In this document: in pieces, positions 1 through 64,000 of the stretch
Position numbering within the stretch: the first letter of the stretch is position 1
How the letters are laid out: each line of letters starts with the position of its first letter
DNA from: Promethearchaeota archaeon
GTDB taxonomy: Archaea; Asgardarchaeota; Lokiarchaeia; Sigyniarchaeales; SOKP01
NCBI GenBank assembly: GCA_016839765.1
Contig: JAEOTP010000007.1
Location: 62,001 to 126,000, forward strand
DNA: 64,000 nucleotides
Direction: 5' to 3'
Translations under genes and position numbers: made by a program
The notes under the pieces: generated by a model
Seen by the model: the letters and a program-made list of their open reading frames with translations, nothing else
Database searches by the model: none
Told to the model about the DNA's origin: nothing

Positions 1-159
1 AGACTTGGTTGCATAAATTGGTAAGCGTAAACTATTTTCTGTAGAAGGATATGGATCCTCTCCTGCTCTAATTTGCTGTGAATCAAAATTTTGATTATCC
101 CACACTTTACGTAATTCTTTATATATTTGATCCATAGTTTTTTTCTTTTCTTCGTCCAT
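1..159 (-). CDS. Cys/Met-metabolism PLP enzyme, N-terminal fragment
   Basis: Only the first 53 codons lie in the window; the gene runs off the left edge. The visible stretch IRAGEDPYPST followed by LPIYAT matches the N-terminal signature of the trans-sulfuration family (cystathionine gamma-synthase, methionine gamma-lyase, O-acetylhomoserine sulfhydrylase). These are PLP enzymes acting at the gamma carbon of sulfur amino acids. The ATG lies 2 nt past the stop of the upstream methyltransferase, and a GGAGGG ribosome-binding site sits inside that gene's 3' end, so the two are probably co-transcribed and translationally coupled. Which reaction it catalyses cannot be told from this fragment. The linkage to a methyltransferase hints at methionine or methanethiol metabolism, which is inference. 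Confidence 0.75.
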   Translation of the reverse strand, partial: MDEEKKKTMDQIYKELRKVWDNQNFDSQQIRAGEDPYPSTENSLRLPIYATKS

Positions 160-161
160 GA

Positions 162-1667
162 TTATCCCTCCAAACCTGTTATCCCTTCAGTAGAATCTGA
201 TTTCTCCATCCCTTCCGCTTTTCGGAAATCGTCATAAGTTCTAGAGTAAATGCGCTTATAATACTCTTGTAATTTACCTTCGATTTCTGAAGAAATTCCG
301 GGTCCTTTTTGAGTTTCAAGAATTTTATTAACTCTTTCTCTAGCTCTCATTATAATATCTTTACTTCCAAGTTTACTCCAAATTCCACGGCGATCTCGAT
401 CCACTAGTTTTGGCACAAAAATCTCCTTTCTAGTGTTTTTAGCAGTGTGTTTCAACATTAAATAATTTTTTCCTTCAGTTACCGCTCTCTTAATCTCGTT
501 GATAGCTAATGATTCCTCATCTACTCTAATTCCACTGATCCCACGTTTTACTATGTCAATCAGCTCATCATCTATCACTAGCAACTCTAATGCTTCTGCC
601 AGTGAAGATTCATACGTACCTGCACAGGTAATATAATTGATTCCGGCATTAGCTGCAAAATAGAGGGTCATAAAACGTTCAAACCCACATTGAATGTCAA
701 AACATTTTGATTCGGTTACAGCTCCAGGTCCTCTTGAAGGAATATTATAAAAACGAGCTAATTGCGCTGCAGCTGTTGTTATTAAACCTGTTTCTATAGA
801 TCCCCAAGCTACATTCCCAGTTGGAGGATCCATTGGGGCATTCATAGTGGAATAAAACACTGGGGCTCTAGGATTGATTAACTGTGTCAACACAATCGAG
901 GATAATGTTTCCATATTAGATTGTATTAATAAACCAGCTAAAGTAACTGGAGCAGTCGATCCAGCACTTGCAGCTGGAGCAATAATTGTGGGTTGTTTAT
1001 ACTTTACAAAAATAAATAACCCGTTTAGCATGATCTTAGTAAGAGTTAGTGGGCTTGTTGGATTAAAAAAACCAATTAATCTTGGTTTATTAATTAACTC
1101 TTCATCTCCTCCAACAATAATAGATGTTAGATTCATCATATCTTGGGAAGCAACTTTTCCATAACAACCCAATCCATATGGTTTATAACTGTTTTGCGCC
1201 CATGCACGAATTGTGTGGTAGTGAAGTTCTAAATAAGGGATATCATTTGGCCAGACATCTACGTGTGAACACATAATGTTTTTTAAGTTATCTACTATAC
1301 GTATTTGTTTTATAGTATCTTCTAAAATTGTTTTACGAATTCCTTTTTTCTTGGAGGGATCATAGATTTTTACTGGAGTACCTACCGTTGCAAAATTAAC
1401 AGTAGATGTATTTACTTCGAACTTAAATGACCCATCTGGACCCCATAAAGAAAATGATTGAGGAACTTTTTTTAATTGTTCTTTCACAAGATTTTCCGGA
1501 AACCTAATAAAATGATCCTTCGCTAAAGTACATCCATTTTCTATCAATAGTTCCTTTGCTTCTTCTGATTCAACTTTGACTCCAATCACTTCCAATAAAT
1601 TTAGAGTATTTGAATGAATTAACTCAATCTCATCTTTAGATAATACTTCTATTTGCTTTAATTTCAT
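162..1667 (-). CDS. MttB-family corrinoid methyltransferase (non-pyrrolysine)
   Basis: A 501-residue member of the trimethylamine methyltransferase superfamily, which moves a methyl group from a methylated amine or betaine to the cobalt of a partner corrinoid protein. The frame is open throughout with no in-frame amber codon, so it belongs to the pyrrolysine-free branch (MtgB-like) whose characterised members use glycine betaine, carnitine or proline betaine rather than trimethylamine. It is clearly paralogous to the second copy on the other side of the corrinoid gene: shared blocks include ATVGTPVKIYDP, FNPTSPL-type, NYITCAGTYE and ALELLVIDDEL. Full family length. It starts with ATG at the divergent promoter region and is followed immediately by the PLP-enzyme gene. 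The substrate is not predictable from sequence. Confidence 0.88.
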   Translation of the reverse strand: MKLKQIEVLSKDEIELIHSNTLNLLEVIGVKVESEEAKELLIENGCTLAKDHFIRFPENLVKEQLKKVPQSFSLWGPDGSFKFEVNTSTVNFATVGTPVKIYDPSKKKGIRKTILEDTIKQIRIVDNLKNIMCSHVDVWPNDIPYLELHYHTIRAWAQNSYKPYGLGCYGKVASQDMMNLTSIIVGGDEELINKPRLIGFFNPTSPLTLTKIMLNGLFIFVKYKQPTIIAPAASAGSTAPVTLAGLLIQSNMETLSSIVLTQLINPRAPVFYSTMNAPMDPPTGNVAWGSIETGLITTAAAQLARFYNIPSRGPGAVTESKCFDIQCGFERFMTLYFAANAGINYITCAGTYESSLAEALELLVIDDELIDIVKRGISGIRVDEESLAINEIKRAVTEGKNYLMLKHTAKNTRKEIFVPKLVDRDRRGIWSKLGSKDIIMRARERVNKILETQKGPGISSEIEGKLQEYYKRIYSRTYDDFRKAEGMEKSDSTEGITGLEG

Positions 1668-1792
1668 AATAATCTTCTTTAAAATAAGCCTGATTATATT
1701 AAATAATATATGATATGATGAGTTTAAAAAACTTATTTTAAAGAATTCATTTTTGATAATAAATTAATTTTAAAATATTTAAGGGATATTGC
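1668..1792. promoter_or_regulatory. divergent promoter region of the methyltransferase cluster
   Basis: A 125-nt AT-rich spacer separates the two divergently read halves of the cluster. The leftward side contains an ATATATTATTTAATATA-like stretch about 20-40 nt before the leftward ATG. The rightward side contains TTTTAAAATATTTAAG ahead of a weak AAGGGAT ribosome site and the corrinoid gene ATG. Both are plausible archaeal TATA elements, but in such AT-rich DNA the match is weak evidence. The shared spacer would allow co-regulation of both methyltransferases. Confidence 0.35.
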
Positions 1793-2437
1793 ATGTCAAT
1801 TGAAGATGAAATGAGACAATTTGTAGAAGAATGGGATAAAGAAGGATTAAAAGAAATGTGTAAATCCTTAATTGATAAAGGAAAGGCTAGTCCTGAAGAA
1901 TTATTAAAATTCATTGGAAATATAATGAAATTTATTGGTGAACAATTTGAAAACGAAGAGATTTTCCTTCCAGATTTAATTGGTGCTGCTGACACTGTAA
2001 AGGATACTATTGATGAAATTTTAGACCCTGCTATTAGAAAATCTGGAGGAGAAAAAGAAACTTTAGGAAAAGTTATAATTGGTACGGTAGAAAGTGATGT
2101 TCATAGTATTGGGAAAGATCTTGTAGGCTCCTTTCTGTTTGCTAATGGATTTGAAGTATTCAATTTAGGTGTAGAAGTTACCGCTGATGAATTCATCTCT
2201 AAAGCGGAAGAGGTCGGAGCGCAGGTAATAGGGTTATCATCTTTGCTTACAATGTCTATGGATTTTCAGAGACAAGTAATTGAAGAATTAAAAAACAGAG
2301 GATTAAGAGATAAGTATATTGTAATTGTTGGCGGAGCTCCTACTTCAGAAGATTGGGCAGAACAAATTGGCGCGGATGGTTGGGCAGATGATGCGATTGA
2401 GGCGGTAGAACTTATTAACAATTTAATCACAAAATAA
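1793..2437 (+). CDS. corrinoid (methyltransferase cognate) protein, MtbC/MttC type
   Basis: A 214-residue two-domain corrinoid carrier. Residues 1-90 form the helical cap (B12-binding-2) domain. Residues 93-214 form the Rossmann-like B12-binding domain with the DxHxxG motif (D102, H104, G107), where H104 should be the lower axial ligand of cobalt. The downstream SxL (around 149-151) and GG (180-181) motifs that hold the nucleotide tail are also present. It accepts the methyl group from an MttB-type enzyme and hands it to a second methyltransferase not encoded here. It lies between two MttB paralogues and is 13 nt from the rightward one, so it could serve both. Length is typical of the family. 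Confidence 0.93.
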   Translation: MSIEDEMRQFVEEWDKEGLKEMCKSLIDKGKASPEELLKFIGNIMKFIGEQFENEEIFLPDLIGAADTVKDTIDEILDPAIRKSGGEKETLGKVIIGTVESDVHSIGKDLVGSFLFANGFEVFNLGVEVTADEFISKAEEVGAQVIGLSSLLTMSMDFQRQVIEELKNRGLRDKYIVIVGGAPTSEDWAEQIGADGWADDAIEAVELINNLITK

Positions 2438-2450
2438 AAGGAGTAAAAAG

Positions 2451-3980
2451 ATGAGATTAAAACATATTGAAGTATTTTCAAAGGATGAAATCCAAGAGAT
2501 TCATTCCGCATCCATACAATTATTAACAGATGTTGGAATGAAAATTGATGCCCAAGATGCAAGAAATCTTCTTAAAGAAAATGGTGCTGAAGTAGATACT
2601 GAAAGTAAATTTGTGAAATTCCCGGAAGCTCTGATAAGAGAAAAATTAAAAACTGTCCCCGATCATTTTAGACTACATGGTCCAGATGGGCACTTTAATT
2701 TTGAAGTAAATACAAAAGATACTATTTTTGCTACTATTGGAACACCAGTAAAAATTTATGACCCGCTCCAGAAAAAAGGAATAAGAAAAACTCTTTTTTC
2801 CGATACTATTCAACAGATAAAAATAGTTGATTCTCTTGAGAATATATTATGCTCACATATTGATGTGTGGCCTAACGACATTTCATACATTACTATTCAT
2901 GTGCATTGTATTTATCAATGGGCAAAAAACACTAGAAAACCCTATGGATTGGGCTGTCTAGGGAAATTAGCGAGTACAGATATGATGAAAATGACGTCAA
3001 TGATCGTTGGTGGAGAGACAGAATTAATTAAAAGACCTAGGTTAGTTGGATTTATGAATCCAACAAGCCCACTACATCTACCGGTAATTATGACTAATGG
3101 GTTTGCAGTTTTTACAAAATACAAACAACCAACTATTATTGCACCAGAGGCACTTGCAGGATCTTCTGCTCCAGTAACATTAGCTGGATTAATAACTCAA
3201 ACTAATGCCGAAATCCTTGGTAGCATAATCCTTTCTCAAATATATAATCCCGGTGCTCCAGTATTTTATGGAACTGTGTCCCATATAACTGATATGCGTA
3301 CAGGAAATTCTGCAATGGGGTCTCCTGAAATGGGATTAATTACAGCAGGAATTGCACAACTGGCACGTTATTATAATATTCCTTCGCGTGGTCCTGGAGG
3401 AGGTACAGATTCTAAAATTCTCGATATGCAAAATGGAATTGAGCGTTTGCAGACTTTAATGTTAGCAGCTCAAGCAGGAGTAAATTATATCACTTGTGCG
3501 GGAACATATGAAGCTACTTTAGTCGAAGCATTGGAATTATTAGTAATAGATGATGAACTTGCCGGGATGGTACAAAGAGCAATTGAAGGAATTACTGTCA
3601 ATGACGATACAATAGGATTGGATGTTATTAAAAAAGTGGCTACTAGTGAAAAAGAGGGAGTTAATTTCTTGGCTGAAAGACACACTCGAGATCACATGAA
3701 ATCAGAATTATACTTTCCTAAACTATTAGATCGAAATAGACGTACTACATGGTATAAAAAAGGTGCTAAAGATATTATTACTCGTGCACGAGAAAAAGTA
3801 GACCAAATCCTTATAGCTCATAAACCTAACGAATTACTTAAAGATTTGGATAATAAATTGCTTAAATTTATAAAAATTGTTGAATCTAGAACGTTCGATG
3901 ATTATAAAAAAGCAGAGGGTTTAATGGCCTCCAAAATTACATTGCCAGATGGTATTGAAATTAAAGAGAATGACAAATAA
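2451..3980 (+). CDS. MttB-family corrinoid methyltransferase, second copy (non-pyrrolysine)
   Basis: A 509-residue paralogue of the leftward methyltransferase, with matching blocks along the whole length (for example TIGTPVKIYDP, PSRGPGGGTDSK and NYITCAGTYEA). No in-frame TAG interrupts it, so pyrrolysine is not used. A clear AGGAGT ribosome site precedes the ATG and the gene follows the corrinoid protein by 13 nt, making a two-gene operon. The paralogues differ in the putative active-site region (PSRGPGAVTESKCF versus PSRGPGGGTDSKIL), which suggests different methylated substrates sharing one corrinoid carrier. The role is catabolic methyl transfer in the cytoplasm; the actual substrate is unknown. 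Confidence 0.9.
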   Translation: MRLKHIEVFSKDEIQEIHSASIQLLTDVGMKIDAQDARNLLKENGAEVDTESKFVKFPEALIREKLKTVPDHFRLHGPDGHFNFEVNTKDTIFATIGTPVKIYDPLQKKGIRKTLFSDTIQQIKIVDSLENILCSHIDVWPNDISYITIHVHCIYQWAKNTRKPYGLGCLGKLASTDMMKMTSMIVGGETELIKRPRLVGFMNPTSPLHLPVIMTNGFAVFTKYKQPTIIAPEALAGSSAPVTLAGLITQTNAEILGSIILSQIYNPGAPVFYGTVSHITDMRTGNSAMGSPEMGLITAGIAQLARYYNIPSRGPGGGTDSKILDMQNGIERLQTLMLAAQAGVNYITCAGTYEATLVEALELLVIDDELAGMVQRAIEGITVNDDTIGLDVIKKVATSEKEGVNFLAERHTRDHMKSELYFPKLLDRNRRTTWYKKGAKDIITRAREKVDQILIAHKPNELLKDLDNKLLKFIKIVESRTFDDYKKAEGLMASKITLPDGIEIKENDK

Positions 3981-3990
3981 AGTTAATCCT

Positions 3991-4134
3991 TCATGGTACT
4001 GATAAAATTACAATTGCTATACTAGCAAGAATACCAATAAACATTATAAAAAAAATTAGAATTGCAATTTGTTTCCTTCTCTTCGACCTTTTAAGGGTAC
4101 TTTTTCTAATTTTTCGAGACCTTCCATAACTCAT
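3991..4134 (-). CDS. small basic single-pass membrane peptide
   Basis: A 47-codon open frame that begins with ATG 15 nt after the gelsolin-like gene on the same strand. It has a strongly basic N-terminal half (MSYGRSRKIRKST, then LKRSKRRKQ) followed by one continuous hydrophobic segment of about 24 residues (IAILIFFIMFIGILASIAIV) and a short tail. This is the layout of a signal-anchored, N-in peptide. The charge split argues against chance, but there is no strong ribosome site and no family recognised. It could be a partner of the gelsolin-like protein at the membrane; that is inference. Confidence 0.45.
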   Translation of the reverse strand: MSYGRSRKIRKSTLKRSKRRKQIAILIFFIMFIGILASIAIVILSVP

Positions 4135-4149
4135 AAGTTACCAATTAAA

Positions 4150-4881
4150 TTAATTTTTCTTTATACTATCATCAACTTCAACTTTTTGTAAAAGCTCCGT
4201 TAGAATAACATTATTATAAGAGAGAAGCATCCTTGGTACGTAATTTTCAGCTAAATAAGCACCATCTTCAACTTCCTCTCTTAATGGAAATAATTGTTTT
4301 TCCTTAATAACAGAGCCTAAATAATTGCGGTCATATTCTTTATATCCAAATAATTTGTTTTTTACAATTATCATTTTTCTTTCATATCCTTCAGGGAGAC
4401 CTGCCTTTTCAAGTATTAAAAGGATTCTTTCTCTGGATAACGATTCTAATAATTCAAGATCTTCTTCAGTCCCTTCATACGCAGGTCCAGTTTGAACTGC
4501 TTCATAATCAATTTCTTCTTCTAGTCCTAACATGACTTTAAACGCAATTGTTTCATTATCTTGGTCAACTGCTGTTATTTTAAATGCAATACCATGCCTA
4601 TCTCTTATTGGAGCTGCCATTTTTGCTGCAATAAATTTCATTCTCGTAGTGGTATTATACCCATGCCATAACCATACTCGATAGTGTTTTGGGTCAATAA
4701 AAAGAAGAATAAAATCATCATCTAATAGATCTTTCAATTCAATCTCAGGATCAATTATTAATTCATCAAAATCTCCAATTTGATCATTAAATTGATAGAC
4801 AATTATGGTTTGCTCTTTTCTACTTACTTTCTCCTCTTCTTTTTTTTCTTCAATGCTTGAAGATGGTGGTTTGTTTGACAT
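4150..4881 (-). CDS. gelsolin-like domain protein
   Basis: A 243-residue protein with an acidic/basic low-complexity N-terminus (1-24). About residues 25-122 resemble one gelsolin repeat: a short beta strand, the DDDFILLFIDPKHYRVWLWHG block (W70, W72, G74), then a long helix TTRMKFIAAKMA and a final strand-rich part ending GLEEE. This pattern corresponds to the dDxyllD..i.vW.G......E...A core of gelsolin/villin repeats, which bind and sever actin in eukaryotes and regulate Asgard actins in vitro. The C-terminal 120 residues are a separate unrecognised domain. There is no signal peptide, so it should act in the cytoplasm. The match is by eye, and a more distant roadblock-like or unrelated alpha/beta fold is the main alternative. 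Confidence 0.6.
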   Translation of the reverse strand: MSNKPPSSSIEEKKEEEKVSRKEQTIIVYQFNDQIGDFDELIIDPEIELKDLLDDDFILLFIDPKHYRVWLWHGYNTTTRMKFIAAKMAAPIRDRHGIAFKITAVDQDNETIAFKVMLGLEEEIDYEAVQTGPAYEGTEEDLELLESLSRERILLILEKAGLPEGYERKMIIVKNKLFGYKEYDRNYLGSVIKEKQLFPLREEVEDGAYLAENYVPRMLLSYNNVILTELLQKVEVDDSIKKN

Positions 4882-5067
4882 ATTAAATTAAAAAAATAGT
4901 ATTCAAGTCTATATTAGTTATTAGTTTTAATAATATATTATTATTTTTTGTATTAAAATAGATAGGTTGGTTCTCAAGAATTTTATAATTTATGTAATAA
5001 TCAATTAATTAATCGTCCTAAATGTATTTTTTTAATAAAACCTAAATAAAGGTTAAACTAAAATTAA

Positions 5068-5152
5068 GCGGGAATTGCCAAGTCTGGCCAAAGGCGCTGG
5101 ACTCAGAATCCAGTCTCGTAGGGGTTCGGGGGTTCAAATCCCTCTTCCCGCA
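5068..5152 (+). tRNA. tRNA-Leu (CAG)
   Basis: An 85-nt class II tRNA. The acceptor stem GCGGGAA pairs with TTCCCGC, with A as discriminator. The anticodon stem CTGGA/TCCAG closes the loop CTCAGAA with anticodon CAG, reading leucine codon CUG. A long variable arm follows, as expected for tRNA-Leu, then the T-arm with loop TTCAAAT. The 3' CCA is not encoded (the next bases are TTT) and there is no intron. A CCTAAATAAA element 18-27 nt upstream is a plausible TATA box. Confidence 0.95.
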
Positions 5153-5183
5153 TTTATTTTTTTTATAAGAAAATAACTATATA

Positions 5184-7337
5184 TTAAACCAAACTCAATT
5201 TATTATTACAACTGGGGCAAAATAGGGGTAATTCTTGTTCACATGATTCTAGTATATCACTATTTAGCATCTTTCTCCAGCATACTAGTTTATCTTCTGA
5301 TTGAATCATATCTCTTCCATGATGTTGAGGTATAATCCGTTTTGTTTTACAGTTCTCGCAAATTATCATAATTGATTCTGTATTAATATTATCGGAAGAG
5401 ATTTCAGAAATTTTATTTTTATAACGAAATATTCTCATAGCGTTCAACATTACGGCGAGTGAAACTCCCATATCGCCAATTCCTACAGCTAACCATAATG
5501 TCATTAACCCAATGACCGTTAAAACAGCAAAAGACACTTTAATACTAATTGATGCCCAGATATTTTGTTTTATAATTTTATTTGTTTTCTTTGAGATATC
5601 AATAAAATCAATAATTTTTTTAAGATCATCATTTATAATGATAACATCAGCAGTTTCTAAGGTAAGATCTGTAGCAGAAGCACCAATGGCTATTCCTAGA
5701 TCTGATAACGCTAAAGCAGGAGCGTCATTTATTCCATCTCCCACCATCGCAACACCTTTATAATTAGCTTTTAATTTTTTAATTTCCTCCAATTTTTGGT
5801 CTGGCAATAGTTCACCGTATATATTATCTATATCTAAACAATAACCAATTGTATTGCATACATTTTGATTATCACCTGATATTAGAATAGATTTATATTT
5901 TCTTCTTTTCAAACCATCTATTAATAAAGGAGAAGTTATTCTTAAGACATCTCGAATAGAAATTAATCCAATTAGTCCATTATTTCCAACCAATATTGGG
6001 ATAGTTCCATTCTCTTCAATTTCTTTTAATTCTTCAATTGGTAGATTAAAATTAAGCTCATTAAAAAATTTCTGGCTACCAATATAATATAATCTTCCGT
6101 TAATCTCTCCCTTTATTCCCATTCCTTTTGAGATTTCAAAATTAGTGACATTCAATAAATCAACATTCATCCTTTTAGCTTGGCTAACAATTGCTTGACC
6201 AATAGGATGTTCTGAAAGTGATTCTAAACTCGCTGCGATGCCTAATATTGCATTCTCATCATATCCCCCATAAGCTCTAACCTCAAAAACTTTAAGAGAT
6301 CCCTCCGTTAGCGTCCCAGTTTTATCAAATGCAATTGCTTGAATTTTATCAACTTTTTCAATAAATACATTTCCTTTTACTAAGATACCTTCTTTTGCCA
6401 ATTTTGTGAGCGCTGTAATATTTGCTAATGGCGTTGAGAGTGTTAAAGCACAAGGGCATGATACTACTAGCAAAATTAAGCCACGATAGAACCAATTATT
6501 AAAATCTAATCGAAATATTAACGGAGGTAATATCATTACTATAAGTGACATAATTAGTATTATTGGAGTATAATACTTGGCAAACTTCTCAATAAATTTC
6601 TCACTTTTACTTTTATTTTGCTGTGCTTCTTTTATACTTCGTGCAATTTGAGCTACAACAGTATCATTGGTTTCTCTAATTACTTCAACGTCAACAAAAC
6701 CCTCAGAATTAATACTAGCAGCAAAGACCTCATCTCCTTCAATTTTAAATACTGGTAAAGATTCACCCGTAATTGTACTTTCATCAAAATACGATTTACC
6801 TTTTATAATAATACCATCTAAAGGAACTTTCATTGCTGGTTTCACACCTATTATATCTCCCTTTTTAATTTGGATAGCTGGTACAGAAATATACTCATTT
6901 CCTTTTTTTAACAATGCTTCATTAGGAGATAATTCAAGTAATTCTTTAATTGCATCTCGAGATTTATCTGTGGTAAGTTCTTCTATATGTTCTGCAATAG
7001 CATATAGTAGTATGGCAGTTGCGCCTTCTTGACCATGGAGAATAAAAAAGGAAGCAATAGTTGCAATTATCATTAAAATATTTGCCGTTATTTTTTTATT
7101 AATTACATCTTTAATTGCTTCTTTAACTACACCATAACTAGATAGAATTATCGAAAAGATTGCTAACAATTGGCCTATCAAGACTTCTTCAAAAGCAAAT
7201 TCCAAAAAAATAGCTATTGTTAATAGTATTGCAGAAGGTATTATGAAATACCAAAACTTTTTCTCAAAAAAAGTGCTTTCTTCTATTTCTTCTATGTTAA
7301 TATCACAAGCAGCGTGTGAACATTCAAAATGAGAGAT
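5184..7337 (-). CDS. heavy-metal-translocating P1B-type ATPase with C-terminal zinc-ribbon-like tail; probable ATC start
   Basis: A metal-pumping P-type ATPase of the inner membrane. It has the TGES actuator loop, the membrane metal site SCPCALTLSTP (CPC), the phosphorylation motif DKTGTLTEG, the SEHPIG motif and the hinge GDGINDAPALA. Together these fit a Zn/Cd/Co or Cu exporter. The last 65 residues add CENC, HHGRDM, C and CPSC motifs, a likely extra metal-binding ribbon. The only usual start codon (TTG at 7205) falls inside the first membrane helix. The frame stays open upstream through FECSHAACDINIEEIEES and a hydrophobic helix back to a stop, with no ATG/GTG/TTG. An ATC 5 nt after GGTGAT is the best start (717 aa). 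A one-base A-run error that would link a GTG is the alternative. Confidence 0.88.
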   Translation of the reverse strand: MSHFECSHAACDINIEEIEESTFFEKKFWYFIIPSAILLTIAIFLEFAFEEVLIGQLLAIFSIILSSYGVVKEAIKDVINKKITANILMIIATIASFFILHGQEGATAILLYAIAEHIEELTTDKSRDAIKELLELSPNEALLKKGNEYISVPAIQIKKGDIIGVKPAMKVPLDGIIIKGKSYFDESTITGESLPVFKIEGDEVFAASINSEGFVDVEVIRETNDTVVAQIARSIKEAQQNKSKSEKFIEKFAKYYTPIILIMSLIVMILPPLIFRLDFNNWFYRGLILLVVSCPCALTLSTPLANITALTKLAKEGILVKGNVFIEKVDKIQAIAFDKTGTLTEGSLKVFEVRAYGGYDENAILGIAASLESLSEHPIGQAIVSQAKRMNVDLLNVTNFEISKGMGIKGEINGRLYYIGSQKFFNELNFNLPIEELKEIEENGTIPILVGNNGLIGLISIRDVLRITSPLLIDGLKRRKYKSILISGDNQNVCNTIGYCLDIDNIYGELLPDQKLEEIKKLKANYKGVAMVGDGINDAPALALSDLGIAIGASATDLTLETADVIIINDDLKKIIDFIDISKKTNKIIKQNIWASISIKVSFAVLTVIGLMTLWLAVGIGDMGVSLAVMLNAMRIFRYKNKISEISSDNINTESIMIICENCKTKRIIPQHHGRDMIQSEDKLVCWRKMLNSDILESCEQELPLFCPSCNNKLSLV

Positions 7338-7477
7338 TTTTTATCACCTAATTTAAAAATACTGAAGAAAACATAAAAACTTGATATTTATGGATAATAA
7401 AAAAAAATCCGTTCTAAAGTTATTAGATATTGATATTTAGTTAAATTTATTATTTTTCAAAAAAAATTCTAAAAAAT

Positions 7478-8359
7478 TTACTTGATAACATATACTAATT
7501 TTTGACCCTCATCTAGAGGAAGGTTTAATTTTTTTCTAATTTCATTTCTTATCAAATATCCACCTACATGAAGAATAGAATCTTTTAAAATTGAGTCTTG
7601 GTCCATGGAAGCATTACACGGATATGAATGATGTGCTTTACTAATTCTTTCATTTAAACTGAGTTCTCCATTACTAATATATTTACTCTTTAATTGTTGT
7701 AGTATAAAATAAGTTGAGCCACATGGAGCACTTTGTAGAACACAGCTGTCTAAAATAGCGTTTCCCTCTTTATTTAATAAAAACGAAATTATAGGAACGC
7801 CTATTTTAAAGTATTCAATAAATTCTAATATGTAATTTCTATCTTTAGTGATATTGAACCCTTCTCTATTATGTTCATTAAGCTCTTTGCTCAATGAACA
7901 GAAAGGTTTCGGAAAAGCGGCTTGAATACCAAATTGCTCAAAATCATTTATAATTTGCACTTGTAATCCCGGTGGAACCCATTTCGGGTTTTCAATTGGA
8001 ACTATAACAGCCTTTATTTTTGTATTCTTCAGATATTCAGGTAATCCTGATAGTAAATCTTGATGAATCCCAACGACTAATAAAAACTCCACCTGTGGTA
8101 TATTTTTTGGTAAATAATCCTCAGGGTTTTCTATAAAACCTGGAACATTTTCTCCAATTTTCTCATAGAAGTAAACAGAACCTGAATAATTTTTTAAATT
8201 TTCTCTACAATGGTCACACTTTACATTTTGTTCGTATAATTCACATGCTTTACAGAATTGATCATCATTAATAAGATTTCCAATAAATTTTTGAGCTAAC
8301 ATCTCTGTATCGGGATCTGCGCCATAGAATACTCCAAGTTTATAATGCTTATCGTTCAT
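7478..8359 (-). CDS. DUF166 family protein
   Basis: A 293-residue protein recognisable as the archaeal DUF166 family, sometimes labelled thymidylate-synthase-like. Features are an N-terminal ligand-like Cys cluster (CKACELYEQNVKCDHC), the block VPIENPKWVPPGL, then FPKPFCSL and the conserved SAPCGSTYFI near residue 210, with YPCNAS and a C-terminal HVGGYLIR segment. The spaced cysteines suggest a metal or iron-sulfur centre, but no function is established for the family. Cytoplasmic, with no membrane segments. ATG start, with no strong ribosome site and no operon partner: the genes on either side are well separated. Confidence 0.8.
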   Translation of the reverse strand: MNDKHYKLGVFYGADPDTEMLAQKFIGNLINDDQFCKACELYEQNVKCDHCRENLKNYSGSVYFYEKIGENVPGFIENPEDYLPKNIPQVEFLLVVGIHQDLLSGLPEYLKNTKIKAVIVPIENPKWVPPGLQVQIINDFEQFGIQAAFPKPFCSLSKELNEHNREGFNITKDRNYILEFIEYFKIGVPIISFLLNKEGNAILDSCVLQSAPCGSTYFILQQLKSKYISNGELSLNERISKAHHSYPCNASMDQDSILKDSILHVGGYLIRNEIRKKLNLPLDEGQKLVYVIK

Positions 8360-8580
8360 TATGAATTATATTTAGTTATTACTTTTATTTATAATTCTAA
8401 TATTTTAAAAACCTTATAATTTTTAACCCGAACATCTTCATTTGCTTTATAATTTCAATTTTAAATAATAATATAGTGAAGAAAGGATTAATATGAGGCA
8501 TTATAATTTAAATACTATATGCATTATGCTTATCATATAATATATTATTTTAAAAAGAAATTTTTTCACTCTATTACGAA

Positions 8581-9417
8581 ATGGAGATTTTAGAAATAAG
8601 AAAAGAAATAATCATTGATTTAAGGAATGAAATTCCAGAATTAGTGGACAAATTTAACCATTTCATATTAAAAAAGTTACCTAGTAAAAAAAACTCCGTT
8701 TTAAATATAGTGTTTAACCAGAAAACGGATCGATTTCCTAAAGAATTTATAATTAAATTATTTAGAACTGATAAATCTAAAAATGAATATTATACCTTGA
8801 ATAATTTAACAAAACAAGAAATAAAATTGCCAAAAATTCTCTTTTTTAAAGAACCATACTTATTTCTTAAGAAAATAAAAGGAGTAAATCTATGTGATTT
8901 CATTAATGATAAATTGCGAAATGTTGTAAGTATAGATGATTTAGATCCAGAATCTAAAGAAGGAATATTTGAAGGTTTAAACAAATTAGCTGCCTGGTTA
9001 GCTCAGTTACATAATATGAATATTGTAGATGCTTCTGACAATTCAAAAATCATCGTTTTAAACAAAGGAGACACAAGATTGAGAGATTTTATTTATAACA
9101 TTGATAAAAATAAAATATCTGGAGTCGATTTTGAAGATTCCTACAATGGAAATCATTTAGATGATATTACATGGATTTGTTGTTCCTTACTTGATACTAA
9201 TCCCGGAATATTTGAATTAGATAATCCAAAATTAAAGATTGATTTGATTAATTACTTTTTACAAAGTTATTATAAAATAAATACTAATTTTCACTTTGAT
9301 TATAATTATTTTGTAGGACAACTGATTGAAAACCTTAATCTCGTAATGAGAAGAAGAAATATCAATTTAACTCTTGATAAAGCATACTTTATTGAAGATA
9401 TTTCAAAAGAACTCTAA
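8581..9417 (+). CDS. aminoglycoside/choline-kinase-like phosphotransferase
   Basis: A 278-residue protein with the layout of the small kinase-like (APH/choline kinase) fold. It has an N-lobe lysine in FIIKLFRTD, a hinge segment PYLFLKKIKGVNL, the catalytic loop LNKGDTRLRDFIYN (GDxxxxD-type) and the metal-binding stretch GVDFEDSYNGNHLDDI that replaces DFG. Members phosphorylate small hydroxyl compounds or serve as protein kinases; the substrate is unknown here. The catalytic loop starts with GDT rather than the commoner HGD, so activity is likely but not certain. The ATG follows an AT-rich promoter-like stretch (ATATAATATATTATTTT) with no ribosome site, consistent with a short-leader or leaderless transcript. 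Confidence 0.6.
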   Translation: MEILEIRKEIIIDLRNEIPELVDKFNHFILKKLPSKKNSVLNIVFNQKTDRFPKEFIIKLFRTDKSKNEYYTLNNLTKQEIKLPKILFFKEPYLFLKKIKGVNLCDFINDKLRNVVSIDDLDPESKEGIFEGLNKLAAWLAQLHNMNIVDASDNSKIIVLNKGDTRLRDFIYNIDKNKISGVDFEDSYNGNHLDDITWICCSLLDTNPGIFELDNPKLKIDLINYFLQSYYKINTNFHFDYNYFVGQLIENLNLVMRRRNINLTLDKAYFIEDISKEL

Positions 9418-9524
9418 TAACTTTTCTTCTCCTTTTTAAAACTTCCTTCTTAAAAAAGCATATTTAATAATAATTACCCTATACATTTATTATAATTTTA
9501 TTCAAAATTGTAGGAGATTTAGTA

Positions 9525-10277
9525 ATGAGTACACCATTATTAGACGCAAAAACCTCGTTAAAGAAAATATTATCTAATGTTGATTATTTAGAGAGCTTAA
9601 ATAAGGATTATATACCTAAATTAAAAGAATTACCAACAAATTTACTAGAGGCTATTCAAAAACTTGAAGATGAGAAAAATGGAATATTGAAGTCAATCGA
9701 TCATAATTCAGATGAAATAAATTCATATAAAAATAAAATAACTGAAAATCAGAGGGAAGTTTCAAAACTCGAGGAATCTAACAGTGACTTAACACAACAG
9801 CGTCAAAACCTTATGGATAAGATACAAAATAAGCAAAATCAATTAAAAGCGACTAACGATACTATTAGAGTAAAAAATGAAGAATTTTCAAACCGTACGA
9901 AACGATTGAATGAGTTAGAGAATAAAATCATAGACTTATCCAGAGAATTACTTCAATCTGAAGATAATTTAAAACAGATTGAGAAAGATCTTGAAAATAC
10001 TTTTCTCAAAAAAGAACGACAAGTCCAGAACTTTGGATATTGCGTGCAAGCAATGAAAATTCTTATTAATAAAAAATATATAAATTCATCATTATATCAA
10101 TTCATAAGAGCATTACAAGTAGGAAGTGCATTAGAAGTAAAAAATATCTTATTAGCAATCGATATGAGGGAAGATCAAGCAATAAAGATTCTTAGTAAAA
10201 TGTTAGAAGAAAATGGTCCAATTGAATTTGATTCAGCAACCGGGACAGTAACATTAAAACAGGAGGTGGATTTCTGA
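9525..10277 (+). CDS. coiled-coil protein with C-terminal winged-helix-like domain (pair member 1)
   Basis: 250 residues. After a short head, residues about 45-160 are a continuous charged coiled coil (repeats of IEKDLE-, LEESNSDL- and LNELENKI-type heptads). The last 80 residues form a compact helical domain (SLYQFIRALQVGSALEVKN, IDMREDQAIKILSKMLEE) ending in a beta-hairpin (IEFDSATGTVTL), typical of a winged helix. The stop overlaps the next gene start by one base (TGATG). The next protein has the same head/coil/winged-helix design, so the two probably form a heterodimer or filament-like complex. Ribosome site GGAG. No family recognised; the architecture recalls scaffolding or ESCRT-like adaptors only loosely. 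Confidence 0.8.
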   Translation: MSTPLLDAKTSLKKILSNVDYLESLNKDYIPKLKELPTNLLEAIQKLEDEKNGILKSIDHNSDEINSYKNKITENQREVSKLEESNSDLTQQRQNLMDKIQNKQNQLKATNDTIRVKNEEFSNRTKRLNELENKIIDLSRELLQSEDNLKQIEKDLENTFLKKERQVQNFGYCVQAMKILINKKYINSSLYQFIRALQVGSALEVKNILLAIDMREDQAIKILSKMLEENGPIEFDSATGTVTLKQEVDF

Positions 10278-11014
10278 TGAGCTCAAACTTAAAGGATGTG
10301 TTCGGATTGATTGAAACACTCGAAAAATCTTTAGATGGATATCAGCAATTTTTTCAAAAAACTCACGAAACTTTAACACAAGATTTGAGTACTGCTTGGA
10401 AAAGAATGAAAGATGAACAAAAAGAAATTGAAGATTTTGAAGCCGTTGTTCGTTCACAAAATTCCGAACTTACTGAATTAAAGCTTAAATCTGACGAATT
10501 AGATAAGAAACTTACTGAAGTACAGAAGATAAAAAGTGAATTGACGTCAAAAATTTCTGAATTAAATAGTTCTTTAGAAACGGTAAATGATGACCTTAAA
10601 ACACCTCAATTAGAATTAGAAAATTTAATGACAAAGTTAAATTCTTTAAATCAAAAGATTATGTCGAAAGAAGATGAAAAATCTGCGATGGATCAGAAAA
10701 AAATGGATTACCAGAATCGCGAGAATTACCTACAAACTACATATACGGAAGAAAAAATGGCTGATCTGAATACGAAATTATCTCAGTTAAAAAGAAATAA
10801 TTTCTTTACGTCGTTTTTAATTGAAAATTCTGAAGAAAAAATTCCAGAAGTAGATATTATCGCAACTATAATGACCCAAGGAAGTGTGAATCTCGATGAA
10901 CTCAAGAAACTACTCGATGTCCCCCCAATTATGGCAGTTAGAACAATTAAACAGCTAGCAATTGCTGGAATTATAAATTTAGATGAAGATACTAATATAA
11001 TCACTATGCCTTAG
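10277..11014 (+). CDS. coiled-coil protein with C-terminal winged-helix-like domain (pair member 2)
   Basis: 245 residues with an N-terminal helical head, a long coiled coil (about 45-160, rich in K/E/L heptads such as LKLKSDELDKKLTE) and a C-terminal winged-helix-like domain: VDIIATIMTQGSVNLDELKKL, then a VPPIMAVRTIKQLAIAG recognition-type helix and the INLDEDTNIITM wing. A strong AGGAGGT ribosome site lies within the end of the preceding gene, and the one-base overlap makes translational coupling nearly certain. The two proteins are probably ancient paralogues: same order, same length, different sequence. Function unknown; the pair could bridge DNA or protein surfaces. Confidence 0.8.
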   Translation: MSSNLKDVFGLIETLEKSLDGYQQFFQKTHETLTQDLSTAWKRMKDEQKEIEDFEAVVRSQNSELTELKLKSDELDKKLTEVQKIKSELTSKISELNSSLETVNDDLKTPQLELENLMTKLNSLNQKIMSKEDEKSAMDQKKMDYQNRENYLQTTYTEEKMADLNTKLSQLKRNNFFTSFLIENSEEKIPEVDIIATIMTQGSVNLDELKKLLDVPPIMAVRTIKQLAIAGIINLDEDTNIITMP

Positions 11015-11190
11015 AATTTATGAAATTGAATATTTTTTGTTTTTTCTTTTTTTAAAAATTAAATATTATTCTATATATTTTAATTAAGGGCTATATCCCT
11101 ATTCTATCGTTATTTCCCACCATACATAACACTTATAAATCATTTCAATTTATCATTCTTAACATATTTACATAAAACAAATAGATTAGA

Positions 11191-12369
11191 ATGAAATCAA
11201 AAGATATAATAATCGGAGTATTACTAATTATTTCAGTAGGTTTAGCTGGGGGATTAGGATTTATTTTAATTACATGGGAACCCAAAACGACAAGCCCTCC
11301 CACTTATCTTTCTGGTTTACCCGATGATTGGAGTACTGCGCCAAATTCTAGTTATTTAATTTTAAACAATCAAACTCACAGTGATATTAAAGTTTATTTC
11401 GAAGATATATTAAAAGCAATAGATACTTATCAAAATTCTCAAACAAACGCTTATGAGACTGGATTAGAAATAAAAACAATTATAGATCCAGACACTAACA
11501 TTCCTATAACCGGCTTTAGTATAACTGATTTATTTGATGAATATAATACTTACTTTCCAGGGGAGATTCATTTTCTTTCTGAGGAGGATGTGTATGGGCA
11601 AAGAAATATATTCAATACTTCTGCAAGTGATATCTTAGAAAAACTGGAGGATGGGGATGAAACCCTGATGATTGCTATCGCAGCAAATAAACAATGGTTA
11701 GCAGATTCTCCTTTAGGGGATAAGTTTGGAAATTTTACTTTAATTGGAGAAGGAATGGATGCTCGTATTTGCAATTTAGAACAAATAAATGTTCTTAGTA
11801 ATTGGACTTTAGATATCTATTTAGATGATGAGTTAAAACTTTCTTTACAACCAAATAATATAACAGATGCTTCCTATAAATATAGCTATATATATTCTTA
11901 TAATCGGTCTGATGATTGGAGTATGAATAGATATTATGCCGGAGTAAATCTATCAATGCTTTGTGACTGGGTGGGGCTTAATGACAGTGTAGATTTTGAA
12001 TTAAAGGCTTGGGCAGCTGATAACTTTGCAGCTCCTCATGGGTCATCAAAAAAACGTGGATTCACTGAAATTGAAGTTTATCATGGATTAGAATGGAATT
12101 CAACTTATTGGGATTATGTTAATTCAACAGATCCAGGTGATCCCGGAGTGCCCCTACCTGATGTATATGACGATTTACCAATTATTTTAGCATATGAACT
12201 TCAAATATTAGGGGAATATGATGGAACATCTACAGCAATAAATCCTTCTTGGCCTTCTAAAAAAATCTGTGGTTTCGGTAATGGACCATATGTATTAATG
12301 GTCCCCGGTAGAGTACGTTCATGGCAAATCAAAATGATAAATAGAATTGAAATTATTACTAATCCATAA
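11191..12369 (+). CDS. exported protein with two sulfite-oxidase-fold (molybdopterin-binding-like) domains
   Basis: 392 residues. An N-terminal hydrophobic segment (IIIGVLLIISVGLAGGLGFILI) acts as signal or anchor. The outside part holds two tandem copies of a SUOX-like fold: the first about 105-210 (PITGFSITDLFDEY, IAIAANKQWLADSP, GNFTLIGEGMD), the second about 215-390 (YAGVNLSMLCDWVGL, ELKAWAADNFA, GFGNGPYVLMVPG, then RIEI). These copy the GVpLsdLL...GgPlrlvvPg framework of oxidoreductase molybdopterin-binding domains. No conserved catalytic Cys of sulfite oxidase is apparent, so a ligand-binding role is more likely than catalysis. It stands just ahead of another exported SUOX-like protein and an ECF transporter, suggesting a capture subunit. 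Confidence 0.65.
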   Translation: MKSKDIIIGVLLIISVGLAGGLGFILITWEPKTTSPPTYLSGLPDDWSTAPNSSYLILNNQTHSDIKVYFEDILKAIDTYQNSQTNAYETGLEIKTIIDPDTNIPITGFSITDLFDEYNTYFPGEIHFLSEEDVYGQRNIFNTSASDILEKLEDGDETLMIAIAANKQWLADSPLGDKFGNFTLIGEGMDARICNLEQINVLSNWTLDIYLDDELKLSLQPNNITDASYKYSYIYSYNRSDDWSMNRYYAGVNLSMLCDWVGLNDSVDFELKAWAADNFAAPHGSSKKRGFTEIEVYHGLEWNSTYWDYVNSTDPGDPGVPLPDVYDDLPIILAYELQILGEYDGTSTAINPSWPSKKICGFGNGPYVLMVPGRVRSWQIKMINRIEIITNP

Positions 12370-12471
12370 ATATTTTTTTAATATTGAATATTTCATCCTT
12401 TCAGTATTCATAATGGTAAGCTTAATATTTGTTATAAAATATAGACATAAACTCGAATTTAAATAAAGAAG

Positions 12472-13020
12472 ATGAAAACCAGAAATTTTTATATACTTAT
12501 ATCATCGATAATTGTTGGAATGGTAATTTTCTGGTTATTTTTATATGCAATAGTTGAATTGGATGCAGATCTATTTCAAGATCCTAACTCGGTCACAATT
12601 CGAGGAAGTGGATTAAATAGAGAAATAACTTTAACCATCACCCAATTAAAATCAGATAAATATGATCAAGTTATAGATAAAACCTATCATTTTATGGATT
12701 TTTTTGAAACAGAATATGATATAATATATTCGGGAGTGTCATTGTGGAGTATATTAGAAGAAGAAAATTTGATCTATGGAGAAATTTCAATACTTAAATT
12801 TGAATTCTGGGGAAGAGACCTTTATCATTCTCCAAAAGCCTTAAATCTGTCCATTGTGAAAGATCATCCTGAATTGGTTATTATCGCTTATGAGGAAAAC
12901 GGGGCTCCATTATTTGGAGACGGGCCATTAAGATCAGTCTTGGATCAATCAATATTGCCAGATGGAGAGTATGGTTCTCAATATTCTGTACAAATGTTAA
13001 GTGAGATCATTATAAAATAA
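12472..13020 (+). CDS. membrane-anchored single sulfite-oxidase-fold domain protein
   Basis: 182 residues: an N-terminal transmembrane anchor (about 6-28, IVGMVIFWLFLYAIV) followed by one SUOX-like domain. Landmarks are an opening strand VTIRGSGLNREITLTI, the YSGVSLWSILEEE segment (the tGvpLwdLLe motif), VIIAYEENGAPLFGDGPLRSVL (the aye.nG.pL....GplR loop) and a closing strand SEIIIK. It is thus a shorter relative of the preceding gene's second domain. It ends 16 nt before the ECF S component, so it is probably part of the same operon and sits outside the cell next to the transporter. Its ligand is unknown. Confidence 0.65.
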   Translation: MKTRNFYILISSIIVGMVIFWLFLYAIVELDADLFQDPNSVTIRGSGLNREITLTITQLKSDKYDQVIDKTYHFMDFFETEYDIIYSGVSLWSILEEENLIYGEISILKFEFWGRDLYHSPKALNLSIVKDHPELVIIAYEENGAPLFGDGPLRSVLDQSILPDGEYGSQYSVQMLSEIIIK

Positions 13021-13036
13021 TACTGAGTTATGAATA

Positions 13037-13681
13037 ATGAAAATGAATGATAAAGAGATAGCTGAACAGAAGGAAAATAAAGAATATCAACAAAAATTCA
13101 AAGAAACTGGTTTCATTGAAAAAAAGAAAATTACCAATCTTGATCTAATATATTCCTTTATAATTGGAGTATTAGGAGGGATTATTTCCAGTTTAATTCC
13201 TTTTAGTCTCTTAATCAAAGTATGGTTTCCTTTTACGGGAGGAACTCAGTTAGTAAGTGGTCATCATGTTATTTGGGCATCAATAGTTTATGGTTTAACA
13301 AAGAAGAAACAAAACGTTTTCTTTACTATGATTTCTAAAGGATTACTTGAGTTTTTATTAGGAGATCAATTAGGTTTACTAATAATTTTCGTTAATTTCA
13401 TGGAAGCTTTCTTCTTAGTAATAGGTTTTCTTATAATGGAAAAAGTAGGTGAAGGAGAAACTAAATTAGGATGGGGGATCGCAGGAGGTTTCGGAAACAT
13501 TTTTCAAGCACCATTCATTTGGATCATCAAACAACGTTGGTTTCTTCATTGGAGTCTTTGGGCACTAGCTTTTATCTTTGCTTTTCTATCTGGTATATTT
13601 ATAGTTGGTTTATTAGGCAGAACTATAAAGAATGAATTAATAAAGGCAGGAGTTCCAATAACGTTTCAAATAGAGGTGTGA
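13037..13681 (+). CDS. ECF transporter S component (YkoE-like substrate-binding subunit)
   Basis: 214 residues with a charged cytoplasmic N-terminus (1-33) and five to six membrane helices (about 36-60, 75-95, 100-135, 140-165, 172-205). The segment FPFTGGTQLVSGHHVIWASIVYGL and the later ISKGLLEFLLGDQLGL are typical of YkoE/HMP-type S components, which confer substrate specificity in energy-coupling-factor importers. It is directly followed by the ATPase and T subunits and preceded by two exported SUOX-like proteins. The substrate is unknown; thiamine precursor is the nearest family precedent, but the context suggests a metal or pterin cofactor. The family assignment rests on topology, short motifs and neighbours. 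Confidence 0.7.
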   Translation: MKMNDKEIAEQKENKEYQQKFKETGFIEKKKITNLDLIYSFIIGVLGGIISSLIPFSLLIKVWFPFTGGTQLVSGHHVIWASIVYGLTKKKQNVFFTMISKGLLEFLLGDQLGLLIIFVNFMEAFFLVIGFLIMEKVGEGETKLGWGIAGGFGNIFQAPFIWIIKQRWFLHWSLWALAFIFAFLSGIFIVGLLGRTIKNELIKAGVPITFQIEV

Positions 13682-13688
13682 TTTTTAA

Positions 13689-15494
13689 ATTTCAAATATT
13701 GCTCTTTCTTTTGAGAACTTTTCTTTTATATACAATCAAGATAAAAAGCAAAAGCCATGTGTCTCGGATATAAACTTCCAATTAAAAGAAGGTGAGACTT
13801 TAATTTTAGCAGGTCCAAGTGGGAGCGGTAAATCTACTTTATCGTATGCCATGAATGGAATTATCCCTTGGAGACAAAAAGGTTTGGTTAAAGGAGATGT
13901 TAAAATTTATGGAAAAAGTTTCTGGGATTATTCATTTTCAGATTTATCTAAAATAGTGGGATTAGTAAAGCAAAATCCTATTGAACAATTAGTAACTTTT
14001 ACAGTAAGAGATGAAATTGCTTTTGGATTGGAAAATCTAAACTGTTCGAAACAAGAGATAGAAGCTAAAATTGAAGAGATTTCCAAACTAATGGGATTAA
14101 ATAATATTTTGGATCGTTCAGTTGAGCAATTAAGTGGGGGTCAAAAACAACTTACTATATTAAGTTCATTTTTAGTAATGAATCCCAAAATCCTTATTTT
14201 AGATGAGCCAATAGCATTTTTGGATCAACAATCTGAGAGTTTACTCCTTGATAGGTTAAAAAGTTTAATTAAATCCAAGGAGTACTCTTTAACATTAATA
14301 ATAATTGAGCATCGTTTATCTCGTGTTATTGATAGTGCAGATAAATTGGTAATTCTTGATGAAACTGGAAAAATAGCTCTAAAAGGAGACGTCACTGATA
14401 TATTACAGAACCACTTTGATGAGTTAAAATCATGTAATGTAAGAGTACCATGGTTAATTGACATCTTTGATGCTTACAGAAAAATTACCAAAAATGAATT
14501 TGTAATTGAAAATTCCATGAATTTTCAAAAATTCTTTAATTTAATATCTAAATTTGATGAAAATAACCTAAAGATTTTACAAAATATTATTGAAAATAAA
14601 GAAATACAAACAAAAGAATTACAAAAATATCAAGAATTAGAAAAAAGAATTGATATAAATGAGACTTATGTAAAGTCATTAAAAAATAAGAAGTTTAATG
14701 GAAATGAACAAGATTTTAATGATGAAATTTCAAATGAAAACAATATAATTTTAGAAACTAAGGATCTTTCCTTTAGTTATCCAAACAGCGGTGTTCAGGC
14801 TTTAAAAGGTTTATCCATAAAAATACAGAAAGGGGATTTTATTGGTCTTATTGGTCCAAATGGATCTGGTAAAACTACGCTTCTTTACTTGCTAGCTAAT
14901 TTATACAAACAAACATCTGGTGAAATTTTTTATCAGAATAAAAGATTAGATGATACTGATCCTTATAATTATGCCAAAAAAGTTGGTTTTATATTTCAAA
15001 ATCCTGAAAATATGATATTCAAATCTACAATTAAAGATGAAATCTTATACGCCCCTAGAAATTTTGGGATCTATAAAGAGTTAAGAGAGGAATACGTTAA
15101 AAAATTAATAGATTTAATCGGAAATGAGGATCCATTGAAAAATCCATATAATTTAAGTTGGGGTCAAAAAAGGCGTTTGAATTTAAGTTCTATATTTATT
15201 TATAGTCCTGAGATCATCTTATTAGATGAGCCTTTTATTGGTCAAGATCAAAAAACTATTGATTCTTTAATAGAAACGCTCTATATTGAAAACAAAAGAG
15301 GAAAAACAATAATCATTTCCTCCCATGATTATCATTTATTATTAAAGTATACAAAAAGGATTATTGAACTAAGTAAAGACGGAACACTTCAAAATTATGA
15401 TACTAAAAGTAATTATTTTATCAAACATAGTAATCTCGGACCTATTATACTCTTAAACGAGATTAATAATAAGTTAAATGAGGTTGGAATTTAA
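13689..15494 (+). CDS. ECF transporter fused double ATPase (EcfA-A'); probable ATT start
   Basis: Two ABC ATPase domains in one chain of about 601 residues. The first has Walker A GPSGSGKST (43-51), signature LSGGQKQL and Walker B ILILDEPIAFLD. The second has GPNGSGKTT, a degenerate signature LSWGQKRRL and IILLDEPFIGQD. They power the ECF importer with the adjoining S and T subunits. The first ATG in frame (13851) lies after Walker A, so a start there is impossible. Upstream the frame reads SNIALSFENFSFIYNQ, a normal ABC N-terminus, back to a stop, with no ATG/GTG/TTG. ATT, 10 nt after GAGGTG, is the best start. The stop overlaps the T-subunit start by one base. Confidence 0.9.
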   Translation: MSNIALSFENFSFIYNQDKKQKPCVSDINFQLKEGETLILAGPSGSGKSTLSYAMNGIIPWRQKGLVKGDVKIYGKSFWDYSFSDLSKIVGLVKQNPIEQLVTFTVRDEIAFGLENLNCSKQEIEAKIEEISKLMGLNNILDRSVEQLSGGQKQLTILSSFLVMNPKILILDEPIAFLDQQSESLLLDRLKSLIKSKEYSLTLIIIEHRLSRVIDSADKLVILDETGKIALKGDVTDILQNHFDELKSCNVRVPWLIDIFDAYRKITKNEFVIENSMNFQKFFNLISKFDENNLKILQNIIENKEIQTKELQKYQELEKRIDINETYVKSLKNKKFNGNEQDFNDEISNENNIILETKDLSFSYPNSGVQALKGLSIKIQKGDFIGLIGPNGSGKTTLLYLLANLYKQTSGEIFYQNKRLDDTDPYNYAKKVGFIFQNPENMIFKSTIKDEILYAPRNFGIYKELREEYVKKLIDLIGNEDPLKNPYNLSWGQKRRLNLSSIFIYSPEIILLDEPFIGQDQKTIDSLIETLYIENKRGKTIIISSHDYHLLLKYTKRIIELSKDGTLQNYDTKSNYFIKHSNLGPIILLNEINNKLNEVGI

Positions 15495-16369
15495 TGAAAG
15501 ATAAGAACAAAGTGTTAGACTATAAGAAATATACATTTGCATATTTTCCTGGAAATTCACTTTTTCATAAATTAAATCCCATCTCAAAGATTATTTTTTT
15601 AATTTTTCTCACGATAATTACGTTTATAATAAAATCTTTACTTTTCTTGACTCTTCTTTTGTTTATTATTATATTATTGACATTTTTTAGTAGCATTTCT
15701 CTAAAAAATTTTCTTAGAAAAACTAGATTTATTATTCTTATTCTAATTTTTAGTGTTTTTCTTAATCTTTTTTTTAACGCTATCCCGAGCGATCAGGATA
15801 TAGTTCTATTTTATCTATTTAATTTAGATTTTTTACCTATAAGAAGATTAGCAGTATATTATGCGCTTAGAGCATTACTAATTGTTCTCACATTATATAG
15901 CTCCACAATTATTTTTAGTAATACAACTTCTGCTAAAGATTTTGTATATTCTTTAATGAAACTGAGGATTCCATACAAATATTGTTTTTCATTCATGGTT
16001 GGAATTAAATATATTCCTTCAATTGAACAAGAAGCAAAAACTATTTCCCTAGCTCAGAGAGCAAGAGGTTTTGGTTTAGAGAAAGCAAATACTATTAAGA
16101 AAGCTTACCGATTAATTTCTGAAAGATTGATGTCCACTTTAGTATCCATCCTTAGAAAAGGGCATACTACTTCTATTTCAATGGAAAATCGTTGCTTTGG
16201 ATTATATAAAAAAAGAACTAATATTACAGAAATCAAATATAAATTATTGGATATCGTTTTTATTTGTTTTTGTACTTTTTGGTTTGTATTAATTACACTA
16301 TATTTATTTAAAATTTTGCCGATACCACAATTCCCTTCCTTATATCAAATATACTTAAACCTCTTTTAA
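15494..16369 (+). CDS. ECF transporter T component (EcfT)
   Basis: 291 residues, a polytopic membrane protein with helices at about 28-70, 80-100, 108-145 and 250-275. The long cytoplasmic arm between them contains the two EcfT coupling motifs: QRARGFGLEKA (Ala-Arg-Gly) and SMENRCFGLYKK, which dock on the two ATPase halves. It forms the energy-coupling module with the fused ATPase immediately upstream, whose stop codon overlaps this ATG by one base. Length and motif order are normal for the CbiQ/EcfT family. The transported substrate is set by the S component, not by this gene. Confidence 0.9.
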   Translation: MKDKNKVLDYKKYTFAYFPGNSLFHKLNPISKIIFLIFLTIITFIIKSLLFLTLLLFIIILLTFFSSISLKNFLRKTRFIILILIFSVFLNLFFNAIPSDQDIVLFYLFNLDFLPIRRLAVYYALRALLIVLTLYSSTIIFSNTTSAKDFVYSLMKLRIPYKYCFSFMVGIKYIPSIEQEAKTISLAQRARGFGLEKANTIKKAYRLISERLMSTLVSILRKGHTTSISMENRCFGLYKKRTNITEIKYKLLDIVFICFCTFWFVLITLYLFKILPIPQFPSLYQIYLNLF

Positions 16370-16460
16370 GAACTTTTGAATCAAACCTAAACCTATTTTA
16401 TTATTTTCAGCTTAAGATTTCAGTAGTTTAATTTTTTAGAAATGAAATATTACTTAAATT

Positions 16461-17333
16461 ATGGTCAATACCATGGCAACTGTTGAAGAAATTCAACAAA
16501 AATATGCGATTGTTGGAAGAACCGAAGAGCTGAAAAAATTAATATTAGCTCGATCTGTTGGAAAACATATTTTAATCGAAGGAGAAGTTGGAGTCGGAAA
16601 AACAACCGTTGCGCGAGCTATCTCTTCTTATTTCGATTCTGGCTTTTATAGAGTTGACTGTAATGAAGAGACTTTATCACATAATCTTGTTGGATATTGG
16701 GACCCCCCCTTAGTAATAGCAAAGGGCTATATAGAAGATTCTTATGTATTTGGGCCACTTGCTTCTGCTATGCTTAATGGAGGGTGTCTATTCATTAATG
16801 AAATAAATAGAATGCCAGAAAGCACTCAAAATTCTTTGTTAACTGCTTTGGATGAAGGAATTCTAGACATTCCTAAATTAAAAACTATTCGCGCCCATAA
16901 AGATTTCTTTGTTGTGGCAACCCAAAATCCTGCTGCTCATGTAGGTGTGACTGTTTTAGGAGAGGCTTTAAAAGATAGATTTATATGGGTTAAATTAGAT
17001 TACCAGAACCCTGAAGAAGAAATTTTAATTATAAAAAAAGAAGCAAACCTTCATGATTCGAATAGTGATAACGTGGCAAAAGTCTGCCAAAATATAATTC
17101 AAATGACACGAGAACTTACATCAATTCGTCGAGGTAGTTCAATAAGAGGTGCAATCGATCTTGCTGGATTGATTTCTAATTCTGGTAAAGAAAGTAGCAC
17201 CAAAAATTGGGTTGAAGCAGGTATTATGGCTTTATATAATAAAATCGAATTAGAAGATGGTGTAACTAGATCAAAGATAGAAATCATTACAGATATTATT
17301 CTTTCTACTTTAAATGAAGTGGATTTTCAATAA
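16461..17333 (+). CDS. MoxR-family AAA+ ATPase
   Basis: 290 residues, one AAA+ module of the MoxR/CoxD group: Walker A GEVGVGKTT (about 43-51), Walker B GCLFINEINRMPE, sensor-1 FFVVATQNPAAHVG, an arginine-finger region LKDRF and a C-terminal lid. MoxR proteins work with a VWA-domain partner to insert metals or cofactors or remodel complexes; the partner is the very next gene. Two possible ATGs lie four codons apart; the second (MATVEEIQQKY) resembles the usual family start. The pair lies 90 nt after the ECF T subunit on the same strand, so maturation of a cofactor-dependent enzyme is a reasonable but unproven link. Confidence 0.88.
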   Translation: MVNTMATVEEIQQKYAIVGRTEELKKLILARSVGKHILIEGEVGVGKTTVARAISSYFDSGFYRVDCNEETLSHNLVGYWDPPLVIAKGYIEDSYVFGPLASAMLNGGCLFINEINRMPESTQNSLLTALDEGILDIPKLKTIRAHKDFFVVATQNPAAHVGVTVLGEALKDRFIWVKLDYQNPEEEILIIKKEANLHDSNSDNVAKVCQNIIQMTRELTSIRRGSSIRGAIDLAGLISNSGKESSTKNWVEAGIMALYNKIELEDGVTRSKIEIITDIILSTLNEVDFQ

Positions 17334-17380
17334 TCGATGATTTCTCTTCTAAAGATTCTGAAGAGATTGAGAATGAACGG

Positions 17381-18445
17381 TTGCACGTAAGATTAACAGA
17401 AAGGATCCCCGATAAGGATATTTTAAGATTCGAGATCATAAGAAAAAAAAAGAAAAAACCTGATTATTATCATCATTTAGCAGATTCATTGGATTATAAA
17501 CAAATTAAAGACTTAACCTTTTTAGCGATTGAATATAAAAATCTCGAAGCCATTATAGGGTTGCTTAAATCAAATGTGTACGCTGCTACAGATGCTTTAG
17601 ATTGTGATAAGGGCGTTAAATTCTTCTCGGAAAAGTCAAAAGATTCAGCAACCTCTATGGCGGAAGTTTATTTTTTCATAAGAAGACCTATCTCTGATAA
17701 ATATAAAAATGTTTTTAGGCGATTAGCCAGACAAAGTATACTAAAAACTTCTCTTAAAATAACAAGTAAAGGAATAAGAGGAAGTTACAAAAAAACAGTT
17801 CCATATTATGAGATAGGAATGCCTGAATTTGATATAGATGAAACTATACAGCATAACCCTCTAAAAATCCATCAGAGAAGTTTATCTTATAAAGATATTT
17901 ACGGTATTAAAAGAAAACAACAAAAGAGGAAAATCATTTTAATTCTTGATACGAGTGGAAGTATGTATGGAAAACTTCTTCTAAATGCTGCTTTAACGAC
18001 TTCGGTATTAGCTTATAACATGGAAAAAGAAGATTATGCAATCGTGTTATTTAACTCAACAGCCATGGTTTTAAAACATATTAATGAAAGAAAACTAATT
18101 ACAGCTATAATAGATGAGATTCTTGATTCTGAAGCAGTTGGTTTTACAAACATCCAAGTTGGCTTAGAAAAAGGATTGAAAGAATTAAGTAAAGTAAAGA
18201 AGAATCCAAGAAATCAATTTGGAATTTTAATTACAGATGGTAATTATAATCGTGGGGAAAAACCATTTGAATTGGCTAAAAAATATCCAAAATTACATGT
18301 AATAGGGATGCCCGCTGAAAATGATGCTGATAGGGGTATTGATACGTGTAAAGAGATTGCAAAAAAAGGGCGCGGCAAATTCTATGCTGTAAATGACTAT
18401 AAGGAAATTCCTAGGGCTTTAATTGAATTATTATCGAAAACATGA
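17381..18445 (+). CDS. VWA-domain protein (CoxE-like partner of MoxR)
   Basis: 354 residues. The C-terminal half is a von Willebrand A domain with the MIDAS motif DTSGSMYGK, the conserved Thr region VGFTNIQVGL and the second Asp ITDGNYNRG. The N-terminal half is basic and unassigned. It pairs with the MoxR ATPase, as in CoxD/CoxE and MoxR/VWA systems that load metals. The start is uncertain. The nearest usual codon is TTG (used here), but the frame stays open upstream for 21 codons (SGFSIIDDFSSKDSEEIENER) with no ATG/GTG, overlapping the ATPase gene end. ATA or ATC at 17330-17335 may be the real start, matching the non-AUG pattern seen in other genes here. Confidence 0.83.
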   Translation: MHVRLTERIPDKDILRFEIIRKKKKKPDYYHHLADSLDYKQIKDLTFLAIEYKNLEAIIGLLKSNVYAATDALDCDKGVKFFSEKSKDSATSMAEVYFFIRRPISDKYKNVFRRLARQSILKTSLKITSKGIRGSYKKTVPYYEIGMPEFDIDETIQHNPLKIHQRSLSYKDIYGIKRKQQKRKIILILDTSGSMYGKLLLNAALTTSVLAYNMEKEDYAIVLFNSTAMVLKHINERKLITAIIDEILDSEAVGFTNIQVGLEKGLKELSKVKKNPRNQFGILITDGNYNRGEKPFELAKKYPKLHVIGMPAENDADRGIDTCKEIAKKGRGKFYAVNDYKEIPRALIELLSKT

Positions 18446-18477
18446 TTTAATTCCTTAATAAAAATATAGTTGGAAGA

Positions 18478-18942
18478 ATGGAAAAAATAATAAGACTTGT
18501 CTCAGAAAAAGATTTCAACCTTTTAAAAGAAATGTATCTTCAAGATGTTGAAAGCCATGAGCAGAGAGCGAAGCAATTCGCTGAAGATTTAGTCCATAGG
18601 TTAAAAACAATTATTTGTGTAACTGATGGTAAATTAATAGGAACTATTTCTTGGGATACTCGAGGTGGCTTAAATGATGGTGTCATTGAACTCATCGGGT
18701 TGGGCATAACTCAAAAGTTCAGAAGACAAGGAATTGCTAAGGAATTAGTTTTGACTTTAATAGAAAAAGCAAAAGCTTTCTATAAATTGTCAGGTTATAA
18801 ATTAAGGGTTATTTACTTTTTTATGGAAAGGCAAAATAAAGGGGGTCGAGCGTTCTATAAACATATGGGATTTCGTGAAGTTTCAATTATACCAGCTTTT
18901 TATCCACATGATGATGCTGTGTTATGGATTAAATATTTCTAG
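18478..18942 (+). CDS. GNAT-family N-acetyltransferase
   Basis: 154 residues with the GNAT fold: beta strand LIGTISWDTRG, then the acetyl-CoA pyrophosphate loop ITQKFRRQGIAKELV (motif A, RRQGIA) and the late FYKHMGFREV segment typical of motif B. It acetylates an amine of a small molecule or protein; the substrate is unknown. Cytoplasmic, single domain, standard length. It follows the VWA gene by 32 nt on the same strand and may be co-transcribed, but there is no functional reason to link it to that system. Confidence 0.85.
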   Translation: MEKIIRLVSEKDFNLLKEMYLQDVESHEQRAKQFAEDLVHRLKTIICVTDGKLIGTISWDTRGGLNDGVIELIGLGITQKFRRQGIAKELVLTLIEKAKAFYKLSGYKLRVIYFFMERQNKGGRAFYKHMGFREVSIIPAFYPHDDAVLWIKYF

Positions 18943-19068
18943 TTTAATTTTAAATTAATTTTGAAAAAAATTCTAAATTAATATTGGAAAACAATTTTAG
19001 AAAATATAGAATTTTTTAAATTAAAAAATCTTATTTCAATAAAACACTAATTTTTAGTTGGATTAAAG

Positions 19069-19611
19069 ATGGAAAAAGATAATCTTTTAATTAGAGTAAA
19101 TATAATCGTTGGATTGATTATAATAATATTGGCAATTCTAACAATTATTTTTGCAAACATTCTCTTACTTACTTTAATGCTTCTTTTATCAATTGCCCTC
19201 TTATTCGTAGGGATAGGAAGAATTTCCAATGCATTCTTAAATGAAAAGTTGAATAAAATTGGGAAAGCGCTAAAATACTTTACAGGTATTTTAGCTATTG
19301 CTGTCAGTATTTCCATAATGATTATAACAATGATAAATCCGACGTTCTCGATTTTAATTTTAATAAATTTAGTCGGCTATACACTCCTTGCAATAGGTAT
19401 TGCCCGAATATTCGTTGGAATTATGATGGAAAAGTATTCGAAGAAGTATAGGTTCATTTTAATCATAGTTGGTATTGCTAGTTTAATATTTGCATTTTTA
19501 GTTGTTATTTTCCCAACATTCGGTTATTTCGTAATAGTGATTTTATTGTCTCTATCATTACTATTCAATGGTTTTGCAAGAATATCATATGCTTTATCAA
19601 AGATAAAGTAA
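19069..19611 (+). CDS. HdeD-like (DUF308) membrane protein
   Basis: 180 residues made almost entirely of six hydrophobic helices arranged as three hairpins: about 8-25, 30-48, 65-85, 92-115, 125-145 and 150-172. Short repeated LLFVGIGRISNAF, LLAIGIARIFVG and LLFNGFARISYAL segments close each helix pair. This internal threefold repeat is the hallmark of the DUF308/HdeD family, whose bacterial member is linked to acid resistance. The precise role in archaea is unknown. Single gene with its own ATG and no obvious ribosome site. Confidence 0.8.
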   Translation: MEKDNLLIRVNIIVGLIIIILAILTIIFANILLLTLMLLLSIALLFVGIGRISNAFLNEKLNKIGKALKYFTGILAIAVSISIMIITMINPTFSILILINLVGYTLLAIGIARIFVGIMMEKYSKKYRFILIIVGIASLIFAFLVVIFPTFGYFVIVILLSLSLLFNGFARISYALSKIK

Positions 19612-20101
19612 AAATTAATTTTAGAAAAAATTATTTCTAAATAACCTAATTTTTCTTCTTTTTCTTTTATTTCTGTTATTGATGCTTCACAATTTAAAGG
19701 TGGTGCCCATTGAACTTTAATTATTTTAATAGCTAATCTTTAAGCTTCCAAAATTCTGATTTCTTTCTTAAACTTAAAAAATCCTTTATGAAATTCATTT
19801 TCGCTCATAATATTCTTTATATGATTAATAATCTCAGAATTCGTATGTTTTTTTTGTATTACTTAAGGTAATTTTAAACCTATACTATATAGGAAATTCG
19901 TAATATTCGATATTGATAAGTCCTCTAGGTCATAGCGGTATTTTTTATAAAAAAAAGAAGCGATAAATAGATTATCTTAAGAATATTTTAGAGCAATAAG
20001 ATTTTAACGTAGTTTTTCCACAAAGTTTTTTATATATTCTAAAATTTTTTATTATTTGAATATAAATTTAATTAAAATCAATATTCCTATGATTTATTAA
20101 A
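19612..20101. other. 490-nt region without a recognisable gene
   Basis: No convincing gene. On the minus strand a short open stretch (about 19630-19745) reads IKIIKVQWAPPLNCEASITE and then charged residues, which looks faintly coding, but it has no start and no family resemblance and may be a decayed gene end. The right half is very AT-rich and presumably holds the promoter of the DUF389 gene. Confidence 0.4.
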
Positions 20102-21091
20102 ATGAGCCAGATTCAGATAAATCTTCCTAATGAACCGAAGACCCTTACAGAATCCTTAATAACTGCTTTAAATGAGAGACTTAACATTAAAAATATGATT
20201 TTATTAGAAGGAAATAACAATTCACTAGTCATTATTCGCTGCCAAAAGGATTCGGTTGCTAGAGTACTAGAAGTACTGAACGCATTAGGAATAGGAATTA
20301 AATATGGGATAATAGATATCTTAAAATTACAAGTAACGATTCCAGAGTTAAAAGAGGAAGAATTAGATGTTTCCGAAGAGCTTTCGAGCAGAGTATCTGT
20401 AGAAGAAATCGAATCCACAATAAAAGAAGGAATGGAATTAAATATAGAGTTTTATCTCTTTATTATGATTGCTGCTTTCATCGCAGGGGCAGGACTTATT
20501 TTAAATTCTGCTGCTGTTATTATCGGGTCAATGATTATATCTCCATTAATGGGACCGATTCTTGGTGTTTCATATGGAATGATAAGTAAAAATTATATCT
20601 TAGTTAAAAAGGGAATACTCGGACAATTGCTAAGTGTTATTATCGCAATAGGAATTGGAGTTTTACTGGCAAGCTTAGCTTTCCTTATTTATAGTTCACC
20701 CTCCATAACAAATGAGATGATGAGTAGAAATTTTCCAACGATTTTTGATTTAATCGTTTCTATCGGTGCCGGCTTAGCTGTAGGTTTTGCTATCTCGGGT
20801 AAAATACAATCTTCTTTGGTAGGGATCGCTATTGCGGTATCGTTAATGCCTCCTGCCGTTAATATTGGAGTAACACTAATTTACGGAAATTTACTTTTGT
20901 CATTTGGAAGTTTTGTCCTTTTAATGTCAAATATTCTTGCGATTAATTTAATGGCAATTTTAATATTTAAACTTAAAAAAATAAAAATTTTGGAAAAAAA
21001 ATACCTTTTCTGGAAGGGTCCTGAGGAAAAGCCGGGTCAATTAAGTTTGGGTGTAAAAATAGTTAAAAAAAAACCTAAAAAGGCTAAATAA
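20102..21091 (+). CDS. DUF389 / TIGR00341 family membrane protein
   Basis: 329 residues. The N-terminal 110 residues form a soluble alpha/beta domain. The rest has about five to six membrane helices with the conserved AAVIIGSMIISPLMGPILGVSYG block and the later VGIAIAVSLMPPAVNIG block, the two signatures of the DUF389 family. Members are widespread in archaea and bacteria but uncharacterised; some are annotated as putative hydrophobic transporters. The C-terminus is short, basic and cytoplasmic (VKIVKKKPKKAK). It sits in a run of membrane and osmotic-stress genes, but with more than 200 nt on each side it is likely its own transcript. Confidence 0.88.
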   Translation: MSQIQINLPNEPKTLTESLITALNERLNIKNMILLEGNNNSLVIIRCQKDSVARVLEVLNALGIGIKYGIIDILKLQVTIPELKEEELDVSEELSSRVSVEEIESTIKEGMELNIEFYLFIMIAAFIAGAGLILNSAAVIIGSMIISPLMGPILGVSYGMISKNYILVKKGILGQLLSVIIAIGIGVLLASLAFLIYSSPSITNEMMSRNFPTIFDLIVSIGAGLAVGFAISGKIQSSLVGIAIAVSLMPPAVNIGVTLIYGNLLLSFGSFVLLMSNILAINLMAILIFKLKKIKILEKKYLFWKGPEEKPGQLSLGVKIVKKKPKKAK

Positions 21092-21296
21092 GAACTGCAG
21101 AGGAAACAATTAGATTTAGATAAACTATTATCGATTCTGCATTCATTTTGAATCACCATTTTTAGAAATTATCCTTTAATACTATTTAATATACTTTTCA
21201 TAATAGATTTATAAATTTATTTTTATATGCATAACATATAAATTAAACTTCTTTCTAACTACCTAAATACCAATAAAAATAATAGGTGATTTTGTA

Positions 21297-21965
21297 ATGG
21301 AAAATCTTGATACTCTTGAAAGAGTTGCAAAAGAAAATTTAAGTATAGCAAAAAATGAAATAAGGGTTGCAATGAATTCTAAAAATATTGCGAAATTTGA
21401 AATAAAAAAAGCTAAAGCTAGAGAAACACTCGTAAAAAAGGAACTTGAATTAACAAGAATTAGAAAAGATTTAGCTGAAGAGACAACAAAATTAATAAAT
21501 CGTAAACTGAAAGCTAAAGAACTTTTAAATTTATCAGATTCTGGACTGAAAATTGAAAAAGATCAAGCTGTTTTTAACGAAAAAGTGGCCGATATCCAAG
21601 AAGAAATCGCAGAAATTCATAAAAAAATTGCGAAAACTGAAAAAGAAATAGCTGAAGAAAACAAAAAACTAATGGATGAAAAAATAGATATTGCGAAAGA
21701 AAGAGAGAAATTAGGAAAAAGACAATTATTTTATATCAAACTTGTCAGAAGTTCAGCAATAGAAGAAAAAATAGCCTCTGCTAACGACGATTATCTTTCT
21801 CAACAAAAAAAGTTAAATAAAACTGAGAGAAAAGCTATCGAAAAGAATGAAGATCTAAAAAAATTACAAAATAGGTTATCTGATTTAAAAAGAGAGCTTT
21901 CTATAAAATTATCTGAACGGGAAAAAGTAAGACCATCACCATCCACTCCAACTACTGATTTATAG
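21297..21965 (+). CDS. coiled-coil protein of unknown function
   Basis: 222 residues, nearly all charged alpha-helix with heptad spacing from about residue 5 to 205 (for example EEIAEIHKKIAKTEKEIAE and KLQNRLSDLKRELSI). It ends in a Pro/Thr/Ser tail (RPSPSTPTTDL). No catalytic motif, signal peptide or membrane segment. A good GGTGAT ribosome site precedes the ATG by 6 nt. It lies immediately upstream of the MscS genes. It may be a structural or cytoskeletal-type protein, but sequence alone does not support a function; compositional similarity to other long coiled coils is expected and not informative. Confidence 0.75.
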   Translation: MENLDTLERVAKENLSIAKNEIRVAMNSKNIAKFEIKKAKARETLVKKELELTRIRKDLAEETTKLINRKLKAKELLNLSDSGLKIEKDQAVFNEKVADIQEEIAEIHKKIAKTEKEIAEENKKLMDEKIDIAKEREKLGKRQLFYIKLVRSSAIEEKIASANDDYLSQQKKLNKTERKAIEKNEDLKKLQNRLSDLKRELSIKLSEREKVRPSPSTPTTDL

Positions 21966-22065
21966 GAACTTTCTTTCTAAATTTATTTAGCAAATAGAAA
22001 AAGTAAAATATTAATCAAAATTGAATATATAAAATTAAAATTTGAAATTTGGTTTGGGTTGGATT

Positions 22066-22815
22066 ATGCTTTTTCAGGATTTATTTTCAGTTGTAATAAA
22101 TTGGTTAGCTGATAACTTTGTTCCATTGTTAATTTCGGCTATCGTAATCATTGTAGGATATGTGATACATTTAATTCTTAAACGACAAATAAAAAAATTA
22201 GAAAGAAAACATAAATTAAATGAAAGTACCTCTAGAAATTTAACAAAGGTTCTAAAATATATTATAGTTTTAATAATAATATCAGCAGTATTTTTCCAAT
22301 TCGCTGAAAGTTTAGGTTTAATTACTACTTTATTTTCTTTGGTCGGTGGTACAATAATAGGTTTTGCTGCTATGAGTACACTTGGAAACGCTATTGCAGG
22401 GTTTATAATTATGCTTTCACGACCTTTCTCTGTAGGCGATAGAATTTTATATGATAATAACATTGTCGATATTACAGATGTTAAATTGATATTTACAACT
22501 ATGGTTGATCTTAACGGAATAAAGATCTCAGTACCCAATCAAAAATTATTGTCAAATGAGATTATTGATTTCGGAAAAAATTCTATAATCAGGAGAGAAA
22601 TTACTATAACACCTGGATTTGAAGAAGATCGAAATAAAGTAGAAAAAGTTTTGTTGAATTCTGTTAAAATTGTACCGCAAGTTTTAGAAAACCCTGAACC
22701 ATACGTTTGGATAAACAGTTTTCAAAACTATGCTGTAGAATATAAATTATTTGATATAATATCGATATTAGGACACCTCTTCTTCATCGCCAAATTAATG
22801 ATTAAAACTTATTAG
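22066..22815 (+). CDS. MscS-type mechanosensitive channel, C-terminus disrupted by frameshift
   Basis: 249 residues as read. It has three N-terminal helices, then the pore/beta domain with LFSLVGGTIIGFAAMSTLGNAIAGFIIMLSRPFSVGD and the NQKLLSNEI segment of MscS channels that release solutes on membrane tension. After VEYKLF the annotated frame turns into an unlikely hydrophobic tail (DIISILGHLFFIAKLM). One frame over, the DNA reads YNIDIRTPLLHRQIND, the expected MscS continuation, so about one base is missing near 22753. Even then a stop follows after 16 residues, earlier than normal. I chose the ATG rather than a TTG eight codons upstream. It is either a decaying gene or a sequencing error. 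Confidence 0.75.
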   Translation: MLFQDLFSVVINWLADNFVPLLISAIVIIVGYVIHLILKRQIKKLERKHKLNESTSRNLTKVLKYIIVLIIISAVFFQFAESLGLITTLFSLVGGTIIGFAAMSTLGNAIAGFIIMLSRPFSVGDRILYDNNIVDITDVKLIFTTMVDLNGIKISVPNQKLLSNEIIDFGKNSIIRREITITPGFEEDRNKVEKVLLNSVKIVPQVLENPEPYVWINSFQNYAVEYKLFDIISILGHLFFIAKLMIKTY

Positions 22816-22831
22816 TATTATAAAAATAGTT

Positions 22832-23923
22832 TTAAATCCATTTTTTTCTTTTGAAGAAATATATCATAACTGCTGTAATTGAGGACATTATGATGATTAA
22901 TATTGGATAAGCAAATGGATTTGAAAATTCAGGCATATACAAAAAGTTCATTCCATAAAAACCTGCAAGAAACGCCAAAGGCATGAATATTGTAGATATA
23001 ATAGTTAAAACTTTCATAATTTCGTTCATTCTATTACTTACACTTGAGAGATACATATCTAACATTCCAAAGATAATGTCACGATAGTTCTCTAGTAAGT
23101 CAGTTATTCGAAAAATATGATCATAAATATCTCGCAGATAAATTTGGAGTTCATCTTTTATCAATTTTGATTGTTCTCGTTGAAGTTGATTAACAACCTC
23201 TCGCATAGGCCAAATTAATTTTCTGATATCAATAGTTTTTCTCTTTAAATTATAAACTGCTTGCAAAGTTTCAGGTTTGGGATTTTGTATTAATTCATCT
23301 TCAATGCTCTCTATAATTTCTCCAATTGATTCTAATACAACAAAATAATTATCTATAATCACATCTATCAAGGTATAGATCAAATAATCAGGACCCATTA
23401 TTCGCACTTTACCTTTGGGAATTCTAATTCTTTCCAAGATCGGATTAAAGATTTCAGATTCTTGTTCTTGAAATGAAATAGCAAAATTTTCTCCAAGAAT
23501 TAGACTTATTTGCTCGTTATCGAAATCTTCTTTTATATTATTATAAAATAATCGCTTAACAACAATGAAAACATAATCTTTATAATCTTCAAATTTAGAA
23601 CGCTGATTTGGATTTAAAACATCTTCTAAAACTAGAGGATGAAGATTAAACTGTTTACCTAAACTTTCTATTAATTCTATGTTTGAAAATCCTGTAACTT
23701 TTATCCATCTGTTAAATGATTTTTCAATTCTGGTGTAATCAATTTGAAAGGTTTCTAAATCTTGAATATTATATTTTTGTTCATTATAATCTATTATTGA
23801 AACTTTTGTTTCTATTTCACGTTTTTCTCCAGTATATTTTAAAGTTCCGGGGGGAAGTCCAACCTTTTCCTTCCTTTTACTTGATTTAAATGCTTTTTTT
23901 AATGGGTCAATAAATTTCTTCAT
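22832..23923 (-). CDS. corA: CorA-family magnesium/divalent cation transporter
   Basis: 363 residues. A large cytoplasmic N-terminal domain includes HPLVLEDVLNPNQRSKFEDYKDY, a long willow helix region, then two C-terminal membrane helices. The first ends with the selectivity motif YGMNF and the second is followed by the basic tail FKRKKWI. This is the classical CorA layout for Mg/Co/Ni uptake as a pentamer. The start is taken as ATG; a TTG three codons upstream is possible. No ribosome site is obvious. It is convergent with the frameshifted MscS gene and divergent from the next MscS gene. Confidence 0.93.
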   Translation of the reverse strand: MKKFIDPLKKAFKSSKRKEKVGLPPGTLKYTGEKREIETKVSIIDYNEQKYNIQDLETFQIDYTRIEKSFNRWIKVTGFSNIELIESLGKQFNLHPLVLEDVLNPNQRSKFEDYKDYVFIVVKRLFYNNIKEDFDNEQISLILGENFAISFQEQESEIFNPILERIRIPKGKVRIMGPDYLIYTLIDVIIDNYFVVLESIGEIIESIEDELIQNPKPETLQAVYNLKRKTIDIRKLIWPMREVVNQLQREQSKLIKDELQIYLRDIYDHIFRITDLLENYRDIIFGMLDMYLSSVSNRMNEIMKVLTIISTIFMPLAFLAGFYGMNFLYMPEFSNPFAYPILIIIMSSITAVMIYFFKRKKWI

Positions 23924-24119
23924 ATATATCAATATTTTTTAAGGATAGGATTACAACTTGGAATATTATACTAATAAGCTTGTTAATATCTTAAAAATTT
24001 CGTTTATTTTAAAATTTATAATATTTTTAATAAACGTTAATTTATTTTTTAATAAAAAAATATTTAAATGTAGAAAAAAATACTTAAAACTATAAAATTC
24101 CGTGAGTTAATATTTTGAT

Positions 24120-25061
24120 ATGAAAAGGATATATAAGATTTTCATTTGGTTGGTAAGTATTGGAATTATTTTAGTGATATATTTTTTTGTAATAAGGAGA
24201 TATCTGGATTTTCTTATAGGTTATGAATTATTAATAAATATAATTATTTTAAATATAATCGCTTATTTCTTAAGGTCTTTTTTCATAAACCTAACCCAGG
24301 GTTTAACTAAAAGCTTATTAGCTCGTTATATCATTATGATAATAATAAACATAGCATGGTTTATATTTCCTTTTTGGCTAATTTTTATTATTTCGCCGAT
24401 TTTTTTTATAGCAATTATATCCTTTTTAGTAGTTGCAATATCGTTAACATTTCAGAATATCATCAATAATATTGCTTCGGGTGTAATGCTTTTATCATCA
24501 GAAGGCTTTGAAGCTGGTGATTTAATTGAAACAAATGGAATTGAAGGCTTAGTAAAAGAGATTACTTTAAACTATTTAAAATTAGAAGATTTTGATGGAT
24601 CCTTAACCTATATTCCAAATAAGAATGCTTTTAACTCATCAATAGTTCGTTATACTCATAAACCTGTTGAAAAAGAAATAAAGTTAGGTATTTCGGATAT
24701 TGTTAAAAAATTTGGAACGATCTTAACTAAAGAAAAAAAATTTACTCGTTATATTAAAGTTGTGGAACTTTTAGGTTCAGTAGATCCAGAAAAGCTTGTG
24801 GAATTATTAAAACCTGTATTTGATAAGTATGAATCTATATTAGGGACAAGACCTTATTACTATGCTAATTATACAATCAGTGCAATAACTACTCGATTAA
24901 GTATTACTATACAAATTATGTCAGAGGATCCAAAACTAATCTTAACATATACTGATCCATTAATGAGGGAGATTCTTTTTAAAATTTATGATAAAGAAGT
25001 AAATTATGGATGGAATTTTGAGGAAAGATACAATTCTAATCATGGTTTAGAGGTAGAATAA
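24120..25061 (+). CDS. MscS-family mechanosensitive channel
   Basis: 313 residues: four N-terminal membrane helices (about 7-27, 38-60, 72-90, 95-112), then the MscS pore-lining helix and beta domain (SLTFQNIINNIASGVMLL, FEAGDLIETNGIEGLVKEI, YIPNKNAF). The alpha/beta cytoplasmic domain follows. It gates on membrane tension to release osmolytes during hypo-osmotic shock. The stop is only 2 nt from the start of another MscS-type gene, so the two are co-transcribed. The two proteins diverge strongly and could form mixed or separate channels. The C-terminus is longer than in the frameshifted copy, giving a useful comparison. Confidence 0.88.
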   Translation: MKRIYKIFIWLVSIGIILVIYFFVIRRYLDFLIGYELLINIIILNIIAYFLRSFFINLTQGLTKSLLARYIIMIIINIAWFIFPFWLIFIISPIFFIAIISFLVVAISLTFQNIINNIASGVMLLSSEGFEAGDLIETNGIEGLVKEITLNYLKLEDFDGSLTYIPNKNAFNSSIVRYTHKPVEKEIKLGISDIVKKFGTILTKEKKFTRYIKVVELLGSVDPEKLVELLKPVFDKYESILGTRPYYYANYTISAITTRLSITIQIMSEDPKLILTYTDPLMREILFKIYDKEVNYGWNFEERYNSNHGLEVE

Positions 25062-25063
25062 GC

Positions 25064-25969
25064 ATGGCAATATTTAATACAGATTTGGAAGCATTAATAT
25101 ATCTCTTAATCGTTGTAGTTGGTTTTTATCTTCTTAGTAAATTGATCTCTTCAACAATTGGTAAAAGTAAAAAAATAGCTTTAAAGCAAAAAATAATTAT
25201 TAATTTTGCTTTTAAAATCGCTAATGTTCTTGTTATTATTTTTTTTATTATTGAGGGTTTCCCTTCTATTTCTTTAATTGATCCTGCTTATACTGCGATA
25301 CTTACGAGTGCAATTAGTACTGCGATAGCGTTTGCATCTAGCGGTATATTTGCAAATTTTATTTCAGGGATAGTCATTATGTTAGTACGACCATTTGAAG
25401 TTGATGATTTGGTCAAAATTGAAGGAGACAAGGGAATCGTACGAGCAATTAATTTAACAAAGACAAAATTAGAAACATTTGATAATATTATAATTGAAAA
25501 ATCTAATGCTCAAGTTCTTTCGTCAAAAGTTGTAAATTATACAGTTAAACTAGGCAAAAAAAAAACTTTTGAAGATTTTAAGAGTAAGATCTTAGCACCT
25601 CAGGATATTGGATTTAAAGATTTTTATGAAGGAATTCCAGATACTAAAAAAGACCTTGAAACTAATTTGAGAAAGGCCTATGAATCATTTTCAACTAAGC
25701 ACTACCCAAAGCTTTATAATTTTACCTTTAGGATGGCTTTTCCTTATAAAGGATTTCGGTTAATGATGAGGAAAGTCGCAGAATTATGTAGTTTATATAA
25801 TGAGAAGAATATTTTTAAGATAAAACCCCAATTCGATGTTATAAATTTTAATATTAATATCATAGTCAAATTTAGGTTATTAACATTTAAGGCTCAAAAA
25901 ATTTTTGACTTTCAACCAAAATTTGCTCAAGATGTTTATAATATAATTTATAGCCACAAAAATCTATAA
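25064..25969 (+). CDS. MscS-family mechanosensitive channel, second in operon
   Basis: 301 residues with only two or three N-terminal helices, then the MscS core: STAIAFASSGIFANFISGIVIMLVRPFEVDDLVKIEGDKGIVRAINL (quoted only as a landmark, with the pore helix at about 80-110) and a cytoplasmic alpha/beta domain that lacks the usual C-terminal portal residues. It is coupled to the preceding channel gene at 2-nt spacing. It probably works in osmotic or metabolic-pressure relief. The cytoplasmic domain (about 160-301) is divergent, so a regulatory rather than conducting role cannot be excluded. Confidence 0.85.
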   Translation: MAIFNTDLEALIYLLIVVVGFYLLSKLISSTIGKSKKIALKQKIIINFAFKIANVLVIIFFIIEGFPSISLIDPAYTAILTSAISTAIAFASSGIFANFISGIVIMLVRPFEVDDLVKIEGDKGIVRAINLTKTKLETFDNIIIEKSNAQVLSSKVVNYTVKLGKKKTFEDFKSKILAPQDIGFKDFYEGIPDTKKDLETNLRKAYESFSTKHYPKLYNFTFRMAFPYKGFRLMMRKVAELCSLYNEKNIFKIKPQFDVINFNINIIVKFRLLTFKAQKIFDFQPKFAQDVYNIIYSHKNL

Positions 25970-26052
25970 AATTAGTAGATTTACAACTTTTATTATTTAT
26001 TTTTTAAGTTACTTTTTATTTATTATAATTATAAAAGGAAAGGTGATTATAA

Positions 26053-26673
26053 ATTTTAATAAAACATAGGGGATATGAACCTAAAGTAGATCCTTCAGTA
26101 TATATTGCACCTAATGCTCTTCTTGTAGGTAGAGTTAAGGTTGGTAAAAATTCGCGGATAATGTATGGTTCAGTTCTAGATTCAGAAGGCTCTAAAGTTG
26201 AGATTGGTGAATGTTCAATTATCTGTGAAAATGCCGTTCTTAGAGCGACAGCAGCAGGGAACAAGGAGTATCCTGTATTAATCGGTAATAATGTTTTCAT
26301 CAGTCCTCAAACGACTCTTATTGGTTGTAGAGTTGAGTCTTTTTCTTACATTGCTACAGGGGCAACTATTTTACAAGGTGCAATAGTTCATTCTGGAGCT
26401 GCTGTAGCTGTTGGCGCCTTTGTCCATTCATATACCGTAGTTCCGAATAAATTCTTTATTCCTCCTAATACTATAGCAATTGGAGATCCCATTAAAATAT
26501 ATAGCCCTGACGAAAAAGAAAAATTGGCAGAAGCCATAGCGTCTATAGGCTTTGCTAAAATTGCCTTTAATGCTGATGCAGAATGGGACGATCGTTTTGC
26601 AAGATATAAACAAGCCACAGAAACTAGATCTAAGGAATTTGAAAGTCATTTTAAAGATAAAATACTAATGTAA
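26053..26673 (+). CDS. left-handed beta-helix (gamma-carbonic-anhydrase-like) protein lacking zinc ligands; probable ATT start
   Basis: 206 residues of hexapeptide repeats: IAPNALLVGRVKVG, then IGECSII, VLIGNNVFI and GCRVESFSYIATGATILQGAIV, ending with the PPNTIAIGDPIKIY turn and a C-terminal helix. This is the gamma-carbonic anhydrase-like trimer fold. The histidines that bind zinc in true carbonic anhydrases (in the IGH...HG strands) are replaced (ISPQTTLIG), so catalysis is unlikely. The first ATG in frame (26161) would cut off a well-conserved first coil. Upstream the frame reads LIKHRGYEPKVDPSVYIAP back to a stop. It has no ATG/GTG/TTG, but an ATT exactly 5 nt after AGGTGAT matches the usual family N-terminus. 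Confidence 0.85.
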   Translation: MLIKHRGYEPKVDPSVYIAPNALLVGRVKVGKNSRIMYGSVLDSEGSKVEIGECSIICENAVLRATAAGNKEYPVLIGNNVFISPQTTLIGCRVESFSYIATGATILQGAIVHSGAAVAVGAFVHSYTVVPNKFFIPPNTIAIGDPIKIYSPDEKEKLAEAIASIGFAKIAFNADAEWDDRFARYKQATETRSKEFESHFKDKILM

Positions 26674-26720
26674 TTAAATTGATTAAATAATTTTCCAAAA
26701 ACACGTTAAATTGAAGCAAA

Positions 26721-27311
26721 ATGTTTCATAACATACCTGAAGTTATAAAAAAAAGAATGAAATATTTAGAGAAAATTGATTCTAAAGATAGGCTCGATGG
26801 AACGCCCCGAATGAAAAGACTTCGTCAAATACCTCCTGATACAGGAAAGTTTCTATCAATTATGGCTGCTAGTGCTCCAAAGGGAAATTTTTTAGAAATT
26901 GGTACTAGCGCAGGTTACTCTACCCTCTGGATTGCATTAGCTTGTCAATATAGAAGAATCAAAATGAAAACTTTTGAAGTGTTAAAAGAAAAAGTTCAAA
27001 TGGCTAAAGAAACATTCAAAGTTACCAACATGAACAATTTCATTGACCTAGTTGAAGGTGATGCTCGTAATTATTTAAAGGGTATTAAAAATATTGCTTT
27101 TTGCTTTTTAGACGCTGAAAAAGAAGTTTACGAAGAATGCTATGATTTAATAATTCCAAATATGGTTAAAGGAGGACTCCTTATTGCGGATAATGCTATC
27201 AATCATTATGAAACTCTAAAACCAATGATCGATAAAGCTTTAGCCGATAATCGGGTAGACGCGATGGTTGTTCCAATTGGAAAAGGAGAATTACTATGCA
27301 GAAGAATTTAA
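26721..27311 (+). CDS. class I SAM-dependent O-methyltransferase
   Basis: 196 residues of the caffeoyl-CoA/catechol O-methyltransferase type. The family opening [16 protein letters not shown] leads into the SAM-binding motif [17 protein letters not shown], then [19 protein letters not shown], the metal-binding [26 protein letters not shown] block (landmarks only) and a C-terminal strand. Members transfer methyl groups to small-molecule hydroxyls using a divalent metal; the substrate is unknown. Cytoplasmic, normal length. It lies 47 nt downstream of the beta-helix gene on the same strand, possibly co-transcribed. Confidence 0.9.
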
Positions 27312-27404
27312 TAAGATTTAGTACTCGTTACTTTTTTAATTATATACCTTTCAAATATTAGTAAGATTCATACCCAAAGATGAGATTAAAAAATGAATTA
27401 AATT

Positions 27405-27550
27405 GGTACATTACATATATATCCTCCGGTTAAATGTACCACTAACTCCGTTCTGCTGAAGTGTAGCAATAGTATTTAATCGCTCTGGATTAGGAGGACT
27501 TCGCCTTGAATCACCTACCCTTGTTACAAGTAAGGGTGCTGAAGTGCTCC
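27405..27550. ncRNA. candidate structured RNA element in a GC-richer intergenic stretch
   Basis: This gap between an O-methyltransferase and an alpha/beta hydrolase is visibly richer in G+C than the surrounding intergenic DNA. It contains a perfect 8-bp inverted repeat (GGTACATT, 20-nt loop, AATGTACC), a 6-bp hairpin (ACCCTT, 9-nt loop, AAGGGT), a TCCTCC/GGAGGA pairing that competes with the first hairpin, and a 10-nt direct repeat TGCTGAAGTG at 27454 and 27537. The strand is unresolved. The minus strand also shows an open frame of about 50 codons without a start, so a decayed gene end is the alternative. It is not a recognised RNA family. Confidence 0.4.
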
Positions 27551-27673
27551 CAAAAACCCTATTTGAAGTCGATTATGTATAGATTTGATAACAATATCGT
27601 TAAAGTAATCAAATTTTAATAAAAATATTTCTTTTATTATGGAAATATCTAAATCGCAGAAAGAAACACTTTT

Positions 27674-28555
27674 TTAATTTAATAGATCTAAAAATCTGTT
27701 TAAAATAGCATGATATTCATCTCTTTTGAGTAAAGTGCCCATATGCCCTACATTCTCAAATATTATTTCTTCCACATTGGGATATTGACTTTTTAAATCC
27801 TCATGATAAGGAAATCCATGATCATCATTTGCTGTATAAATAAGAACTTTACCATCCCATCCGTAATAATCTTCTATATTGTATTTTTCACCATTGAATT
27901 CACCTGTGAGAGTTGATTGGCATAGTATGACACTTTTCTCTATTTTACTAAACCTTTCTTTTGCAAATGCCATTGCAAAATTAAACTCCTCCCGAATTTC
28001 AGTAATCATTTCTTTGTTTTCATTGGCTAATTTCAAAAGTTTTTTTGATATCAACTTCCTTAATAGAAAAGCCGGTATGAATTTAAACACCTTTTTCATT
28101 TTTTTAAAATCGTTTACCCATTCATATCTTGGAGGATAACTATTGATAAGAATAAGCGCCTCTATATTTTTATAATTTCTATGGAAATACGGTTGAGCCA
28201 TAAAACTTCCAAAACTCTGACCTATTAATATATATTTTTCCACATTTTCTATTTTTAGAATTTCATTTACGCCTTCACTAAATTCATCCAAACTTTCAAA
28301 ATTAGTAATTGATGGGGCAATAACCCTATAGTTTTTTTCAAAAAATCGTATAGCTTGAAAATTACCCTCGGCATTCCCAAGTGCTCCATGAAAGGCAAGA
28401 ACTGTTTTTTCACCAGTTCCACAACTTATATATTCTAGTTCCTTATTTCTGAACATTATAGTTTTTATGGGATGATTTTTTCTATAATCCACAAGGCGTT
28501 GATAAAGTTCCGGGGTTACATCCTTATAAAATTTGAAATTCCTTTGGTTTTTCAT
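27674..28555 (-). CDS. alpha/beta-hydrolase fold protein
   Basis: 293 residues. The hydrolase fold shows the oxyanion segment AFHGALGNAEGN, the nucleophile elbow LIGQSFGSFMAQ (Ser in GQSFG), a late acid in TANDDHGFPY and the catalytic His in NVGHMGTLL. It probably acts on an ester, thioester or lipid; no subfamily can be named. I chose the ATG at 28555 because AAGGTGG lies 5 nt upstream, rather than the GTG five codons earlier. It is divergent from another alpha/beta hydrolase downstream of it in the window, but the two are not close in sequence. Confidence 0.87.
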   Translation of the reverse strand: MKNQRNFKFYKDVTPELYQRLVDYRKNHPIKTIMFRNKELEYISCGTGEKTVLAFHGALGNAEGNFQAIRFFEKNYRVIAPSITNFESLDEFSEGVNEILKIENVEKYILIGQSFGSFMAQPYFHRNYKNIEALILINSYPPRYEWVNDFKKMKKVFKFIPAFLLRKLISKKLLKLANENKEMITEIREEFNFAMAFAKERFSKIEKSVILCQSTLTGEFNGEKYNIEDYYGWDGKVLIYTANDDHGFPYHEDLKSQYPNVEEIIFENVGHMGTLLKRDEYHAILNRFLDLLN

Positions 28556-28821
28556 CTCTACCACCTTCACTTTTTATCTTACCTAAAATTTTTTCTAGCT
28601 ATTTAGGCATAACTAATTTTGAAATATAAATATTTTCATTTTTTTATGGAATTTGAATAATTTATTCAAATTTTGCGCCAAATACTGCAATTTTCATAAA
28701 TACAATTTTAATAAGATATTTTAAATACTTTTTTTTATAGATGAAAAATTTATGTTTTTTAATTAGTTATTACATATCATATACTTAATTTGATTAATAA
28801 TAGAAATAAGTTTCGTGTATA

Positions 28822-29706
28822 ATGCCAAAAGTGAAGATAAATAATATAGAGATTGAATATGAAACAATTGGGGATCCTACTTCAAAACCACTATTATTGA
28901 TAGCGGGATTGGGAAGTCAGTTGCTTGCTTGGTCGGATGAAATTTGCGAAAATCTTGCAGATAGAGGCTTTTTTGTCATTAGATTCGACAACCGAGATAT
29001 AGGTTTATCAACAAAATTTGAGGATGCGGGCTTACCGAACTTTATGGAGATTAATACAGCCTATACTCGCGGAGAATTGCCTAAAGTACCTTATAATTTA
29101 GAGGACATGGCCGATGATGCTATTGGTGTCTTGGATGCTTTGAATATAGATAAGGCACACATCTGCGGTGCTTCCATGGGCGGAATGATCGCACAGGTTA
29201 TAGCATATAAACATCCCTCACGGGTGCGATCTCTCACGATAATTATGAGCACGACTGGAAATCCTACTTTACCACAAGCGAAGCCAGAAATCATGGCACA
29301 ATTCTTTGCTCCCGTTCCTTCAGAACGCGAGACATATATTGAAGAAATGGTCAAGCGAGATAGTCTCATTCAAGGCACCTTTGCTTATGATGAGGATCAA
29401 GGGAGGGATTACAGAACAAAAGAGTATGATCGCAGTTATTATCCCGAAGGGATAGCACGCCAATTAGCAGCTATGGCTGTTCCCGGTAATATTAAACCTA
29501 AAATTTCTGCAATACAAGCGCCTACTCTAGTCATTCATGGGAGGGAAGATCCATTTAACTCTATTGAAGCAGGAAAAGAGATCGCATCAACAATACCTGG
29601 AGCAGAATTATTGATTTTGGATGGAATGGGGCATAGTTTTCCTCGTGAAATCATGCCACGTATTATAAACGCATTAGTTATGAATAGCAACAAGAATTGC
29701 AATTAA
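28822..29706 (+). CDS. alpha/beta hydrolase, bacterial-type, likely acquired
   Basis: 294 residues of the epoxide-hydrolase/lipase-like branch: LLLIAGLGSQLLAWSDE oxyanion loop, FDNRDIGLST, nucleophile elbow CGASMGGMIAQ (Ser of GASMG), acid in VIHGREDPF, His in GMGHSFPRE. The sequence resembles bacterial 3-oxoadipate enol-lactonase-like/aclacinomycin methylesterase-type enzymes more than the other hydrolases in the window. Its base composition is noticeably higher in G+C than neighbours (many GCG, CGC and ATC codons), suggesting transfer from bacteria. Substrate unknown. No clear ribosome site; single gene. Confidence 0.87.
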   Translation: MPKVKINNIEIEYETIGDPTSKPLLLIAGLGSQLLAWSDEICENLADRGFFVIRFDNRDIGLSTKFEDAGLPNFMEINTAYTRGELPKVPYNLEDMADDAIGVLDALNIDKAHICGASMGGMIAQVIAYKHPSRVRSLTIIMSTTGNPTLPQAKPEIMAQFFAPVPSERETYIEEMVKRDSLIQGTFAYDEDQGRDYRTKEYDRSYYPEGIARQLAAMAVPGNIKPKISAIQAPTLVIHGREDPFNSIEAGKEIASTIPGAELLILDGMGHSFPREIMPRIINALVMNSNKNCN

Positions 29707-29788
29707 ATAATTCTAATTTTTCATATAATTTTTTTACTTTCATACATACCATGGTACTGCTAGAAAATATATAGTATAACTGAGATTC

Positions 29789-30220
29789 ATGTTCAAAAAC
29801 GAGATTAGAAAGGAAATTGAAGAAATAGTAAATAGAGAGACTAGAGCTTGGGATAATCAAGATGTTGATCTTTTAATGACCATCTTTCATCCTGATATGG
29901 TTTGGCCTTGGCCAAAAACACCAAAAACTCATGATCCAATAGATTGGGTTCTAGAATGGGGTAGATATGATTATACCCGTTGGAGAAATGGCTGGCTAGA
30001 ACTCTTCAATACAAATAAATTAGAACATAATTATAGAGAAATTAAAAAAATTGAAATTTCTAAAGAAGGTGATGGTGCATTTGCCGTGGTTGATATTGAT
30101 ACGCTATGGGTTGACAAGGATGGCAATAGAAATCATTGGAAAGGAAGAGTTTGTAAAGTATATACAAAGATTGGAAATGAATGGAAAATGATCATGCATA
30201 CTGGAGTACTTAAATATTAG
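29789..30220 (+). CDS. SnoaL/NTF2-like (DUF4440-type) protein
   Basis: 143 residues forming one NTF2-like cone-shaped fold. An N-terminal helix includes NRETRAWDNQDVDLLMTIFHPDMVW, the typical opening of SnoaL-like/DUF4440 proteins, followed by curved beta strands (FAVVDIDTLWVDKDGNRNHWKGRVCKVYTK as landmark) and an end strand WKMIMHTGVL. Members are small-molecule isomerases, hydrolases or ligand binders; no catalytic dyad can be assigned with confidence. The unusual PWPKTPKTHDP loop is Trp/Pro-rich. A TATA-like AAATATATAGTATAA lies just upstream of the ATG. Confidence 0.75.
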   Translation: MFKNEIRKEIEEIVNRETRAWDNQDVDLLMTIFHPDMVWPWPKTPKTHDPIDWVLEWGRYDYTRWRNGWLELFNTNKLEHNYREIKKIEISKEGDGAFAVVDIDTLWVDKDGNRNHWKGRVCKVYTKIGNEWKMIMHTGVLKY

Positions 30221-30272
30221 TTATAGAAAATGCAATATTACCTGAATTTAAGAATAGATATAGATAAGGAGA

Positions 30273-31118
30273 CTATTCTAAATCTTCCAAAAGAGGTTGG
30301 TCCTCAATAAATTCACAACTTAGACCTAGTCGTTGAAAGTATTTACATAAGGCGATACAGGCGAATTTCTCTGTTGAGTAATGAGTACCTCCAATTAAAT
30401 TTATTCCTTTTTCTTTCTCAAACTCATGCACGTTTTTGCTGTATTCATTTAGTGCCGTTATGCCAGTTACATATGTATTAATTCCTAGATCTACGATTTC
30501 TTGAATGATATCAATTTCATTACCACCCCCCGCTATTACTGCTACATTATGATCCTCAATCTCATTGGAACCATATTTCCATAACTTTATTTTATGTCCA
30601 ACAACATTGCTGAATTTATGAGCTAATTCTTCAGGTGTTTTTAAATCTATTTTTCCATAAATTCCAACCTTTACACCAAAATATTCATAAAACTCTCTTT
30701 CGGGAACAATCTCTAGCGCTTTAGCTAAGGACGTAGTCGTCGAATATTCCCCATTCTTGTCTAATGGAACATGGATCGTATATATTGAAATATTTTGTTG
30801 TTTTAACTTTGGGAGCAATTTTGGATTAATATCTAAAAAGACCTGTGGACTCCTTATATCCCAAACCATCGGGTGGTGAGTTATTAAAAGAACTCCTTCT
30901 TTACGAAGTTTTAATATTTTATTTAGAATATGATCGCTAGGAAAAACTGCGGTATAAACAGAATTGATTTCTTGAGAATGATCTAGCAGGGTTCCCATAT
31001 AACGTTGCTTAAAATTCTCACTAATATATTCGTTGAAATCCATTCTGGACCAATCATCCCTACATTGATCAAGCTCAAAATCTTCATCGAGTTTTTTATA
31101 TAGTGTTTTTGCGTCCAT
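30273..31118 (-). CDS. Nif3-like dinuclear metal center protein
   Basis: 281 residues of the Nif3/DUF34 (GTP cyclohydrolase I type 2 homologue) family. It has the metal-ligand block LLITHHPMVWDI near residue 95, the second ligand region IYTIHVPLDKNG, and the C-terminal AVIAGGGNEIDIIQEIVDLGINTYVTGI with NLIGGTHYSTEKFA supplying the last His/Glu ligands. The family binds two metal ions in a toroidal hexamer; its physiological reaction remains unsettled. Cytoplasmic. ATG start, with a short overlap-free gap to the next gene on the other strand. Confident as to family, not as to function. Confidence 0.85.
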   Translation of the reverse strand: MDAKTLYKKLDEDFELDQCRDDWSRMDFNEYISENFKQRYMGTLLDHSQEINSVYTAVFPSDHILNKILKLRKEGVLLITHHPMVWDIRSPQVFLDINPKLLPKLKQQNISIYTIHVPLDKNGEYSTTTSLAKALEIVPEREFYEYFGVKVGIYGKIDLKTPEELAHKFSNVVGHKIKLWKYGSNEIEDHNVAVIAGGGNEIDIIQEIVDLGINTYVTGITALNEYSKNVHEFEKEKGINLIGGTHYSTEKFACIALCKYFQRLGLSCEFIEDQPLLEDLE

Positions 31119-31293
31119 TAGCTTTTCCTATTATTCGGTTCATTATAAATTTTAACCTTTTTCTACGAGTTAATCTTCTTATCATTGGTGTTATTTTTAA
31201 AATTGGACTATTGAAGTTTCAAGTAGGATTATATTTTCCTAATCATATATCTAAAATATATTTTAATTTTAATTACGACTTGAGGTTATAGTG

Positions 31294-31755
31294 ATGAAAA
31301 AGATTTGGATAATTCATAACTCTACATATGGAAACTCTGAACGTATTTCAAAACAAATTGCTGAAGGTTTAAAAGATGGTTATGAAGTAAGTGTAGATAG
31401 TATTAAAAATGTTAGCCCTGCAGATATTGCTAAGGATGAGCCTTATGGGTTGATTATCGCGGTTCGAATCGTCGCTTTTAGGTCAGATAAAGAGATCCTA
31501 AAGTTTATCAAAAGTTTAGATGAAGTTATAACTAAACCGATTTCGAAAATTGCTTATTTTTCCACCCATGCATTAGGTTGGAAAAAGTTTTTTATAAAAG
31601 GAATGAAAAAGACGATTGAAAAAATTGGATGTGTTGAGGAGGTCTGTCCAGAATATCTTGAAGTAAAAATGCAAGGGGCTGAAGGACCAGCTGTAGAAGG
31701 CTCCGATGCAAAAATTGGAGAATTTATTTCTACATTAAAAGAATTTATGAAATAA
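31294..31755 (+). CDS. flavodoxin-like protein
   Basis: 153 residues with a flavodoxin fold: the FMN phosphate loop IIHNSTYGNSERISKQIAEG at the N-terminus (the S/T-x-T-x-x-N/T pattern), strand GLIIAVRIVAF, then KIAYFSTHALGWKKFF and a C-terminal helix. It probably carries electrons as FMN or acts as a flavodoxin-like oxidoreductase, as in strict anaerobes. The typical aromatic FMN-stacking residue in the second loop is uncertain. Start taken as ATG preceded by GAGGT; a GTG one codon upstream is possible. Confidence 0.85.
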   Translation: MKKIWIIHNSTYGNSERISKQIAEGLKDGYEVSVDSIKNVSPADIAKDEPYGLIIAVRIVAFRSDKEILKFIKSLDEVITKPISKIAYFSTHALGWKKFFIKGMKKTIEKIGCVEEVCPEYLEVKMQGAEGPAVEGSDAKIGEFISTLKEFMK

Positions 31756-31886
31756 AATAATTAAATATAATTCTTATTATTCTCTTTCTTATTCTAATTT
31801 ATTTAGATTTATTTCAAACGAATTTACTGAAAAAAATAGTTTTTTTTAATAATCAATTTATAAAATTATAGCACGGTATTCTTGTT

Positions 31887-32831
31887 ATGGATTTATTCAC
31901 TCATTTAGTATTTGGAGCATTAATGTACATACTCTTTTTAAAGGAGGTAACTTTTGATTATATCTTTCTAGCAATCTTTTTCTCAGTTTTACCCGATTTA
32001 GATATATTTATTACGCCTTTGAAAAGAATGTTTAAATCAAAATATCTTGACCATCGTGGAGGTTCCCATTCATATGTTATTGGTATATTAATATCCGTTA
32101 TTGGAGGGATTATATATTCTGCACTAACGCACCGATCATTTCTAATATCTTGGATTATAGGTATGGTCTTTTATGGTCTGCATGTATCTATGGACCTTCT
32201 TACTACTACGAAAATTCCTTATTTATATCCACTTTCTAAAAAAGAGTATAGTTTTTATGCCGAAAAGGCAGGGAGTTTATTCACAATGGTGAATTCAGTA
32301 ATTTTCCTTATTTTACTAGGTGTATTATATCACAATTCTGCAGATATACTTCTTTTCAGGTTACTCATTAACTTATATACTTCGTTTTTTATTATCTACT
32401 ACTTGTATCGAATTATCTCTAAAGTCTGGTTATCTTCAAAGCTTAAAAGTAATCAGAAATACCTTCCTGGAATTTTGCCTTTTTATTATACAATTTATAA
32501 TAATGAAATTGTTGAAAATGAAATCTCATTAAGCCTAGAAAGGAAATTTCATTTCTCAAAAACCAAGAAGATAGGTAACATTAATACTGTCTTAAATACT
32601 GAAGAAATGGTTCTTTTCAAAAAGGGGATGGAGTTATGTAAGACAAATTATTATTATGCAAAATGGACCGTGTTTCCAATCTTTATTAGAAATGAGGGGA
32701 TTTTTTCAATCAAATTTTTCTTTTTAGAAACGATGATGCGTAATAGAACTATGTATATACAGTTTGATTTTGGTATGCTTACTCAACAAGTAATTGGTTT
32801 TAATAGAGGTTCTGGACGTATCCAACCCTAG
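31887..32831 (+). CDS. membrane-bound metal-dependent hydrolase (YdjM/DUF457-like)
   Basis: 314 residues. The N-terminal 180 carry several membrane helices and the metal-binding signatures of the LexA-binding/YdjM family: DLFTHLVFGALMY (HxxxG), LPDLD, and DHRGGSHSYVIG (HRGxSHS), with a further HVSMDLLTTTKIPYLYP. The C-terminal 130 residues are a soluble cytoplasmic extension (NTEEMVLFKKGMELCKTN) not usual in the short bacterial forms. Members are thought to be phospholipid-related hydrolases at the membrane. No operon partner. Confidence 0.82.
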   Translation: MDLFTHLVFGALMYILFLKEVTFDYIFLAIFFSVLPDLDIFITPLKRMFKSKYLDHRGGSHSYVIGILISVIGGIIYSALTHRSFLISWIIGMVFYGLHVSMDLLTTTKIPYLYPLSKKEYSFYAEKAGSLFTMVNSVIFLILLGVLYHNSADILLFRLLINLYTSFFIIYYLYRIISKVWLSSKLKSNQKYLPGILPFYYTIYNNEIVENEISLSLERKFHFSKTKKIGNINTVLNTEEMVLFKKGMELCKTNYYYAKWTVFPIFIRNEGIFSIKFFFLETMMRNRTMYIQFDFGMLTQQVIGFNRGSGRIQP

Positions 32832-32890
32832 TGTTTTATTTTGAAAAAATTTACCCAATCTTCTACCAATTGCAATTGAATTATAATATT

Positions 32891-33298
32891 TTAATACTTA
32901 ATTATTTTAATATCTTCGATCTTTTCAAAATGTTTTACGTTTTTAGTGATGATTTTATTAATTCCATTACTGAGCATGATTCCTATAATTAAAACATCAT
33001 TATCATCAATTATTTGTCCCTTTGATTCTAATAAATCATAGATTTCTGCTGCTTTCTCTGCTTCTTTAAAACCTAATGGAAATACCTCCATTCCGCTTAT
33101 AAATTCCATCCAGCTTTTATATAACTCTTTATATCGTTGTTCTGAAATTCTTCTTCTAGTTCTTTCTAGACCAATACCAACTTCATAGATTGTTATGGAA
33201 GTTATATGAATTAAGTTTTCTTGCTCAAATAAAACTTTTTTAAGTTGTTTATTACCTTTTAGATAATCAATACATGTAGAAGTATCAAGAATTATCAC
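32891..33298 (-). CDS. vapC: VapC-type PIN-domain toxin
   Basis: 135 residues of the PIN nuclease fold. Acidic metal ligands are visible in ILDTSTCIDYLKG (D5, D11), ITIYEVGIGLERTR (Glu) and IIDDNDVLIIGIM (D of DNDVLI), with the C-terminal ITKNVKHFEKI. VapC toxins cleave specific RNAs, often tRNA or rRNA. The start codon overlaps the end of the antitoxin gene by 4 nt, as usual in type II toxin-antitoxin operons. All expected acidic residues are present, so it should be active unless neutralised by its partner. Confidence 0.92.
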   Translation of the reverse strand: MIILDTSTCIDYLKGNKQLKKVLFEQENLIHITSITIYEVGIGLERTRRRISEQRYKELYKSWMEFISGMEVFPLGFKEAEKAAEIYDLLESKGQIIDDNDVLIIGIMLSNGINKIITKNVKHFEKIEDIKIIKY

Positions 33299-33534
33299 TT
33301 GAATTCACCGATATCTGATTTTTTCCATTTACGTCCAGAGCGGTTTAGTATATCTCCCCATATTTCTTTTAATTCTTGTTCATTTAATTTCCATGCTCCA
33401 AATGATTTTTCAAAGTTAACTTTTTGGACTTTTAATAATCTTAAGAATAATTCAGAGAAGCTTTCATTATCTCGTTTAACTTTCATTAATTTATTGTAAA
33501 CGTCCTCTGTAATACTAATATTTTTTGAAGTCAT
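33295..33534 (-). CDS. vapB: VapB-type antitoxin (DUF217/UPF0330-like)
   Basis: 79 residues. The N-terminus TSKNISITEDVYNKLMKVK matches the ribbon-helix-helix/AbrB-like archaeal VapB family, with the DNA-binding strand and helix up front and a C-terminal toxin-wrapping part rich in Trp/Lys (SFGAWKLNEQ, GRKWKKSDI). It neutralises the VapC encoded directly downstream (4-nt overlap) and represses the operon. I start it at the ATG of MTSKN rather than six codons upstream, because the upstream bases are the operator palindrome. Confidence 0.88.
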   Translation of the reverse strand: MTSKNISITEDVYNKLMKVKRDNESFSELFLRLLKVQKVNFEKSFGAWKLNEQELKEIWGDILNRSGRKWKKSDIGEFK

Positions 33535-33552
33535 ATGTATACACATATACAT
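33535..33552. promoter_or_regulatory. palindromic operator of the VapBC operon
   Basis: Immediately upstream of the antitoxin ATG lies a perfect 7-bp inverted repeat, ATGTATA-CACA-TATACAT, an 18-bp dyad. It is followed by a second partial dyad containing CATACGCGTATA. Autorepression by the VapB or VapBC complex at such sites is well established for this family. Its position next to the start codon and probable TATA element (TTTTATAC on the coding strand) suggests steric block of transcription. Confidence 0.6.
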
Positions 33553-33621
33553 ACGCGTATAAAATTTTTTCTATTCGTTTCTTAGTTTTTAATAACAATA
33601 AAAACCAAAAATTTCAGGCAT

Positions 33622-33771
33622 ATTAGGAGGATTTTTTCTGCAGGCTTACTTGGTAAAAAGAGTAATAACAGATTCTATGAACGCGGTGGAGTATAACTGC
33701 TATAGATGACATTATCTCGAAAGCTTTAATTAAAGAAATTAAAAAGTTTCCAGAAATCGATAATTTTCGGA
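33622..33771 (+). pseudogene. decayed fragment duplicated from the nreA gene
   Basis: This 150-bp stretch matches 38001-38151 inside the NreA-type gene: both begin ATTAGGAGGATTTTTTCTGCAGG and end in AAATCGATAATTTTCGGA, with scattered substitutions and small indels between. The right half (GACATTATCTCGAAAGCTT and onward) is nearly identical. The copy has no start, is out of frame in places, and stops matching abruptly on both sides. It is therefore a partial duplication or the remnant of a second copy, lying next to the VapBC operon. Confidence 0.85.
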
Positions 33772-33863
33772 CATGAATTGCATGATTATCCGCATACTCT
33801 GATGCTTAAATTCTCTTTCTTCATTCTTTTTTTACTTTCTCATCCCAAATAAATATTGGATTA

Positions 33864-35168
33864 TCAAATTATTGCTCTTTGAATTTTCTCTCTTGAGTTT
33901 GTTACATCCAATAGTTTGGAACAATTATCAATACTTAAAATATCTCCCCATTCATTTAATTGTTGAGAATTTTGATCTGAAACTCTTTTAGACTCAACTA
34001 AATCATGATATTCGGATTCTATTTTTATTATTGCGTTTTTATTAGCTCTACCATTCCTTCTCAAAATATTATATTTCGCAAGATTAACATCCGATTGACT
34101 GTTTATATAATCATTTTCTTCCAATGAATTATAAACGAAATAATTGTGCCATATCTTATGTTCAATTGGTGGAATAGTTAAAATTGATATTGTTTCACTT
34201 AACTCTCCGTATAGATTGTTTCTTAGATAATTTCCTACACTCTGCTCAAAGCCAAATAGAGAAATAAAAACAATTTGGGGATATATGTGATTATATCGCT
34301 TAAAATCTTTCTTATGCATTAAATGAGTAAAATTTTTTACTTCCTCTAATAACTTTAGCATCTGAATTAATCTTAATTGTGATTTTCTTTTATGGGCAAA
34401 AATAAAAGTAATTTTAAGATTGCCCGCTTCTTTTTTTACTTCATCTAAATTTTGTTTTTGGAAGTTATTATTAATTCTTTTAAAAGGCGTTCCTGAACTT
34501 TTTTCTTCTTCACTTATGATTAAATCAGCAATTCGCTGAGAATAAGCATTTTGTAAAGCAAAATCATAATTTCTAAATACTTTTAAAGAGTTATTTTTAA
34601 CTGTTATAAATTTATTCTCTAATAGATCAATATAGTGGTGATATATATCATGCCATGATTCCCAAGATCCGTCAATATCAACTAAAGAGAAATGATATTT
34701 TCTCAATCCATCATTATAATTATATCTCTCATGTAATGAATCTAACAACTTTATTAATATATCTTTTTCAATTTCAATCAATTGATTTTGGAAATATTTA
34801 TCTATTCTCTTAATTTTTAAATTAGCAAATACATAGTTATTCTCATGTTCTTTCCTATTTTTAATTAAATTATGTAAAGTCTTTCCTAATGGTTGTTTAG
34901 ATTTAATAGTATTCTTCGATGAATTATGATCCTTTAGGATTTGATTGTTATATAAAGCTAAAATAGAAAAAGAAGTTCGATTCTTTGATTTATTAATGGA
35001 ACTACGTATAATTACGGATTGATCATTTCTATTTGTACCTATGATTAATAAATTAAGGTCATCTGTATAAGAATTCTTATCAATTTCAAAGCTTTTATTA
35101 ATTATATTTTTTATGAGCGAAAAAACGTCATCTAGTCTAAATATTTTTTCAATTGTATGAACTCTCAT
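33864..35168 (-). CDS. hypothetical protein, orphan in accessory island
   Basis: 434 residues with no recognised family. It appears as a soluble, Lys/Asn/Ile-rich alpha/beta protein. An N-terminal part contains strands NLLIIGTNRNDQSVIIR and SFSILALYNNQIL; a middle part contains the helical WESWHDIYHHYIDLLENKF; a C-terminal part contains ITFIFAHKRKSQLRLIQMLKLLEEV and PQIVFISLFGFEQSVGNYL. The paired strand-helix segments suggest two Rossmann-like halves. No signal peptide or membrane segment. It sits between the nreA fragment and a small ORF in a gene-poor region, typical of accessory DNA; a defence or mobile-element role is possible but unsupported. Confidence 0.7.
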   Translation of the reverse strand: MRVHTIEKIFRLDDVFSLIKNIINKSFEIDKNSYTDDLNLLIIGTNRNDQSVIIRSSINKSKNRTSFSILALYNNQILKDHNSSKNTIKSKQPLGKTLHNLIKNRKEHENNYVFANLKIKRIDKYFQNQLIEIEKDILIKLLDSLHERYNYNDGLRKYHFSLVDIDGSWESWHDIYHHYIDLLENKFITVKNNSLKVFRNYDFALQNAYSQRIADLIISEEEKSSGTPFKRINNNFQKQNLDEVKKEAGNLKITFIFAHKRKSQLRLIQMLKLLEEVKNFTHLMHKKDFKRYNHIYPQIVFISLFGFEQSVGNYLRNNLYGELSETISILTIPPIEHKIWHNYFVYNSLEENDYINSQSDVNLAKYNILRRNGRANKNAIIKIESEYHDLVESKRVSDQNSQQLNEWGDILSIDNCSKLLDVTNSREKIQRAII

Positions 35169-35343
35169 TTATTTTTCACCTATCTTTTAATTTTATTATT
35201 TTAAAGAAATTTTTTAAACAGTAAGGAGAGGAATGGGAGATTGGTCACACGATTATTTATACAAAAAGCTCCATTCCCTCAACTATTTGAAGATCTTCTA
35301 TTTAAATTATCAACTTACTGATAAACTCTTTTGCCCATTCTTC

Positions 35344-35595
35344 TTAATTATAAGAGAAAAAATAAATAGAATCTGCTAAATTAAATTCTTCAATCTTAAT
35401 ATCATTTATTATTCCTTTTTTGTATGCAAGAGATAAAGGTATCTTGACTACAAGTTTATATTCGTCCAAATATAAATTATTATAAAAAATTCTTTCATTT
35501 TTATTAAAATCAATAAATTTATTTACAAAATTATCTATAATTGGCTTTCTTTTAACATTTTTAAATCTAGTATACATCTTCTTATTTTTATTCAT
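35344..35595 (-). CDS. small hypothetical protein
   Basis: 83 residues, highly basic at the N-terminus (MNKNKKMYTRFKNVKRKP), then ending in strand-like segments (EYKLVVKIPLSLAYKKGI, FNLADSIYFFSYN). No family recognised. It is on the same strand as the orphan gene but 175 nt upstream of it. Lys/Asn/Tyr bias matches the AT-rich background, so this could also be a chance open frame; the absence of a ribosome site lowers confidence. Confidence 0.35.
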   Translation of the reverse strand: MNKNKKMYTRFKNVKRKPIIDNFVNKFIDFNKNERIFYNNLYLDEYKLVVKIPLSLAYKKGIINDIKIEEFNLADSIYFFSYN

Positions 35596-36019
35596 TGAAA
35601 CATCTCTAATTCAAGTTAAATTTCCTGTTATCTCAATTGCGACATACCTTCTTAAAAGAAACAAAATGACAGTTTTCTGTTTTCATTATCAAAATAATGA
35701 TAATGCTCTAAGAAATATGATTAAAAGAGTAAATCAGAAATTTCAAATTTTTAATAATTTTAAATTTCTTATATGTTTGAAGTAATAATATTTATAATAA
35801 TATTTAAATTTATCGCTAAATAGTTCTAAATTCTTAATGCTTTACAGAAATAAATTTTTATTTTACTAAAATTTTAGAGCTAAATCTCCTTTAACCCTTT
35901 CTCCCATAAATCCTCCCATTTGGCTAATAATTTCCTTTATTACTATTTTTAATAGTTTGGGACAACTTTTAAAAAGAAAAGTCACTTTTCACACTTTGTT
36001 ACATTGTTAGGTTTTATTA
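35596..36019. other. 424-nt non-coding AT-rich spacer
   Basis: I see no gene. A short inverted repeat ATTATC-AAAATAAT-GATAAT (35685-35704) could be a protein-binding site or hairpin but is weak in this base composition. The spacer marks the border between the AT-rich orphan region and the GC-richer oxidoreductase. Confidence 0.4.
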
Positions 36020-36976
36020 TTACGCCACAGTTAGTACTACATTTCCCTTTTTGTGCCCTTTATCGACATACCTGTGAGCCTCGGCAATTTGTTCCAAGGG
36101 ATAGCGTCTATCTATGGCCGATTTTATCTTTCCCGCTTCAATAAGCTCTTTGAGGAAGATTAGATCTTCAGTACTTTGCTTCATTATCCCCTTTTTAACT
36201 GTCACGTATGTCCCGTTCGGAGTTAGTGCTTTCTTGCAATTTGAAAATGAGTTTTTTCCAACGGCATCAAAAATAACATCATAGGTCTGACTGCTTTTGG
36301 TAAAATCCTCTTTAGTGTAATCAATTACCTTATCGGCTCCCAGGGATCTCACCAATTCTACATTCGTGGTACTGCATACCCCGATAACTTCTGCCCCAAA
36401 GTACTTGGCAAGCTGTACCGCAAACGTACCTACGCTTCCAGAAGCTCCATAGATGAGGACTTTTTGTCGGCTCTGAATATTTGCTTTATCTCTAAGATAA
36501 TGCAATGCGGTTAATCCCCCAATAAGAACGGCGGCTGCTTCCTCATGGGTCATGTTGACCGGTTTTATTGCCACCACGTTATTTCCAAGCATTTTATTTG
36601 TGGATGATGGTTCTTCAGGCAAGCACGCGTACTCGGCATAAGAACCAAAATCCAACCCGGTGGTAGTTCCAAAAATTTGGTCCCCTTTCTTAAATAGTGT
36701 TACGTCCTTGCCTATTGATTCAATTTCCCCGGCTAGCTCCGTCCCTAGAATGGTTCTTTTAGGTTTTCTGAGACCAAACCTTATTCGTGCGAAGAGCCGT
36801 ACCAAGGGAGAGAAATTTCTCATGCCATTTCGAAGAATTACGTCCGCTACTGTTACTGTTGTCGCATGTATTCTTATCAGTACTTCATTTTCCTTGGGAG
36901 TAGGTTTTTCTACTTCTTTGAGCTGAAGAACATCCGGAGGCCCGTATTTTGTGCATACAATCGCTTTCATTTTCAT
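36020..36976 (-). CDS. zinc-independent medium-chain dehydrogenase/reductase (quinone oxidoreductase-like), likely acquired
   Basis: 318 residues of the MDR superfamily. An N-terminal GroES-like catalytic domain includes [35 protein letters not shown] and a nucleotide-binding domain with the NADPH loop [20 protein letters not shown]. The zinc-ligand cysteines of alcohol dehydrogenases are absent, as in quinone oxidoreductases and enoyl reductases. It reduces quinones or alpha,beta-unsaturated carbonyls with NAD(P)H; the substrate is unknown. The coding sequence is visibly richer in G+C than its neighbours, with codons such as GCC, CCC and CTG. It is flanked by gene-poor DNA, suggesting recent acquisition from bacteria. 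Confidence 0.9.
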
Positions 36977-37319
36977 ATATAATAAGAATAATCAGTAATT
37001 TATTATATCTTCCAAATCGAGCCCAAGATTAAATCTAACAAATTTGGAATGTAGATACAAAACTTTCATTAGATACTATTTGTTTTCACAAAACAGAGTT
37101 TTATAAATCATCCAGAGATTTAAATGAAGTTTTTATAATCTCGAATGTTAAGTATGATTTAATTTTAAAGATCAATAATATACATCAACAACACATACAT
37201 TCAATAAAAAATTTATATTAATTCTTTTATAAATATTAAAAATTTATACTCTTATAGCTTTTTAATAATTAGGATTATATATTAAAATTAAAATACACAA
37301 TATTCTAAGCGATAGAAGA
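36977..37319. other. 343-nt intergenic region upstream of the NreA gene
   Basis: AT-rich, with no gene seen. The last 50 nt are in frame with the following gene (GLYIKIKIHNILSDRR after a stop at 37266), so the true start may lie within it, possibly at an ATT. Otherwise it probably contains the two divergent promoters. Confidence 0.4.
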
Positions 37320-38651
37320 TTGGTTCGACCTCTAACTGAAGGAAATATATGCCTCCGATGTAAAGGAGCGCGATTATTATGTGGTAAAAAAACGTGCCCT
37401 ATTCTTTTAAAGAAATCTGTATTAAAATCAATGGTACCATTCAAATTAGACTCAACTATCAGAGATGTAGAAATTTTTGGCGCCAGCCCTCCAGGAGTAT
37501 TTATAGGGCATTTTAATTATCCTAATGTTTACATCGGACCTTTAGTTCCCTTTCAAGAATTTGATTTGAAATTGAATATTTCGGATAATTTCATCCTTGA
37601 TGCACCAGAATTATGGTTTGGAAAAGAAATGGTTGATATTATTCGTTATAGGAGCAGTCTAGTACGCAATAATTTTAAAACAAATGTTCGAGTAGGTCGC
37701 ACAGGCAGAAAAAATACTCCCTCTATTAAAGTTCAAAAGTTATTAGATGCCTCCCAAGAATTAGCTATGGCGGCAAGACCCGTAGATACTGAAACAAAGC
37801 TAGGAAAAATGAATTTTAGAATGTTAATGGATAATCATGCTCCACCTATTGGACCCACTGGGATGACTGAAAAAATTGAAATCACAGAAAATGTAAAGGT
37901 ACATCCAAAAGTAGATTATTGTGTATCGGATACAGATTTGAAAGCTACTAATGCGGTTTCTGAGTACTTATACTTTGATGGTCATGTTCCAGAATCAACA
38001 ATTAGGAGGATTTTTTCTGCAGGATTACTTGGTCAAAAGAGCATTAGAAGACTTGTACCAACGCGTTGGAGCATAACTGCTGTAGATGACATTATCTCGA
38101 AAGCTTTAATTAAAGAAATTAAAAAATTTCCAGAAATCGATAATTTTCGGATTTTTGAATCAACCTATTTAGATAACCATTTCAAGATTCTTCTCTTTCC
38201 TGGTAAGTTTATGTATGAAATGAATGAAGTATGGGCTCCTAATACGCTATGGAATATAGCTCTCGATGGTAATACTCGGAGGTTAAAACCTCAAATAATG
38301 ACGGATTTTGAATTTTATCAAGGCAGAAAAAAATATGCGAGTAACATAACTGGTGCGTATTATGCTGCGCGAAAATCGATTTGTGAATATCTTTATAATA
38401 TTAAAAGGCAAGCAAGAGTATTAATATTCAGAGAAGTTTCTGGGGGATACGTTGTGCCTCTTGGCGTGTGGGTTATAAGAGAAACGTGTAGAAACGCTAT
38501 GTATACCACCGAACCAATCCTTCTGGATAATTTTAACGATGCTATTACCAAAATGGCTGAAGGGTTCATGGTGGATTTCAAATATTGGAAAAAGAGTAGT
38601 AAATTAATAAATTTCATCAAAAAACAGAGATCCATCTATGAATATTTATAA
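37320..38651 (+). CDS. nreA: NreA-type archaeal DNA repair protein with C-terminal PIP motif
   Basis: 443 residues of the archaeal Nre family. The N-terminal zinc-finger-like motif CLRCKGARLLCGKKTCP is followed by the family core (FGASPPGVFIGHFNYPNVYIGP, VGRTGRKNTPSIKVQKLLDASQELAMA landmarks) and the middle YFDGHVPESTIRRIFSAGLLGQKSIRRLVPTRWSIT part. The last eight residues, QRSIYEYL, fit a PCNA-interacting (Qxx(I/L)xxYL) motif at the extreme C-terminus. NreA proteins act with PCNA in DNA-damage repair in haloarchaea. Start is TTG; upstream in-frame codons leave room for a slightly earlier non-ATG start. Part of this gene is duplicated in the accessory island 4.4 kb upstream. Confidence 0.88.
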   Translation: MVRPLTEGNICLRCKGARLLCGKKTCPILLKKSVLKSMVPFKLDSTIRDVEIFGASPPGVFIGHFNYPNVYIGPLVPFQEFDLKLNISDNFILDAPELWFGKEMVDIIRYRSSLVRNNFKTNVRVGRTGRKNTPSIKVQKLLDASQELAMAARPVDTETKLGKMNFRMLMDNHAPPIGPTGMTEKIEITENVKVHPKVDYCVSDTDLKATNAVSEYLYFDGHVPESTIRRIFSAGLLGQKSIRRLVPTRWSITAVDDIISKALIKEIKKFPEIDNFRIFESTYLDNHFKILLFPGKFMYEMNEVWAPNTLWNIALDGNTRRLKPQIMTDFEFYQGRKKYASNITGAYYAARKSICEYLYNIKRQARVLIFREVSGGYVVPLGVWVIRETCRNAMYTTEPILLDNFNDAITKMAEGFMVDFKYWKKSSKLINFIKKQRSIYEYL

Positions 38652-38740
38652 TATACTTCTTTTTTCTATTTAAACTAAATATTAAGTTTAATTTTTCCTA
38701 AGAAAGGAATTTTCCTATTTTTTATAGTTTTATTTATTAA

Positions 38741-39631
38741 ATGAACAGATGGTTTAACGTGATTTGGAAAACAAAAATAAATCAAATAACAAGTACAAAA
38801 TATCCTCTCATAATGGCTGCATTTGCTCGAATAAGTAGTATAGATTTTGCAGCAGCATTTTCTAATGTAGGAGGATTAGGGATAATTACAGCCTTAAATT
38901 TTAAAATTGACATTTTCAAGAAAGAATTACAAAGAATGCAATCATTAACAGATAAACCTTTTGGAGTTAATATTACTGTTGTTCCTCCTAAAGCAAGACT
39001 TGAGAGATATACTGAAGATGATTATCTAAAATATGTTGAAGTAGCACTCAACGAAGGAGTTAAAATATTTACCACTTCAGCGTATCAGGCATCTTTCATA
39101 GGAAAAAGAGTACATGAAGCAGGAGGTTATTGGTTTCACAAATGTTCTCTAATTAGGCATGCTATTTCAGCTGAAAGAGTTGGAGCAGACGCTATTACTT
39201 TAACTGGTCTAGAAGCTGCTGGTTTTAAAAATCCTTATCAACATTCTACATTAGTTAATATAACTGTAGCGAAAAGAATATTAAAAGTACCAATAATTGC
39301 TGCGGGAGGTATAGGAGATGCGCGTGGGTTTCTAGGAGCATTAGCTATGGGAGCAGATGCGATTTGTTTGGGGACTGCTATCTTGTTGACTAAAGAAAGT
39401 CCTCTCCCATTACATCTAAAGGATGACTGGTTAAATACAGATATTTTATTAGAAGATTATTACAAAAAACTGTATCATTTCTCTCTAAAAGGAACACGCG
39501 TACCCTCACCTGCTACAGCGTTTATCATTAATGAAGTTTCTTTAAAGGATTTTATTGAAAGTTTAATTGATAGGGCAGAAAAGATTTTAAGAACATGGGG
39601 TTTCACAAAAGAAGAATTTAACTGTATATAA
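38741..39631 (+). CDS. nitronate monooxygenase-like FMN enzyme
   Basis: 296 residues, a TIM-barrel FMN protein of the 2-nitropropane dioxygenase/nitronate monooxygenase family. Landmarks are IMAAFARISSIDFAAAFSNVGGLGII, FGVNITVV, and the phosphate loop IIAAGGIGDARGFLGALAMGADAICLGTA. The signature GxEAGGH of active class I enzymes reads GLEAAGFKN here: the catalytic His is replaced by Phe. The flavin site thus seems intact but the reaction may differ, for example enoyl-ACP reductase-like (FabK) chemistry. It stands alone between NreA and the DUF362 gene. Confidence 0.82.
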   Translation: MNRWFNVIWKTKINQITSTKYPLIMAAFARISSIDFAAAFSNVGGLGIITALNFKIDIFKKELQRMQSLTDKPFGVNITVVPPKARLERYTEDDYLKYVEVALNEGVKIFTTSAYQASFIGKRVHEAGGYWFHKCSLIRHAISAERVGADAITLTGLEAAGFKNPYQHSTLVNITVAKRILKVPIIAAGGIGDARGFLGALAMGADAICLGTAILLTKESPLPLHLKDDWLNTDILLEDYYKKLYHFSLKGTRVPSPATAFIINEVSLKDFIESLIDRAEKILRTWGFTKEEFNCI

Positions 39632-39762
39632 ACTTATTTCTGATTTTAAAATAATAGCTTAAAATCTTATTTACTATATTGAAAATATTTTTAAATTTAT
39701 TTTATTTAAAGAGAATATCATTAAATTTTATATGTTATCCATTTGGAATTAGAGGATAAATT

Positions 39763-40977
39763 ATGTCAAATAAATCTATAGTATATTGGGCCCCACCAAA
39801 TGAAATTAGTGCTATATCTTATGACAAGGAAAAAATGCTATCTAATAATTTAGTAAAAACGCGATTAATTTTGGATAAAATTTTAGATCATATTAATTCT
39901 GGAGATAAAGTAGGAGTAAAACTTCATTTTGGAGAAGCTCACAATACTCGTTATTTACGTCATGATTATATTCGCGAAGTTGTGGAAGCTATTAAATCAA
40001 AAGGAGGCATTCCCACACTTATAGAAACTCAAGGTTTAGGGATGTACATTCAGCAAATAAATATTTCTGAAAATTATTCGGTTTTTCTCGGACACCGGAA
40101 AACAAAAGCTGATCACGAAAAAATAGCACATCTTCATGGGTTTTCAGAGTCAATAATCGGAGCTCCAATAAAATTCATTGATGGTGAAAAAGGTATAGAA
40201 AGTAAAATTATAAAAATTGATGGAATTCATTTTAAAGAAGTTCACGTAGCGGCAGGTCTTTTTGAATATGATAAAATTGTAGTAGCATCTCACTTTAAGG
40301 GACATCCACAGGCTGCTTTTGGAGGGGCATTAAAACAGCTTGGAGTTGGTTGTATAACTAAACACCACAAATATGCACTTCATTTTATCGGTGATTTAAG
40401 TATAAATACAGAAATTTGTAATATATCTAAATGTTCTCAAGAATGTATTGAAGCATGTCCAGTAGGAGCAATAAAAATCGAGAATGAATCTGCAGTAATA
40501 GACAATTCTCTATGTGTGTATTGTACAGCTTGTTTAGAAAGTTGTCCTGTAAGAAAAGCAATAAATAGAACATTTAATACTAACGAGAGTGAATTTAACA
40601 TTATGGCAGAAAAAGTCATTGATAATGCCACAGCTGTTATTAATTCCTTTGGTCCTGAAAATATTCGGTTTATCAATTTTGCGTTTGATATACCTCTTAT
40701 GTGCGATTGTGTAGTTAACGCTAATATGCCTATAATACCTGATCTTGGTATCTTTGGTTCAAAAGACCCTGTAGCCATAGATAAGGCCTGTGTTGATGCT
40801 GAAATTAATGCCCCTGGACTTCCAATCTTGAATGAAGATGGTCAATGGACAGAACCACTTTCTATTGGGATTGAAAAAATTAACGCAATGAGTAATTATC
40901 TCGATACATCTTGGCAAATTGACGCAGCAATCAAAAATGGACTTGGATCTAAAGAATATGAGTTAGTAAAAATATAA
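39763..40977 (+). CDS. DUF362 protein with two [4Fe-4S] ferredoxin motifs
   Basis: 404 residues. The DUF362 core spans most of the chain (KVGVKLHFGEAHNTRYLR, VVASHFKGHPQAAFGGALKQLGVGC, DPVAIDKACVDAEIN). Between about 212 and 270 a bacterial-type 2[4Fe-4S] ferredoxin domain is inserted: CNISKCSQECIEACP and CVYCTACLESCP. This architecture is common in anaerobic archaea and methanogens. The family is uncharacterised but presumably a redox enzyme or Fe-S chaperone fed by ferredoxin electrons. GAGGAT ribosome site before ATG; a TATA-like TTTTATATG lies about 35 nt upstream. Cytoplasmic. Confidence 0.9.
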   Translation: MSNKSIVYWAPPNEISAISYDKEKMLSNNLVKTRLILDKILDHINSGDKVGVKLHFGEAHNTRYLRHDYIREVVEAIKSKGGIPTLIETQGLGMYIQQINISENYSVFLGHRKTKADHEKIAHLHGFSESIIGAPIKFIDGEKGIESKIIKIDGIHFKEVHVAAGLFEYDKIVVASHFKGHPQAAFGGALKQLGVGCITKHHKYALHFIGDLSINTEICNISKCSQECIEACPVGAIKIENESAVIDNSLCVYCTACLESCPVRKAINRTFNTNESEFNIMAEKVIDNATAVINSFGPENIRFINFAFDIPLMCDCVVNANMPIIPDLGIFGSKDPVAIDKACVDAEINAPGLPILNEDGQWTEPLSIGIEKINAMSNYLDTSWQIDAAIKNGLGSKEYELVKI

Positions 40978-40987
40978 AACTAATCCA

Positions 40988-41008
40988 ATTTTTTTTAAAT
41001 TTTTTTTA
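40988..41008 (+). terminator. oligo-T terminator after the DUF362 gene
   Basis: Two runs of eight T separated by AAA start about 10 nt after the stop codon. Archaeal transcription termination typically occurs at such U-rich tracts without a required hairpin. Confidence 0.5.
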
Positions 41009-41190
41009 ATTCATTCTAAAATTTACAAATATTTTTGCTTCTATCTGTTCAATTTGTTTGATATAAATAGGTACCAATTTAGATAAAAGTTTAAAACTTT
41101 AAATGGAATCATCTCAAATATATCATTTAAATATTAAACAAAAATAATAAAAAATATTAAAAAAACATTTAATAATTTGGTGATGAATTT

Positions 41191-42411
41191 ATGGCTCTCG
41201 CGGGAGAAAAAGTAGGACTTCCTTCTGCTGACGAAGCTCCTATGATTGTTATGGCTCGATATAAACAGCCACTTGCAGGATTTCTATCAATTTTAATTGT
41301 TTTTATCATAAGTTGGATAACATGGTTAATATTTTTTGATCCTCGTTGGCATAACCCCATGCCATCATCGGATGTTCGTATGGAAGTAACAGCATGGGCA
41401 ACAGTTATTGGTGGTTTTGGATTAATTGGAGTAGTTTGGGCAATTTGGTTCGAAAATTGGCCTTATTATAACTGGTTTCGTACTCCTTGGAAAGTGGGGC
41501 TAGTAGGTACTGCTATTAATGCTGTAATCATTATTATTTTTACTTTTGTACTTCTACCCTTCTTTAATTCAATATATGGTAGTCAAATAACAGATCCATA
41601 CATAGCATGGTTTGTCGGGGCATCAATTTTTGGTGCTTTAAGTGGATCATGTTTTTCTTTTGGTGTTCTTTGGGTTGCTGGAACTATGTATTGGCCCTTT
41701 TTCAAAATAAAACAACCAAAGCGTGGAATTATCGTGTGGATTATTGGTACTGCTATAATGATACTTGTATGGTTTTTATTATTCTTTCCAGCGGGAAATC
41801 GAGTGGCTACTTCTGAGGCTTCAGCGGTACAACCTATTACCTTCTTTCCTAGTTATGCATTTTCACTTGGTTGGACGCAATGGATAATCTTTTTTTCACT
41901 TCTCACTCTAATGGTATTTGAATATTGGCCATGGAGCAAGTTAGGTAGAAAACAACCATTTATAGGGATGATTGCTTTTGGAGCTTGTGTATTATTAGGT
42001 TTATTGTTTAATTGGCTTGGACGTTATATTGCTCAATTTATTTTCGATCCTTTTTTTCAAGCAATTGGTGGAGTGCCTGTTGATGAGGTATCGCAATTAA
42101 AAGGGTGGTATATGATGCATATTACATATGCTATATTTCTTATATGTGCGGTTGTATTGGTATCATTGTTCTTTGACAATTGGCCAAAAAAATATTCACA
42201 GTGGAAGAATTTTCTTTTTCGATTTTTGCTGGTCATAGCTATTGGGACAGCGACTTTTCTAGCTTATTATCTTTTATCTCCAATTCTATTTGGAGACACC
42301 ACAAATTACTGGGAAATGAATCCTACTCCATTTGTCTTGTGGTTTCTTTGGATTGAAATATTGTTCGCTTATGTCTGGAGAAAATGGCCTATTTATAGAG
42401 CAGTAGGGTGA
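41191..42411 (+). CDS. novel polytopic membrane protein with repeated Trp-Pro motifs
   Basis: 406 residues and about ten membrane helices. After nearly each helix pair a short motif recurs: FENWPYYNWF, MYWPFFKIKQP, FEYWPWSKLG, FDNWPKK and RKWPIYRA. The aromatic-W-P plus basic cluster marks each membrane exit and suggests an internal repeat of two-helix units. There is no signal peptide and no recognised family. Tight spacing (9 nt) to an acyl-CoA synthetase and then a KAS III-like enzyme puts it in a lipid or acyl-CoA operon. A substrate transporter or membrane enzyme for acyl chains is possible. A GGTGAT ribosome site precedes the ATG. Confidence 0.75.
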   Translation: MALAGEKVGLPSADEAPMIVMARYKQPLAGFLSILIVFIISWITWLIFFDPRWHNPMPSSDVRMEVTAWATVIGGFGLIGVVWAIWFENWPYYNWFRTPWKVGLVGTAINAVIIIIFTFVLLPFFNSIYGSQITDPYIAWFVGASIFGALSGSCFSFGVLWVAGTMYWPFFKIKQPKRGIIVWIIGTAIMILVWFLLFFPAGNRVATSEASAVQPITFFPSYAFSLGWTQWIIFFSLLTLMVFEYWPWSKLGRKQPFIGMIAFGACVLLGLLFNWLGRYIAQFIFDPFFQAIGGVPVDEVSQLKGWYMMHITYAIFLICAVVLVSLFFDNWPKKYSQWKNFLFRFLLVIAIGTATFLAYYLLSPILFGDTTNYWEMNPTPFVLWFLWIEILFAYVWRKWPIYRAVG

Positions 42412-42420
42412 TTATGCAAT

Positions 42421-43971
42421 TTGGTTAAGGCGGGAAAATATTTAATCCCAGATGAATTCACTTGGATTGGAGATTGGGCAAAACGACGTGCAATATTAAC
42501 TCCAAATCGTGAAGCGATATTCGATAATATTGAGAAAAACCTATATACATATAATGACCTTAACTTAAGAGCAAACCAGTTAGCTCGCGTTTTATTGAAT
42601 GAAGGGATATCTAAGGGAGATCGTGTAGCTATGTTTTCTACTAATAGAATTGAATGCCTGGACCTTTTTTTAGCAACAGGAAAAATAGGAGCAATTCTTG
42701 TTCCATTTAACGTGAGATTATCAATTCAAGAACTAAAGTATTTAATCAATAAAACAAGCCCTTCAATTTTTTTCTATGAATCCAAATTAAATGAAAAAGT
42801 TTCGCAGATTAAAAAAGAAGATTTAATTAAAAAAAACGTTGTTATGGGAAAAAAATCAATATTAGGGGATTCTACTACAAATACTTTAACAGGAAAAGTT
42901 TCAAGCTCAGAAGTTGAGCGCCCTATAATGAATTTTGAAGACCCTCATCTTATATTATTTACAGGGGGTACAACAGGACTTCCTAAAGGAGCGACCCTCC
43001 CTCATAGATTAATCTTTTGGAATTCTGTGAATACAATTCTTTCATGGAGTTTAAAACCAGATGATATTCAACCATTATTATTTCCTCTGTTTCACACTGG
43101 AGGTTGGAACGTTCTCTTAGTTCCTTTTTACCACCTTGGAGCAAAAACAATACTAATGGGAGATTTTGATCCTGAAAAAACAATCAATCTCATTGAAAAA
43201 GAAAAATGCACTATTGTGATCGGAGTTCCCACAATGTTCCATATGATGGCTAAAAATTCACTTTTCGATGAAAACAAATTTGGATCAGTAAGAATCTTTA
43301 TATCTGGAGGGGCTCCATGTCCCGTTGCAATTATGGAAAAGTACTGGGCAAAAGATAAACTGTTTAAAATGGGATATGGATTAACAGAAGTAGGTCCTAA
43401 CAATTTCTATCTTCCTGAAGATAAAATTAAACAAAAACCAACTTCTGTAGGTTTACCGGTATTTCATTGTGATATGAAAATTATCAATACAAAGACAGAT
43501 AAAATAGTAAAACAAGGAGAAGTTGGAGAACTCTTACTTAAAGGTCCTCATATATTTTCAGGGTATTGGGATGAGCCTGAAGAAACTGCAAAAACTATAG
43601 AATCTAATGGATGGGTTCATACTGGAGATCTAGCCATGCAAGATGATGAAGGTTTTTTTTATATTGTCGGACGTAGAAAAGAGATGTATATTAGTGGAGG
43701 GGAAAATGTTTTTCCCGTTGAAATTGAAGAACTATTATTTAAACATCCTGCCATTGACCTTGCAGCTGTTATTGGAGTACCGGACGAGAAATGGGGTGAA
43801 GTAGGAAAAGCCTTTCTTACTTTAAAATCAGGTCAAAAATTAACTACAGAAGAAATCAAAGATTATTTAACAGAAAGATTAGCTAAGTATAAAATACCTA
43901 AATATTATGAAATAAGAGATTCGTTACCTACAAGTGCAACTGGTAAAATTTTAAAACGAGAATTAGAATAA
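42421..43971 (+). CDS. acyl-CoA synthetase (AMP-binding, fatty-acid ligase type)
   Basis: 516 residues of the ANL superfamily. It has the P-loop LFTGGTTGLPKGAT, the core motif YGLTEVGP, the hinge region HTGDLAMQDDEGFFYIVGRRKEMYISGGENVFPVEIE and the C-terminal catalytic lysine in SATGKILKRELE. It activates a carboxylic acid with ATP to the acyl-adenylate and then to the CoA thioester; chain length is not predictable, although the family resembles medium/long-chain ligases. TTG start preceded by GGTGAT. It lies between the membrane protein and the KAS III-like gene, all co-directional with 9-10 nt spacings. Confidence 0.9.
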   Translation: MVKAGKYLIPDEFTWIGDWAKRRAILTPNREAIFDNIEKNLYTYNDLNLRANQLARVLLNEGISKGDRVAMFSTNRIECLDLFLATGKIGAILVPFNVRLSIQELKYLINKTSPSIFFYESKLNEKVSQIKKEDLIKKNVVMGKKSILGDSTTNTLTGKVSSSEVERPIMNFEDPHLILFTGGTTGLPKGATLPHRLIFWNSVNTILSWSLKPDDIQPLLFPLFHTGGWNVLLVPFYHLGAKTILMGDFDPEKTINLIEKEKCTIVIGVPTMFHMMAKNSLFDENKFGSVRIFISGGAPCPVAIMEKYWAKDKLFKMGYGLTEVGPNNFYLPEDKIKQKPTSVGLPVFHCDMKIINTKTDKIVKQGEVGELLLKGPHIFSGYWDEPEETAKTIESNGWVHTGDLAMQDDEGFFYIVGRRKEMYISGGENVFPVEIEELLFKHPAIDLAAVIGVPDEKWGEVGKAFLTLKSGQKLTTEEIKDYLTERLAKYKIPKYYEIRDSLPTSATGKILKRELE

Positions 43972-43981
43972 GGGTTGTAGC

Positions 43982-45001
43982 ATGAAGTTTCGTCCTGTTG
44001 GGTTAGAATCATGGGGTATATATCTTCCTAAAGAAAGACATTCTAGTGATTACATTTCAAAAGAAACAGGAATTCCGAAGGTGATTCTTGAAGATAAATT
44101 TGGGCTTAAAAGTAAAACTGTTCCGGGTCCTGAAGACCATACAGTGGCAATGGGAGCAAAAGCAAGTTTTCAAGCACTTGAAAGAGCAAGAATTACTCCT
44201 AATGACATTGATATTATTATTTGGGCAGGTGAGGTTTATGCAGAAAGACCTATGATGACATATGGAATAAAACTTCAAAAATTTTTAGGGAATCCTACTC
44301 ATCCTTGGGCTTTTGATATAAATCAAAGATGCGGTACTTTTCTAGTTGGTATGTTGTTGGCCAAAAGCTTGATTCAAACCGATCCCGAAATTAATAGAAT
44401 TTTAGTAGCTAGTGGGTATAGAAATTCTGATTTAATTAATTACAAAAATCCGAGATCACGTTTTATGATAAGCCTCGCCGCAAGTGGGGCCGCAGCTGTA
44501 ATAAAAGGTGATTCTAATAAAAATGAAATATTAGGTATATCTGCAATTTCTGATGGAAGATTTGCTGATGATGTTTATGTACCTGCTGGGGGAACTGAAT
44601 ATCCTATTTCTGCTGAAGCAATTGAGCAAGATTTAATCTATCTAGATGTTCCAGATCCAGACGGATTAAAAGAGCGTTTAGATAATTTTTCTATGGCTTC
44701 ATTTGTCAAAGTTATCGATGATGCTCTTAAAAAATCGGGTTATAAAAGAGAAGATATTGGCTATTTAGCTCTGCTTCACATGAAGAGGAGTGCATTTGAG
44801 TATGTTGCTAATGCTATTGGAGTCGATCCCTACAAACAAGCTACATATTTTGAGGATATTGGACATAATGGTCAAAATGACGGAATAATCTCTTTGGAAT
44901 ATGGCATAAAAAGTGGGAAGATTAGTGATGGAGACATAGTAGTTTTGACGGCAGCAGGAATAGGATGGGCTTGGAATGCAGGAGTAATTAAGTGGGGATA
45001 A
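43982..45001 (+). CDS. KAS III-like (thiolase-fold) condensing enzyme
   Basis: 339 residues of the FabH/3-oxoacyl-ACP synthase III-like group. It carries a full catalytic set: nucleophile Cys117 in QRCGTFLVG, His266 in LALLHMKRS and Asn/His295-296 in GHNGQND, the same spacing as in condensing enzymes. It joins an acyl thioester to a second unit (Claisen condensation), or makes beta-ketoacyl products from CoA thioesters. Archaea usually lack bacterial fatty-acid synthesis, so it may serve a polyketide-like, HMG-CoA-like or degradative route. It follows the acyl-CoA synthetase by 10 nt and closes the operon, implying that the ligase supplies its substrate. Confidence 0.87.
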   Translation: MKFRPVGLESWGIYLPKERHSSDYISKETGIPKVILEDKFGLKSKTVPGPEDHTVAMGAKASFQALERARITPNDIDIIIWAGEVYAERPMMTYGIKLQKFLGNPTHPWAFDINQRCGTFLVGMLLAKSLIQTDPEINRILVASGYRNSDLINYKNPRSRFMISLAASGAAAVIKGDSNKNEILGISAISDGRFADDVYVPAGGTEYPISAEAIEQDLIYLDVPDPDGLKERLDNFSMASFVKVIDDALKKSGYKREDIGYLALLHMKRSAFEYVANAIGVDPYKQATYFEDIGHNGQNDGIISLEYGIKSGKISDGDIVVLTAAGIGWAWNAGVIKWG

Positions 45002-45002
45002 A

Positions 45003-45028
45003 TTTTTTAAGAATTAAAAAATTTTTTT
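45003..45028. terminator. bidirectional T/A-rich terminator between convergent genes
   Basis: The 27-nt gap between the converging KAS III-like and hydrolase genes carries runs of T (six, then nine) and an A-run read as T on the other strand, so both transcripts can end here. Confidence 0.45.
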
Positions 45029-45805
45029 TTATTTTTTCCAAAACGAGATTGTAAGATCATTAAATTCTTTTGGATGATCTAGTATAGTTAAATGTCCTGC
45101 ATCAGGGATAATAACCAATTCTGATTGAGGTAACCATTCATGAATCATTTCACTTGCCCACACAGGACAAGTTATATCTTTTTTACCGACTAATACTAAC
45201 ACTGGAAAATTTAATGTTTTTAAATTCTCACAAATATTTACTCCTGCAGAACCCATGGTTGCTTGAATTAAATCCTTTTTTGTCATATGATCTATAACCA
45301 TTTTTTTTACAATTTGAGCCGTTTTCTCATCGTAAGGAATCAAACCTCGTACACTGATACCTGATGCAAAATCATCAACCTTATAAGTGTTGATACGACC
45401 AAGAACATCTGTCATGGCTTCTTGGCTTACGAAACAGAAACCATCTGCCACCACCATTTTTTTAACATGAGAAGGATAAAGTATAGGATATGCTAGAGCA
45501 ATTATCCCCCCAAGAGAATGTCCAACCAAATAAAGGTCTGTTGTCCAATTTAAATGATTAAGTAGAGCATGTAAATCTTCAGCATAATTTCTTACTGTAA
45601 ATCTCTTTTTAGGTTTTGTTGTTCTTCCATGACCTCTAAGATCATAACGTAAAACATGAAATTCCGTTTCAAAAACAGGCAATTGTTTATACCAACAATC
45701 ACTATTAATGAATAGACCATGAATTAATACCATTTTGGGTTTATTACGATCCCCACTTATTTCATAAGCAATTTCAAACCCTTTTTCAGGAGAATAGAAT
45801 TCCAC
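45029..45805 (-). CDS. alpha/beta hydrolase (esterase/thioesterase-like)
   Basis: 258 residues. Oxyanion stretch LIHGLFINSDCWYKQLP, YDLRGHGRTTKP, nucleophile elbow VGHSLGGIIAL (Ser of GHSLG), acid in VLVGKKDITCP and the catalytic His in PDAGHLTILDHP. All triad positions are present, so it should be active on an ester or thioester. It converges on the acyl-CoA/KAS III operon and might cleave its products, which is inference from location only. Cytoplasmic, no signal peptide. Typical length. Confidence 0.9.
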   Translation of the reverse strand: MEFYSPEKGFEIAYEISGDRNKPKMVLIHGLFINSDCWYKQLPVFETEFHVLRYDLRGHGRTTKPKKRFTVRNYAEDLHALLNHLNWTTDLYLVGHSLGGIIALAYPILYPSHVKKMVVADGFCFVSQEAMTDVLGRINTYKVDDFASGISVRGLIPYDEKTAQIVKKMVIDHMTKKDLIQATMGSAGVNICENLKTLNFPVLVLVGKKDITCPVWASEMIHEWLPQSELVIIPDAGHLTILDHPKEFNDLTISFWKK

Positions 45806-45921
45806 TAGTTAACACCATATACTATTTTTTATTCCTTAAAATACAGATTATCTTTGAGTTCTAATAAACTTTAATTAAAAATAAATGAAAAATAAATCTA
45901 AGTAGATGGGAGTTAGAAATA

Positions 45922-45930
45922 TTTATATAG
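45922..45930 (+). promoter_or_regulatory. TATA box of the surface-protein gene
   Basis: TTTATATAG is a near-ideal archaeal TATA element. It lies 63 nt upstream of the ATG, leaving a 5' leader of about 40 nt that includes the AAAGGG ribosome site. Confidence 0.5.
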
Positions 45931-45993
45931 CTGACTAGTAAAATATAGATTAATTAGAATTTTAATATAAAAAATCAATTGAAAGGGTTTATA

Positions 45994-46878
45994 ATGAAAA
46001 AATTAAAAGTAACTCTCTTGGCCGTTATTTTTATAAGTATCGCTTTTTCATTTACTCCGCCAGTACTTCCTCAAGTTGGGACCTATACATTTCATGGGGC
46101 TGCGGGAAATGAAAAAATATTAGAAGTAAGGGTTGCTGATAATTCAAGTCTCGAAGATCTTTTCGGTGCAGGCTATGCTTCAATCTTAGAGGGTTTTTTT
46201 GATCCAGGATGCTTAATTGTAGGAGCACAAAAGAAATCTTTAGTCACAGCAGTAAATTTTAGTGCTAAATTTGATCCGTTAACTTATATTTTTCCAACTC
46301 CTGGGCCTATAGTTGATGTAGCTGAATACAACACAAGTAATTGGGATTGGACAACAGGGGCTTTTAGTTCAACTCCAGATTCAATCGGGGACATCGTAAT
46401 AAGTTTCTACGATCCAACAGAACTAACACAATTCATTAACAATTTTTATGTCACATGGGGTGGTTTTTTGGGGGTAGGGAATATACCCTATAATATTTCT
46501 ACTCATACTGCTGGTGCCTTCTTGGCTCAATTACCAACACCAGTAGCCCAATATTTAGGCGCATTGGTATGGGAACCTGATTGGACAAATATTGGTAACA
46601 CTATTGTACACAATGCAGCAGCTCTTGATTATATCTTTGGAACGGCTATTCAATATCTAGAAGATTGTACAGAGACTTGGACCTATGATGGTACATATGG
46701 AGCATGGATTGGCTATAATATTTTAGATAATGAATCTAATACTATTTATGAATTCTCAATTGAATTGCCTGCTGCTGCCGAAATTCCCGGTTATGAGCTT
46801 ACAATTATTTTAGGCGTGGCTACACTGACATCAATCGGTTTAATATCTGTTTTGATGAAAAAGAAAAATAATAATTAA
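45994..46878 (+). CDS. exported surface protein with C-terminal Loki-CTERM-like anchor
   Basis: 294 residues. A signal peptide occupies about 1-25 (KKLKVTLLAVIFISIAFSFTPPVL). The mature part is acidic and aromatic, with several DPT/NYT-type N-glycosylation-like sites and no recognised domain. The extreme C-terminus is a sorting-signal-like tripartite tail: IPGYELTIILGVATLTSIGLISVLMKKKNNN (PGY motif, hydrophobic helix, basic end). This pattern is like the PGF/PEF- and Loki-CTERM signals processed by archaeosortases. It is probably an S-layer-associated or secreted protein. I start at the ATG after AAAGGG, not at the TTG 15 nt upstream. Confidence 0.75.
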   Translation: MKKLKVTLLAVIFISIAFSFTPPVLPQVGTYTFHGAAGNEKILEVRVADNSSLEDLFGAGYASILEGFFDPGCLIVGAQKKSLVTAVNFSAKFDPLTYIFPTPGPIVDVAEYNTSNWDWTTGAFSSTPDSIGDIVISFYDPTELTQFINNFYVTWGGFLGVGNIPYNISTHTAGAFLAQLPTPVAQYLGALVWEPDWTNIGNTIVHNAAALDYIFGTAIQYLEDCTETWTYDGTYGAWIGYNILDNESNTIYEFSIELPAAAEIPGYELTIILGVATLTSIGLISVLMKKKNNN

Positions 46879-46920
46879 ACTTCAAAATTTTTTTTTATTT
46901 TATAATATTTTAAATGCAAT

Positions 46921-47670
46921 TTATTTATCAGAACTTTTTTTAAATAAATTTTTAAAAATTTTAATTCGCCCAGTTGTTATACCACGTGATAAATACATAA
47001 ATGGAGTATCTATAACTCCAAAAAACCACTTAGTAATGATTTGTCCTAATATCATTTCCCCGATAAGTATTAAAGGATAATCTCCCATAAAGGCAATAGT
47101 TATGAAAAGCACGCTGTCTAAAGCTAATGTTGGTATATCACTGAAGACATTCCTGATCCACAAATTCTTATCTTTAGTCAATTTTTTAAGTTTTGCATAT
47201 ATCACGGCATCAAGATTTTCTGTTATAATGAATGCGATCCACGATGCTGCTGTTATTCGTAAAGTTGAGCCAAAGAAACTTATCCAATATTGTTGAGTTG
47301 TTGTTGGATCGCCCCCCCAAAAGGGTGCTGGAATTATCTCAATACTAAACCAAATAAATATCGACATAAAGATTTGAGTAATAAATGCGATGAAGATCAT
47401 TCTATGTGTTCTTTTTCGCCCGAAATTTTCATTTACCATGTCTGTAATCTGAAATGTAAATGGAAAAATAAGAACTGCTACCGGAGCTGTAATTTGAAAA
47501 GTTCCGATGCTGAAGTCTCCAATTTTTGCCGCAATTATTTGAGAAATTGTTATAAATAAAATATAAAAGGCAATTGCTACATCTTCTTTTTGCTGAGTTT
47601 TAATATACTGGCTTATAAAGAGCGTTGAGATGAAAATCGTAATAATCCATATTAATAATATTAACCACAT
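46921..47670 (-). CDS. VUT family (YhhQ-like) queuosine-precursor transporter
   Basis: 249 residues with six to seven membrane helices. It carries the family motifs ITDMVNENFGRKRTHRMIFIAF, ASWIAFIITENLDAVIYAKLKK and RNVFSDIPTLALDSVLFITIAF, followed by IGQIITKWFFGVIDTPFMYLSR. This is the DUF165/YhhQ group that imports 7-deazaguanine precursors in bacteria. In archaea the cargo is probably a precursor of archaeosine (preQ0/preQ1), inferred from the family. ATG start, no ribosome site noted. Convergent with the surface protein. Confidence 0.85.
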   Translation of the reverse strand: MWLILLIWIITIFISTLFISQYIKTQQKEDVAIAFYILFITISQIIAAKIGDFSIGTFQITAPVAVLIFPFTFQITDMVNENFGRKRTHRMIFIAFITQIFMSIFIWFSIEIIPAPFWGGDPTTTQQYWISFFGSTLRITAASWIAFIITENLDAVIYAKLKKLTKDKNLWIRNVFSDIPTLALDSVLFITIAFMGDYPLILIGEMILGQIITKWFFGVIDTPFMYLSRGITTGRIKIFKNLFKKSSDK

Positions 47671-47831
47671 TTCAATCGACTTATTTCAATTTTTAAAATA
47701 ATAATAAAATTTTATTTATCCTGCTTTTTAAAATAATCTCTTAGTAGATTATTAAATAAAGTTGAATGTTATATAAACAATGTATTTTTATTTTACTTCA
47801 TATTTTATCATGGGATAATTGGAGGTAAGAA

Positions 47832-49148
47832 ATTATCAAAAATAACTTAGTTAAAACTATTTTAGATTTATTGTCTGAATTTACTGAAGGAAAAACTCAA
47901 ATTATTAAAGAAGAGAAGAGGTATAATCCTCAAATTATCCATTATTATAACGAAATTATCAGAAATTGGAATAAATTAAATTTTATTGTCCAAAAGACAC
48001 TTAGATCATTGGAAAAATCCAATGAGGATAGGTCTTATACCAATGAGCTATTATTGCTTGCTACATATCGGTTAATATTTGAAAAAGTAGACATTGAAAC
48101 AATTATCAAAGAAATGGGCCAAAAAAATGACTTTATTTCATTCTTAGAAAAGCTAAAAACATTTTCTTGGAAACTTGCATTAAAGGGTAAAAGTAAACTT
48201 GAAAAATTAAGCATTAAGGAAGCAATTCCTAGCTTTTTTATTGAACATCTAGTACCGGTAATGAACTTTGATTTTTTAAAAGAAAATATTAAATATATGA
48301 ATCAGTATACATCTCAGAAGAATATTACCTTTAGAATTAATACATTACCTAATGATTCATTAGAATCATTAAAAAATTCAATAGAAAAAGAATTTAATGA
48401 AAATAATATAAAAATTAGGCAAGATGCTAAAATTCCACTTATATTTCATACATCACTTAAAAACAAAAGAAGAATTCTTCTTAGCGATTGGTATAGAAAT
48501 GGTAAATTAATTTTTCAAGATAAAGCATCTTTTTTAATTATTCAATTATTATCACCCCAATCAGGAGATTTTATTTGCGATATGTGTGCTGCCCCTGGAA
48601 TTAAATCTAGTTTAATTGCTCAATTAACTAAAAATGAAGCTAAGATTATCTGTAATGATTTTAATAATAAACGATTGAAATTTACTAAGTTTTTTTTGAA
48701 TTTTTTAAAGGTGTCGAATATTTTTTTAATCAATTCAGATGGAACAAACTTTCCTGTTAATTTAAAAACTAAATTTGATAGAATGTTGATTGATGCTCCT
48801 TGTACAGGTAGTGGAACTTTTTTATCAAATCCAGAACTTAAATGGCGTCAAAATCCAACATTTCTTCATCAAAATATTGTATTTCAAGAAAAATTACTAG
48901 AATCAGGATTAAAATATCTAAAGCCTAACGGTATATTAATTTATTCTACTTGTAGTTTGTATCCTGAAGAAGGAGAATTACAAATTATAAAGTTTAAAGA
49001 AGCCTTAGAACCTTTAACTGTACCAAAATGGTTTTCACCTAGTTATAAAATTAATAATGTGGAATTGAAAGGTACAGGAAGATTATTTCCAGCAATTCAT
49101 AAGACCCAAGGATTTTTTGTGGGTAAATTCAAAAAAAAGGAAAAATAA
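47832..49148 (+). CDS. RNA m5C methyltransferase (NSUN/RsmB family); probable ATT start
   Basis: About 438 residues. A helical NusB-like N-terminal domain leads to the SAM-dependent methyltransferase: motif I ICDMCAAPGIKSSLIAQ, motif IV DAPCTGSGTF (release Cys) and motif VI YSTCSLYPEEGE (nucleophile Cys), diagnostic of NOL1/NOP2/sun tRNA or rRNA cytosine-5 methyltransferases. The N-terminus reads IIKNNLVKTILDLLSEFTEG back to a TAA and contains no ATG or GTG; the only usual codon, TTG (47871), would remove 13 conserved-looking residues. ATT, exactly 5 nt after a perfect GGAGGT, is the best start. Co-directional with a downstream two-repeat protein. Confidence 0.9.
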   Translation: MIKNNLVKTILDLLSEFTEGKTQIIKEEKRYNPQIIHYYNEIIRNWNKLNFIVQKTLRSLEKSNEDRSYTNELLLLATYRLIFEKVDIETIIKEMGQKNDFISFLEKLKTFSWKLALKGKSKLEKLSIKEAIPSFFIEHLVPVMNFDFLKENIKYMNQYTSQKNITFRINTLPNDSLESLKNSIEKEFNENNIKIRQDAKIPLIFHTSLKNKRRILLSDWYRNGKLIFQDKASFLIIQLLSPQSGDFICDMCAAPGIKSSLIAQLTKNEAKIICNDFNNKRLKFTKFFLNFLKVSNIFLINSDGTNFPVNLKTKFDRMLIDAPCTGSGTFLSNPELKWRQNPTFLHQNIVFQEKLLESGLKYLKPNGILIYSTCSLYPEEGELQIIKFKEALEPLTVPKWFSPSYKINNVELKGTGRLFPAIHKTQGFFVGKFKKKEK

Positions 49149-49186
49149 TATAAATTATTACTTTTTCAATTCAGTAGGTTATTTAA

Positions 49187-49999
49187 ATGGTTAATAATAA
49201 GAAAAAATTCTGGACTATAAGTGAAATTGATGCAACTGGTGTGAGAGGGCCTCATGAAATAGAATTAAAAAACATTAGTAATGCTAAATACCATAATTTC
49301 ATTAATATTGACCAAGAAAAACTCTTAAAGATTGTAAACGAAGATTTAGGAGCAAAAATTGAAAATATGGGATTAAATGAAGATTGGACTATAACAATTG
49401 AAATGTTTCCTCAAGTAAAAATTCATATAATTTATAGTTATTTTGGTGATGAATTTGGTGACATCGAAGCAGAATTTAAATTTTTATTTTCTGGCGAACA
49501 TGCAAATATGGTTCCAGGTGAAGATAGTGCCACATTTATAGATGTTATAATAGATTTCTTAGAAAGAAGGATTAAAGAAGAAGAACCTTTTGGTAAAAAT
49601 TATGAAAAGAAATCTGAGTTAATGGAAAAGGTTCTAATTCAGAGAGCTAACCCTTTTTCATTATTAGTTGAAAAGGATCTCGAAAAACTTGCAGAATTTA
49701 TAGGAGCTAAAGTATGGAAAACTAAAGGTGGATGGAAAATTAAAAGACAAATCTTTCCAAAAATCTTTACAGAAATAACATGGGATTACCAGAATGGATT
49801 AGATATTTCCTTCTTTGGAGATAATTTATCAAAGAATATAAGCAGTTATCATGGAGAATTAATCGGGATTTTCACCATAAATCACATTTTGAGATATATA
49901 ACAATTCGAAATGAAGAGAAAGATTTACCAGATATTTGCTATATGATGTTTTCTCGGCATTACACAAAAGCTAAAAATTGGAATCATAGAACTCGATAA
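49187..49999 (+). CDS. protein with two DUF3786-like repeats
   Basis: 270 residues made of two similar halves. The first is LGAKIENMGLNEDWTITIEMFPQ, then VKIHIIYSYFGDEF and VPGEDSATFIDVIIDFLE. The second is IGAKVWKTKGGWKIKRQIFPKIFTEITW, then FFGDNLSKNISSYHGELIGIFTINHIL (both quoted as landmarks). The repeated FP...w....g....f.g...s.....e....i...iL pattern resembles DUF3786, a family of unknown function in anaerobes. No signal or membrane segment. It follows the RNA methyltransferase by 39 nt; the link may be only transcriptional. Confidence 0.6.
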   Translation: MVNNKKKFWTISEIDATGVRGPHEIELKNISNAKYHNFINIDQEKLLKIVNEDLGAKIENMGLNEDWTITIEMFPQVKIHIIYSYFGDEFGDIEAEFKFLFSGEHANMVPGEDSATFIDVIIDFLERRIKEEEPFGKNYEKKSELMEKVLIQRANPFSLLVEKDLEKLAEFIGAKVWKTKGGWKIKRQIFPKIFTEITWDYQNGLDISFFGDNLSKNISSYHGELIGIFTINHILRYITIRNEEKDLPDICYMMFSRHYTKAKNWNHRTR

Positions 50000-50042
50000 T
50001 CTTTTCCTTCCTTAAAAAAAAATTAATAAAAAGAATAAAATT

Positions 50043-50600
50043 TTATTCAATTGTCCAAATTACTGTTCTTCCTTTCTTTTTGAACCTTTTAACTTTTTTA
50101 GCACTTTCTAAATCGGACATAACTTTCCAAATTTGAGAGTTGCTTAGCTTAAAATACCTTCTTAATTCTGGTGTTGACATTTGAGTGCCGTTTAAAAGGT
50201 TTATTATTAATCTCTTAATCTCATCAACAGTATCTTCGTCTGAACTATCTGAATCTTCCTCAGAGTCATTATCATTTACTTCCATTTCATCAATTATCCT
50301 CAAAGCAATTTTATTTAATTCTTTTAAGTTATTTTCAATACCCTGGGGTTTCATAAATAAGCAACATAATTCTAAGTCTCTTGGAAAAGCTACTATATAA
50401 AATTTGTCGTATAGTATTGCTCTTGGTTTTTTTCCTGCATTTCCTCCTCGAAATGCAAGATAAAAATTCATAGCAAAATCATCTAATTTCAATAGCTTAG
50501 CACTATTACTATATCCTCGTTTCCATTTAAGAAATGGACCATCAATCATATCAAATCCAATAAGAGCAGCCCCAAAAAGTTCTTTTTCATTAAAATGCAA
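50043..50600 (-). CDS. longin-like/winged-helix fusion protein
   Basis: 185 residues. The first 110 look like a longin or roadblock-related domain: ELFGAALIGFDMIDGPFLKWKRG opening strands, then AILYDKFYIVAFPRDLELCCLFMKPQGIENNLKELNKIALRI with the central strand and last helix. An acidic linker (DNDSEEDSDSSDEDTVDE) follows, and the last 70 residues are a winged helix (MSTPELRRYFKLSNSQIWKVMSDLES, wing VKRFKKKGRTVIWTIE). Longin/roadblock domains bind small GTPases in Asgards and eukaryotes, and the preceding gene is exactly such a GTPase, overlapping this start by 11 bp. A GTPase-controlled DNA-binding regulator is a plausible reading; the longin identity is by eye. Confidence 0.6.
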   Translation of the reverse strand: MHFNEKELFGAALIGFDMIDGPFLKWKRGYSNSAKLLKLDDFAMNFYLAFRGGNAGKKPRAILYDKFYIVAFPRDLELCCLFMKPQGIENNLKELNKIALRIIDEMEVNDNDSEEDSDSSDEDTVDEIKRLIINLLNGTQMSTPELRRYFKLSNSQIWKVMSDLESAKKVKRFKKKGRTVIWTIE

Positions 50601-51135
50601 TTTCTTTCATCCTCCTTTTAGCAATTTTTTCTAATTCTTTTTTTATAATATTCATAAGTTTACGACGTTCAGCGGGATTAATTGCTGTAAGGCCATATGT
50701 TTTTACATGAAGTATATCTTCTACTCTTTTAGGTTCCATTCTTCCATCATTTTTCGCTAAATCCTGCTTATTGGCAATCACTATTATAGGGCAGTTATTC
50801 TCGACAAAATGGGTTGCATAATTAATTAATTCGCGAGATTTTAGAACATTTTTCGGTGATGAATCGGTTACTACAAAAAGGAGATCTGAACCTAATAAAT
50901 GATCCCTGCTGCAAGATTGTAGATAACCTTGCTGTCCAGCGAAATCCCATAACTTGATGGTAAAACTATCAAACTTTACAGTCTTTAAGTCAAACCCATG
51001 GGTGGGTAGATAAATTCTATCAATTGTATTTTTAGAAAGCAATTTTAAAATTGTAGTTTTACCAACAGCGGGAGATCCAATTATGCTAACCTTGTAAAGA
51101 TTATGTAATTCAGAACTCAACATCTTATTAATCAA
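50590..51135 (-). CDS. Ras-superfamily small GTPase
   Basis: 181 residues with every G box: G1 GSPAVGKT (20-27), G2 Thr in PTHGFD, G3 DFAGQQ (65-70), G4 NKQD (123-126) and G5 LTAIN (150-154). It resembles the eukaryotic-signature small GTPases that are expanded in Asgard archaea, with DFAGQ rather than the DTAGQ of Rab/Ras. There is no C-terminal cysteine for prenylation, so membrane attachment would need a partner. Its 3' end overlaps the longin-like/winged-helix gene by 11 bp, and both are probably made together. Function, GTPase-activating partner and exchange factor are unknown. Confidence 0.9.
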   Translation of the reverse strand: MINKMLSSELHNLYKVSIIGSPAVGKTTILKLLSKNTIDRIYLPTHGFDLKTVKFDSFTIKLWDFAGQQGYLQSCSRDHLLGSDLLFVVTDSSPKNVLKSRELINYATHFVENNCPIIVIANKQDLAKNDGRMEPKRVEDILHVKTYGLTAINPAERRKLMNIIKKELEKIAKRRMKEIAF

Positions 51136-51245
51136 AAAAAAAGAATTTGTTTAAAGTTAAAAGAACTCATAGTTTATATGAATCTGGATAATATCTACAT
51201 ATCATGGAAGCATTTAAGGAAAAATAAAGTAAATATTGAACTTTC

Positions 51246-53156
51246 TTATATAGAAATATTTCCAAAAGTTATGTTGTAATAGAATAATAAAATCAATAAT
51301 GAGAAAAAAGTAGGTAAAATAAGACTATACGTTAACAACTTCTGAGAAACCCTAATACATTCTTGAAGCGTATTCATGATTGCATCAAAATATTTTGGAT
51401 CTCCCCAAATCTTTACGTTTTCTATTTCAGAGGAGTAGTAACTAAATTCAACCTTGGTTAAATTCTTCTCGGCTTTTGCTATTAATTCTTCGAGTTTTGT
51501 TAAGATATATTCTAATTTAATTTTCTCTCCTATTGGCGAATAACCTCTACTAGTGAATTGTCTAGCAACAGTATGGCTATCACTGGTAGTTACTTCACCT
51601 AATACTATGCCTCTATTTTGGAGCATATTTAAAATAAAGGATCGGATATCCACATAAGCATTGTTAGCATCAAAATGGACTAACACTGTTTTTTGATCTG
51701 TAGTTAAGTTTTTAAAAAGATGAACAACTATACCACCAGAGCCTATCCCATCACGTTCAGAATACTCGCTCAATGAATCTTTGGCTACTCCATATTTAAT
51801 TTCGCTTGATATTGAATTTACTTTTTTTTTACTTGAGATTAAGAAATTTTCACTCACCTTTATTAAATCTTTCCCTTCAATAGTATCCTTTTTAATTAAA
51901 ACTTCGTCTCCAATTATTGAATTATGAGAGTCGATTATGAGTATATCATGATATCCAAGAGAATGAGCAATTTCATTTATATTTTCACCAATCTCTGCCT
52001 CAATATCATCCGAAGGTAAAGGATGCCTTGTAAGGAAAATAATAGGAACATCGCCAATTTCCGTTCCAATTAGTTTAGCAGAGTTATGCATTTTTCTTGA
52101 TAAATTATTAATCTTTTTAATCCATTTTATATTTTCACTGGATTCAATGTATTTTACATCCTTTCTAATTCTAGTTAAAACTTTTTCGAGTTCTTTATGA
52201 TTAGTTAGATTATGTGAATGATCATTAGTAGTATGATAAACAGTTGTGCCAGAGATGTTATTGAACATACTATAAATACGAGATGGTAAATCTGAGGAAC
52301 CACATGTTTTAAAAGGGCCAAAATGAATATCTGGGATTATAAATAAACCTTTTAACTTTTCAGAATTTACATTTCTAATCGCCAAATATTGAATTTTTAC
52401 CTTTGATTCTATACCAATTATATCAAAAAAATCTTCAATTAAATCATCATTATCCTTTGTCATCATAGACAATACAAAAGCCCTTATAAAAGGGTAGCCT
52501 CCTATACCAGTCACTCTCTTATATACGTTGCTAACGTTGGACATCGCTCTTGCATATGGTATAGCAAAAATTAAAGCACAGGATATGAAAAAAACGCTTG
52601 CTCTAATAAGAAATAAAAACCATAATTGGGCTGTTAATATACTATATAAAATAATCCCGATTATAGGCTGAATTAATGCTAAGATTAGATTTCCATATTT
52701 TCCAACAGTTGTAAATGAATAATAGATGACATAAGCTATAATGTATGAGACAATAGTTCCTAAAATAAAAAACATTTCTTGGAATGTAATATTTCTAAGA
52801 AAAACAGCTAACAGTTGACCTATAATTAATGATGCTCCCAAAATAACACTTATAAAGGTGTTAAGTTGTAAAGCCCAACCATTAGGCGGTGGTTTTAATA
52901 TGGGAGCTCTTTTGGAATAATAATAAATTGAAATAAAAGCTCCTGCACCTGAAATGGAATAAAAAATCAGAAGAACAAAAAAAAAGAAATAAAAATTCCA
53001 AATACTCGTATAAATAGAATTTAAGAAAAATGATAATATTCCAAATACAAATGGTATACTGAAAAAAAGGGAAATAGCTAATCGTTTAGTCCCAAAAAAA
53101 TCCATATATGAAATTATTCCTGGTATTTGACGAGAGGGTGGTTTTTGCGTTAACAT
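51246..53156 (-). CDS. DUF2070 family archaeal membrane protein
   Basis: 636 residues. The N-terminal 230 carry about seven membrane helices, and one more helix ends the protein at the C-terminus (LLTYSLILPTFFSLLILLFYYN). The soluble core has the family-specific IPDIHFGPFKTCGSSDLPSRIY landmark, DHSHNLTNHKELEKV and LIIDSHNSIIGDEV, with clustered His/Asp/Glu that suggests a metal centre. DUF2070 is nearly restricted to archaea and its function is unknown. ATG start, no clear ribosome site; it is divergent from the next gene. Confidence 0.87.
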   Translation of the reverse strand: MLTQKPPSRQIPGIISYMDFFGTKRLAISLFFSIPFVFGILSFFLNSIYTSIWNFYFFFFVLLIFYSISGAGAFISIYYYSKRAPILKPPPNGWALQLNTFISVILGASLIIGQLLAVFLRNITFQEMFFILGTIVSYIIAYVIYYSFTTVGKYGNLILALIQPIIGIILYSILTAQLWFLFLIRASVFFISCALIFAIPYARAMSNVSNVYKRVTGIGGYPFIRAFVLSMMTKDNDDLIEDFFDIIGIESKVKIQYLAIRNVNSEKLKGLFIIPDIHFGPFKTCGSSDLPSRIYSMFNNISGTTVYHTTNDHSHNLTNHKELEKVLTRIRKDVKYIESSENIKWIKKINNLSRKMHNSAKLIGTEIGDVPIIFLTRHPLPSDDIEAEIGENINEIAHSLGYHDILIIDSHNSIIGDEVLIKKDTIEGKDLIKVSENFLISSKKKVNSISSEIKYGVAKDSLSEYSERDGIGSGGIVVHLFKNLTTDQKTVLVHFDANNAYVDIRSFILNMLQNRGIVLGEVTTSDSHTVARQFTSRGYSPIGEKIKLEYILTKLEELIAKAEKNLTKVEFSYYSSEIENVKIWGDPKYFDAIMNTLQECIRVSQKLLTYSLILPTFFSLLILLFYYNITFGNISI

Positions 53157-53288
53157 TTAGGGCATTAAAAAGATATATTCTTATAATAATATTTTTTCTG
53201 TTACTATATTTAATAATTTAAATTCAAATTTGTATAATTATCTTTTTTATTTAACAAATTATAAATAATTATAAAAATAATAAAAATT

Positions 53289-54341
53289 ATGTCGGAAGAT
53301 ATACAAACATTACAGAGATTCGCATTTAAAAGTTTTGGTGGAGTTCTCTCCGATGGATACGTTTTGTTTGCTAAGAATTGGCTAAAAATCATTGGTCCCA
53401 TGGCGTTTTTTTTAATTATTTCTATAATACTGAAAAATCTTCTCTTACCTGATTTAATTTGGAATTTAGATCTACTTGAACCTCAAGTAAGTGCTATTCT
53501 AAATAAATCAACTATAAATGATGCAGATATACAGATACTTTTACGTTTCATGTTATTATTTTTTGGTAGTTTTATTTTACAAGGAATTATTGGAGCATTT
53601 TTTACTGTAATAGCCATGTGTTCAATAAGCAGTTATCTTTTAAAGAGATATAAAGAGATTGAGGTTGACTTCATTAAAGAATTCAAATCATCTTTTAATT
53701 CAAAATTATTTATAGTATTACTTCTTATTGGAATTGTAGTCCCTTTAGGGATTTTTTTACTCTATATACCAAGTATATTTATATTTGGATTTTATATTTT
53801 TTCAATATTTACTTATAAAAATCAAAATGAAACCATAAAAGAAGCGCGATCTATTGCTAAAGGCTCATTTTGGAAAATAATAGGAGTATTTTTCATACCT
53901 ATTATAATAATATTTACAATTAACTTCTTTTTTCAGATGATTTTAGATTTTATTATTCCAATTGATGAGATAACTTATTTATCATGGTATAATCCTAGTA
54001 GCAGGAACTATGGAATGATAATTTTGTATGATTTTCTCTATAATAATTTCTTTAATATTCTCTTAGGTCCATTATTTATTTGTTTCCTCACAGTTTTATA
54101 TACATCATCAAAAGCTAAAAAAGTAGCGATATCCCAATATAGAGAACAACCTGTTTCAATGAAGTATCGATATTCAGAACCTGTAACATCTAGATTATAT
54201 TCTGATAAAATGGAAATAGAAAAACCAAGAGTAAATCACAAATTTAGTTCAGGTTTTTATTGTCCTTTTTGTGGAAAATTTATGGAGAAGAAATTCGAAA
54301 AATGTCCATATTGTAATGAACCTTTAGATTTTAGTTTTTAA
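53289..54341 (+). CDS. membrane protein with C-terminal zinc ribbon
   Basis: 350 residues. Five or so membrane helices (about 30-50, 85-115, 140-170, 190-220, 240-265) are separated by a loop whose ARSIAKGSFWKI segment recalls glycerophosphodiester-phosphodiesterase membrane domains. The soluble C-terminus ends with a two-knuckle zinc ribbon, YCPFCGKFMEKKFEKCPYCNE (CxxC...CxxC). Many archaeal membrane proteins of unknown role carry this ribbon. It probably faces the cytoplasm. It is 18 nt ahead of the PAC2 gene and likely co-transcribed with it. Confidence 0.72.
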   Translation: MSEDIQTLQRFAFKSFGGVLSDGYVLFAKNWLKIIGPMAFFLIISIILKNLLLPDLIWNLDLLEPQVSAILNKSTINDADIQILLRFMLLFFGSFILQGIIGAFFTVIAMCSISSYLLKRYKEIEVDFIKEFKSSFNSKLFIVLLLIGIVVPLGIFLLYIPSIFIFGFYIFSIFTYKNQNETIKEARSIAKGSFWKIIGVFFIPIIIIFTINFFFQMILDFIIPIDEITYLSWYNPSSRNYGMIILYDFLYNNFFNILLGPLFICFLTVLYTSSKAKKVAISQYREQPVSMKYRYSEPVTSRLYSDKMEIEKPRVNHKFSSGFYCPFCGKFMEKKFEKCPYCNEPLDFSF

Positions 54342-54359
54342 TAATAAAAATAGGAGAAA

Positions 54360-55154
54360 ATGATGTATATCAACATTATAAAAAAATTCGATTTAAAGAC
54401 TGAAGAAATTCATAATCCAGTAGTCCTTATAGGTTGGCCTGGAATTGCTTTAGTTGCAAAATTAGCTATAACGTCAATAAAAGACTCTATTAAAGCAAAA
54501 GAGTTCTTGAATATAGAATATTTTGATTTTCCTCCCAAATCAAATGTAGAAAAGGGTAAATTAGAAATTCCAACAGCAGAAGTATATTATAAATCTAGAC
54601 CTGGAAAAAAGGAAAATGACTTATTTATATTAACAGCTAATTACCAACCTCAAACTCCTGAGGGTGTTTTTGAGTTTTCTCAAAAATTTTGTGAAGAAAT
54701 GGATAAAATAACAGAAGGAAAAATCACCATGTATGTAAGTACTGGTGCAATGGTTTCAGATAAAATTAGAGATGAACCAATGGTTCATGTGTGTGGTACT
54801 GATCATGAAGTCGTGAAATCTTTTTTAAAACAGAAAGACACAAAAATTATGGACGGTGGAGTAATAGCTGGAGCCAATGGGATTTTACCTGCTTGGGCAG
54901 GACAAAAGGGATTTGCACCTGGAATTTGTTTATTAGCAGAAACATTACCCTTACCTATGATGTCTTTAGATCCTCGAGCTTCGAAAGCTTTAGTTACAAT
55001 ACTTAAAGATTACTTTAATATTGAAATGGGATTTGAAGAATTAGATAAAAAAATTGAAGAAATGGAAAGTGTGATTGAGTCTTATAAGAAGCAAGCAGAA
55101 CATTTCATGAAAGGTGCCCGAGAAGATAGAGGATCGGATTCATACTTCCGTTAA
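54360..55154 (+). CDS. PAC2-family proteasome assembly chaperone-like protein
   Basis: 264 residues of the PAC2 (DUF75) fold. It opens with NPVVLIGWPGIALVAKLAI, has the core strand DLFILTANYQPQTPEGVFEFSQ and the later MDGGVIAGANGILPAWAGQKGFAPGICLLAET, ending in a helical tail. Archaeal members are related to eukaryotic proteasome assembly chaperone 2 and to PbaB, and probably help assemble the 20S core. AGGAGA ribosome site before ATGATG; either ATG could start. The gene lies 18 nt after the membrane/zinc-ribbon gene. Confidence 0.85.
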   Translation: MMYINIIKKFDLKTEEIHNPVVLIGWPGIALVAKLAITSIKDSIKAKEFLNIEYFDFPPKSNVEKGKLEIPTAEVYYKSRPGKKENDLFILTANYQPQTPEGVFEFSQKFCEEMDKITEGKITMYVSTGAMVSDKIRDEPMVHVCGTDHEVVKSFLKQKDTKIMDGGVIAGANGILPAWAGQKGFAPGICLLAETLPLPMMSLDPRASKALVTILKDYFNIEMGFEELDKKIEEMESVIESYKKQAEHFMKGAREDRGSDSYFR

Positions 55155-55354
55155 AGAAGCATAAACCTTTTCGAAATATAATTTAAAACATACGATTTAT
55201 AATAAATAAATTAAAGATAAAATCTTTTTTGAATTAATTGATAATTCTTCTACTAGATTTGACATATTTTTTACAAGAGATAACAATTTAAATAGTTATC
55301 AATTTTAATATCTAACAAAATTAATATTTTAAATCTATTTAATAGGAGTTTCAT

Positions 55355-57367
55355 ATGAAATTTTTCAAATTATTCGAACCTTTGAAAATTAATAACATGA
55401 CTATATCAAATCGTATAGTTATGCCCGCAATAAATCTCAATTATGCTAATGATGGTTTTATTACGCAAAAACTAATTGATTTTTACGTTGAAAGGGCAAA
55501 GGGAGGTGCTGCTATGCTTATTGTGGGGGGTTGTTATATAGATCTTTATGCAAAAGGACATCCAATGATGATTTCTATAGAAAATGATAAATATCTTCCA
55601 ATGTTAACCGAGTTAACTAAAGCTGTGCATAATGCAAGGAGTGATGTTAAAGTTTGTTGCCAATTATACCACGGTGGTGCCTATACTTACCCACAGATAA
55701 TTGGAAGAGCCCCCATTGCTCCCTCTGCGGTATATAGCAAATTTAGTAAGGCGACCCCTCGAGAAATGACTCTTGATGATATTAAAAATGAGCAACAAGC
55801 ATTTGTGGAAGCAACATTACGTGCTAAAAAGGCAGGTTTTGATGCAGTTGAGATTTGTGCTAATGCTGGCTATTTAATGGATCAGTTTCTTTCACCTTTA
55901 AAAAATAAAAGAACAGATGAATATGGTGGAGTTCTTGAGAATCGGATAAGATTTCCAATTGAAACAATTGAACTAATGAGATCAAGTGCAGAAGATTTTA
56001 ATATTGGATATCGTATTTCAGGAGATGATTTTGTACCAGGAAGTAATACTTATAAAGAAAAAGCAATAATCGCTGAAATATTAGGAAAACATTTGGATTA
56101 TCTTAATGTTACTGGAGGGTGGCATGTTACGAAAACACCTCAAACCACTATGGATGTTCCCGAAGGATGTTATACTTATTTAGCGGAAAATATTAAGAAA
56201 CATGTATCTATTCCTGTTTTCGCTTCCAATAGAATCAACATCCCGGAATTGGCTGAAAACATATTAATGGCTGGTAAGGCAGATGCAATTTGTATGGGCA
56301 GAACTCTGATAGCTGATCCTTATTTGCCAATAAAGGCAAAAAGAGGTGAATTAAGAGATATAATGAATTGTGTTGGGTGTAACCAGGGATGTTTTGATAG
56401 TATTTTTAAATTATCATCCGTTACTTGTTTAAGAAATGCTAGAGCGGGAAATGAAGCTCGAACTGAGTTGAAACCTTTAAAAGAGAAGAAAAAGGTTATG
56501 GTGATTGGTTCTGGACCTGGAGGACTGGAAGCTGCACGTGTAGCCGCAATGAGAGGGCATGATGTACATATTTTTGAAAAAGAAGATAAAATTGGTGGGC
56601 TTATAAATATAATTTGGGTACCACCTGGCAGAAATGAATTTAAACGAATGATTGAAAATTACACATATTGGATTCAGAAATATGGAATAACTGTACACTT
56701 GCAAGAAAAAGTTAATCTCGATAAAATTAAAGAATATAACCCAGATGTAGTATTTGTAGCTACTGGTTCAAAACCTATTTTGCCACCAATTACAGGTATA
56801 GACCGAGGAAATGTGTACTGGGCTAACCTTGTATTTAGTGGAGATGCTCCCATAGGCAAAAATAGTGTTATAATCGGCGGTGGTGCAACCGGTATTGAAT
56901 TAGCAATTTATTTAGCTAAATATGGAGCACTAAGTCGTGAAGCTTTTGACTTTCTTACATTTTACAAAGCATTAGAGCCTGACGTTGCCTTAAATATGCT
57001 CCATGGGGCAAGAAATAAAGTCACTGTTTTAGAGCAATTACCTAAACTTGGTTCAGCTTTAGGAAAAACAACTAAATGGGTTATGTTAGATAAATGTGAT
57101 GCTTTAGGGATTAAAATGCTTACTAGTGTAAATGTTACTGAAATTGGTCAGAATTATGTGTCCTATATGGATGCTAATGATACTGAACAGGTTATTAATG
57201 ATGTTGATATGGTATATTATGCAACGGGAGTAAAACCAAATGATAATCTTTACAGTGAATTAAAGGAACTTGGCACTTATAGCGTTGTGAAAATTGGTGA
57301 TGCTAAAAAACCTGAAACCGTTATGGAAGCTGTGAGTAGGGGTTATAAGGTAGGAAATAGTATATAA
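55355..57367 (+). CDS. old-yellow-enzyme/2,4-dienoyl-CoA reductase-like flavoprotein
   Basis: 670 residues, two fused modules. Residues 1 to about 330 are the FMN TIM barrel (PLKINNMTISNRIVMPA, DAVEICANAGYLMDQFLSPLKNKRTDEYGG landmarks). The 4Fe-4S ligand cluster CVGCNQGC with a later Cys follows at about 335-355, then an FAD/NAD(H)-binding half with VIGSGPGGLEAARVAAMRG and VIIGGGATGIELA. This is the FadH/2-enoate or trimethylamine-dehydrogenase-type family, which reduces conjugated double bonds or demethylates amines. The conserved catalytic Tyr/His of 2,4-dienoyl-CoA reductases cannot be verified by eye. A GGAG site precedes the ATG; single-gene transcript. Confidence 0.9.
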   Translation: MKFFKLFEPLKINNMTISNRIVMPAINLNYANDGFITQKLIDFYVERAKGGAAMLIVGGCYIDLYAKGHPMMISIENDKYLPMLTELTKAVHNARSDVKVCCQLYHGGAYTYPQIIGRAPIAPSAVYSKFSKATPREMTLDDIKNEQQAFVEATLRAKKAGFDAVEICANAGYLMDQFLSPLKNKRTDEYGGVLENRIRFPIETIELMRSSAEDFNIGYRISGDDFVPGSNTYKEKAIIAEILGKHLDYLNVTGGWHVTKTPQTTMDVPEGCYTYLAENIKKHVSIPVFASNRINIPELAENILMAGKADAICMGRTLIADPYLPIKAKRGELRDIMNCVGCNQGCFDSIFKLSSVTCLRNARAGNEARTELKPLKEKKKVMVIGSGPGGLEAARVAAMRGHDVHIFEKEDKIGGLINIIWVPPGRNEFKRMIENYTYWIQKYGITVHLQEKVNLDKIKEYNPDVVFVATGSKPILPPITGIDRGNVYWANLVFSGDAPIGKNSVIIGGGATGIELAIYLAKYGALSREAFDFLTFYKALEPDVALNMLHGARNKVTVLEQLPKLGSALGKTTKWVMLDKCDALGIKMLTSVNVTEIGQNYVSYMDANDTEQVINDVDMVYYATGVKPNDNLYSELKELGTYSVVKIGDAKKPETVMEAVSRGYKVGNSI

Positions 57368-57440
57368 CTAACTTTTATGAATTTATTAATTCTTGTTTTT
57401 TTATTTTATAAAATTTATAAAATAGGAAATTAATTTTTTA

Positions 57441-58436
57441 TTGATCATATTGGAAGAAACCAAATCGAATATTCCGTTAAATGATTTAAAAAATAGGCTA
57501 TCCTCCAATTTAAAAGACATTAATGAGAGGTCAAGAAATTATATCAAAGACGTAATAACCCTTATTCATAAAGAAATTGGAATTAATAAGATTTTGTCCA
57601 TAATGTTGTTTGGAAGTCAGAGATCTGAGAAAAAACAAGAAAGGTCTCTGATATCTGACTGTGATTTACTTTTTATCTTCAAAAATCGAGTATCAAATAG
57701 GCATATTAGAGAAATTGAAAAATATTTAATTGCCTTAGAAGTAAAACATAAATTTAAATTACCGAATCCTTCATTACTTAATAATATCTTAGGGGTTATT
57801 CAATATTCAACAGGAATGTTCGTTAGCCATTTTTTAACGAAACAAAAATTCTGGGAACAGGCTAATTTCCATAAAATATTTCATGTAAATAAAGTGTTTT
57901 CTGCGTTATTTGCTCCTCGGAATATTGTATTAAGTAATGTTATTGATAATTGTACTGTTCTTTATGGAGAAGATTTAAGAAATAATATAAAACCTCGCAT
58001 TAAAATTTCAATTAAAGAGATGTTTAAAAGTACAGTGATGAATTTATTCATATCATTTTTTGCTCTTATAATATTCCCTTTAAAAAAAATTAATTCAATA
58101 AAGTATCAGTTGGAGGCGATAAAATGGACTTTAAGGACTGCAAATTATTATTGCTTTGAAGATACTGAGACTCTTATTTATATAATTAATAGATTTATTT
58201 CTCTCGAATCTTATGCATCCCAAATAAAATCAAAACACTTTTTTAATAAATTCCTCCAATTAAGGAAAAAACCTCAAAATATTTTTAATTTTATGCTACG
58301 GTCTCCTATCAGAATTATTAAAATTCACGTTAAAGCAATCATTTACAAAAAGCTAGTTAAAAAAAATCTAATAAAAGTGCCCATAAAACGTAGGGACCAA
58401 ATCATTACAGGTCAAACCTTCCCTATACAGTTTTAA
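57441..58436 (+). CDS. nucleotidyltransferase-domain protein
   Basis: 331 residues. The N-terminal domain (about 40-105) contains LFGSQRSEKKQERSLISDCDLLFIF, the GSx(9-11)DxD signature of polymerase-beta-type nucleotidyltransferases. The rest is helical and positively charged (IIRIHVKAIIYKKL, KRRDQI) and may bind nucleic acid. Such proteins often pair with HEPN-type helical partners (MNT/HEPN toxin-antitoxin) or act in tRNA modification; the two helical genes just downstream deserve comparison. TTG start, with a weak AGGAAA ribosome site. Confidence 0.7.
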   Translation: MIILEETKSNIPLNDLKNRLSSNLKDINERSRNYIKDVITLIHKEIGINKILSIMLFGSQRSEKKQERSLISDCDLLFIFKNRVSNRHIREIEKYLIALEVKHKFKLPNPSLLNNILGVIQYSTGMFVSHFLTKQKFWEQANFHKIFHVNKVFSALFAPRNIVLSNVIDNCTVLYGEDLRNNIKPRIKISIKEMFKSTVMNLFISFFALIIFPLKKINSIKYQLEAIKWTLRTANYYCFEDTETLIYIINRFISLESYASQIKSKHFFNKFLQLRKKPQNIFNFMLRSPIRIIKIHVKAIIYKKLVKKNLIKVPIKRRDQIITGQTFPIQF

Positions 58437-58513
58437 ATAGAGAAAATAAAAAGTTTTAATAATTTTAGAATTCTATAAATAATTATTAAGGATAAATCAA
58501 ATGCTTTTTTAAA

Positions 58514-59059
58514 ATGGAAAGCAACAGTATTGACATTAGAGAATTATTTTTAGATATTTTAGAAATAGTTAAGTTTGAACTTCGGTTTTATACCATTAAA
58601 GAGAGTCCGATGTTTGAGCGAATTGTGAAAACAAGAGTGTTCCAACAAAAACTCCAAAGACTTAAGGATTTCATCAATGCGTATTTCGAAATAATGTATA
58701 AAGACGAAGATAGTCCCATTAATCAAGCCGCTCTTCGTGCTCAATTAGATAATATTGCCAGAATTACTAATTATTACAACGATTTATCTGATTTTTATAA
58801 AGACCATACAAAAACTCTTATCACCAAAGAGAAGCTCCAGGGTCTAATAGATTACAGCCATATTGAAATTTTATTCCTTATCTTTACTAATATCATAGAC
58901 TGGGAACATTACAAAAGCAGTTTAATTTTTCCACATAATAAGAGTAAAGAAAAATTATTAAAAGAATTTTTAAGTAAAATTGCGAGTTCAGATATAAAAA
59001 ACCTTGAAGATTTAGTTGATCTTGAGCAATCAATTGAGAGCTTTGTAGCAAATATTTAG
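58514..59059 (+). CDS. helical protein of unknown function
   Basis: 181 residues, predicted mostly alpha-helix throughout (FLDILEIVKFELRFYTIK, RLKDFINAYFEIMYKDED, LRAQLDNIARITNYYNDLSDFYKDH). No signal peptide or membrane segments. The spaced charged residues could suit a HEPN-like four-helix bundle, but the RxxxxH/Rx4-6H ribonuclease motif of HEPN is not obvious; I note a DFYKDHTKT stretch only. It follows the nucleotidyltransferase gene by 77 nt and might be its partner. ATG start. Confidence 0.65.
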   Translation: MESNSIDIRELFLDILEIVKFELRFYTIKESPMFERIVKTRVFQQKLQRLKDFINAYFEIMYKDEDSPINQAALRAQLDNIARITNYYNDLSDFYKDHTKTLITKEKLQGLIDYSHIEILFLIFTNIIDWEHYKSSLIFPHNKSKEKLLKEFLSKIASSDIKNLEDLVDLEQSIESFVANI

Positions 59060-59267
59060 ATTTAATTATAACTACTCTTTTTAAAATTTTTAATGCACGT
59101 TCAAGAATTTTTAATTTTCAACATTCTCTTGTGAAATTCAGTCAAAAATATTTTTATAGTCGAAGAAGTATGTCTAGTAAGAATAGTAAATAATAGTTGG
59201 AATTATTTTCAGAATCGTACATTCTGAAATCTATCAGATTATAGAAGTGTACATAGGTATCAATTCA

Positions 59268-59573
59268 ATGGATTGCATAGCTCAAATTATGGAATTTTAT
59301 CACAATAAAGCAAAAAGTGCTCATGATCCAGTTCAATTTAATAGAGTTTGGTTAAGCAAGATTTTGATAAAATTAATGAATAATTTTAATGGTAAAGCTA
59401 CACCAGAGGATAATTTCCAACTTCGGAGTTGTTTAATTTTATTGATTAATTTATTTTCAAACAATGATACTACTGATCACTATAATAAAAAAGGAAAAGG
59501 AAGTAAAGAACTCTCTGCTAAGGAAAAAGAATTTTTTAAAGAACTCTTAGCGAAAGAATTTCTTAATAATTAA
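59268..59573 (+). CDS. small helical protein of unknown function
   Basis: 101 residues, all helical, starting MDCIAQIMEFYHNKAKSAHD and ending in a very charged Lys/Glu tail (SAKEKEFFKELLAKEFLNN). No known family. A GGTAT-like ribosome site precedes the ATG I use; a GTG seven codons upstream is also possible but adds no conserved-looking residues. It may belong with the preceding helical gene, 208 nt away. Confidence 0.55.
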   Translation: MDCIAQIMEFYHNKAKSAHDPVQFNRVWLSKILIKLMNNFNGKATPEDNFQLRSCLILLINLFSNNDTTDHYNKKGKGSKELSAKEKEFFKELLAKEFLNN

Positions 59574-59595
59574 TTCGATATTTTTTTGAATTTTA

Positions 59596-61881
59596 TTAAA
59601 AAACTTTTAATTCTGCTTCTTTCCATTTATCATATTCATTAAAAATAGTATCAATTTTATCCAAAATCTTTTTAAGTGTTTTTTTTGTGTCTTTATTTTG
59701 ACCAAACGTATCAGTAATTACATTATATATATTAACATTAAATTCTAAAGTTAGGTCAGAGATTTTTTCTAAGTCTTCTTTATTAATTCCGTTTTCCTCT
59801 AATTGTTTAAAAATATCTTCAAATTCCTGTCTTAATCGATTTGTTGCTATTAATGATTTAGAACATTTTTTAAAAAATTGCTTTTCTTTTTCATAAACTA
59901 ATTGATCTTCTTCAGATAAATCTGAAGTACCATTAATCACTTCTAATCTTTCATTAAGGAGATTTATTACTCTTTCATAGGTTTTAATTGCATCCAAAAT
60001 CTTAACCATGCTCTTAATTAAATTATTTTTCCTTAATAGTCGTGCTTCTATTATTTTTAAATTAGCATCTTCATAATAAATCTGCAATTCTCCGAATGTG
60101 CTTTTTTCTCCTTCAGCAATTTTTAATACTATCTGTTTTAGATCTTCATTATGTAAACTTCTTTCTTTCTGTGATAAATCATCACTTTCTAGTAAGTTAT
60201 AAATCTGATTTGCCATACTTTTTATCGAGGTTGCTTTAATGTTTAGCTCCCGCGCTTTTTGTTCAATATTGGTTATGCTCCTAAATTCACCTTCTTTTTC
60301 ACAGTAATTAAAAATTATAATAGCTTCACTAATTAACTTGTTAAATTTTTCAGGACTAGTCAATATATAATATTTAGCATCTTGAACTTTTTGAATTGCT
60401 CTATCCATTTGAATTTCTAATTCAAAAATATAGTCTAATAAACCAACTTGTTTTCGTTCAGATAGAATCATCGATTTGGTGGTTAAATCCTTTCCAACGC
60501 TCCGACTGGCAAAAATCCATAAAATACACGCTGGTATCCACAAAAACACAGAAATAAACATCATATTATATATTCCACTATTATTAAACATACCATTCAA
60601 AAATGATATTAAGAAATAAGACACAAATAAAGTAAGTCCCTTTCCAATTTGCTCAGAAAGGTTTAAGAACGAAATAGACGTTCCTCTATGTTCGGGTAAA
60701 TTGATATCAATCATAACAGCATTTCTATTCGCTACTGGACCAGCAATTAGAATTGTACCAATAAGCCCAAAAATAAAATAATAAATATAATTGGGATATT
60801 TCGAAAAAATTTCTCCTAATGTTAAGAAAATATAATTGGCAAGTTCAGATGTTGGAATTGGACTAGGATAAGTAATATTTAAAATAGTTATACTAACAGG
60901 CTTAATAAGAAGCAGTGTAACTAGATAGAAAGGGAAAGCACTGATCATACAAACCATTGCCAGTCTTGTTCTATTTTTCTTATTTTTTCGATATAAAATA
61001 TCTCCTAAATAGGAAAGAACTAAATTTCCAATAATATATCCAATACCTAATATACCTGCTAAGATAGTAGCGGTTTGTAACCGAATTTGTAGTGGTAAAT
61101 CATTTAAATAATATAATGTTAACATTGAGGTTAGAAAATATATTGTAACTGTTCCGGGAATAATAGAAAAAAAGCTTTGGTAGATGAGATATCGATTCGT
61201 CTTTTTTTTTAAGATTTTAGATAGATCTTTTTTTGAAATAGTATAACTATATTCAAGATTTAGTTCCGTTAAGTCTAATAATTCAGCCTCACTTACACCA
61301 CGTTTGGGTATTTTAACAAAAAAAAGAAAAAATACTATGGCTATACTTATACCAGATAACAAAAAGAATGGGAATCTCCATGTTAAGATTGGACCAATAA
61401 ATGATGATAAAGCTTGTCCAACTCCATTTGAGACTGAACTTAAAATTGCTAAAGTACCAAACCAACCAGATCGTTCATCAGGCGGAATAGCATCAGAAAT
61501 GATAGAGTATCCTACTGGTAATACACAACCCAGACCTGCTCCACTTAACATCCTTGAAACTACCAACATAATGTAGCTCGTTGAAAAGCCAGTTAGGGCC
61601 ATTCCAAATGTCCAGGAAAATGCTCCTGCCATTATAACTTTTGTTCTATCAATCCGATCAGTATAATAACCCCACAATAAAGCAAAAAAAGCGCTTACCA
61701 CTATAAAAAAAGCATCTGGAATTGCTAATAATGCCTCTGGAATATTAAATTCTAATTGAATAGCTGCATAACTAGGGATCAGCATATTAGCACATGCTAT
61801 TGATACAAATAACAATAACATTACTAATAAAATTGGAGTTAAATCCTTCAGTTTAATTTTTGTTAATTTAAAGCGTCCAAT
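59596..61881 (-). CDS. MFS transporter with long C-terminal helical domain; possible ATT start
   Basis: 761 residues if begun at the proposed ATT. A 12-helix major-facilitator core occupies about 20-470, with loop motif WGYYTDRIDRTKV (the G-x-x-x-D-R motif after helix 2) and GVLP-like GCVLPVGYSIISDAIPPDERS. After it, about 290 residues of charged alpha-helix follow (KSMVKILDAIKTYERVINLLNERLE and more), rare in this family. The first ATG lies in helix 1; upstream the frame encodes the basic leader GRFKLTKIKLKDLTPILLV. No ATG/GTG/TTG lies between the stop and 61821, and an ATT sits 5 nt after AGGTTA. Substrate unknown. Confidence 0.8.
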   Translation of the reverse strand: MGRFKLTKIKLKDLTPILLVMLLLFVSIACANMLIPSYAAIQLEFNIPEALLAIPDAFFIVVSAFFALLWGYYTDRIDRTKVIMAGAFSWTFGMALTGFSTSYIMLVVSRMLSGAGLGCVLPVGYSIISDAIPPDERSGWFGTLAILSSVSNGVGQALSSFIGPILTWRFPFFLLSGISIAIVFFLFFVKIPKRGVSEAELLDLTELNLEYSYTISKKDLSKILKKKTNRYLIYQSFFSIIPGTVTIYFLTSMLTLYYLNDLPLQIRLQTATILAGILGIGYIIGNLVLSYLGDILYRKNKKNRTRLAMVCMISAFPFYLVTLLLIKPVSITILNITYPSPIPTSELANYIFLTLGEIFSKYPNYIYYFIFGLIGTILIAGPVANRNAVMIDINLPEHRGTSISFLNLSEQIGKGLTLFVSYFLISFLNGMFNNSGIYNMMFISVFLWIPACILWIFASRSVGKDLTTKSMILSERKQVGLLDYIFELEIQMDRAIQKVQDAKYYILTSPEKFNKLISEAIIIFNYCEKEGEFRSITNIEQKARELNIKATSIKSMANQIYNLLESDDLSQKERSLHNEDLKQIVLKIAEGEKSTFGELQIYYEDANLKIIEARLLRKNNLIKSMVKILDAIKTYERVINLLNERLEVINGTSDLSEEDQLVYEKEKQFFKKCSKSLIATNRLRQEFEDIFKQLEENGINKEDLEKISDLTLEFNVNIYNVITDTFGQNKDTKKTLKKILDKIDTIFNEYDKWKEAELKVF

Positions 61882-62029
61882 AAGCTTAACCTTTCTAATT
61901 TTGTTATATTTAATAACATTAGAGAATTAAAAAAGCTTTCAAACCGATAATTTTTTAAGTAATGCTCTTAATTTTAATAAAATTTGATAAAAGGAAAACA
62001 AATTTATTCAATTATAGGAAAAAAATTAT

Positions 62030-62719
62030 TTATAAAGACATGTAATAATCCAAAGCTGAATCAATGTGAATTTCTATTGTATCTAATAATTTCAATTTAC
62101 AATCTTTTTGTTTTAGTATCAATGGAAGCTCAGTACATCCTAAAATTACTCCATCTACATCATAATTACTTATAATCTCTAATAATCTTTGTCTACTTTC
62201 TGAATTAAGTATGCCAATAACTAATTCGTCAAATATGATATTATCTATCTCGTTTTGCTCTTTATCTAATGGGGTTATTACCTTCATCCCGACTGCGTTG
62301 AATTCTTCTTGGTAAAAGGTAGATTGCATGGTAAATTTGATACCTAATAATAGCAATTTCCTCATATTTTCTTTCTTTGCCTTTTCTGCCGTTGCTTTTA
62401 CTATGCTAAGAAGTGGAACCTTTGCCCGACTCTTCAAATCTTCATAAACTGCGTGAGGAGAATTGGCGGCCATGTATATAAAATCTACTCCTGCATTCTC
62501 TAATGAGTTTATTCCTTCCATTAAATATTCTATATACTTTTCTTTTTTTTTTCCCAGCTCATAATCTATTACTTTTTGAAAATTTAGACTAAATATAACA
62601 ACTTCCGGATAAGAATAATTATGTTCTTTTTCATAGTATTTCTCCAAGAATAATTGGTAATATTTTAAGGTAGATTCATATGACATTCCTCCAAGCAATC
62701 CAACCCTAGCATTTTTCAT
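62030..62719 (-). CDS. Asp/Glu racemase-family protein with one catalytic Cys replaced
   Basis: 229 residues of the aspartate/glutamate racemase superfamily: opening VGLLGGMSYESTLKYYQLF, the first active-site region MAANSPHAVYEDL and the second GCTELPLILKQK. Racemases normally use two cysteines; the second is here in GCTE, but the first (usually in CNT-AH) is Ala-Asn-Ser, so two-base racemisation is doubtful. It may be a one-base isomerase or hydantoin/maleate-type relative. The tail DTIEIHIDSALDYYMSL is typical. ATG start. Single gene on the minus strand. Confidence 0.83.
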   Translation of the reverse strand: MKNARVGLLGGMSYESTLKYYQLFLEKYYEKEHNYSYPEVVIFSLNFQKVIDYELGKKKEKYIEYLMEGINSLENAGVDFIYMAANSPHAVYEDLKSRAKVPLLSIVKATAEKAKKENMRKLLLLGIKFTMQSTFYQEEFNAVGMKVITPLDKEQNEIDNIIFDELVIGILNSESRQRLLEIISNYDVDGVILGCTELPLILKQKDCKLKLLDTIEIHIDSALDYYMSL

Positions 62720-62948
62720 TTTTTTAACCTTTTAGTTTATGATCTGTTTTAATTGATACTTGAATAATAAAATTGCATTGTTTTTATCAATACTAGGTTC
62801 TTAAAAATTGAATATATCTAAATTTTCGTGAAATGCCGATTTATTTAGATTTTATGGTGTATTTCAATAAAAAGTGATTAAAAGGTATACTTATTTTAAT
62901 TTAGAACAAATTGTTGTTTAAATATATTTAATACAATCTAAATTTAGT

Positions 62949-63425
62949 ATGGAAGATGAAAATATAGAAACTCTTAAAAATTTTCTAGTAGGAAAAGAGA
63001 AAGAAAAAAAACTTAAAAAATGCACTAAATGTAAGCAAACTTTTCCTGCTACGTCTGAATTTTTCTATAAACATAGCAGCAGAAAAGATGGTCTTGATTC
63101 TTGGTGTAAAGAGTGTAAGAGAGAATATGATAATAAACATTATAAAATAAAGAACTACAATATTACAATTAAAGAATATAACAAATTAATAAAAAAACAG
63201 AATAATAGATGTGCAATATGTGGTATTGATTTTGATTTTCTTGATAAAATTAGGAACTACAACAAAGTTCCAGGGATTGGTAAACCAAGAATAGATCATG
63301 ATCACAAAAGAGGAAAAATAAGAGGGCTTTTATGCGATGATTGTAATACTGCGTTAGGAATATTCCAAGAAAATCCTCTAATTTTAATTAAGGCAATTAA
63401 ATATATACAAAAACATAAAAAATAA
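62949..63425 (+). CDS. endonuclease VII (HNH/Recombination endonuclease VII-like) protein
   Basis: 158 residues. An N-terminal zinc-finger-like half has CTKCKQTFP...CKECKREYD. The C-terminal HNH/endonuclease VII fold has CAICGIDFDF, then IDHDHKRGKIRGLLCDDCNTALGIF, the His-Asn-His catalytic and zinc-binding core of the family. Phage T4 endonuclease VII resolves branched DNA; free-standing homologues are common in viruses and mobile DNA. Its position near the tRNA-Ala gene suggests a viral or integrated-element origin. ATG start, no strong ribosome site. Confidence 0.9.
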   Translation: MEDENIETLKNFLVGKEKEKKLKKCTKCKQTFPATSEFFYKHSSRKDGLDSWCKECKREYDNKHYKIKNYNITIKEYNKLIKKQNNRCAICGIDFDFLDKIRNYNKVPGIGKPRIDHDHKRGKIRGLLCDDCNTALGIFQENPLILIKAIKYIQKHKK

Positions 63426-63726
63426 AAAAAATTAGCTCCCCTAAATCAAGTAATATTGATTCTTTTTAATCTCTTTAAAGGACTTTTGAGTTTTTTATTT
63501 AACGGAGTTTTTATTATCATTAATTCCAATAACAGCAACTAGCGACACTTCCTTTTTATTTAACTTATATAAGCGTCTTATGTAGAATTTAAATGTGCCG
63601 ATTTCGCGTTTTAATATATTGCTTTAGATAATATTTCAATAAATATCTAGATATTACAATCTAAATTTTAAAATTCATAGTAAAAGCAAGAAATATCCCA
63701 AACAAATAACTTTTTTAGCTATTAAA
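63426..63726. other. 301-nt spacer between nuclease and tRNA-Ala
   Basis: No gene seen. The stretch is AT-rich with no repeat matching the tRNA 3' end that I can find, so there is no evident attachment site despite the neighbouring viral-type nuclease. Confidence 0.4.
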
Positions 63727-63830
63727 TGGTGGAGCTGGGGGGAATTGAACCCCCGGCCTTACGCATGCCAAGCGTACGATCTTCCATTTATCCTGAGGTT
63801 TAAAATTATCTCAGTCTAATCCACAGCCCC
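63727..63830 (-). tRNA. tRNA-Ala (GGC) with intron in the D-loop and encoded CCA
   Basis: Read on the minus strand. The acceptor stem GGGGCTG pairs with CAGCTCC (one G-U), followed by discriminator A and genome-encoded CCA. The anticodon arm TACGC-TTGGCAT-GCGTA gives anticodon GGC (alanine), and the T-arm GGGGG-TTCAATT-CCCCC is perfect. The D-stem GATT/GATC, however, is separated by 36 nt instead of about 8-11. The extra sequence contains CTGAG/CTCAG, a self-pairing hairpin with flanking three-base bulges, like a BHB splice motif. Intron of about 25-28 nt in the D-loop; exact ends unresolved. Confidence 0.9.
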
Positions 63831-63960
63831 TCTTGTTATAAAATGTAAATGTTGAGAAAAGCCGACAGTAAGATAAACTAATCATTAATCTTAAAAAAAA
63901 ATTATGTTTTTTTGAAATATTAAAAAAATAAATAAATAGCTATTTTATTATTTGATACCT

Positions 63961-64000
63961 ATGAAAAAAAATTTTATCAATCTAAAAAAAATACTTATTA
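63961..64000 (+). CDS. possible gene start at the right edge
   Basis: An ATG followed by an open frame to the window end (MKKNFINLKKILI). The Lys-rich then hydrophobic start could be a signal peptide. Only 13 codons are visible and the region is very AT-rich, so this may be a chance open frame. Confidence 0.2.
   Translation, partial: MKKNFINLKKILI

Follow-up and report, generated by a model that had tools for sequence, protein, structure and literature searches.

Initiation at AUU is known from Escherichia coli, where the codon stands behind a Shine-Dalgarno sequence (SD) in infC and pcnB (the latter as given in the reference list of PMC13009471) and is read by the initiator tRNA-Met. In Staphylococcus aureus four sites with AUU or AUA starts and an extended SD have been reported (cvfC1, ccpN, citZ and infC), and ribosome profiling and reporters place such starts at about 10% of the AUG level, a figure that rises to as much as 30% for ccpN when the medium is rich (PMC13009471). 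For archaea, the part of an initiation review cited here names AUG, GUG and UUG and does not mention AUU (PMC7531240), and the cited part of a 2021 review of archaeal recoding describes non-canonical events as demonstrated only in elongation and termination (PMC8211752). The two frames of the chelatase medium subunit (chlD) are joined by a -1 shift, archaea included, at sites cited as A_AAA_AAR (PMC9227772, PMC5009743).

We analysed a window of 64,000 nucleotides from a draft Lokiarchaeota genome (a metagenome-assembled genome, or MAG, of about 30% G+C in 96 contigs). Our results suggest, with a probability of roughly 0.85, that some genes of this lineage start at AUU, AUC or AUA (together AUH) by means of a strong SD, and that the gene for a VWA-domain protein in the same window is a separate case, probably of -1 frameshifting. 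The arrangement of the AUH genes is like that of infC and pcnB, and the nearest match in design is provided by the S. aureus sites, which combine a strong extended SD with an AUH codon conserved in cvfC1 and ccpN (PMC13009471); the cases described here differ in being archaeal, in spanning 13 gene families in our sample and in being known from sequence alone. They share the anti-SD AUCACCUCCU and the SD pairing with archaeal initiation at AUG, GUG and UUG (PMC7531240). SD strength is given throughout as the predicted pairing score with this anti-SD, the archaeal consensus quoted in PMC7531240, which was adopted because a search of the MAG itself for archaeal 16S rRNA found none. The exact pattern GGAGGTGATNNNNNATH has no match in the MAG; the SDs present are shorter. 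We refer to ATG, GTG and TTG as usual starts, and to a frame without one at its N-terminus as startless. The features on which the AUH reading rests are as follows.

5184-7337, minus strand: heavy-metal-translocating P-type ATPase (TIGR01525, 556.8 bits, above cut-off)
7343-7349, minus strand: SD of the P-type ATPase, AGGTGAT (-13.1)
7335-7337, minus strand: putative ATC start codon of the P-type ATPase (30 orthologues compared, own included)
13673-13678, plus strand: SD-like GAGGTG in the end of the gene upstream of the ECF double ATPase (-12.0, spacing 8 in the common register)
13689-13691, plus strand: ATT, the probable start codon for the ECF double ATPase (gene 13689-15494), whose frame opens here
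26041-26047, plus strand: SD of the left-handed beta-helix gene, AGGTGAT (-13.1, spacing 5)
26053-26055, plus strand: putative ATT start of the gamma-carbonic-anhydrase-like left-handed beta-helix protein (26053-26673), compared at the orthologue column
47821-47826, plus strand: SD of the NSUN methyltransferase gene, GGAGGT (-13.2)
47835-47837, plus strand: putative ATC start of the NSUN methyltransferase (gene to 49148; spacing 5 in the common register)

The original prediction had proposed AUU or AUC starts for these four genes. There is good support for predicted AUH initiation 4-5 nt past a strong SD in three of them, the P-type ATPase, the carbonic-anhydrase-like protein and the NSUN methyltransferase; in the ECF double ATPase it is plausible only. 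In the P-type ATPase the sequence reads directly as had been described, AGGTGAT being followed by AAAAA (5 nt) and ATC at 7337-7335 on the minus strand; the frame opens one codon ahead of the ATC. The best 30 ATPase loci from 65 genomes searched, own included, have ATT (16), ATC (7), ATA (5), ATG (1) or TTG (1) at the start place, and an SD-like site (-9.7 or stronger) lies 4-5 nt ahead of the codon in all 30 that were read. In two further orthologues, from genomes G007 and G029, the codon at the N-terminal boundary is ATG. Sixteen of the 30 have no in-frame ATG, GTG or TTG at or upstream of the site, and all 16 carry AUH there, one of them (L153) with an ATG one codon downstream. The carbonic-anhydrase-like gene also stands as first described (AGGTGAT, TATAA, ATT at 26053), with a frame that opens directly at the ATT, and the same column in 10 genomes with a complete N-terminus holds ATT in six, ATA in one and ATG in three. 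One truncated locus (L011) was dropped ahead of the orthologue counts.

Errors of assembly or sequencing that changed ATG to ATT or ATC in this MAG would be one explanation, given a draft of 96 contigs and the single base change per gene that would suffice. The orthologues refute it, because they carry AUH and alternate with ATG at one column as start codons would: AUH stands behind the same SD in independent genomes of several genera (28/30 for the ATPase, own included, and 7/10 for the carbonic-anhydrase-like gene). Closest relatives with ATG, which the original prediction had named as the sign of such an error, are not what we see, since the nearest relative (L132, ATPase 96% identical) shares the same ATC. 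We regard error as having next to no chance of being correct. A start at the GTG of the SD, or at a near-cognate such as CTG, with AUH only a frequent early residue, is very unlikely. An in-frame usual codon, mostly the SD's GTG, does lie at the site or shortly before it in 14 of the 30 ATPase orthologues, and one genome (G013) has CTG at a start column, but the SD's GTG is out of frame in both the ATPase and the carbonic-anhydrase-like gene of the window, and AUH occurs at a start-like spacing and not at random codon positions.

In the NSUN gene the proposed AUH start behind GGAGGT is upheld, while the codon itself is likelier to be the next one, ATC at 47835, than the ATT at 47832 of the original prediction, which lies 5 nt past GGAGGT. 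We prefer the ATC because a spacing of 5 leads to it when the SD is paired with the anti-SD as at the other sites, and because relatives have ATC, ATT or ATA at this column (ATG in G007). Among the best 30 NSUN loci from the 65 genomes, the in-frame codon 4-6 nt past the best SD is AUH in 13 and another codon in four, with no call for 13. For the ECF double ATPase, GAGGTG, 10 nt and ATT at 13689 are present as predicted, and five of the 15 group members, own included, are startless. The lower grade given to this gene reflects the long spacing and the differences among relatives in both the start and the point at which the frame opens. EcfT has ATA in three genomes at a column where 7/11 carry a usual start, although in G041, one of these three, a usual codon is also found 9 codons further upstream. 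The ATT at 61881 suggested for an MFS gene did not hold up, as its SD-like match is weak (-7.6, against -12 to -13 elsewhere) and the ATT at 61833 scores equally well.

The claim that recurrent AUH starts are hard to explain by chance is borne out beyond the window. In a sample of 24 Lokiarchaeota genomes, 1,232 open reading frames (ORFs) were retained from 1,250 after removal of those with masked bases near the start, and 36 of these are startless with an SD. At 4-6 nt past it, the in-frame codon is AUH in 27 of the 36 and another codon in nine, against 300/2,894 (10.4%) where an SD-like site falls within a gene (binomial p 1e-19) and 5/144 when the sites are moved by 1-2 nt. With one member per gene family the count is 12/21 (p 2e-7), and 13 of the 21 families have AUH behind a strong SD at 4-5 nt. 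A start-column test of 49 groups gave AUH at the column in 13 of the 29 cases with no usual start within 4 codons, compared with 0-8/29 at each of twelve neighbouring codons; it chose a poor column for the ATPase group, which is undercounted. This test and a conserved-boundary test replaced a search of whole alignments for the best ATG column, which picked internal methionines. As a positive control, infC was the sole AUH match in 300 kb (230 ORFs) of E. coli; pcnB, in the same sample, was missed by the pipeline.

These counts also bear on the possibility that the true starts are downstream usual codons and that the stretch ahead of them is a leader open by accident. Internal candidates exist (TTG 7205, ATG 26161, ATG 13851 and TTG 47871 for the ATPase, carbonic-anhydrase-like, ECF and NSUN genes), but before them the frame has already run for 44, 36, 54 and 12 codons through coding-like sequence. 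In the conserved-boundary test the AUH codon is where conservation of the ATPase sets in, and the SD lies directly ahead of AUH, at a frame-fixed place that shifted positions do not reproduce. Downstream starts are thus most improbable.

The part of the original prediction that saw relaxed start selection as a trait of the genome was not sustained. The strict AUH rate outside the window is about 1% (6/~540 ORFs; 2/~229 in the MAG and 4/308 in genome G038), which is not clearly above the 1/275 found in a genome of another Lokiarchaeota family of the same order. A crude enrichment over all ORFs (383 kb of the MAG and 400 kb of G038; SD threshold -11, spacing 2-8) gave no significant excess for ATT (6 against 5.2 expected) and 4 against 1.0 expected for ATC (p 0.02); ATG and TTG were prominent in it, ATC weak and ATT absent from the excess. 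It was dropped as a test because it is too noisy at 29-30% G+C.

We suggest that in the Lokiarchaeota lineage a minority of genes may be initiated at AUU, AUC or AUA in place of AUG, GUG or UUG. A strong SD (GGAGGTGAT-type, usually 4-5 nt ahead of the codon) would dock the 30S subunit, and the ordinary initiator Met-tRNA (anticodon CAU) would be accepted with pairing at the first two bases only, the SD making up for the third-base mismatch, so that methionine would be inserted at the AUH codon. Unusual translation machinery is unnecessary for this. An initiator-type stem-loop GGGCTCATAACCC occurs in at least 13 relatives; when an altered initiator anticodon was sought, the tRNA with this stem-loop in relative L234 proved to be an ordinary tRNA-Met with anticodon CAT (ARAGORN). 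A search for the initiator tRNA in the MAG itself identified none, and one SUI1/aIF1 homologue is present there. Translation from AUH would be weaker than from AUG, and the weak start may limit expression, most plausibly that of the metal-transporting P-type ATPase, because AUG is rare at its start site. What we observe is how the sequence is laid out, more often than chance would give, with the layout conserved and with ATG replacing AUH at the column of some orthologues; the methionine, the compensation by the SD and the limit on expression are inferred. A regulatory role as with infC may exist. The parallel has limits, since the product of infC is the factor that controls its own start codon, whereas no AUH gene here is an initiation factor and the Lokiarchaeon has aIF1 in place of E. 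coli's IF3. That AUH codons form a standing class of weak starts, kept by selection to throttle particular genes, above all the P-type ATPase with AUG at the site in 1 of 30 orthologues, and enabled by strong SDs, is a tentative proposal that we hold at rather less than even odds.

The remaining weak case of the original prediction was the VWA gene, for which ATA or ATC codons near 17330 had been suggested as starts. Its frame is indeed open upstream, its first usual codon being the 22nd, but the ATA at 17330 and the ATC at 17333 do not behave as starts and have no SD (-5.3 and -5.6). The features at this junction are the following.

16461-17333, plus strand: MoxR-type AAA+ ATPase, product of the 0 frame (AAA_5 2e-21, AAA_3 9e-19)
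17321-17327, plus strand: GGATTTT with its T-run, putative slippery site for a -1 shift where MoxR ends (0 frame G_GAT_TTT_CAA_TAA)
17324-18445, plus strand: VWA-domain frame, -1 to MoxR, with a MoxR-VWA fusion as its probable product (VWA 1.3e-9)

The VWA gene probably encodes the C-terminal half of a protein that is completed by a -1 ribosomal frameshift. Of 99 genomes searched, 78 had a VWA match, and 58 adjacent MoxR/VWA pairs were typed, the other matches being dropped. In these 58 Asgard genomes VWA lies in the -1 frame in 52, in a single open frame with MoxR in four and at another offset in two. A T-run of at least 4 is present at 41 of 42 distinct junctions (46 before four loci repeating a genome were dropped), compared with 138/1250 Lokiarchaeota ORF ends, and among 26 genomes of one family (f1) single-codon columns make up 4/6 near the junction against 2/204 elsewhere, indicating synonymous constraint. 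The first usual codon of the window gene lies 50 nt past the MoxR stop, inside conserved protein, and only one f1 member (L318) has a usual codon within 40 nt of the junction. The site resembles that of pea enation mosaic virus, where the shift occurs at G_GAU_UUU and a stop likewise follows within one codon (PMC5009743), and differs from the A_AAA_AAR sites cited for chelatases (PMC9227772, PMC5009743). Unlike frameshifted chlD, the MoxR/VWA pair falls far under the chelatase cut-offs (TIGR02442, 30.5 and 24.8 bits against 779; TIGR02031, MoxR only, 24.6 against 499.6), and no clear downstream RNA structure was found (mean z -0.36 over 42 junctions).

Separate initiation of VWA, by re-initiation at the ATA (which overlaps the MoxR stop as ATAA) or the ATC, or from a usual codon deeper in the frame, is the less likely reading. 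An overlap of 4 nt of the ATGA type would also give a -1 frame, the window contains both ATA and ATC, and outside f1 usual codons occur between -28 and +38 nt at 6 of 16 loci, including a TTG that overlaps the stop in L332 and others at -28, -19, +17 (two loci) and +26 nt. Against this, no SD is present, MoxR and VWA share a single open frame in four genomes, and in the other families the codon over the MoxR stop is mostly TTA or CTA. Seven of the 26 f1 members have GTA in the ATA column and one has GTC in the ATC column, as is typical of internal Ile/Val, and because of this variation an ATA start overlapping the stop was dropped. We favour, as fairly likely, the view that across much of the Asgard phylum MoxR and VWA are a single gene, in which a programmed -1 frameshift takes place by the MoxR stop, at G_GAT_TTT or T_TTT_TTC, and would yield the AAA+ subunit both free and fused to VWA. 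That this frameshift and a selected class of weak AUH starts lie side by side in the gene block is doubtful, both proposals having to hold; it is made less probable by the ATG of the G007 and G029 ATPases and by the VWA loci outside f1 with usual codons.

Gene finders limited to ATG, GTG and TTG would truncate or mis-start AUH genes, leaving a small but recurrent class of wrong N-termini in Asgard annotations, which are used in arguments on eukaryote origins. The MoxR-VWA junction, if true, would be a widely conserved archaeal frameshift. If AUH codons are kept for low output, a start-codon throttle would be common to archaea and bacteria, a kind of initiation-level control unreported for archaea in the literature that we searched. 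The archaeal throttle would then need to work by way of aIF1 and not IF3, and how stringently the closest relatives of eukaryotes select their start codons would become directly testable.

Protein labels for the window genes were taken from Pfam and NCBIfam, and Shine-Dalgarno (SD) sites were scored by their pairing to the archaeal anti-SD AUCACCUCCU, the consensus given in an excerpt of PMC7531240, as simple stacking sums over the longest ungapped pairing. We use AUH for AUU, AUC or AUA, usual codon for ATG, GTG or TTG, and spacing for the nucleotides between SD and codon.

7337: ATC, probable start of the P-type ATPase; SD -13.1, spacing 5
26053: ATT, probable start of the beta-helix (gamma-carbonic-anhydrase-like) gene; SD -13.1, spacing 5
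47835: ATC, likelier start of NSUN; SD -13.2, spacing 5
13689: ATT of the ECF ATPase; SD -12.0, spacing 8
61881: ATT of the MFS gene; SD -7.6
ATA/ATC of the VWA gene; SD -5.3/-5.6

When the sequence was read again and the pairing scored, the ATPase ATC and the beta-helix ATT were each found 5 nt from a strong SD, as had been noted. The strong SD of NSUN was also recovered, but the ATT at 47832, to which a spacing of 5 nt had been ascribed, has a scored spacing of 2, and it is the next codon, ATC 47835, that lies at 5. The ECF ATPase has an SD ahead of its proposed ATT, and 5 of 15 members of its group, including that of the window, have an N-terminus without a usual start, but the start position shifts among members.

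The original prediction that AUH codons occur at a set distance from the SD beyond chance is upheld. ORFs with at least 12 coding-like codons ahead of the first usual codon were termed startless (101 of 1,232 coding ORFs), and 36 of these carry an N-terminal SD-like site by which a single in-frame codon, 4-6 nt further on, is fixed. This codon is an AUH in 27 of the 36 (ATT 12, ATA 10, ATC 5), compared with 300 of 2,894 at SD-like sites within genes (p 1e-19). With one member per gene family the count is 12 of 21 (p 2e-7). At least one member has an AUH in 13 of the 21 families. In-frame neighbours of the fixed codon are AUH in 1-10 of 36 cases, and codons offset by 1 or 2 nt at the same sites in 5 of 144. 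When the method was applied to E. coli K-12 (300 kb with 230 ORFs, deliberately taking in the regions of infC and pcnB), infC was the only AUH match; pcnB was missed, and the sensitivity of the method is therefore limited. ATT was not enriched in a test across all ORFs.

The assembly carrying the window, which spans bases 62,001-126,000 of a single contig, comprises 3.32 Mb in 96 contigs, with 29.7% G+C (383 kb sampled). Under strict criteria AUH starts were found in 5 of its 285 ORFs, three of them inside the window, in 4 of 308 in genome G038, and in 1 of 275 in genome G070 (31% G+C; same order, different family). The first two counts therefore give a strict rate of about 1% outside the window, which we do not claim to be higher than in the family of G070. 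The window and the gene block common to relatives are richer in AUH starts than the remaining sample. Elsewhere in the same assembly (locus L048), a minus-strand ORF at 130-3583 has a coding-like N-terminus with 84 codons without a usual start, where two ATC codons at spacing 3 follow an SD that scores very strongly (-13 to -17). This is a further AUC candidate that falls outside the strict spacing rule.

Orthologues were sought by family in 65 genomes (61 in one earlier pass). The window ATPase is 96% identical to a homologue in a 'Candidatus Lokiarchaeota' MAG, and all 14 named ATPase loci of at least 65% identity are labelled Lokiarchaeota or Lokiarchaeia, the remaining 16 being bacterial and at most 40% identical. 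Among the 30 best ATPase loci, the codon that lies in frame 4 or 5 nt past the SD is ATT in 16, ATC in seven, ATA in five, ATG in one and TTG in one. Fourteen of these loci are ambiguous because a usual in-frame codon, mostly a GTG within the SD, lies at or slightly 5' of the site; the other 16 all have AUH, one with ATG as the next codon downstream. In two orthologues not among the 30 best loci (G007 and G029) the N-terminal boundary falls on an ATG. That AUG is so seldom seen at the ATPase site speaks against a preference for it there. Neutral drift among AUN codons could also account for the ATPase site, and internal isoleucine usage (ATT 52%, ATA 33%, ATC 14%) is in keeping with it.

Evidence on AUH initiation also comes from other genes. 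Of the 10 genomes with a complete N-terminus of the carbonic-anhydrase-like gene, six have ATT, three ATG and one ATA, all at one column, and among 30 NSUN loci AUH was called in 13 and a different codon in four, with no call in 13. In a conserved-boundary comparison of 56 orthologue groups (471 members, 24 genomes), the first usual codon lies at least 6 codons into the conserved region in 53 members of 14 groups, a count in which 14 of the members are VWA and the boundary of some groups is doubtful. Start columns could be set by ATG in other members for 49 groups (406 members), and 313 of these members have a usual codon there. Where no usual start occurs within 4 codons, AUH is found at the column in 13 of 29 sequences; for the twelve codons that flank the column the figure is 0-8 of 29. 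Outside the genome of the window, ATA replaces ATG in the EcfT of three genomes and a hydrolase of two, and ATC replaces ATG in a small GTPase of G032, where the SD is weak (-4.4). The orthologues of EcfT (window 15482-16369) in G039, G041 and G057 have a GGGGTG-type SD followed by ATA at the column that elsewhere has ATG, GTG or TTG. An orthologue of the window gene at 50043-50606 (L173, in G013) has a strong SD followed by CTG, at a column with TTG or ATG in relatives, and this is possibly a CUG start.

The VWA gene is different: its proposed ATA/ATC start is contradicted by relatives, in which these codons become GTA in 7 and GTC in 1 of 26 Lokiarchaeota genomes. A programmed -1 frameshift joining MoxR and VWA fits best and is probable, and would be conserved across much of the Asgard phylum. 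Counted from the coordinates of search matches in 58 Asgard genomes, the VWA frame is -1 relative to MoxR in 52 (14 of 16 families) and at a different offset in two, while in four genomes of family f19 the two form a single open frame of 668-730 aa. The frames overlap in the window (17321-17333) and likewise in loci L306-L335, and a T-run adjoins the MoxR stop (G_GAT_TTT_CAA_TAA in the window; GAT TTT TAG or GAT TTT TTC TAG in other genomes). At least four T in a run are found at 41 of 42 distinct junctions versus 138 of 1,250 Lokiarchaeota ORF ends. The junction codons are almost frozen, with a single codon in 4 of 6 conserved columns versus 2 of 204 across the remaining gene in the 26 genomes, and none of 199 runs of equal length elsewhere in the gene matches this constancy. 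Against a frameshift, coupled genes too commonly overlap at -1, no stable RNA structure was found downstream of the junctions, and a usual in-frame codon lies -28 to +38 nt from the stop at 6 of 16 loci of other families. In L332 a TTG in the VWA frame overlaps the MoxR stop. For the frameshift reading, G_GAU_UUU with a nearby stop is a shift site in pea enation mosaic virus (excerpt of PMC5009743), and the closest cellular relative is the frameshifted chlD (excerpts of PMC5009743 and PMC9227772). A literature search on frameshifting, archaea and MoxR gave a single match, which concerned a halovirus.

An initiator tRNA was searched for in the genome of the window and none was identified; in relatives it has a CAT anticodon. 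A tRNA-Ile with anticodon TAT occurs at 1388-1466 of locus L242 (G025), within a cluster of 16 tRNA genes, from which AUA may be decoded by a UAU anticodon and not by a modified CAU. The genome of the window also has a tRNA-SeC gene (G000:C34:4362-4449; L286), in line with the Lokiarchaeota selenoproteins mentioned in the excerpted PMC8211752. This 2021 review, in the same excerpt, describes archaeal non-canonical events as demonstrated in elongation and termination only, and among the open-licence PMC articles listed, judged by title and abstract opening, we found no report of AUU, AUC or AUA starts in Asgard or other archaea. The best precedent for AUH with a strong SD comes from Staphylococcus aureus, where AUU and AUA starts that have extended SDs gave about 10% of AUG output in poor medium (excerpt of PMC13009471). 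The SD-AUH arrangement, its excess over chance and its conservation were obtained directly. The ordinary initiator tRNA would pair with AUH by two base pairs only, the SD helix would hold this pairing in place, and AUH starts would give low output.

Follow-up and report, generated by a model that had tools for sequence, protein, structure and literature searches.

The window analyzed here is a 64,000-nt stretch of a Promethearchaeota archaeon (contig JAEOTP010000007.1), in which two overlapping genes on the minus strand encode an Arf-like small GTPase and a second protein, which we call LW. The following features were defined in this region:

51177..51206, minus strand: operator-like repeats conserved upstream of the operon, with a period of 11 bp, CATGATAT-GTA-GATATTAT-CCA-GATTCATA (promoter comparison)
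50590..51135, minus strand: Arf-like small GTPase gene (signature TDSxPxNVL and ANKQD, without a prenylation Cys)
50606..50614, minus strand: ribosome-binding site of LW (AGGAGGATG region), within the GTPase gene (from sequence; conserved in orthologues)
50043..50600, minus strand: LW gene, 185 aa, with a longin/roadblock-fold domain, an acidic linker and a winged helix; TTG start
50265..50600, minus strand: predicted longin/roadblock-fold domain of LW (residues about 1-112), motif GFDxxxGP (AlphaFold and Foldseek; model of a homologue)
50238..50279, minus strand: acidic low-confidence linker of LW (residues 108-121), net charge -7 in the window (AlphaFold model and charge)
50043..50237, minus strand: predicted winged helix of LW (residues 122-185; weak Pfam/NCBIfam matches, PDB search, AlphaFold and Foldseek)

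The two open reading frames share 11 bp (50590-50600), exactly as a preliminary description of this DNA had stated, and their conservation in many genomes excludes that both arose by chance. LW starts at TTG 50600, within the last codons of the GTPase gene, with AGGAGG located approximately 10 bases upstream. Both this start and the ribosome-binding site are strongly conserved among orthologues, where the overlap is 4, 11 or 14 bp; such an arrangement is usual for translational coupling. The true start of the GTPase is probably ATG 51123 rather than TTG 51135 because most orthologues of the family begin at the equivalent position, TTG being nonetheless possible.

The GTPase presents the motifs GSPAVGKTT, PT(H)GF, WDFAGQQ and ANKQD, and TAI at G5. 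The preliminary description had reported a complete G1-G5 set with DFAGQQ and no prenylation site, and we indeed found all of these motifs and no C-terminal Cys. Its designation as Ras-like, however, should be replaced: the closest families are Arf/Arl. Arf was the top-ranking Pfam family for the GTPase of the window (1e-16), and the profile of paired GTPases matched Arl3, Arl2 and Arf1 first when compared to the PDB (5e-24), along with entries 8oul ("Arf GTPase") and 8oun ("GTP-binding protein"). The defining characters of the Arf family are thus present (WDxxGQ, NKQD and best superfamily matches to Arf/Arl, based on alignment, Pfam and PDB). The amphipathic myristoylated helix found at the N-terminus of Arf proteins is absent from the alignment, the N-terminus being short (MLSSEL...) and without Gly2. 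Membership in the MglA family was considered and rejected: this family is defined by a G3 motif without conserved Asp (PMC4316618), whereas Asp64 of G3 is invariant across the aligned paired GTPases.

When the profile of paired GTPases was searched against eight Asgard genomes, the matches fell into two sets separated by a gap between about 1e-36 and 1e-25. The near set contained the paired GTPases, a few unpaired single-domain GTPases and proteins whose N-terminus is itself a longin-like domain (in cis); in some of the latter, a long tail, rich in proline or charged, and a C-terminal coiled coil are also present. A longin-type domain is therefore often fused in cis to the closest relatives of the paired GTPases, and this domain matches AP-2 sigma (6e-4). 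On the tree, the paired GTPases were all located on one side of a branch (SH-aLRT 80), which corresponds to one change relative to 17.5 in shuffles. Homology between the sequence of the LW longin domain and that of these cis longins was rejected (hhalign probability of 0.4%), so the argument drawn from the fusions is valid at the level of the fold only. No clear interface emerged when the clade-specific residues of the paired GTPases were compared, and no natural fusion of the GTPase and LW genes was found. Proteins of about 570-680 aa that combine a longin-like domain and an Arf-like GTPase were observed with class-wide conservation (loci L135, L138, L147 and L148); their tails are charged or rich in proline and a coiled coil is located at the C-terminus.

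Neither Pfam nor NCBIfam detected the longin/roadblock fold of LW; the C-terminal winged helix alone was matched, and weakly. In the AlphaFold model of LW, residues 8-112 fold into a beta-beta-alpha-beta-beta-beta-alpha domain, which a disordered acidic linker connects to a winged helix. Using Foldseek, the N-terminal domain matched LAMTOR/MP1-p14, an Asgard roadblock protein, TRAPP and adaptin/COPI longins. We also modelled a divergent homologue with a helix-hairpin-helix (HhH)-like C-terminus, which shares 30% identity with LW and at most 36% with all other aligned sequences except that of a sister species; its best match was the longin Ykt6, followed by Ragulator roadblocks, zeta-COP in complex with Arf1 (3tjz) and a chain of the yeast SEA complex (8adl_S). 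Both models are of moderate confidence (pLDDT of 76.5 and 81.3; pTM of 0.49 and 0.54) and the E-values of the fold matches were only 3e-4 to 1e-2. The N-terminal helix typical of roadblocks is reduced to a helical turn of three residues in the LW model and is missing from that of the homologue, while the second C-terminal longin helix is absent from LW and may correspond to a short additional helix of the homologue (107-113). Because the former helix is missing and the latter uncertain, our assignment stops at the longin/roadblock superfamily, to which the models indicate with good support that this domain belongs.

The winged-helix segment matched mostly DNA-binding regulators by sequence (Lrs14, ZitR, AdcR and CzrA), as well as the Z-alpha domain of a Z-DNA-binding kinase and, weakly, ribosomal protein eS25. 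Foldseek likewise matched the C-terminal domain of the model to ZitR, AdcR and CzrA. A basic residue occupies each of seven positions of the recognition helix and wing (R147, R/K148, K151, K159, R172, K175 and R178) in 89-100% of 35 sequences, and these are the positions where winged-helix domains usually touch DNA. The C-terminus of LW therefore has the hallmarks of a winged-helix DNA-binding domain, i.e., a helix-turn-helix, a beta wing and basic contact residues. The net charge of the domain nevertheless drops to about 0 in some relatives, and winged helices can serve protein contacts too. Identity with Z-alpha was suggested by the PDB matches but was not supported, as the recognition helix (NSQIWKVMSDL) lacks the Asn/Tyr contacts of Z-alpha domains. 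Overall, the architecture proposed in the preliminary description was borne out: its longin/roadblock domain withstood structural modelling, with Foldseek matches for two models, the linker is acidic, and the winged helix was recovered from both sequence and model.

LW was matched in 51 of 58 close relatives, and most Lokiarchaeia possess a single copy per genome. All the named contigs with LW belong to Candidatus Lokiarchaeota or Lokiarchaeia, and the winged-helix form is confined to the families of the window's class (f1-f7). Wherever a whole-genome locus of the class extended far enough upstream, LW was directly preceded by the GTPase gene on the same strand (54/54). The gaps range from -17 to +49, mostly -4 or -11, with a Shine-Dalgarno sequence in most loci; judging from this spacing, the pair is nearly always translationally coupled. 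Family f1 has further conserved neighbors (DUF2070, RsmB and a DUF3786-like gene), the last of which is the convergent gene at 49187-49999 in the window, with a weak DUF3786 match and conserved beside the pair in f1 only. In f2-f7 and in other classes, none of these three neighbors was common beyond the pair, and gene contents around the pair differ between lineages. Inherited synteny is thus rejected as the cause of the pairing, and it follows that selection maintains the pair. The preliminary description had made its proposal of an Asgard module dependent on conservation of the pair, which was found adjacent throughout the class; the GTPase-longin core does extend to other Asgard families, but the winged-helix form is restricted to one class. 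A role in defense was also discarded for this locus, as PADLOC scores were at chance level only. Some loci deviate from the simple pair. In one, LW is duplicated in tandem, the second copy having a coiled-coil-like tail at its end and no longer a winged helix (L113:1684-2965). In one lineage, an SRP19 gene (Pfam 2e-25) lies directly 3' of LW (L096:3325-3603), followed by genes read by eye as Gar1-like and TFB.

Two other Asgard families (f27 and f28) present the LW-type longin domain beside an upstream GTPase with a different C-terminal domain of pattern IRGLGPKR. Their longin domain was reciprocally detected with that of the class at about E 1e-14 or better, and their C-terminus showed sub-threshold Pfam matches to helix-hairpin-helix families (IMS_HHH 0.02 and HHH_5 0.12). 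In another family (f12), the longin domain ends in ten arginines and its gene lies beside that of its GTPase, while in f10 and f22 an LW-type longin stands alone, with no GTPase match next to it. That the GTPase-longin core stays constant while its ends, apparently nucleic-acid-binding, change is the strongest indirect evidence for the role of the module. Together with the conserved basic recognition helix and wing, this replacement of the C-terminus in sister lineages supports a nucleic-acid output of LW. A stand-alone HhH-like domain (84-aa frame) was also observed in a genome that encodes a longin-HhH protein (G180:C102:2686-2901).

Upstream of the operon, we identified a direct repeat with an 11-bp period whose unit is approximately RRTAWYAY (about RRTAWYAYNNNRRTAWYAY). 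Repeats with at least 15/16 matches were found in 38 of 56 operon promoters relative to 0.75 in dinucleotide shuffles, a count that is descriptive since the element was first noticed by eye and the motif definition was tuned on those same promoters. The repeat is present even where the GTPase-LW pair is all that lineages have in common. The genome of the window contains 26 exact sites versus 10 for the reversed pattern. We then built a matrix from the orthologous promoters and scanned 840 kb (25%) of this genome, taken as stretches, with a score cut-off of 12. Leaving out the GTPase-LW operon itself, ten genes scored above 12, of which four matched a GTPase/longin profile versus 19 of the 601 genes below the cut-off (p = 2.8e-4; p = 1 for the control with the reversed matrix). 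Another of these ten is longin-like by Pfam (L166; Fuz_longin_1 1.2e-4, sub-threshold) and yet another immediately precedes a GTPase gene (C67:156935). The repeat is also enriched over the reversed control in families without LW (42 vs. 9 in f8, 38 vs. 10 in f17 and 37 vs. 12 in f18), which indicates that its reader is probably another factor and that LW is unlikely to be the sole reader. Similar repeats were found in L093, whose recognition helix differs, and in L102, which has the HhH form.

We propose that the GTPase and LW form a single module. The Arf-like GTPase would bind GTP and, in one nucleotide state, dock on the longin/roadblock domain of LW, for which there are precedents in Arf-zeta-COP, Rab-TRAPP, Rag-Ragulator and MglA-MglB. 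Docking, most likely of the GTP-bound form, would change the availability or the position of the winged helix, which is joined to the longin domain by the flexible acidic linker and would bind nucleic acid, most likely DNA. The signal carried by the GTPase would in this way alter either gene expression or chromosome binding. We assign this reading a probability of about one half; the physical binding of the two proteins, its GTP dependence, DNA as the ligand and transcription as the output are all steps that we infer. LW might equally well act as a GEF or GAP on the GTPase, which would be compatible with DNA binding. It is more doubtful that a eukaryote-like GTPase directly controls an archaeal DNA-binding protein from an operon that belongs to a regulon, marked by the 11-bp repeat, co-ordinating how GTPase and longin genes are expressed in Lokiarchaeia.

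The most serious alternative, which we nevertheless consider rather unlikely, is that LW is a GEF, a GAP or a scaffold for the GTPase and acts on membranes or metabolism instead of nucleic acid, its winged helix contacting proteins as in ESCRT-II or Npr2/Npr3. Longin/roadblock domains usually serve as GEF/GAP platforms (PMC10933270), longin and wHTH domains are united in Npr2/Npr3 (PMC3521125), and the SEA-complex chain is among the fold matches. This scenario is at odds with the conserved basic positions of the recognition helix and wing, with winged-helix sequence matches that are DNA-binding regulators and Z-alpha, and with the HhH-like and poly-Arg replacements, which point to nucleic acid as the common denominator. 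If LW bound DNA, it might read the 11-bp-period repeat, thereby repressing or activating its own operon and controlling a GTPase/longin regulon. Autoregulation is frequent among winged-helix regulators, and both the presence of the repeat in the operon promoters and the excess of GTPase/longin profiles among high-scoring genes would agree with such a role. We regard this as improbable, however, given the enrichment of the repeat in families without LW, its similarity despite a differing recognition helix or an HhH form, and the other winged-helix genes within the regulon that are equal candidates.

It is very unlikely that the winged helix binds RNA or the ribosome instead of promoter DNA, with the GTPase gating a post-transcriptional or co-translational event: the weak eS25 matches and the SRP19 gene adjoining one relative (L096) agree with it, but the best matches of the domain are mostly DNA-binding regulators and proximity to SRP19 is limited to one lineage. 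Least credible of all is the co-expression of the two proteins without any interaction, which would account for neither the strict pairing and translational coupling in unrelated gene neighborhoods nor the swap of C-termini around a constant GTPase-longin core.

Several known systems resemble the proposed module. The bacterial MglA-MglB is likewise a two-gene unit, often of adjacent genes, formed by a small GTPase and a longin/roadblock-fold partner; here, in contrast, we are dealing with an Arf-like GTPase that has the Asp of G3, and a winged helix is appended to its partner. An action of Group 3 MglA loci on transcription was predicted by Wuichet and Sogaard-Andersen (2014), in that case via a separate receiver-wHTH protein (PMC4316618). 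Npr2/Npr3 of GATOR1/SEA also present longin then winged-helix domains and are partners of small (Rag) GTPases (PMC3521125), but LW is devoid of the DENN-like middle part, has one winged helix instead of three and is paired with an Arf-like GTPase. LW was not retained as a member of Npr2/Npr3, as neither NPR2 nor NPR3 of Pfam was matched up to E = 10; "NPRL2-like longin domains" have been listed in Loki-B35 (PMC9834061). The Asgard fusions of longin and Arf-like GTPase (PMC4917890, PMC10933270) share the same GTPase clade and a longin-type domain, whereas the longin described here is in trans, has no detectable sequence relation to theirs and carries a winged helix. Finally, the longins of zeta-COP and adaptin sigma similarly associate an Arf-family GTPase with a longin-domain subunit (3tjz; AP-2 sigma for the cis longins), but they function in membrane coat complexes and lack the winged helix. 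Our literature search, whose coverage excluded most subscription papers, returned no description of the GTPase-LW pair. The pair is a variant of the known longin/roadblock-GTPase arrangement, longin-Arf fusions having already been reported in Loki and a bacterial GTPase-wHTH link having been proposed for Group 3 MglA.

Lokiarchaeia are archaea close to the ancestors of eukaryotes, and Asgard genomes encode dozens of eukaryote-like small GTPases. Dey, Thattai and Baum counted among the outstanding questions whether the targets of Loki GTPases might be revealed by operons (PMC4917890), and the study of MK-D1 concluded that GTPase genes of that archaeon are generally outside operons with longin/roadblock genes, so that matching a GTPase to its partner is difficult (PMC10933270). 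The GTPase-LW pair is a clear, class-wide exception to this pattern and points to a cognate partner for one GTPase. It suggests that, before eukaryotes, some of the eukaryote-like GTPase repertoire was used in signalling linked to nucleic acids, and that a GTPase switch may act on genes rather than membranes. The common upstream repeat, in turn, offers a testable handle on the expression of other GTPase/longin genes.

Additional repeat-bearing loci were observed. A possible regulon marked by the repeat (L152-L177) includes GTPase, longin and winged-helix genes, tyrosine recombinases and a PAC2 gene. At L170:1631-2395 (C67:90376-91143 in the genome of the window), a triple copy of the repeat precedes the gene of a second longin-like protein, whose C-terminal segment resembles a winged helix. 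At L164:311-1921, the repeat lies between an actin gene (Pfam Actin 4e-89) and a small gene just 3' of it, which is winged-helix-like by eye and has no Pfam match. In two genomes of the LW-less family f8 (L221 and L222), the repeat is found about 140 bp upstream of a gene read by eye as SMC.
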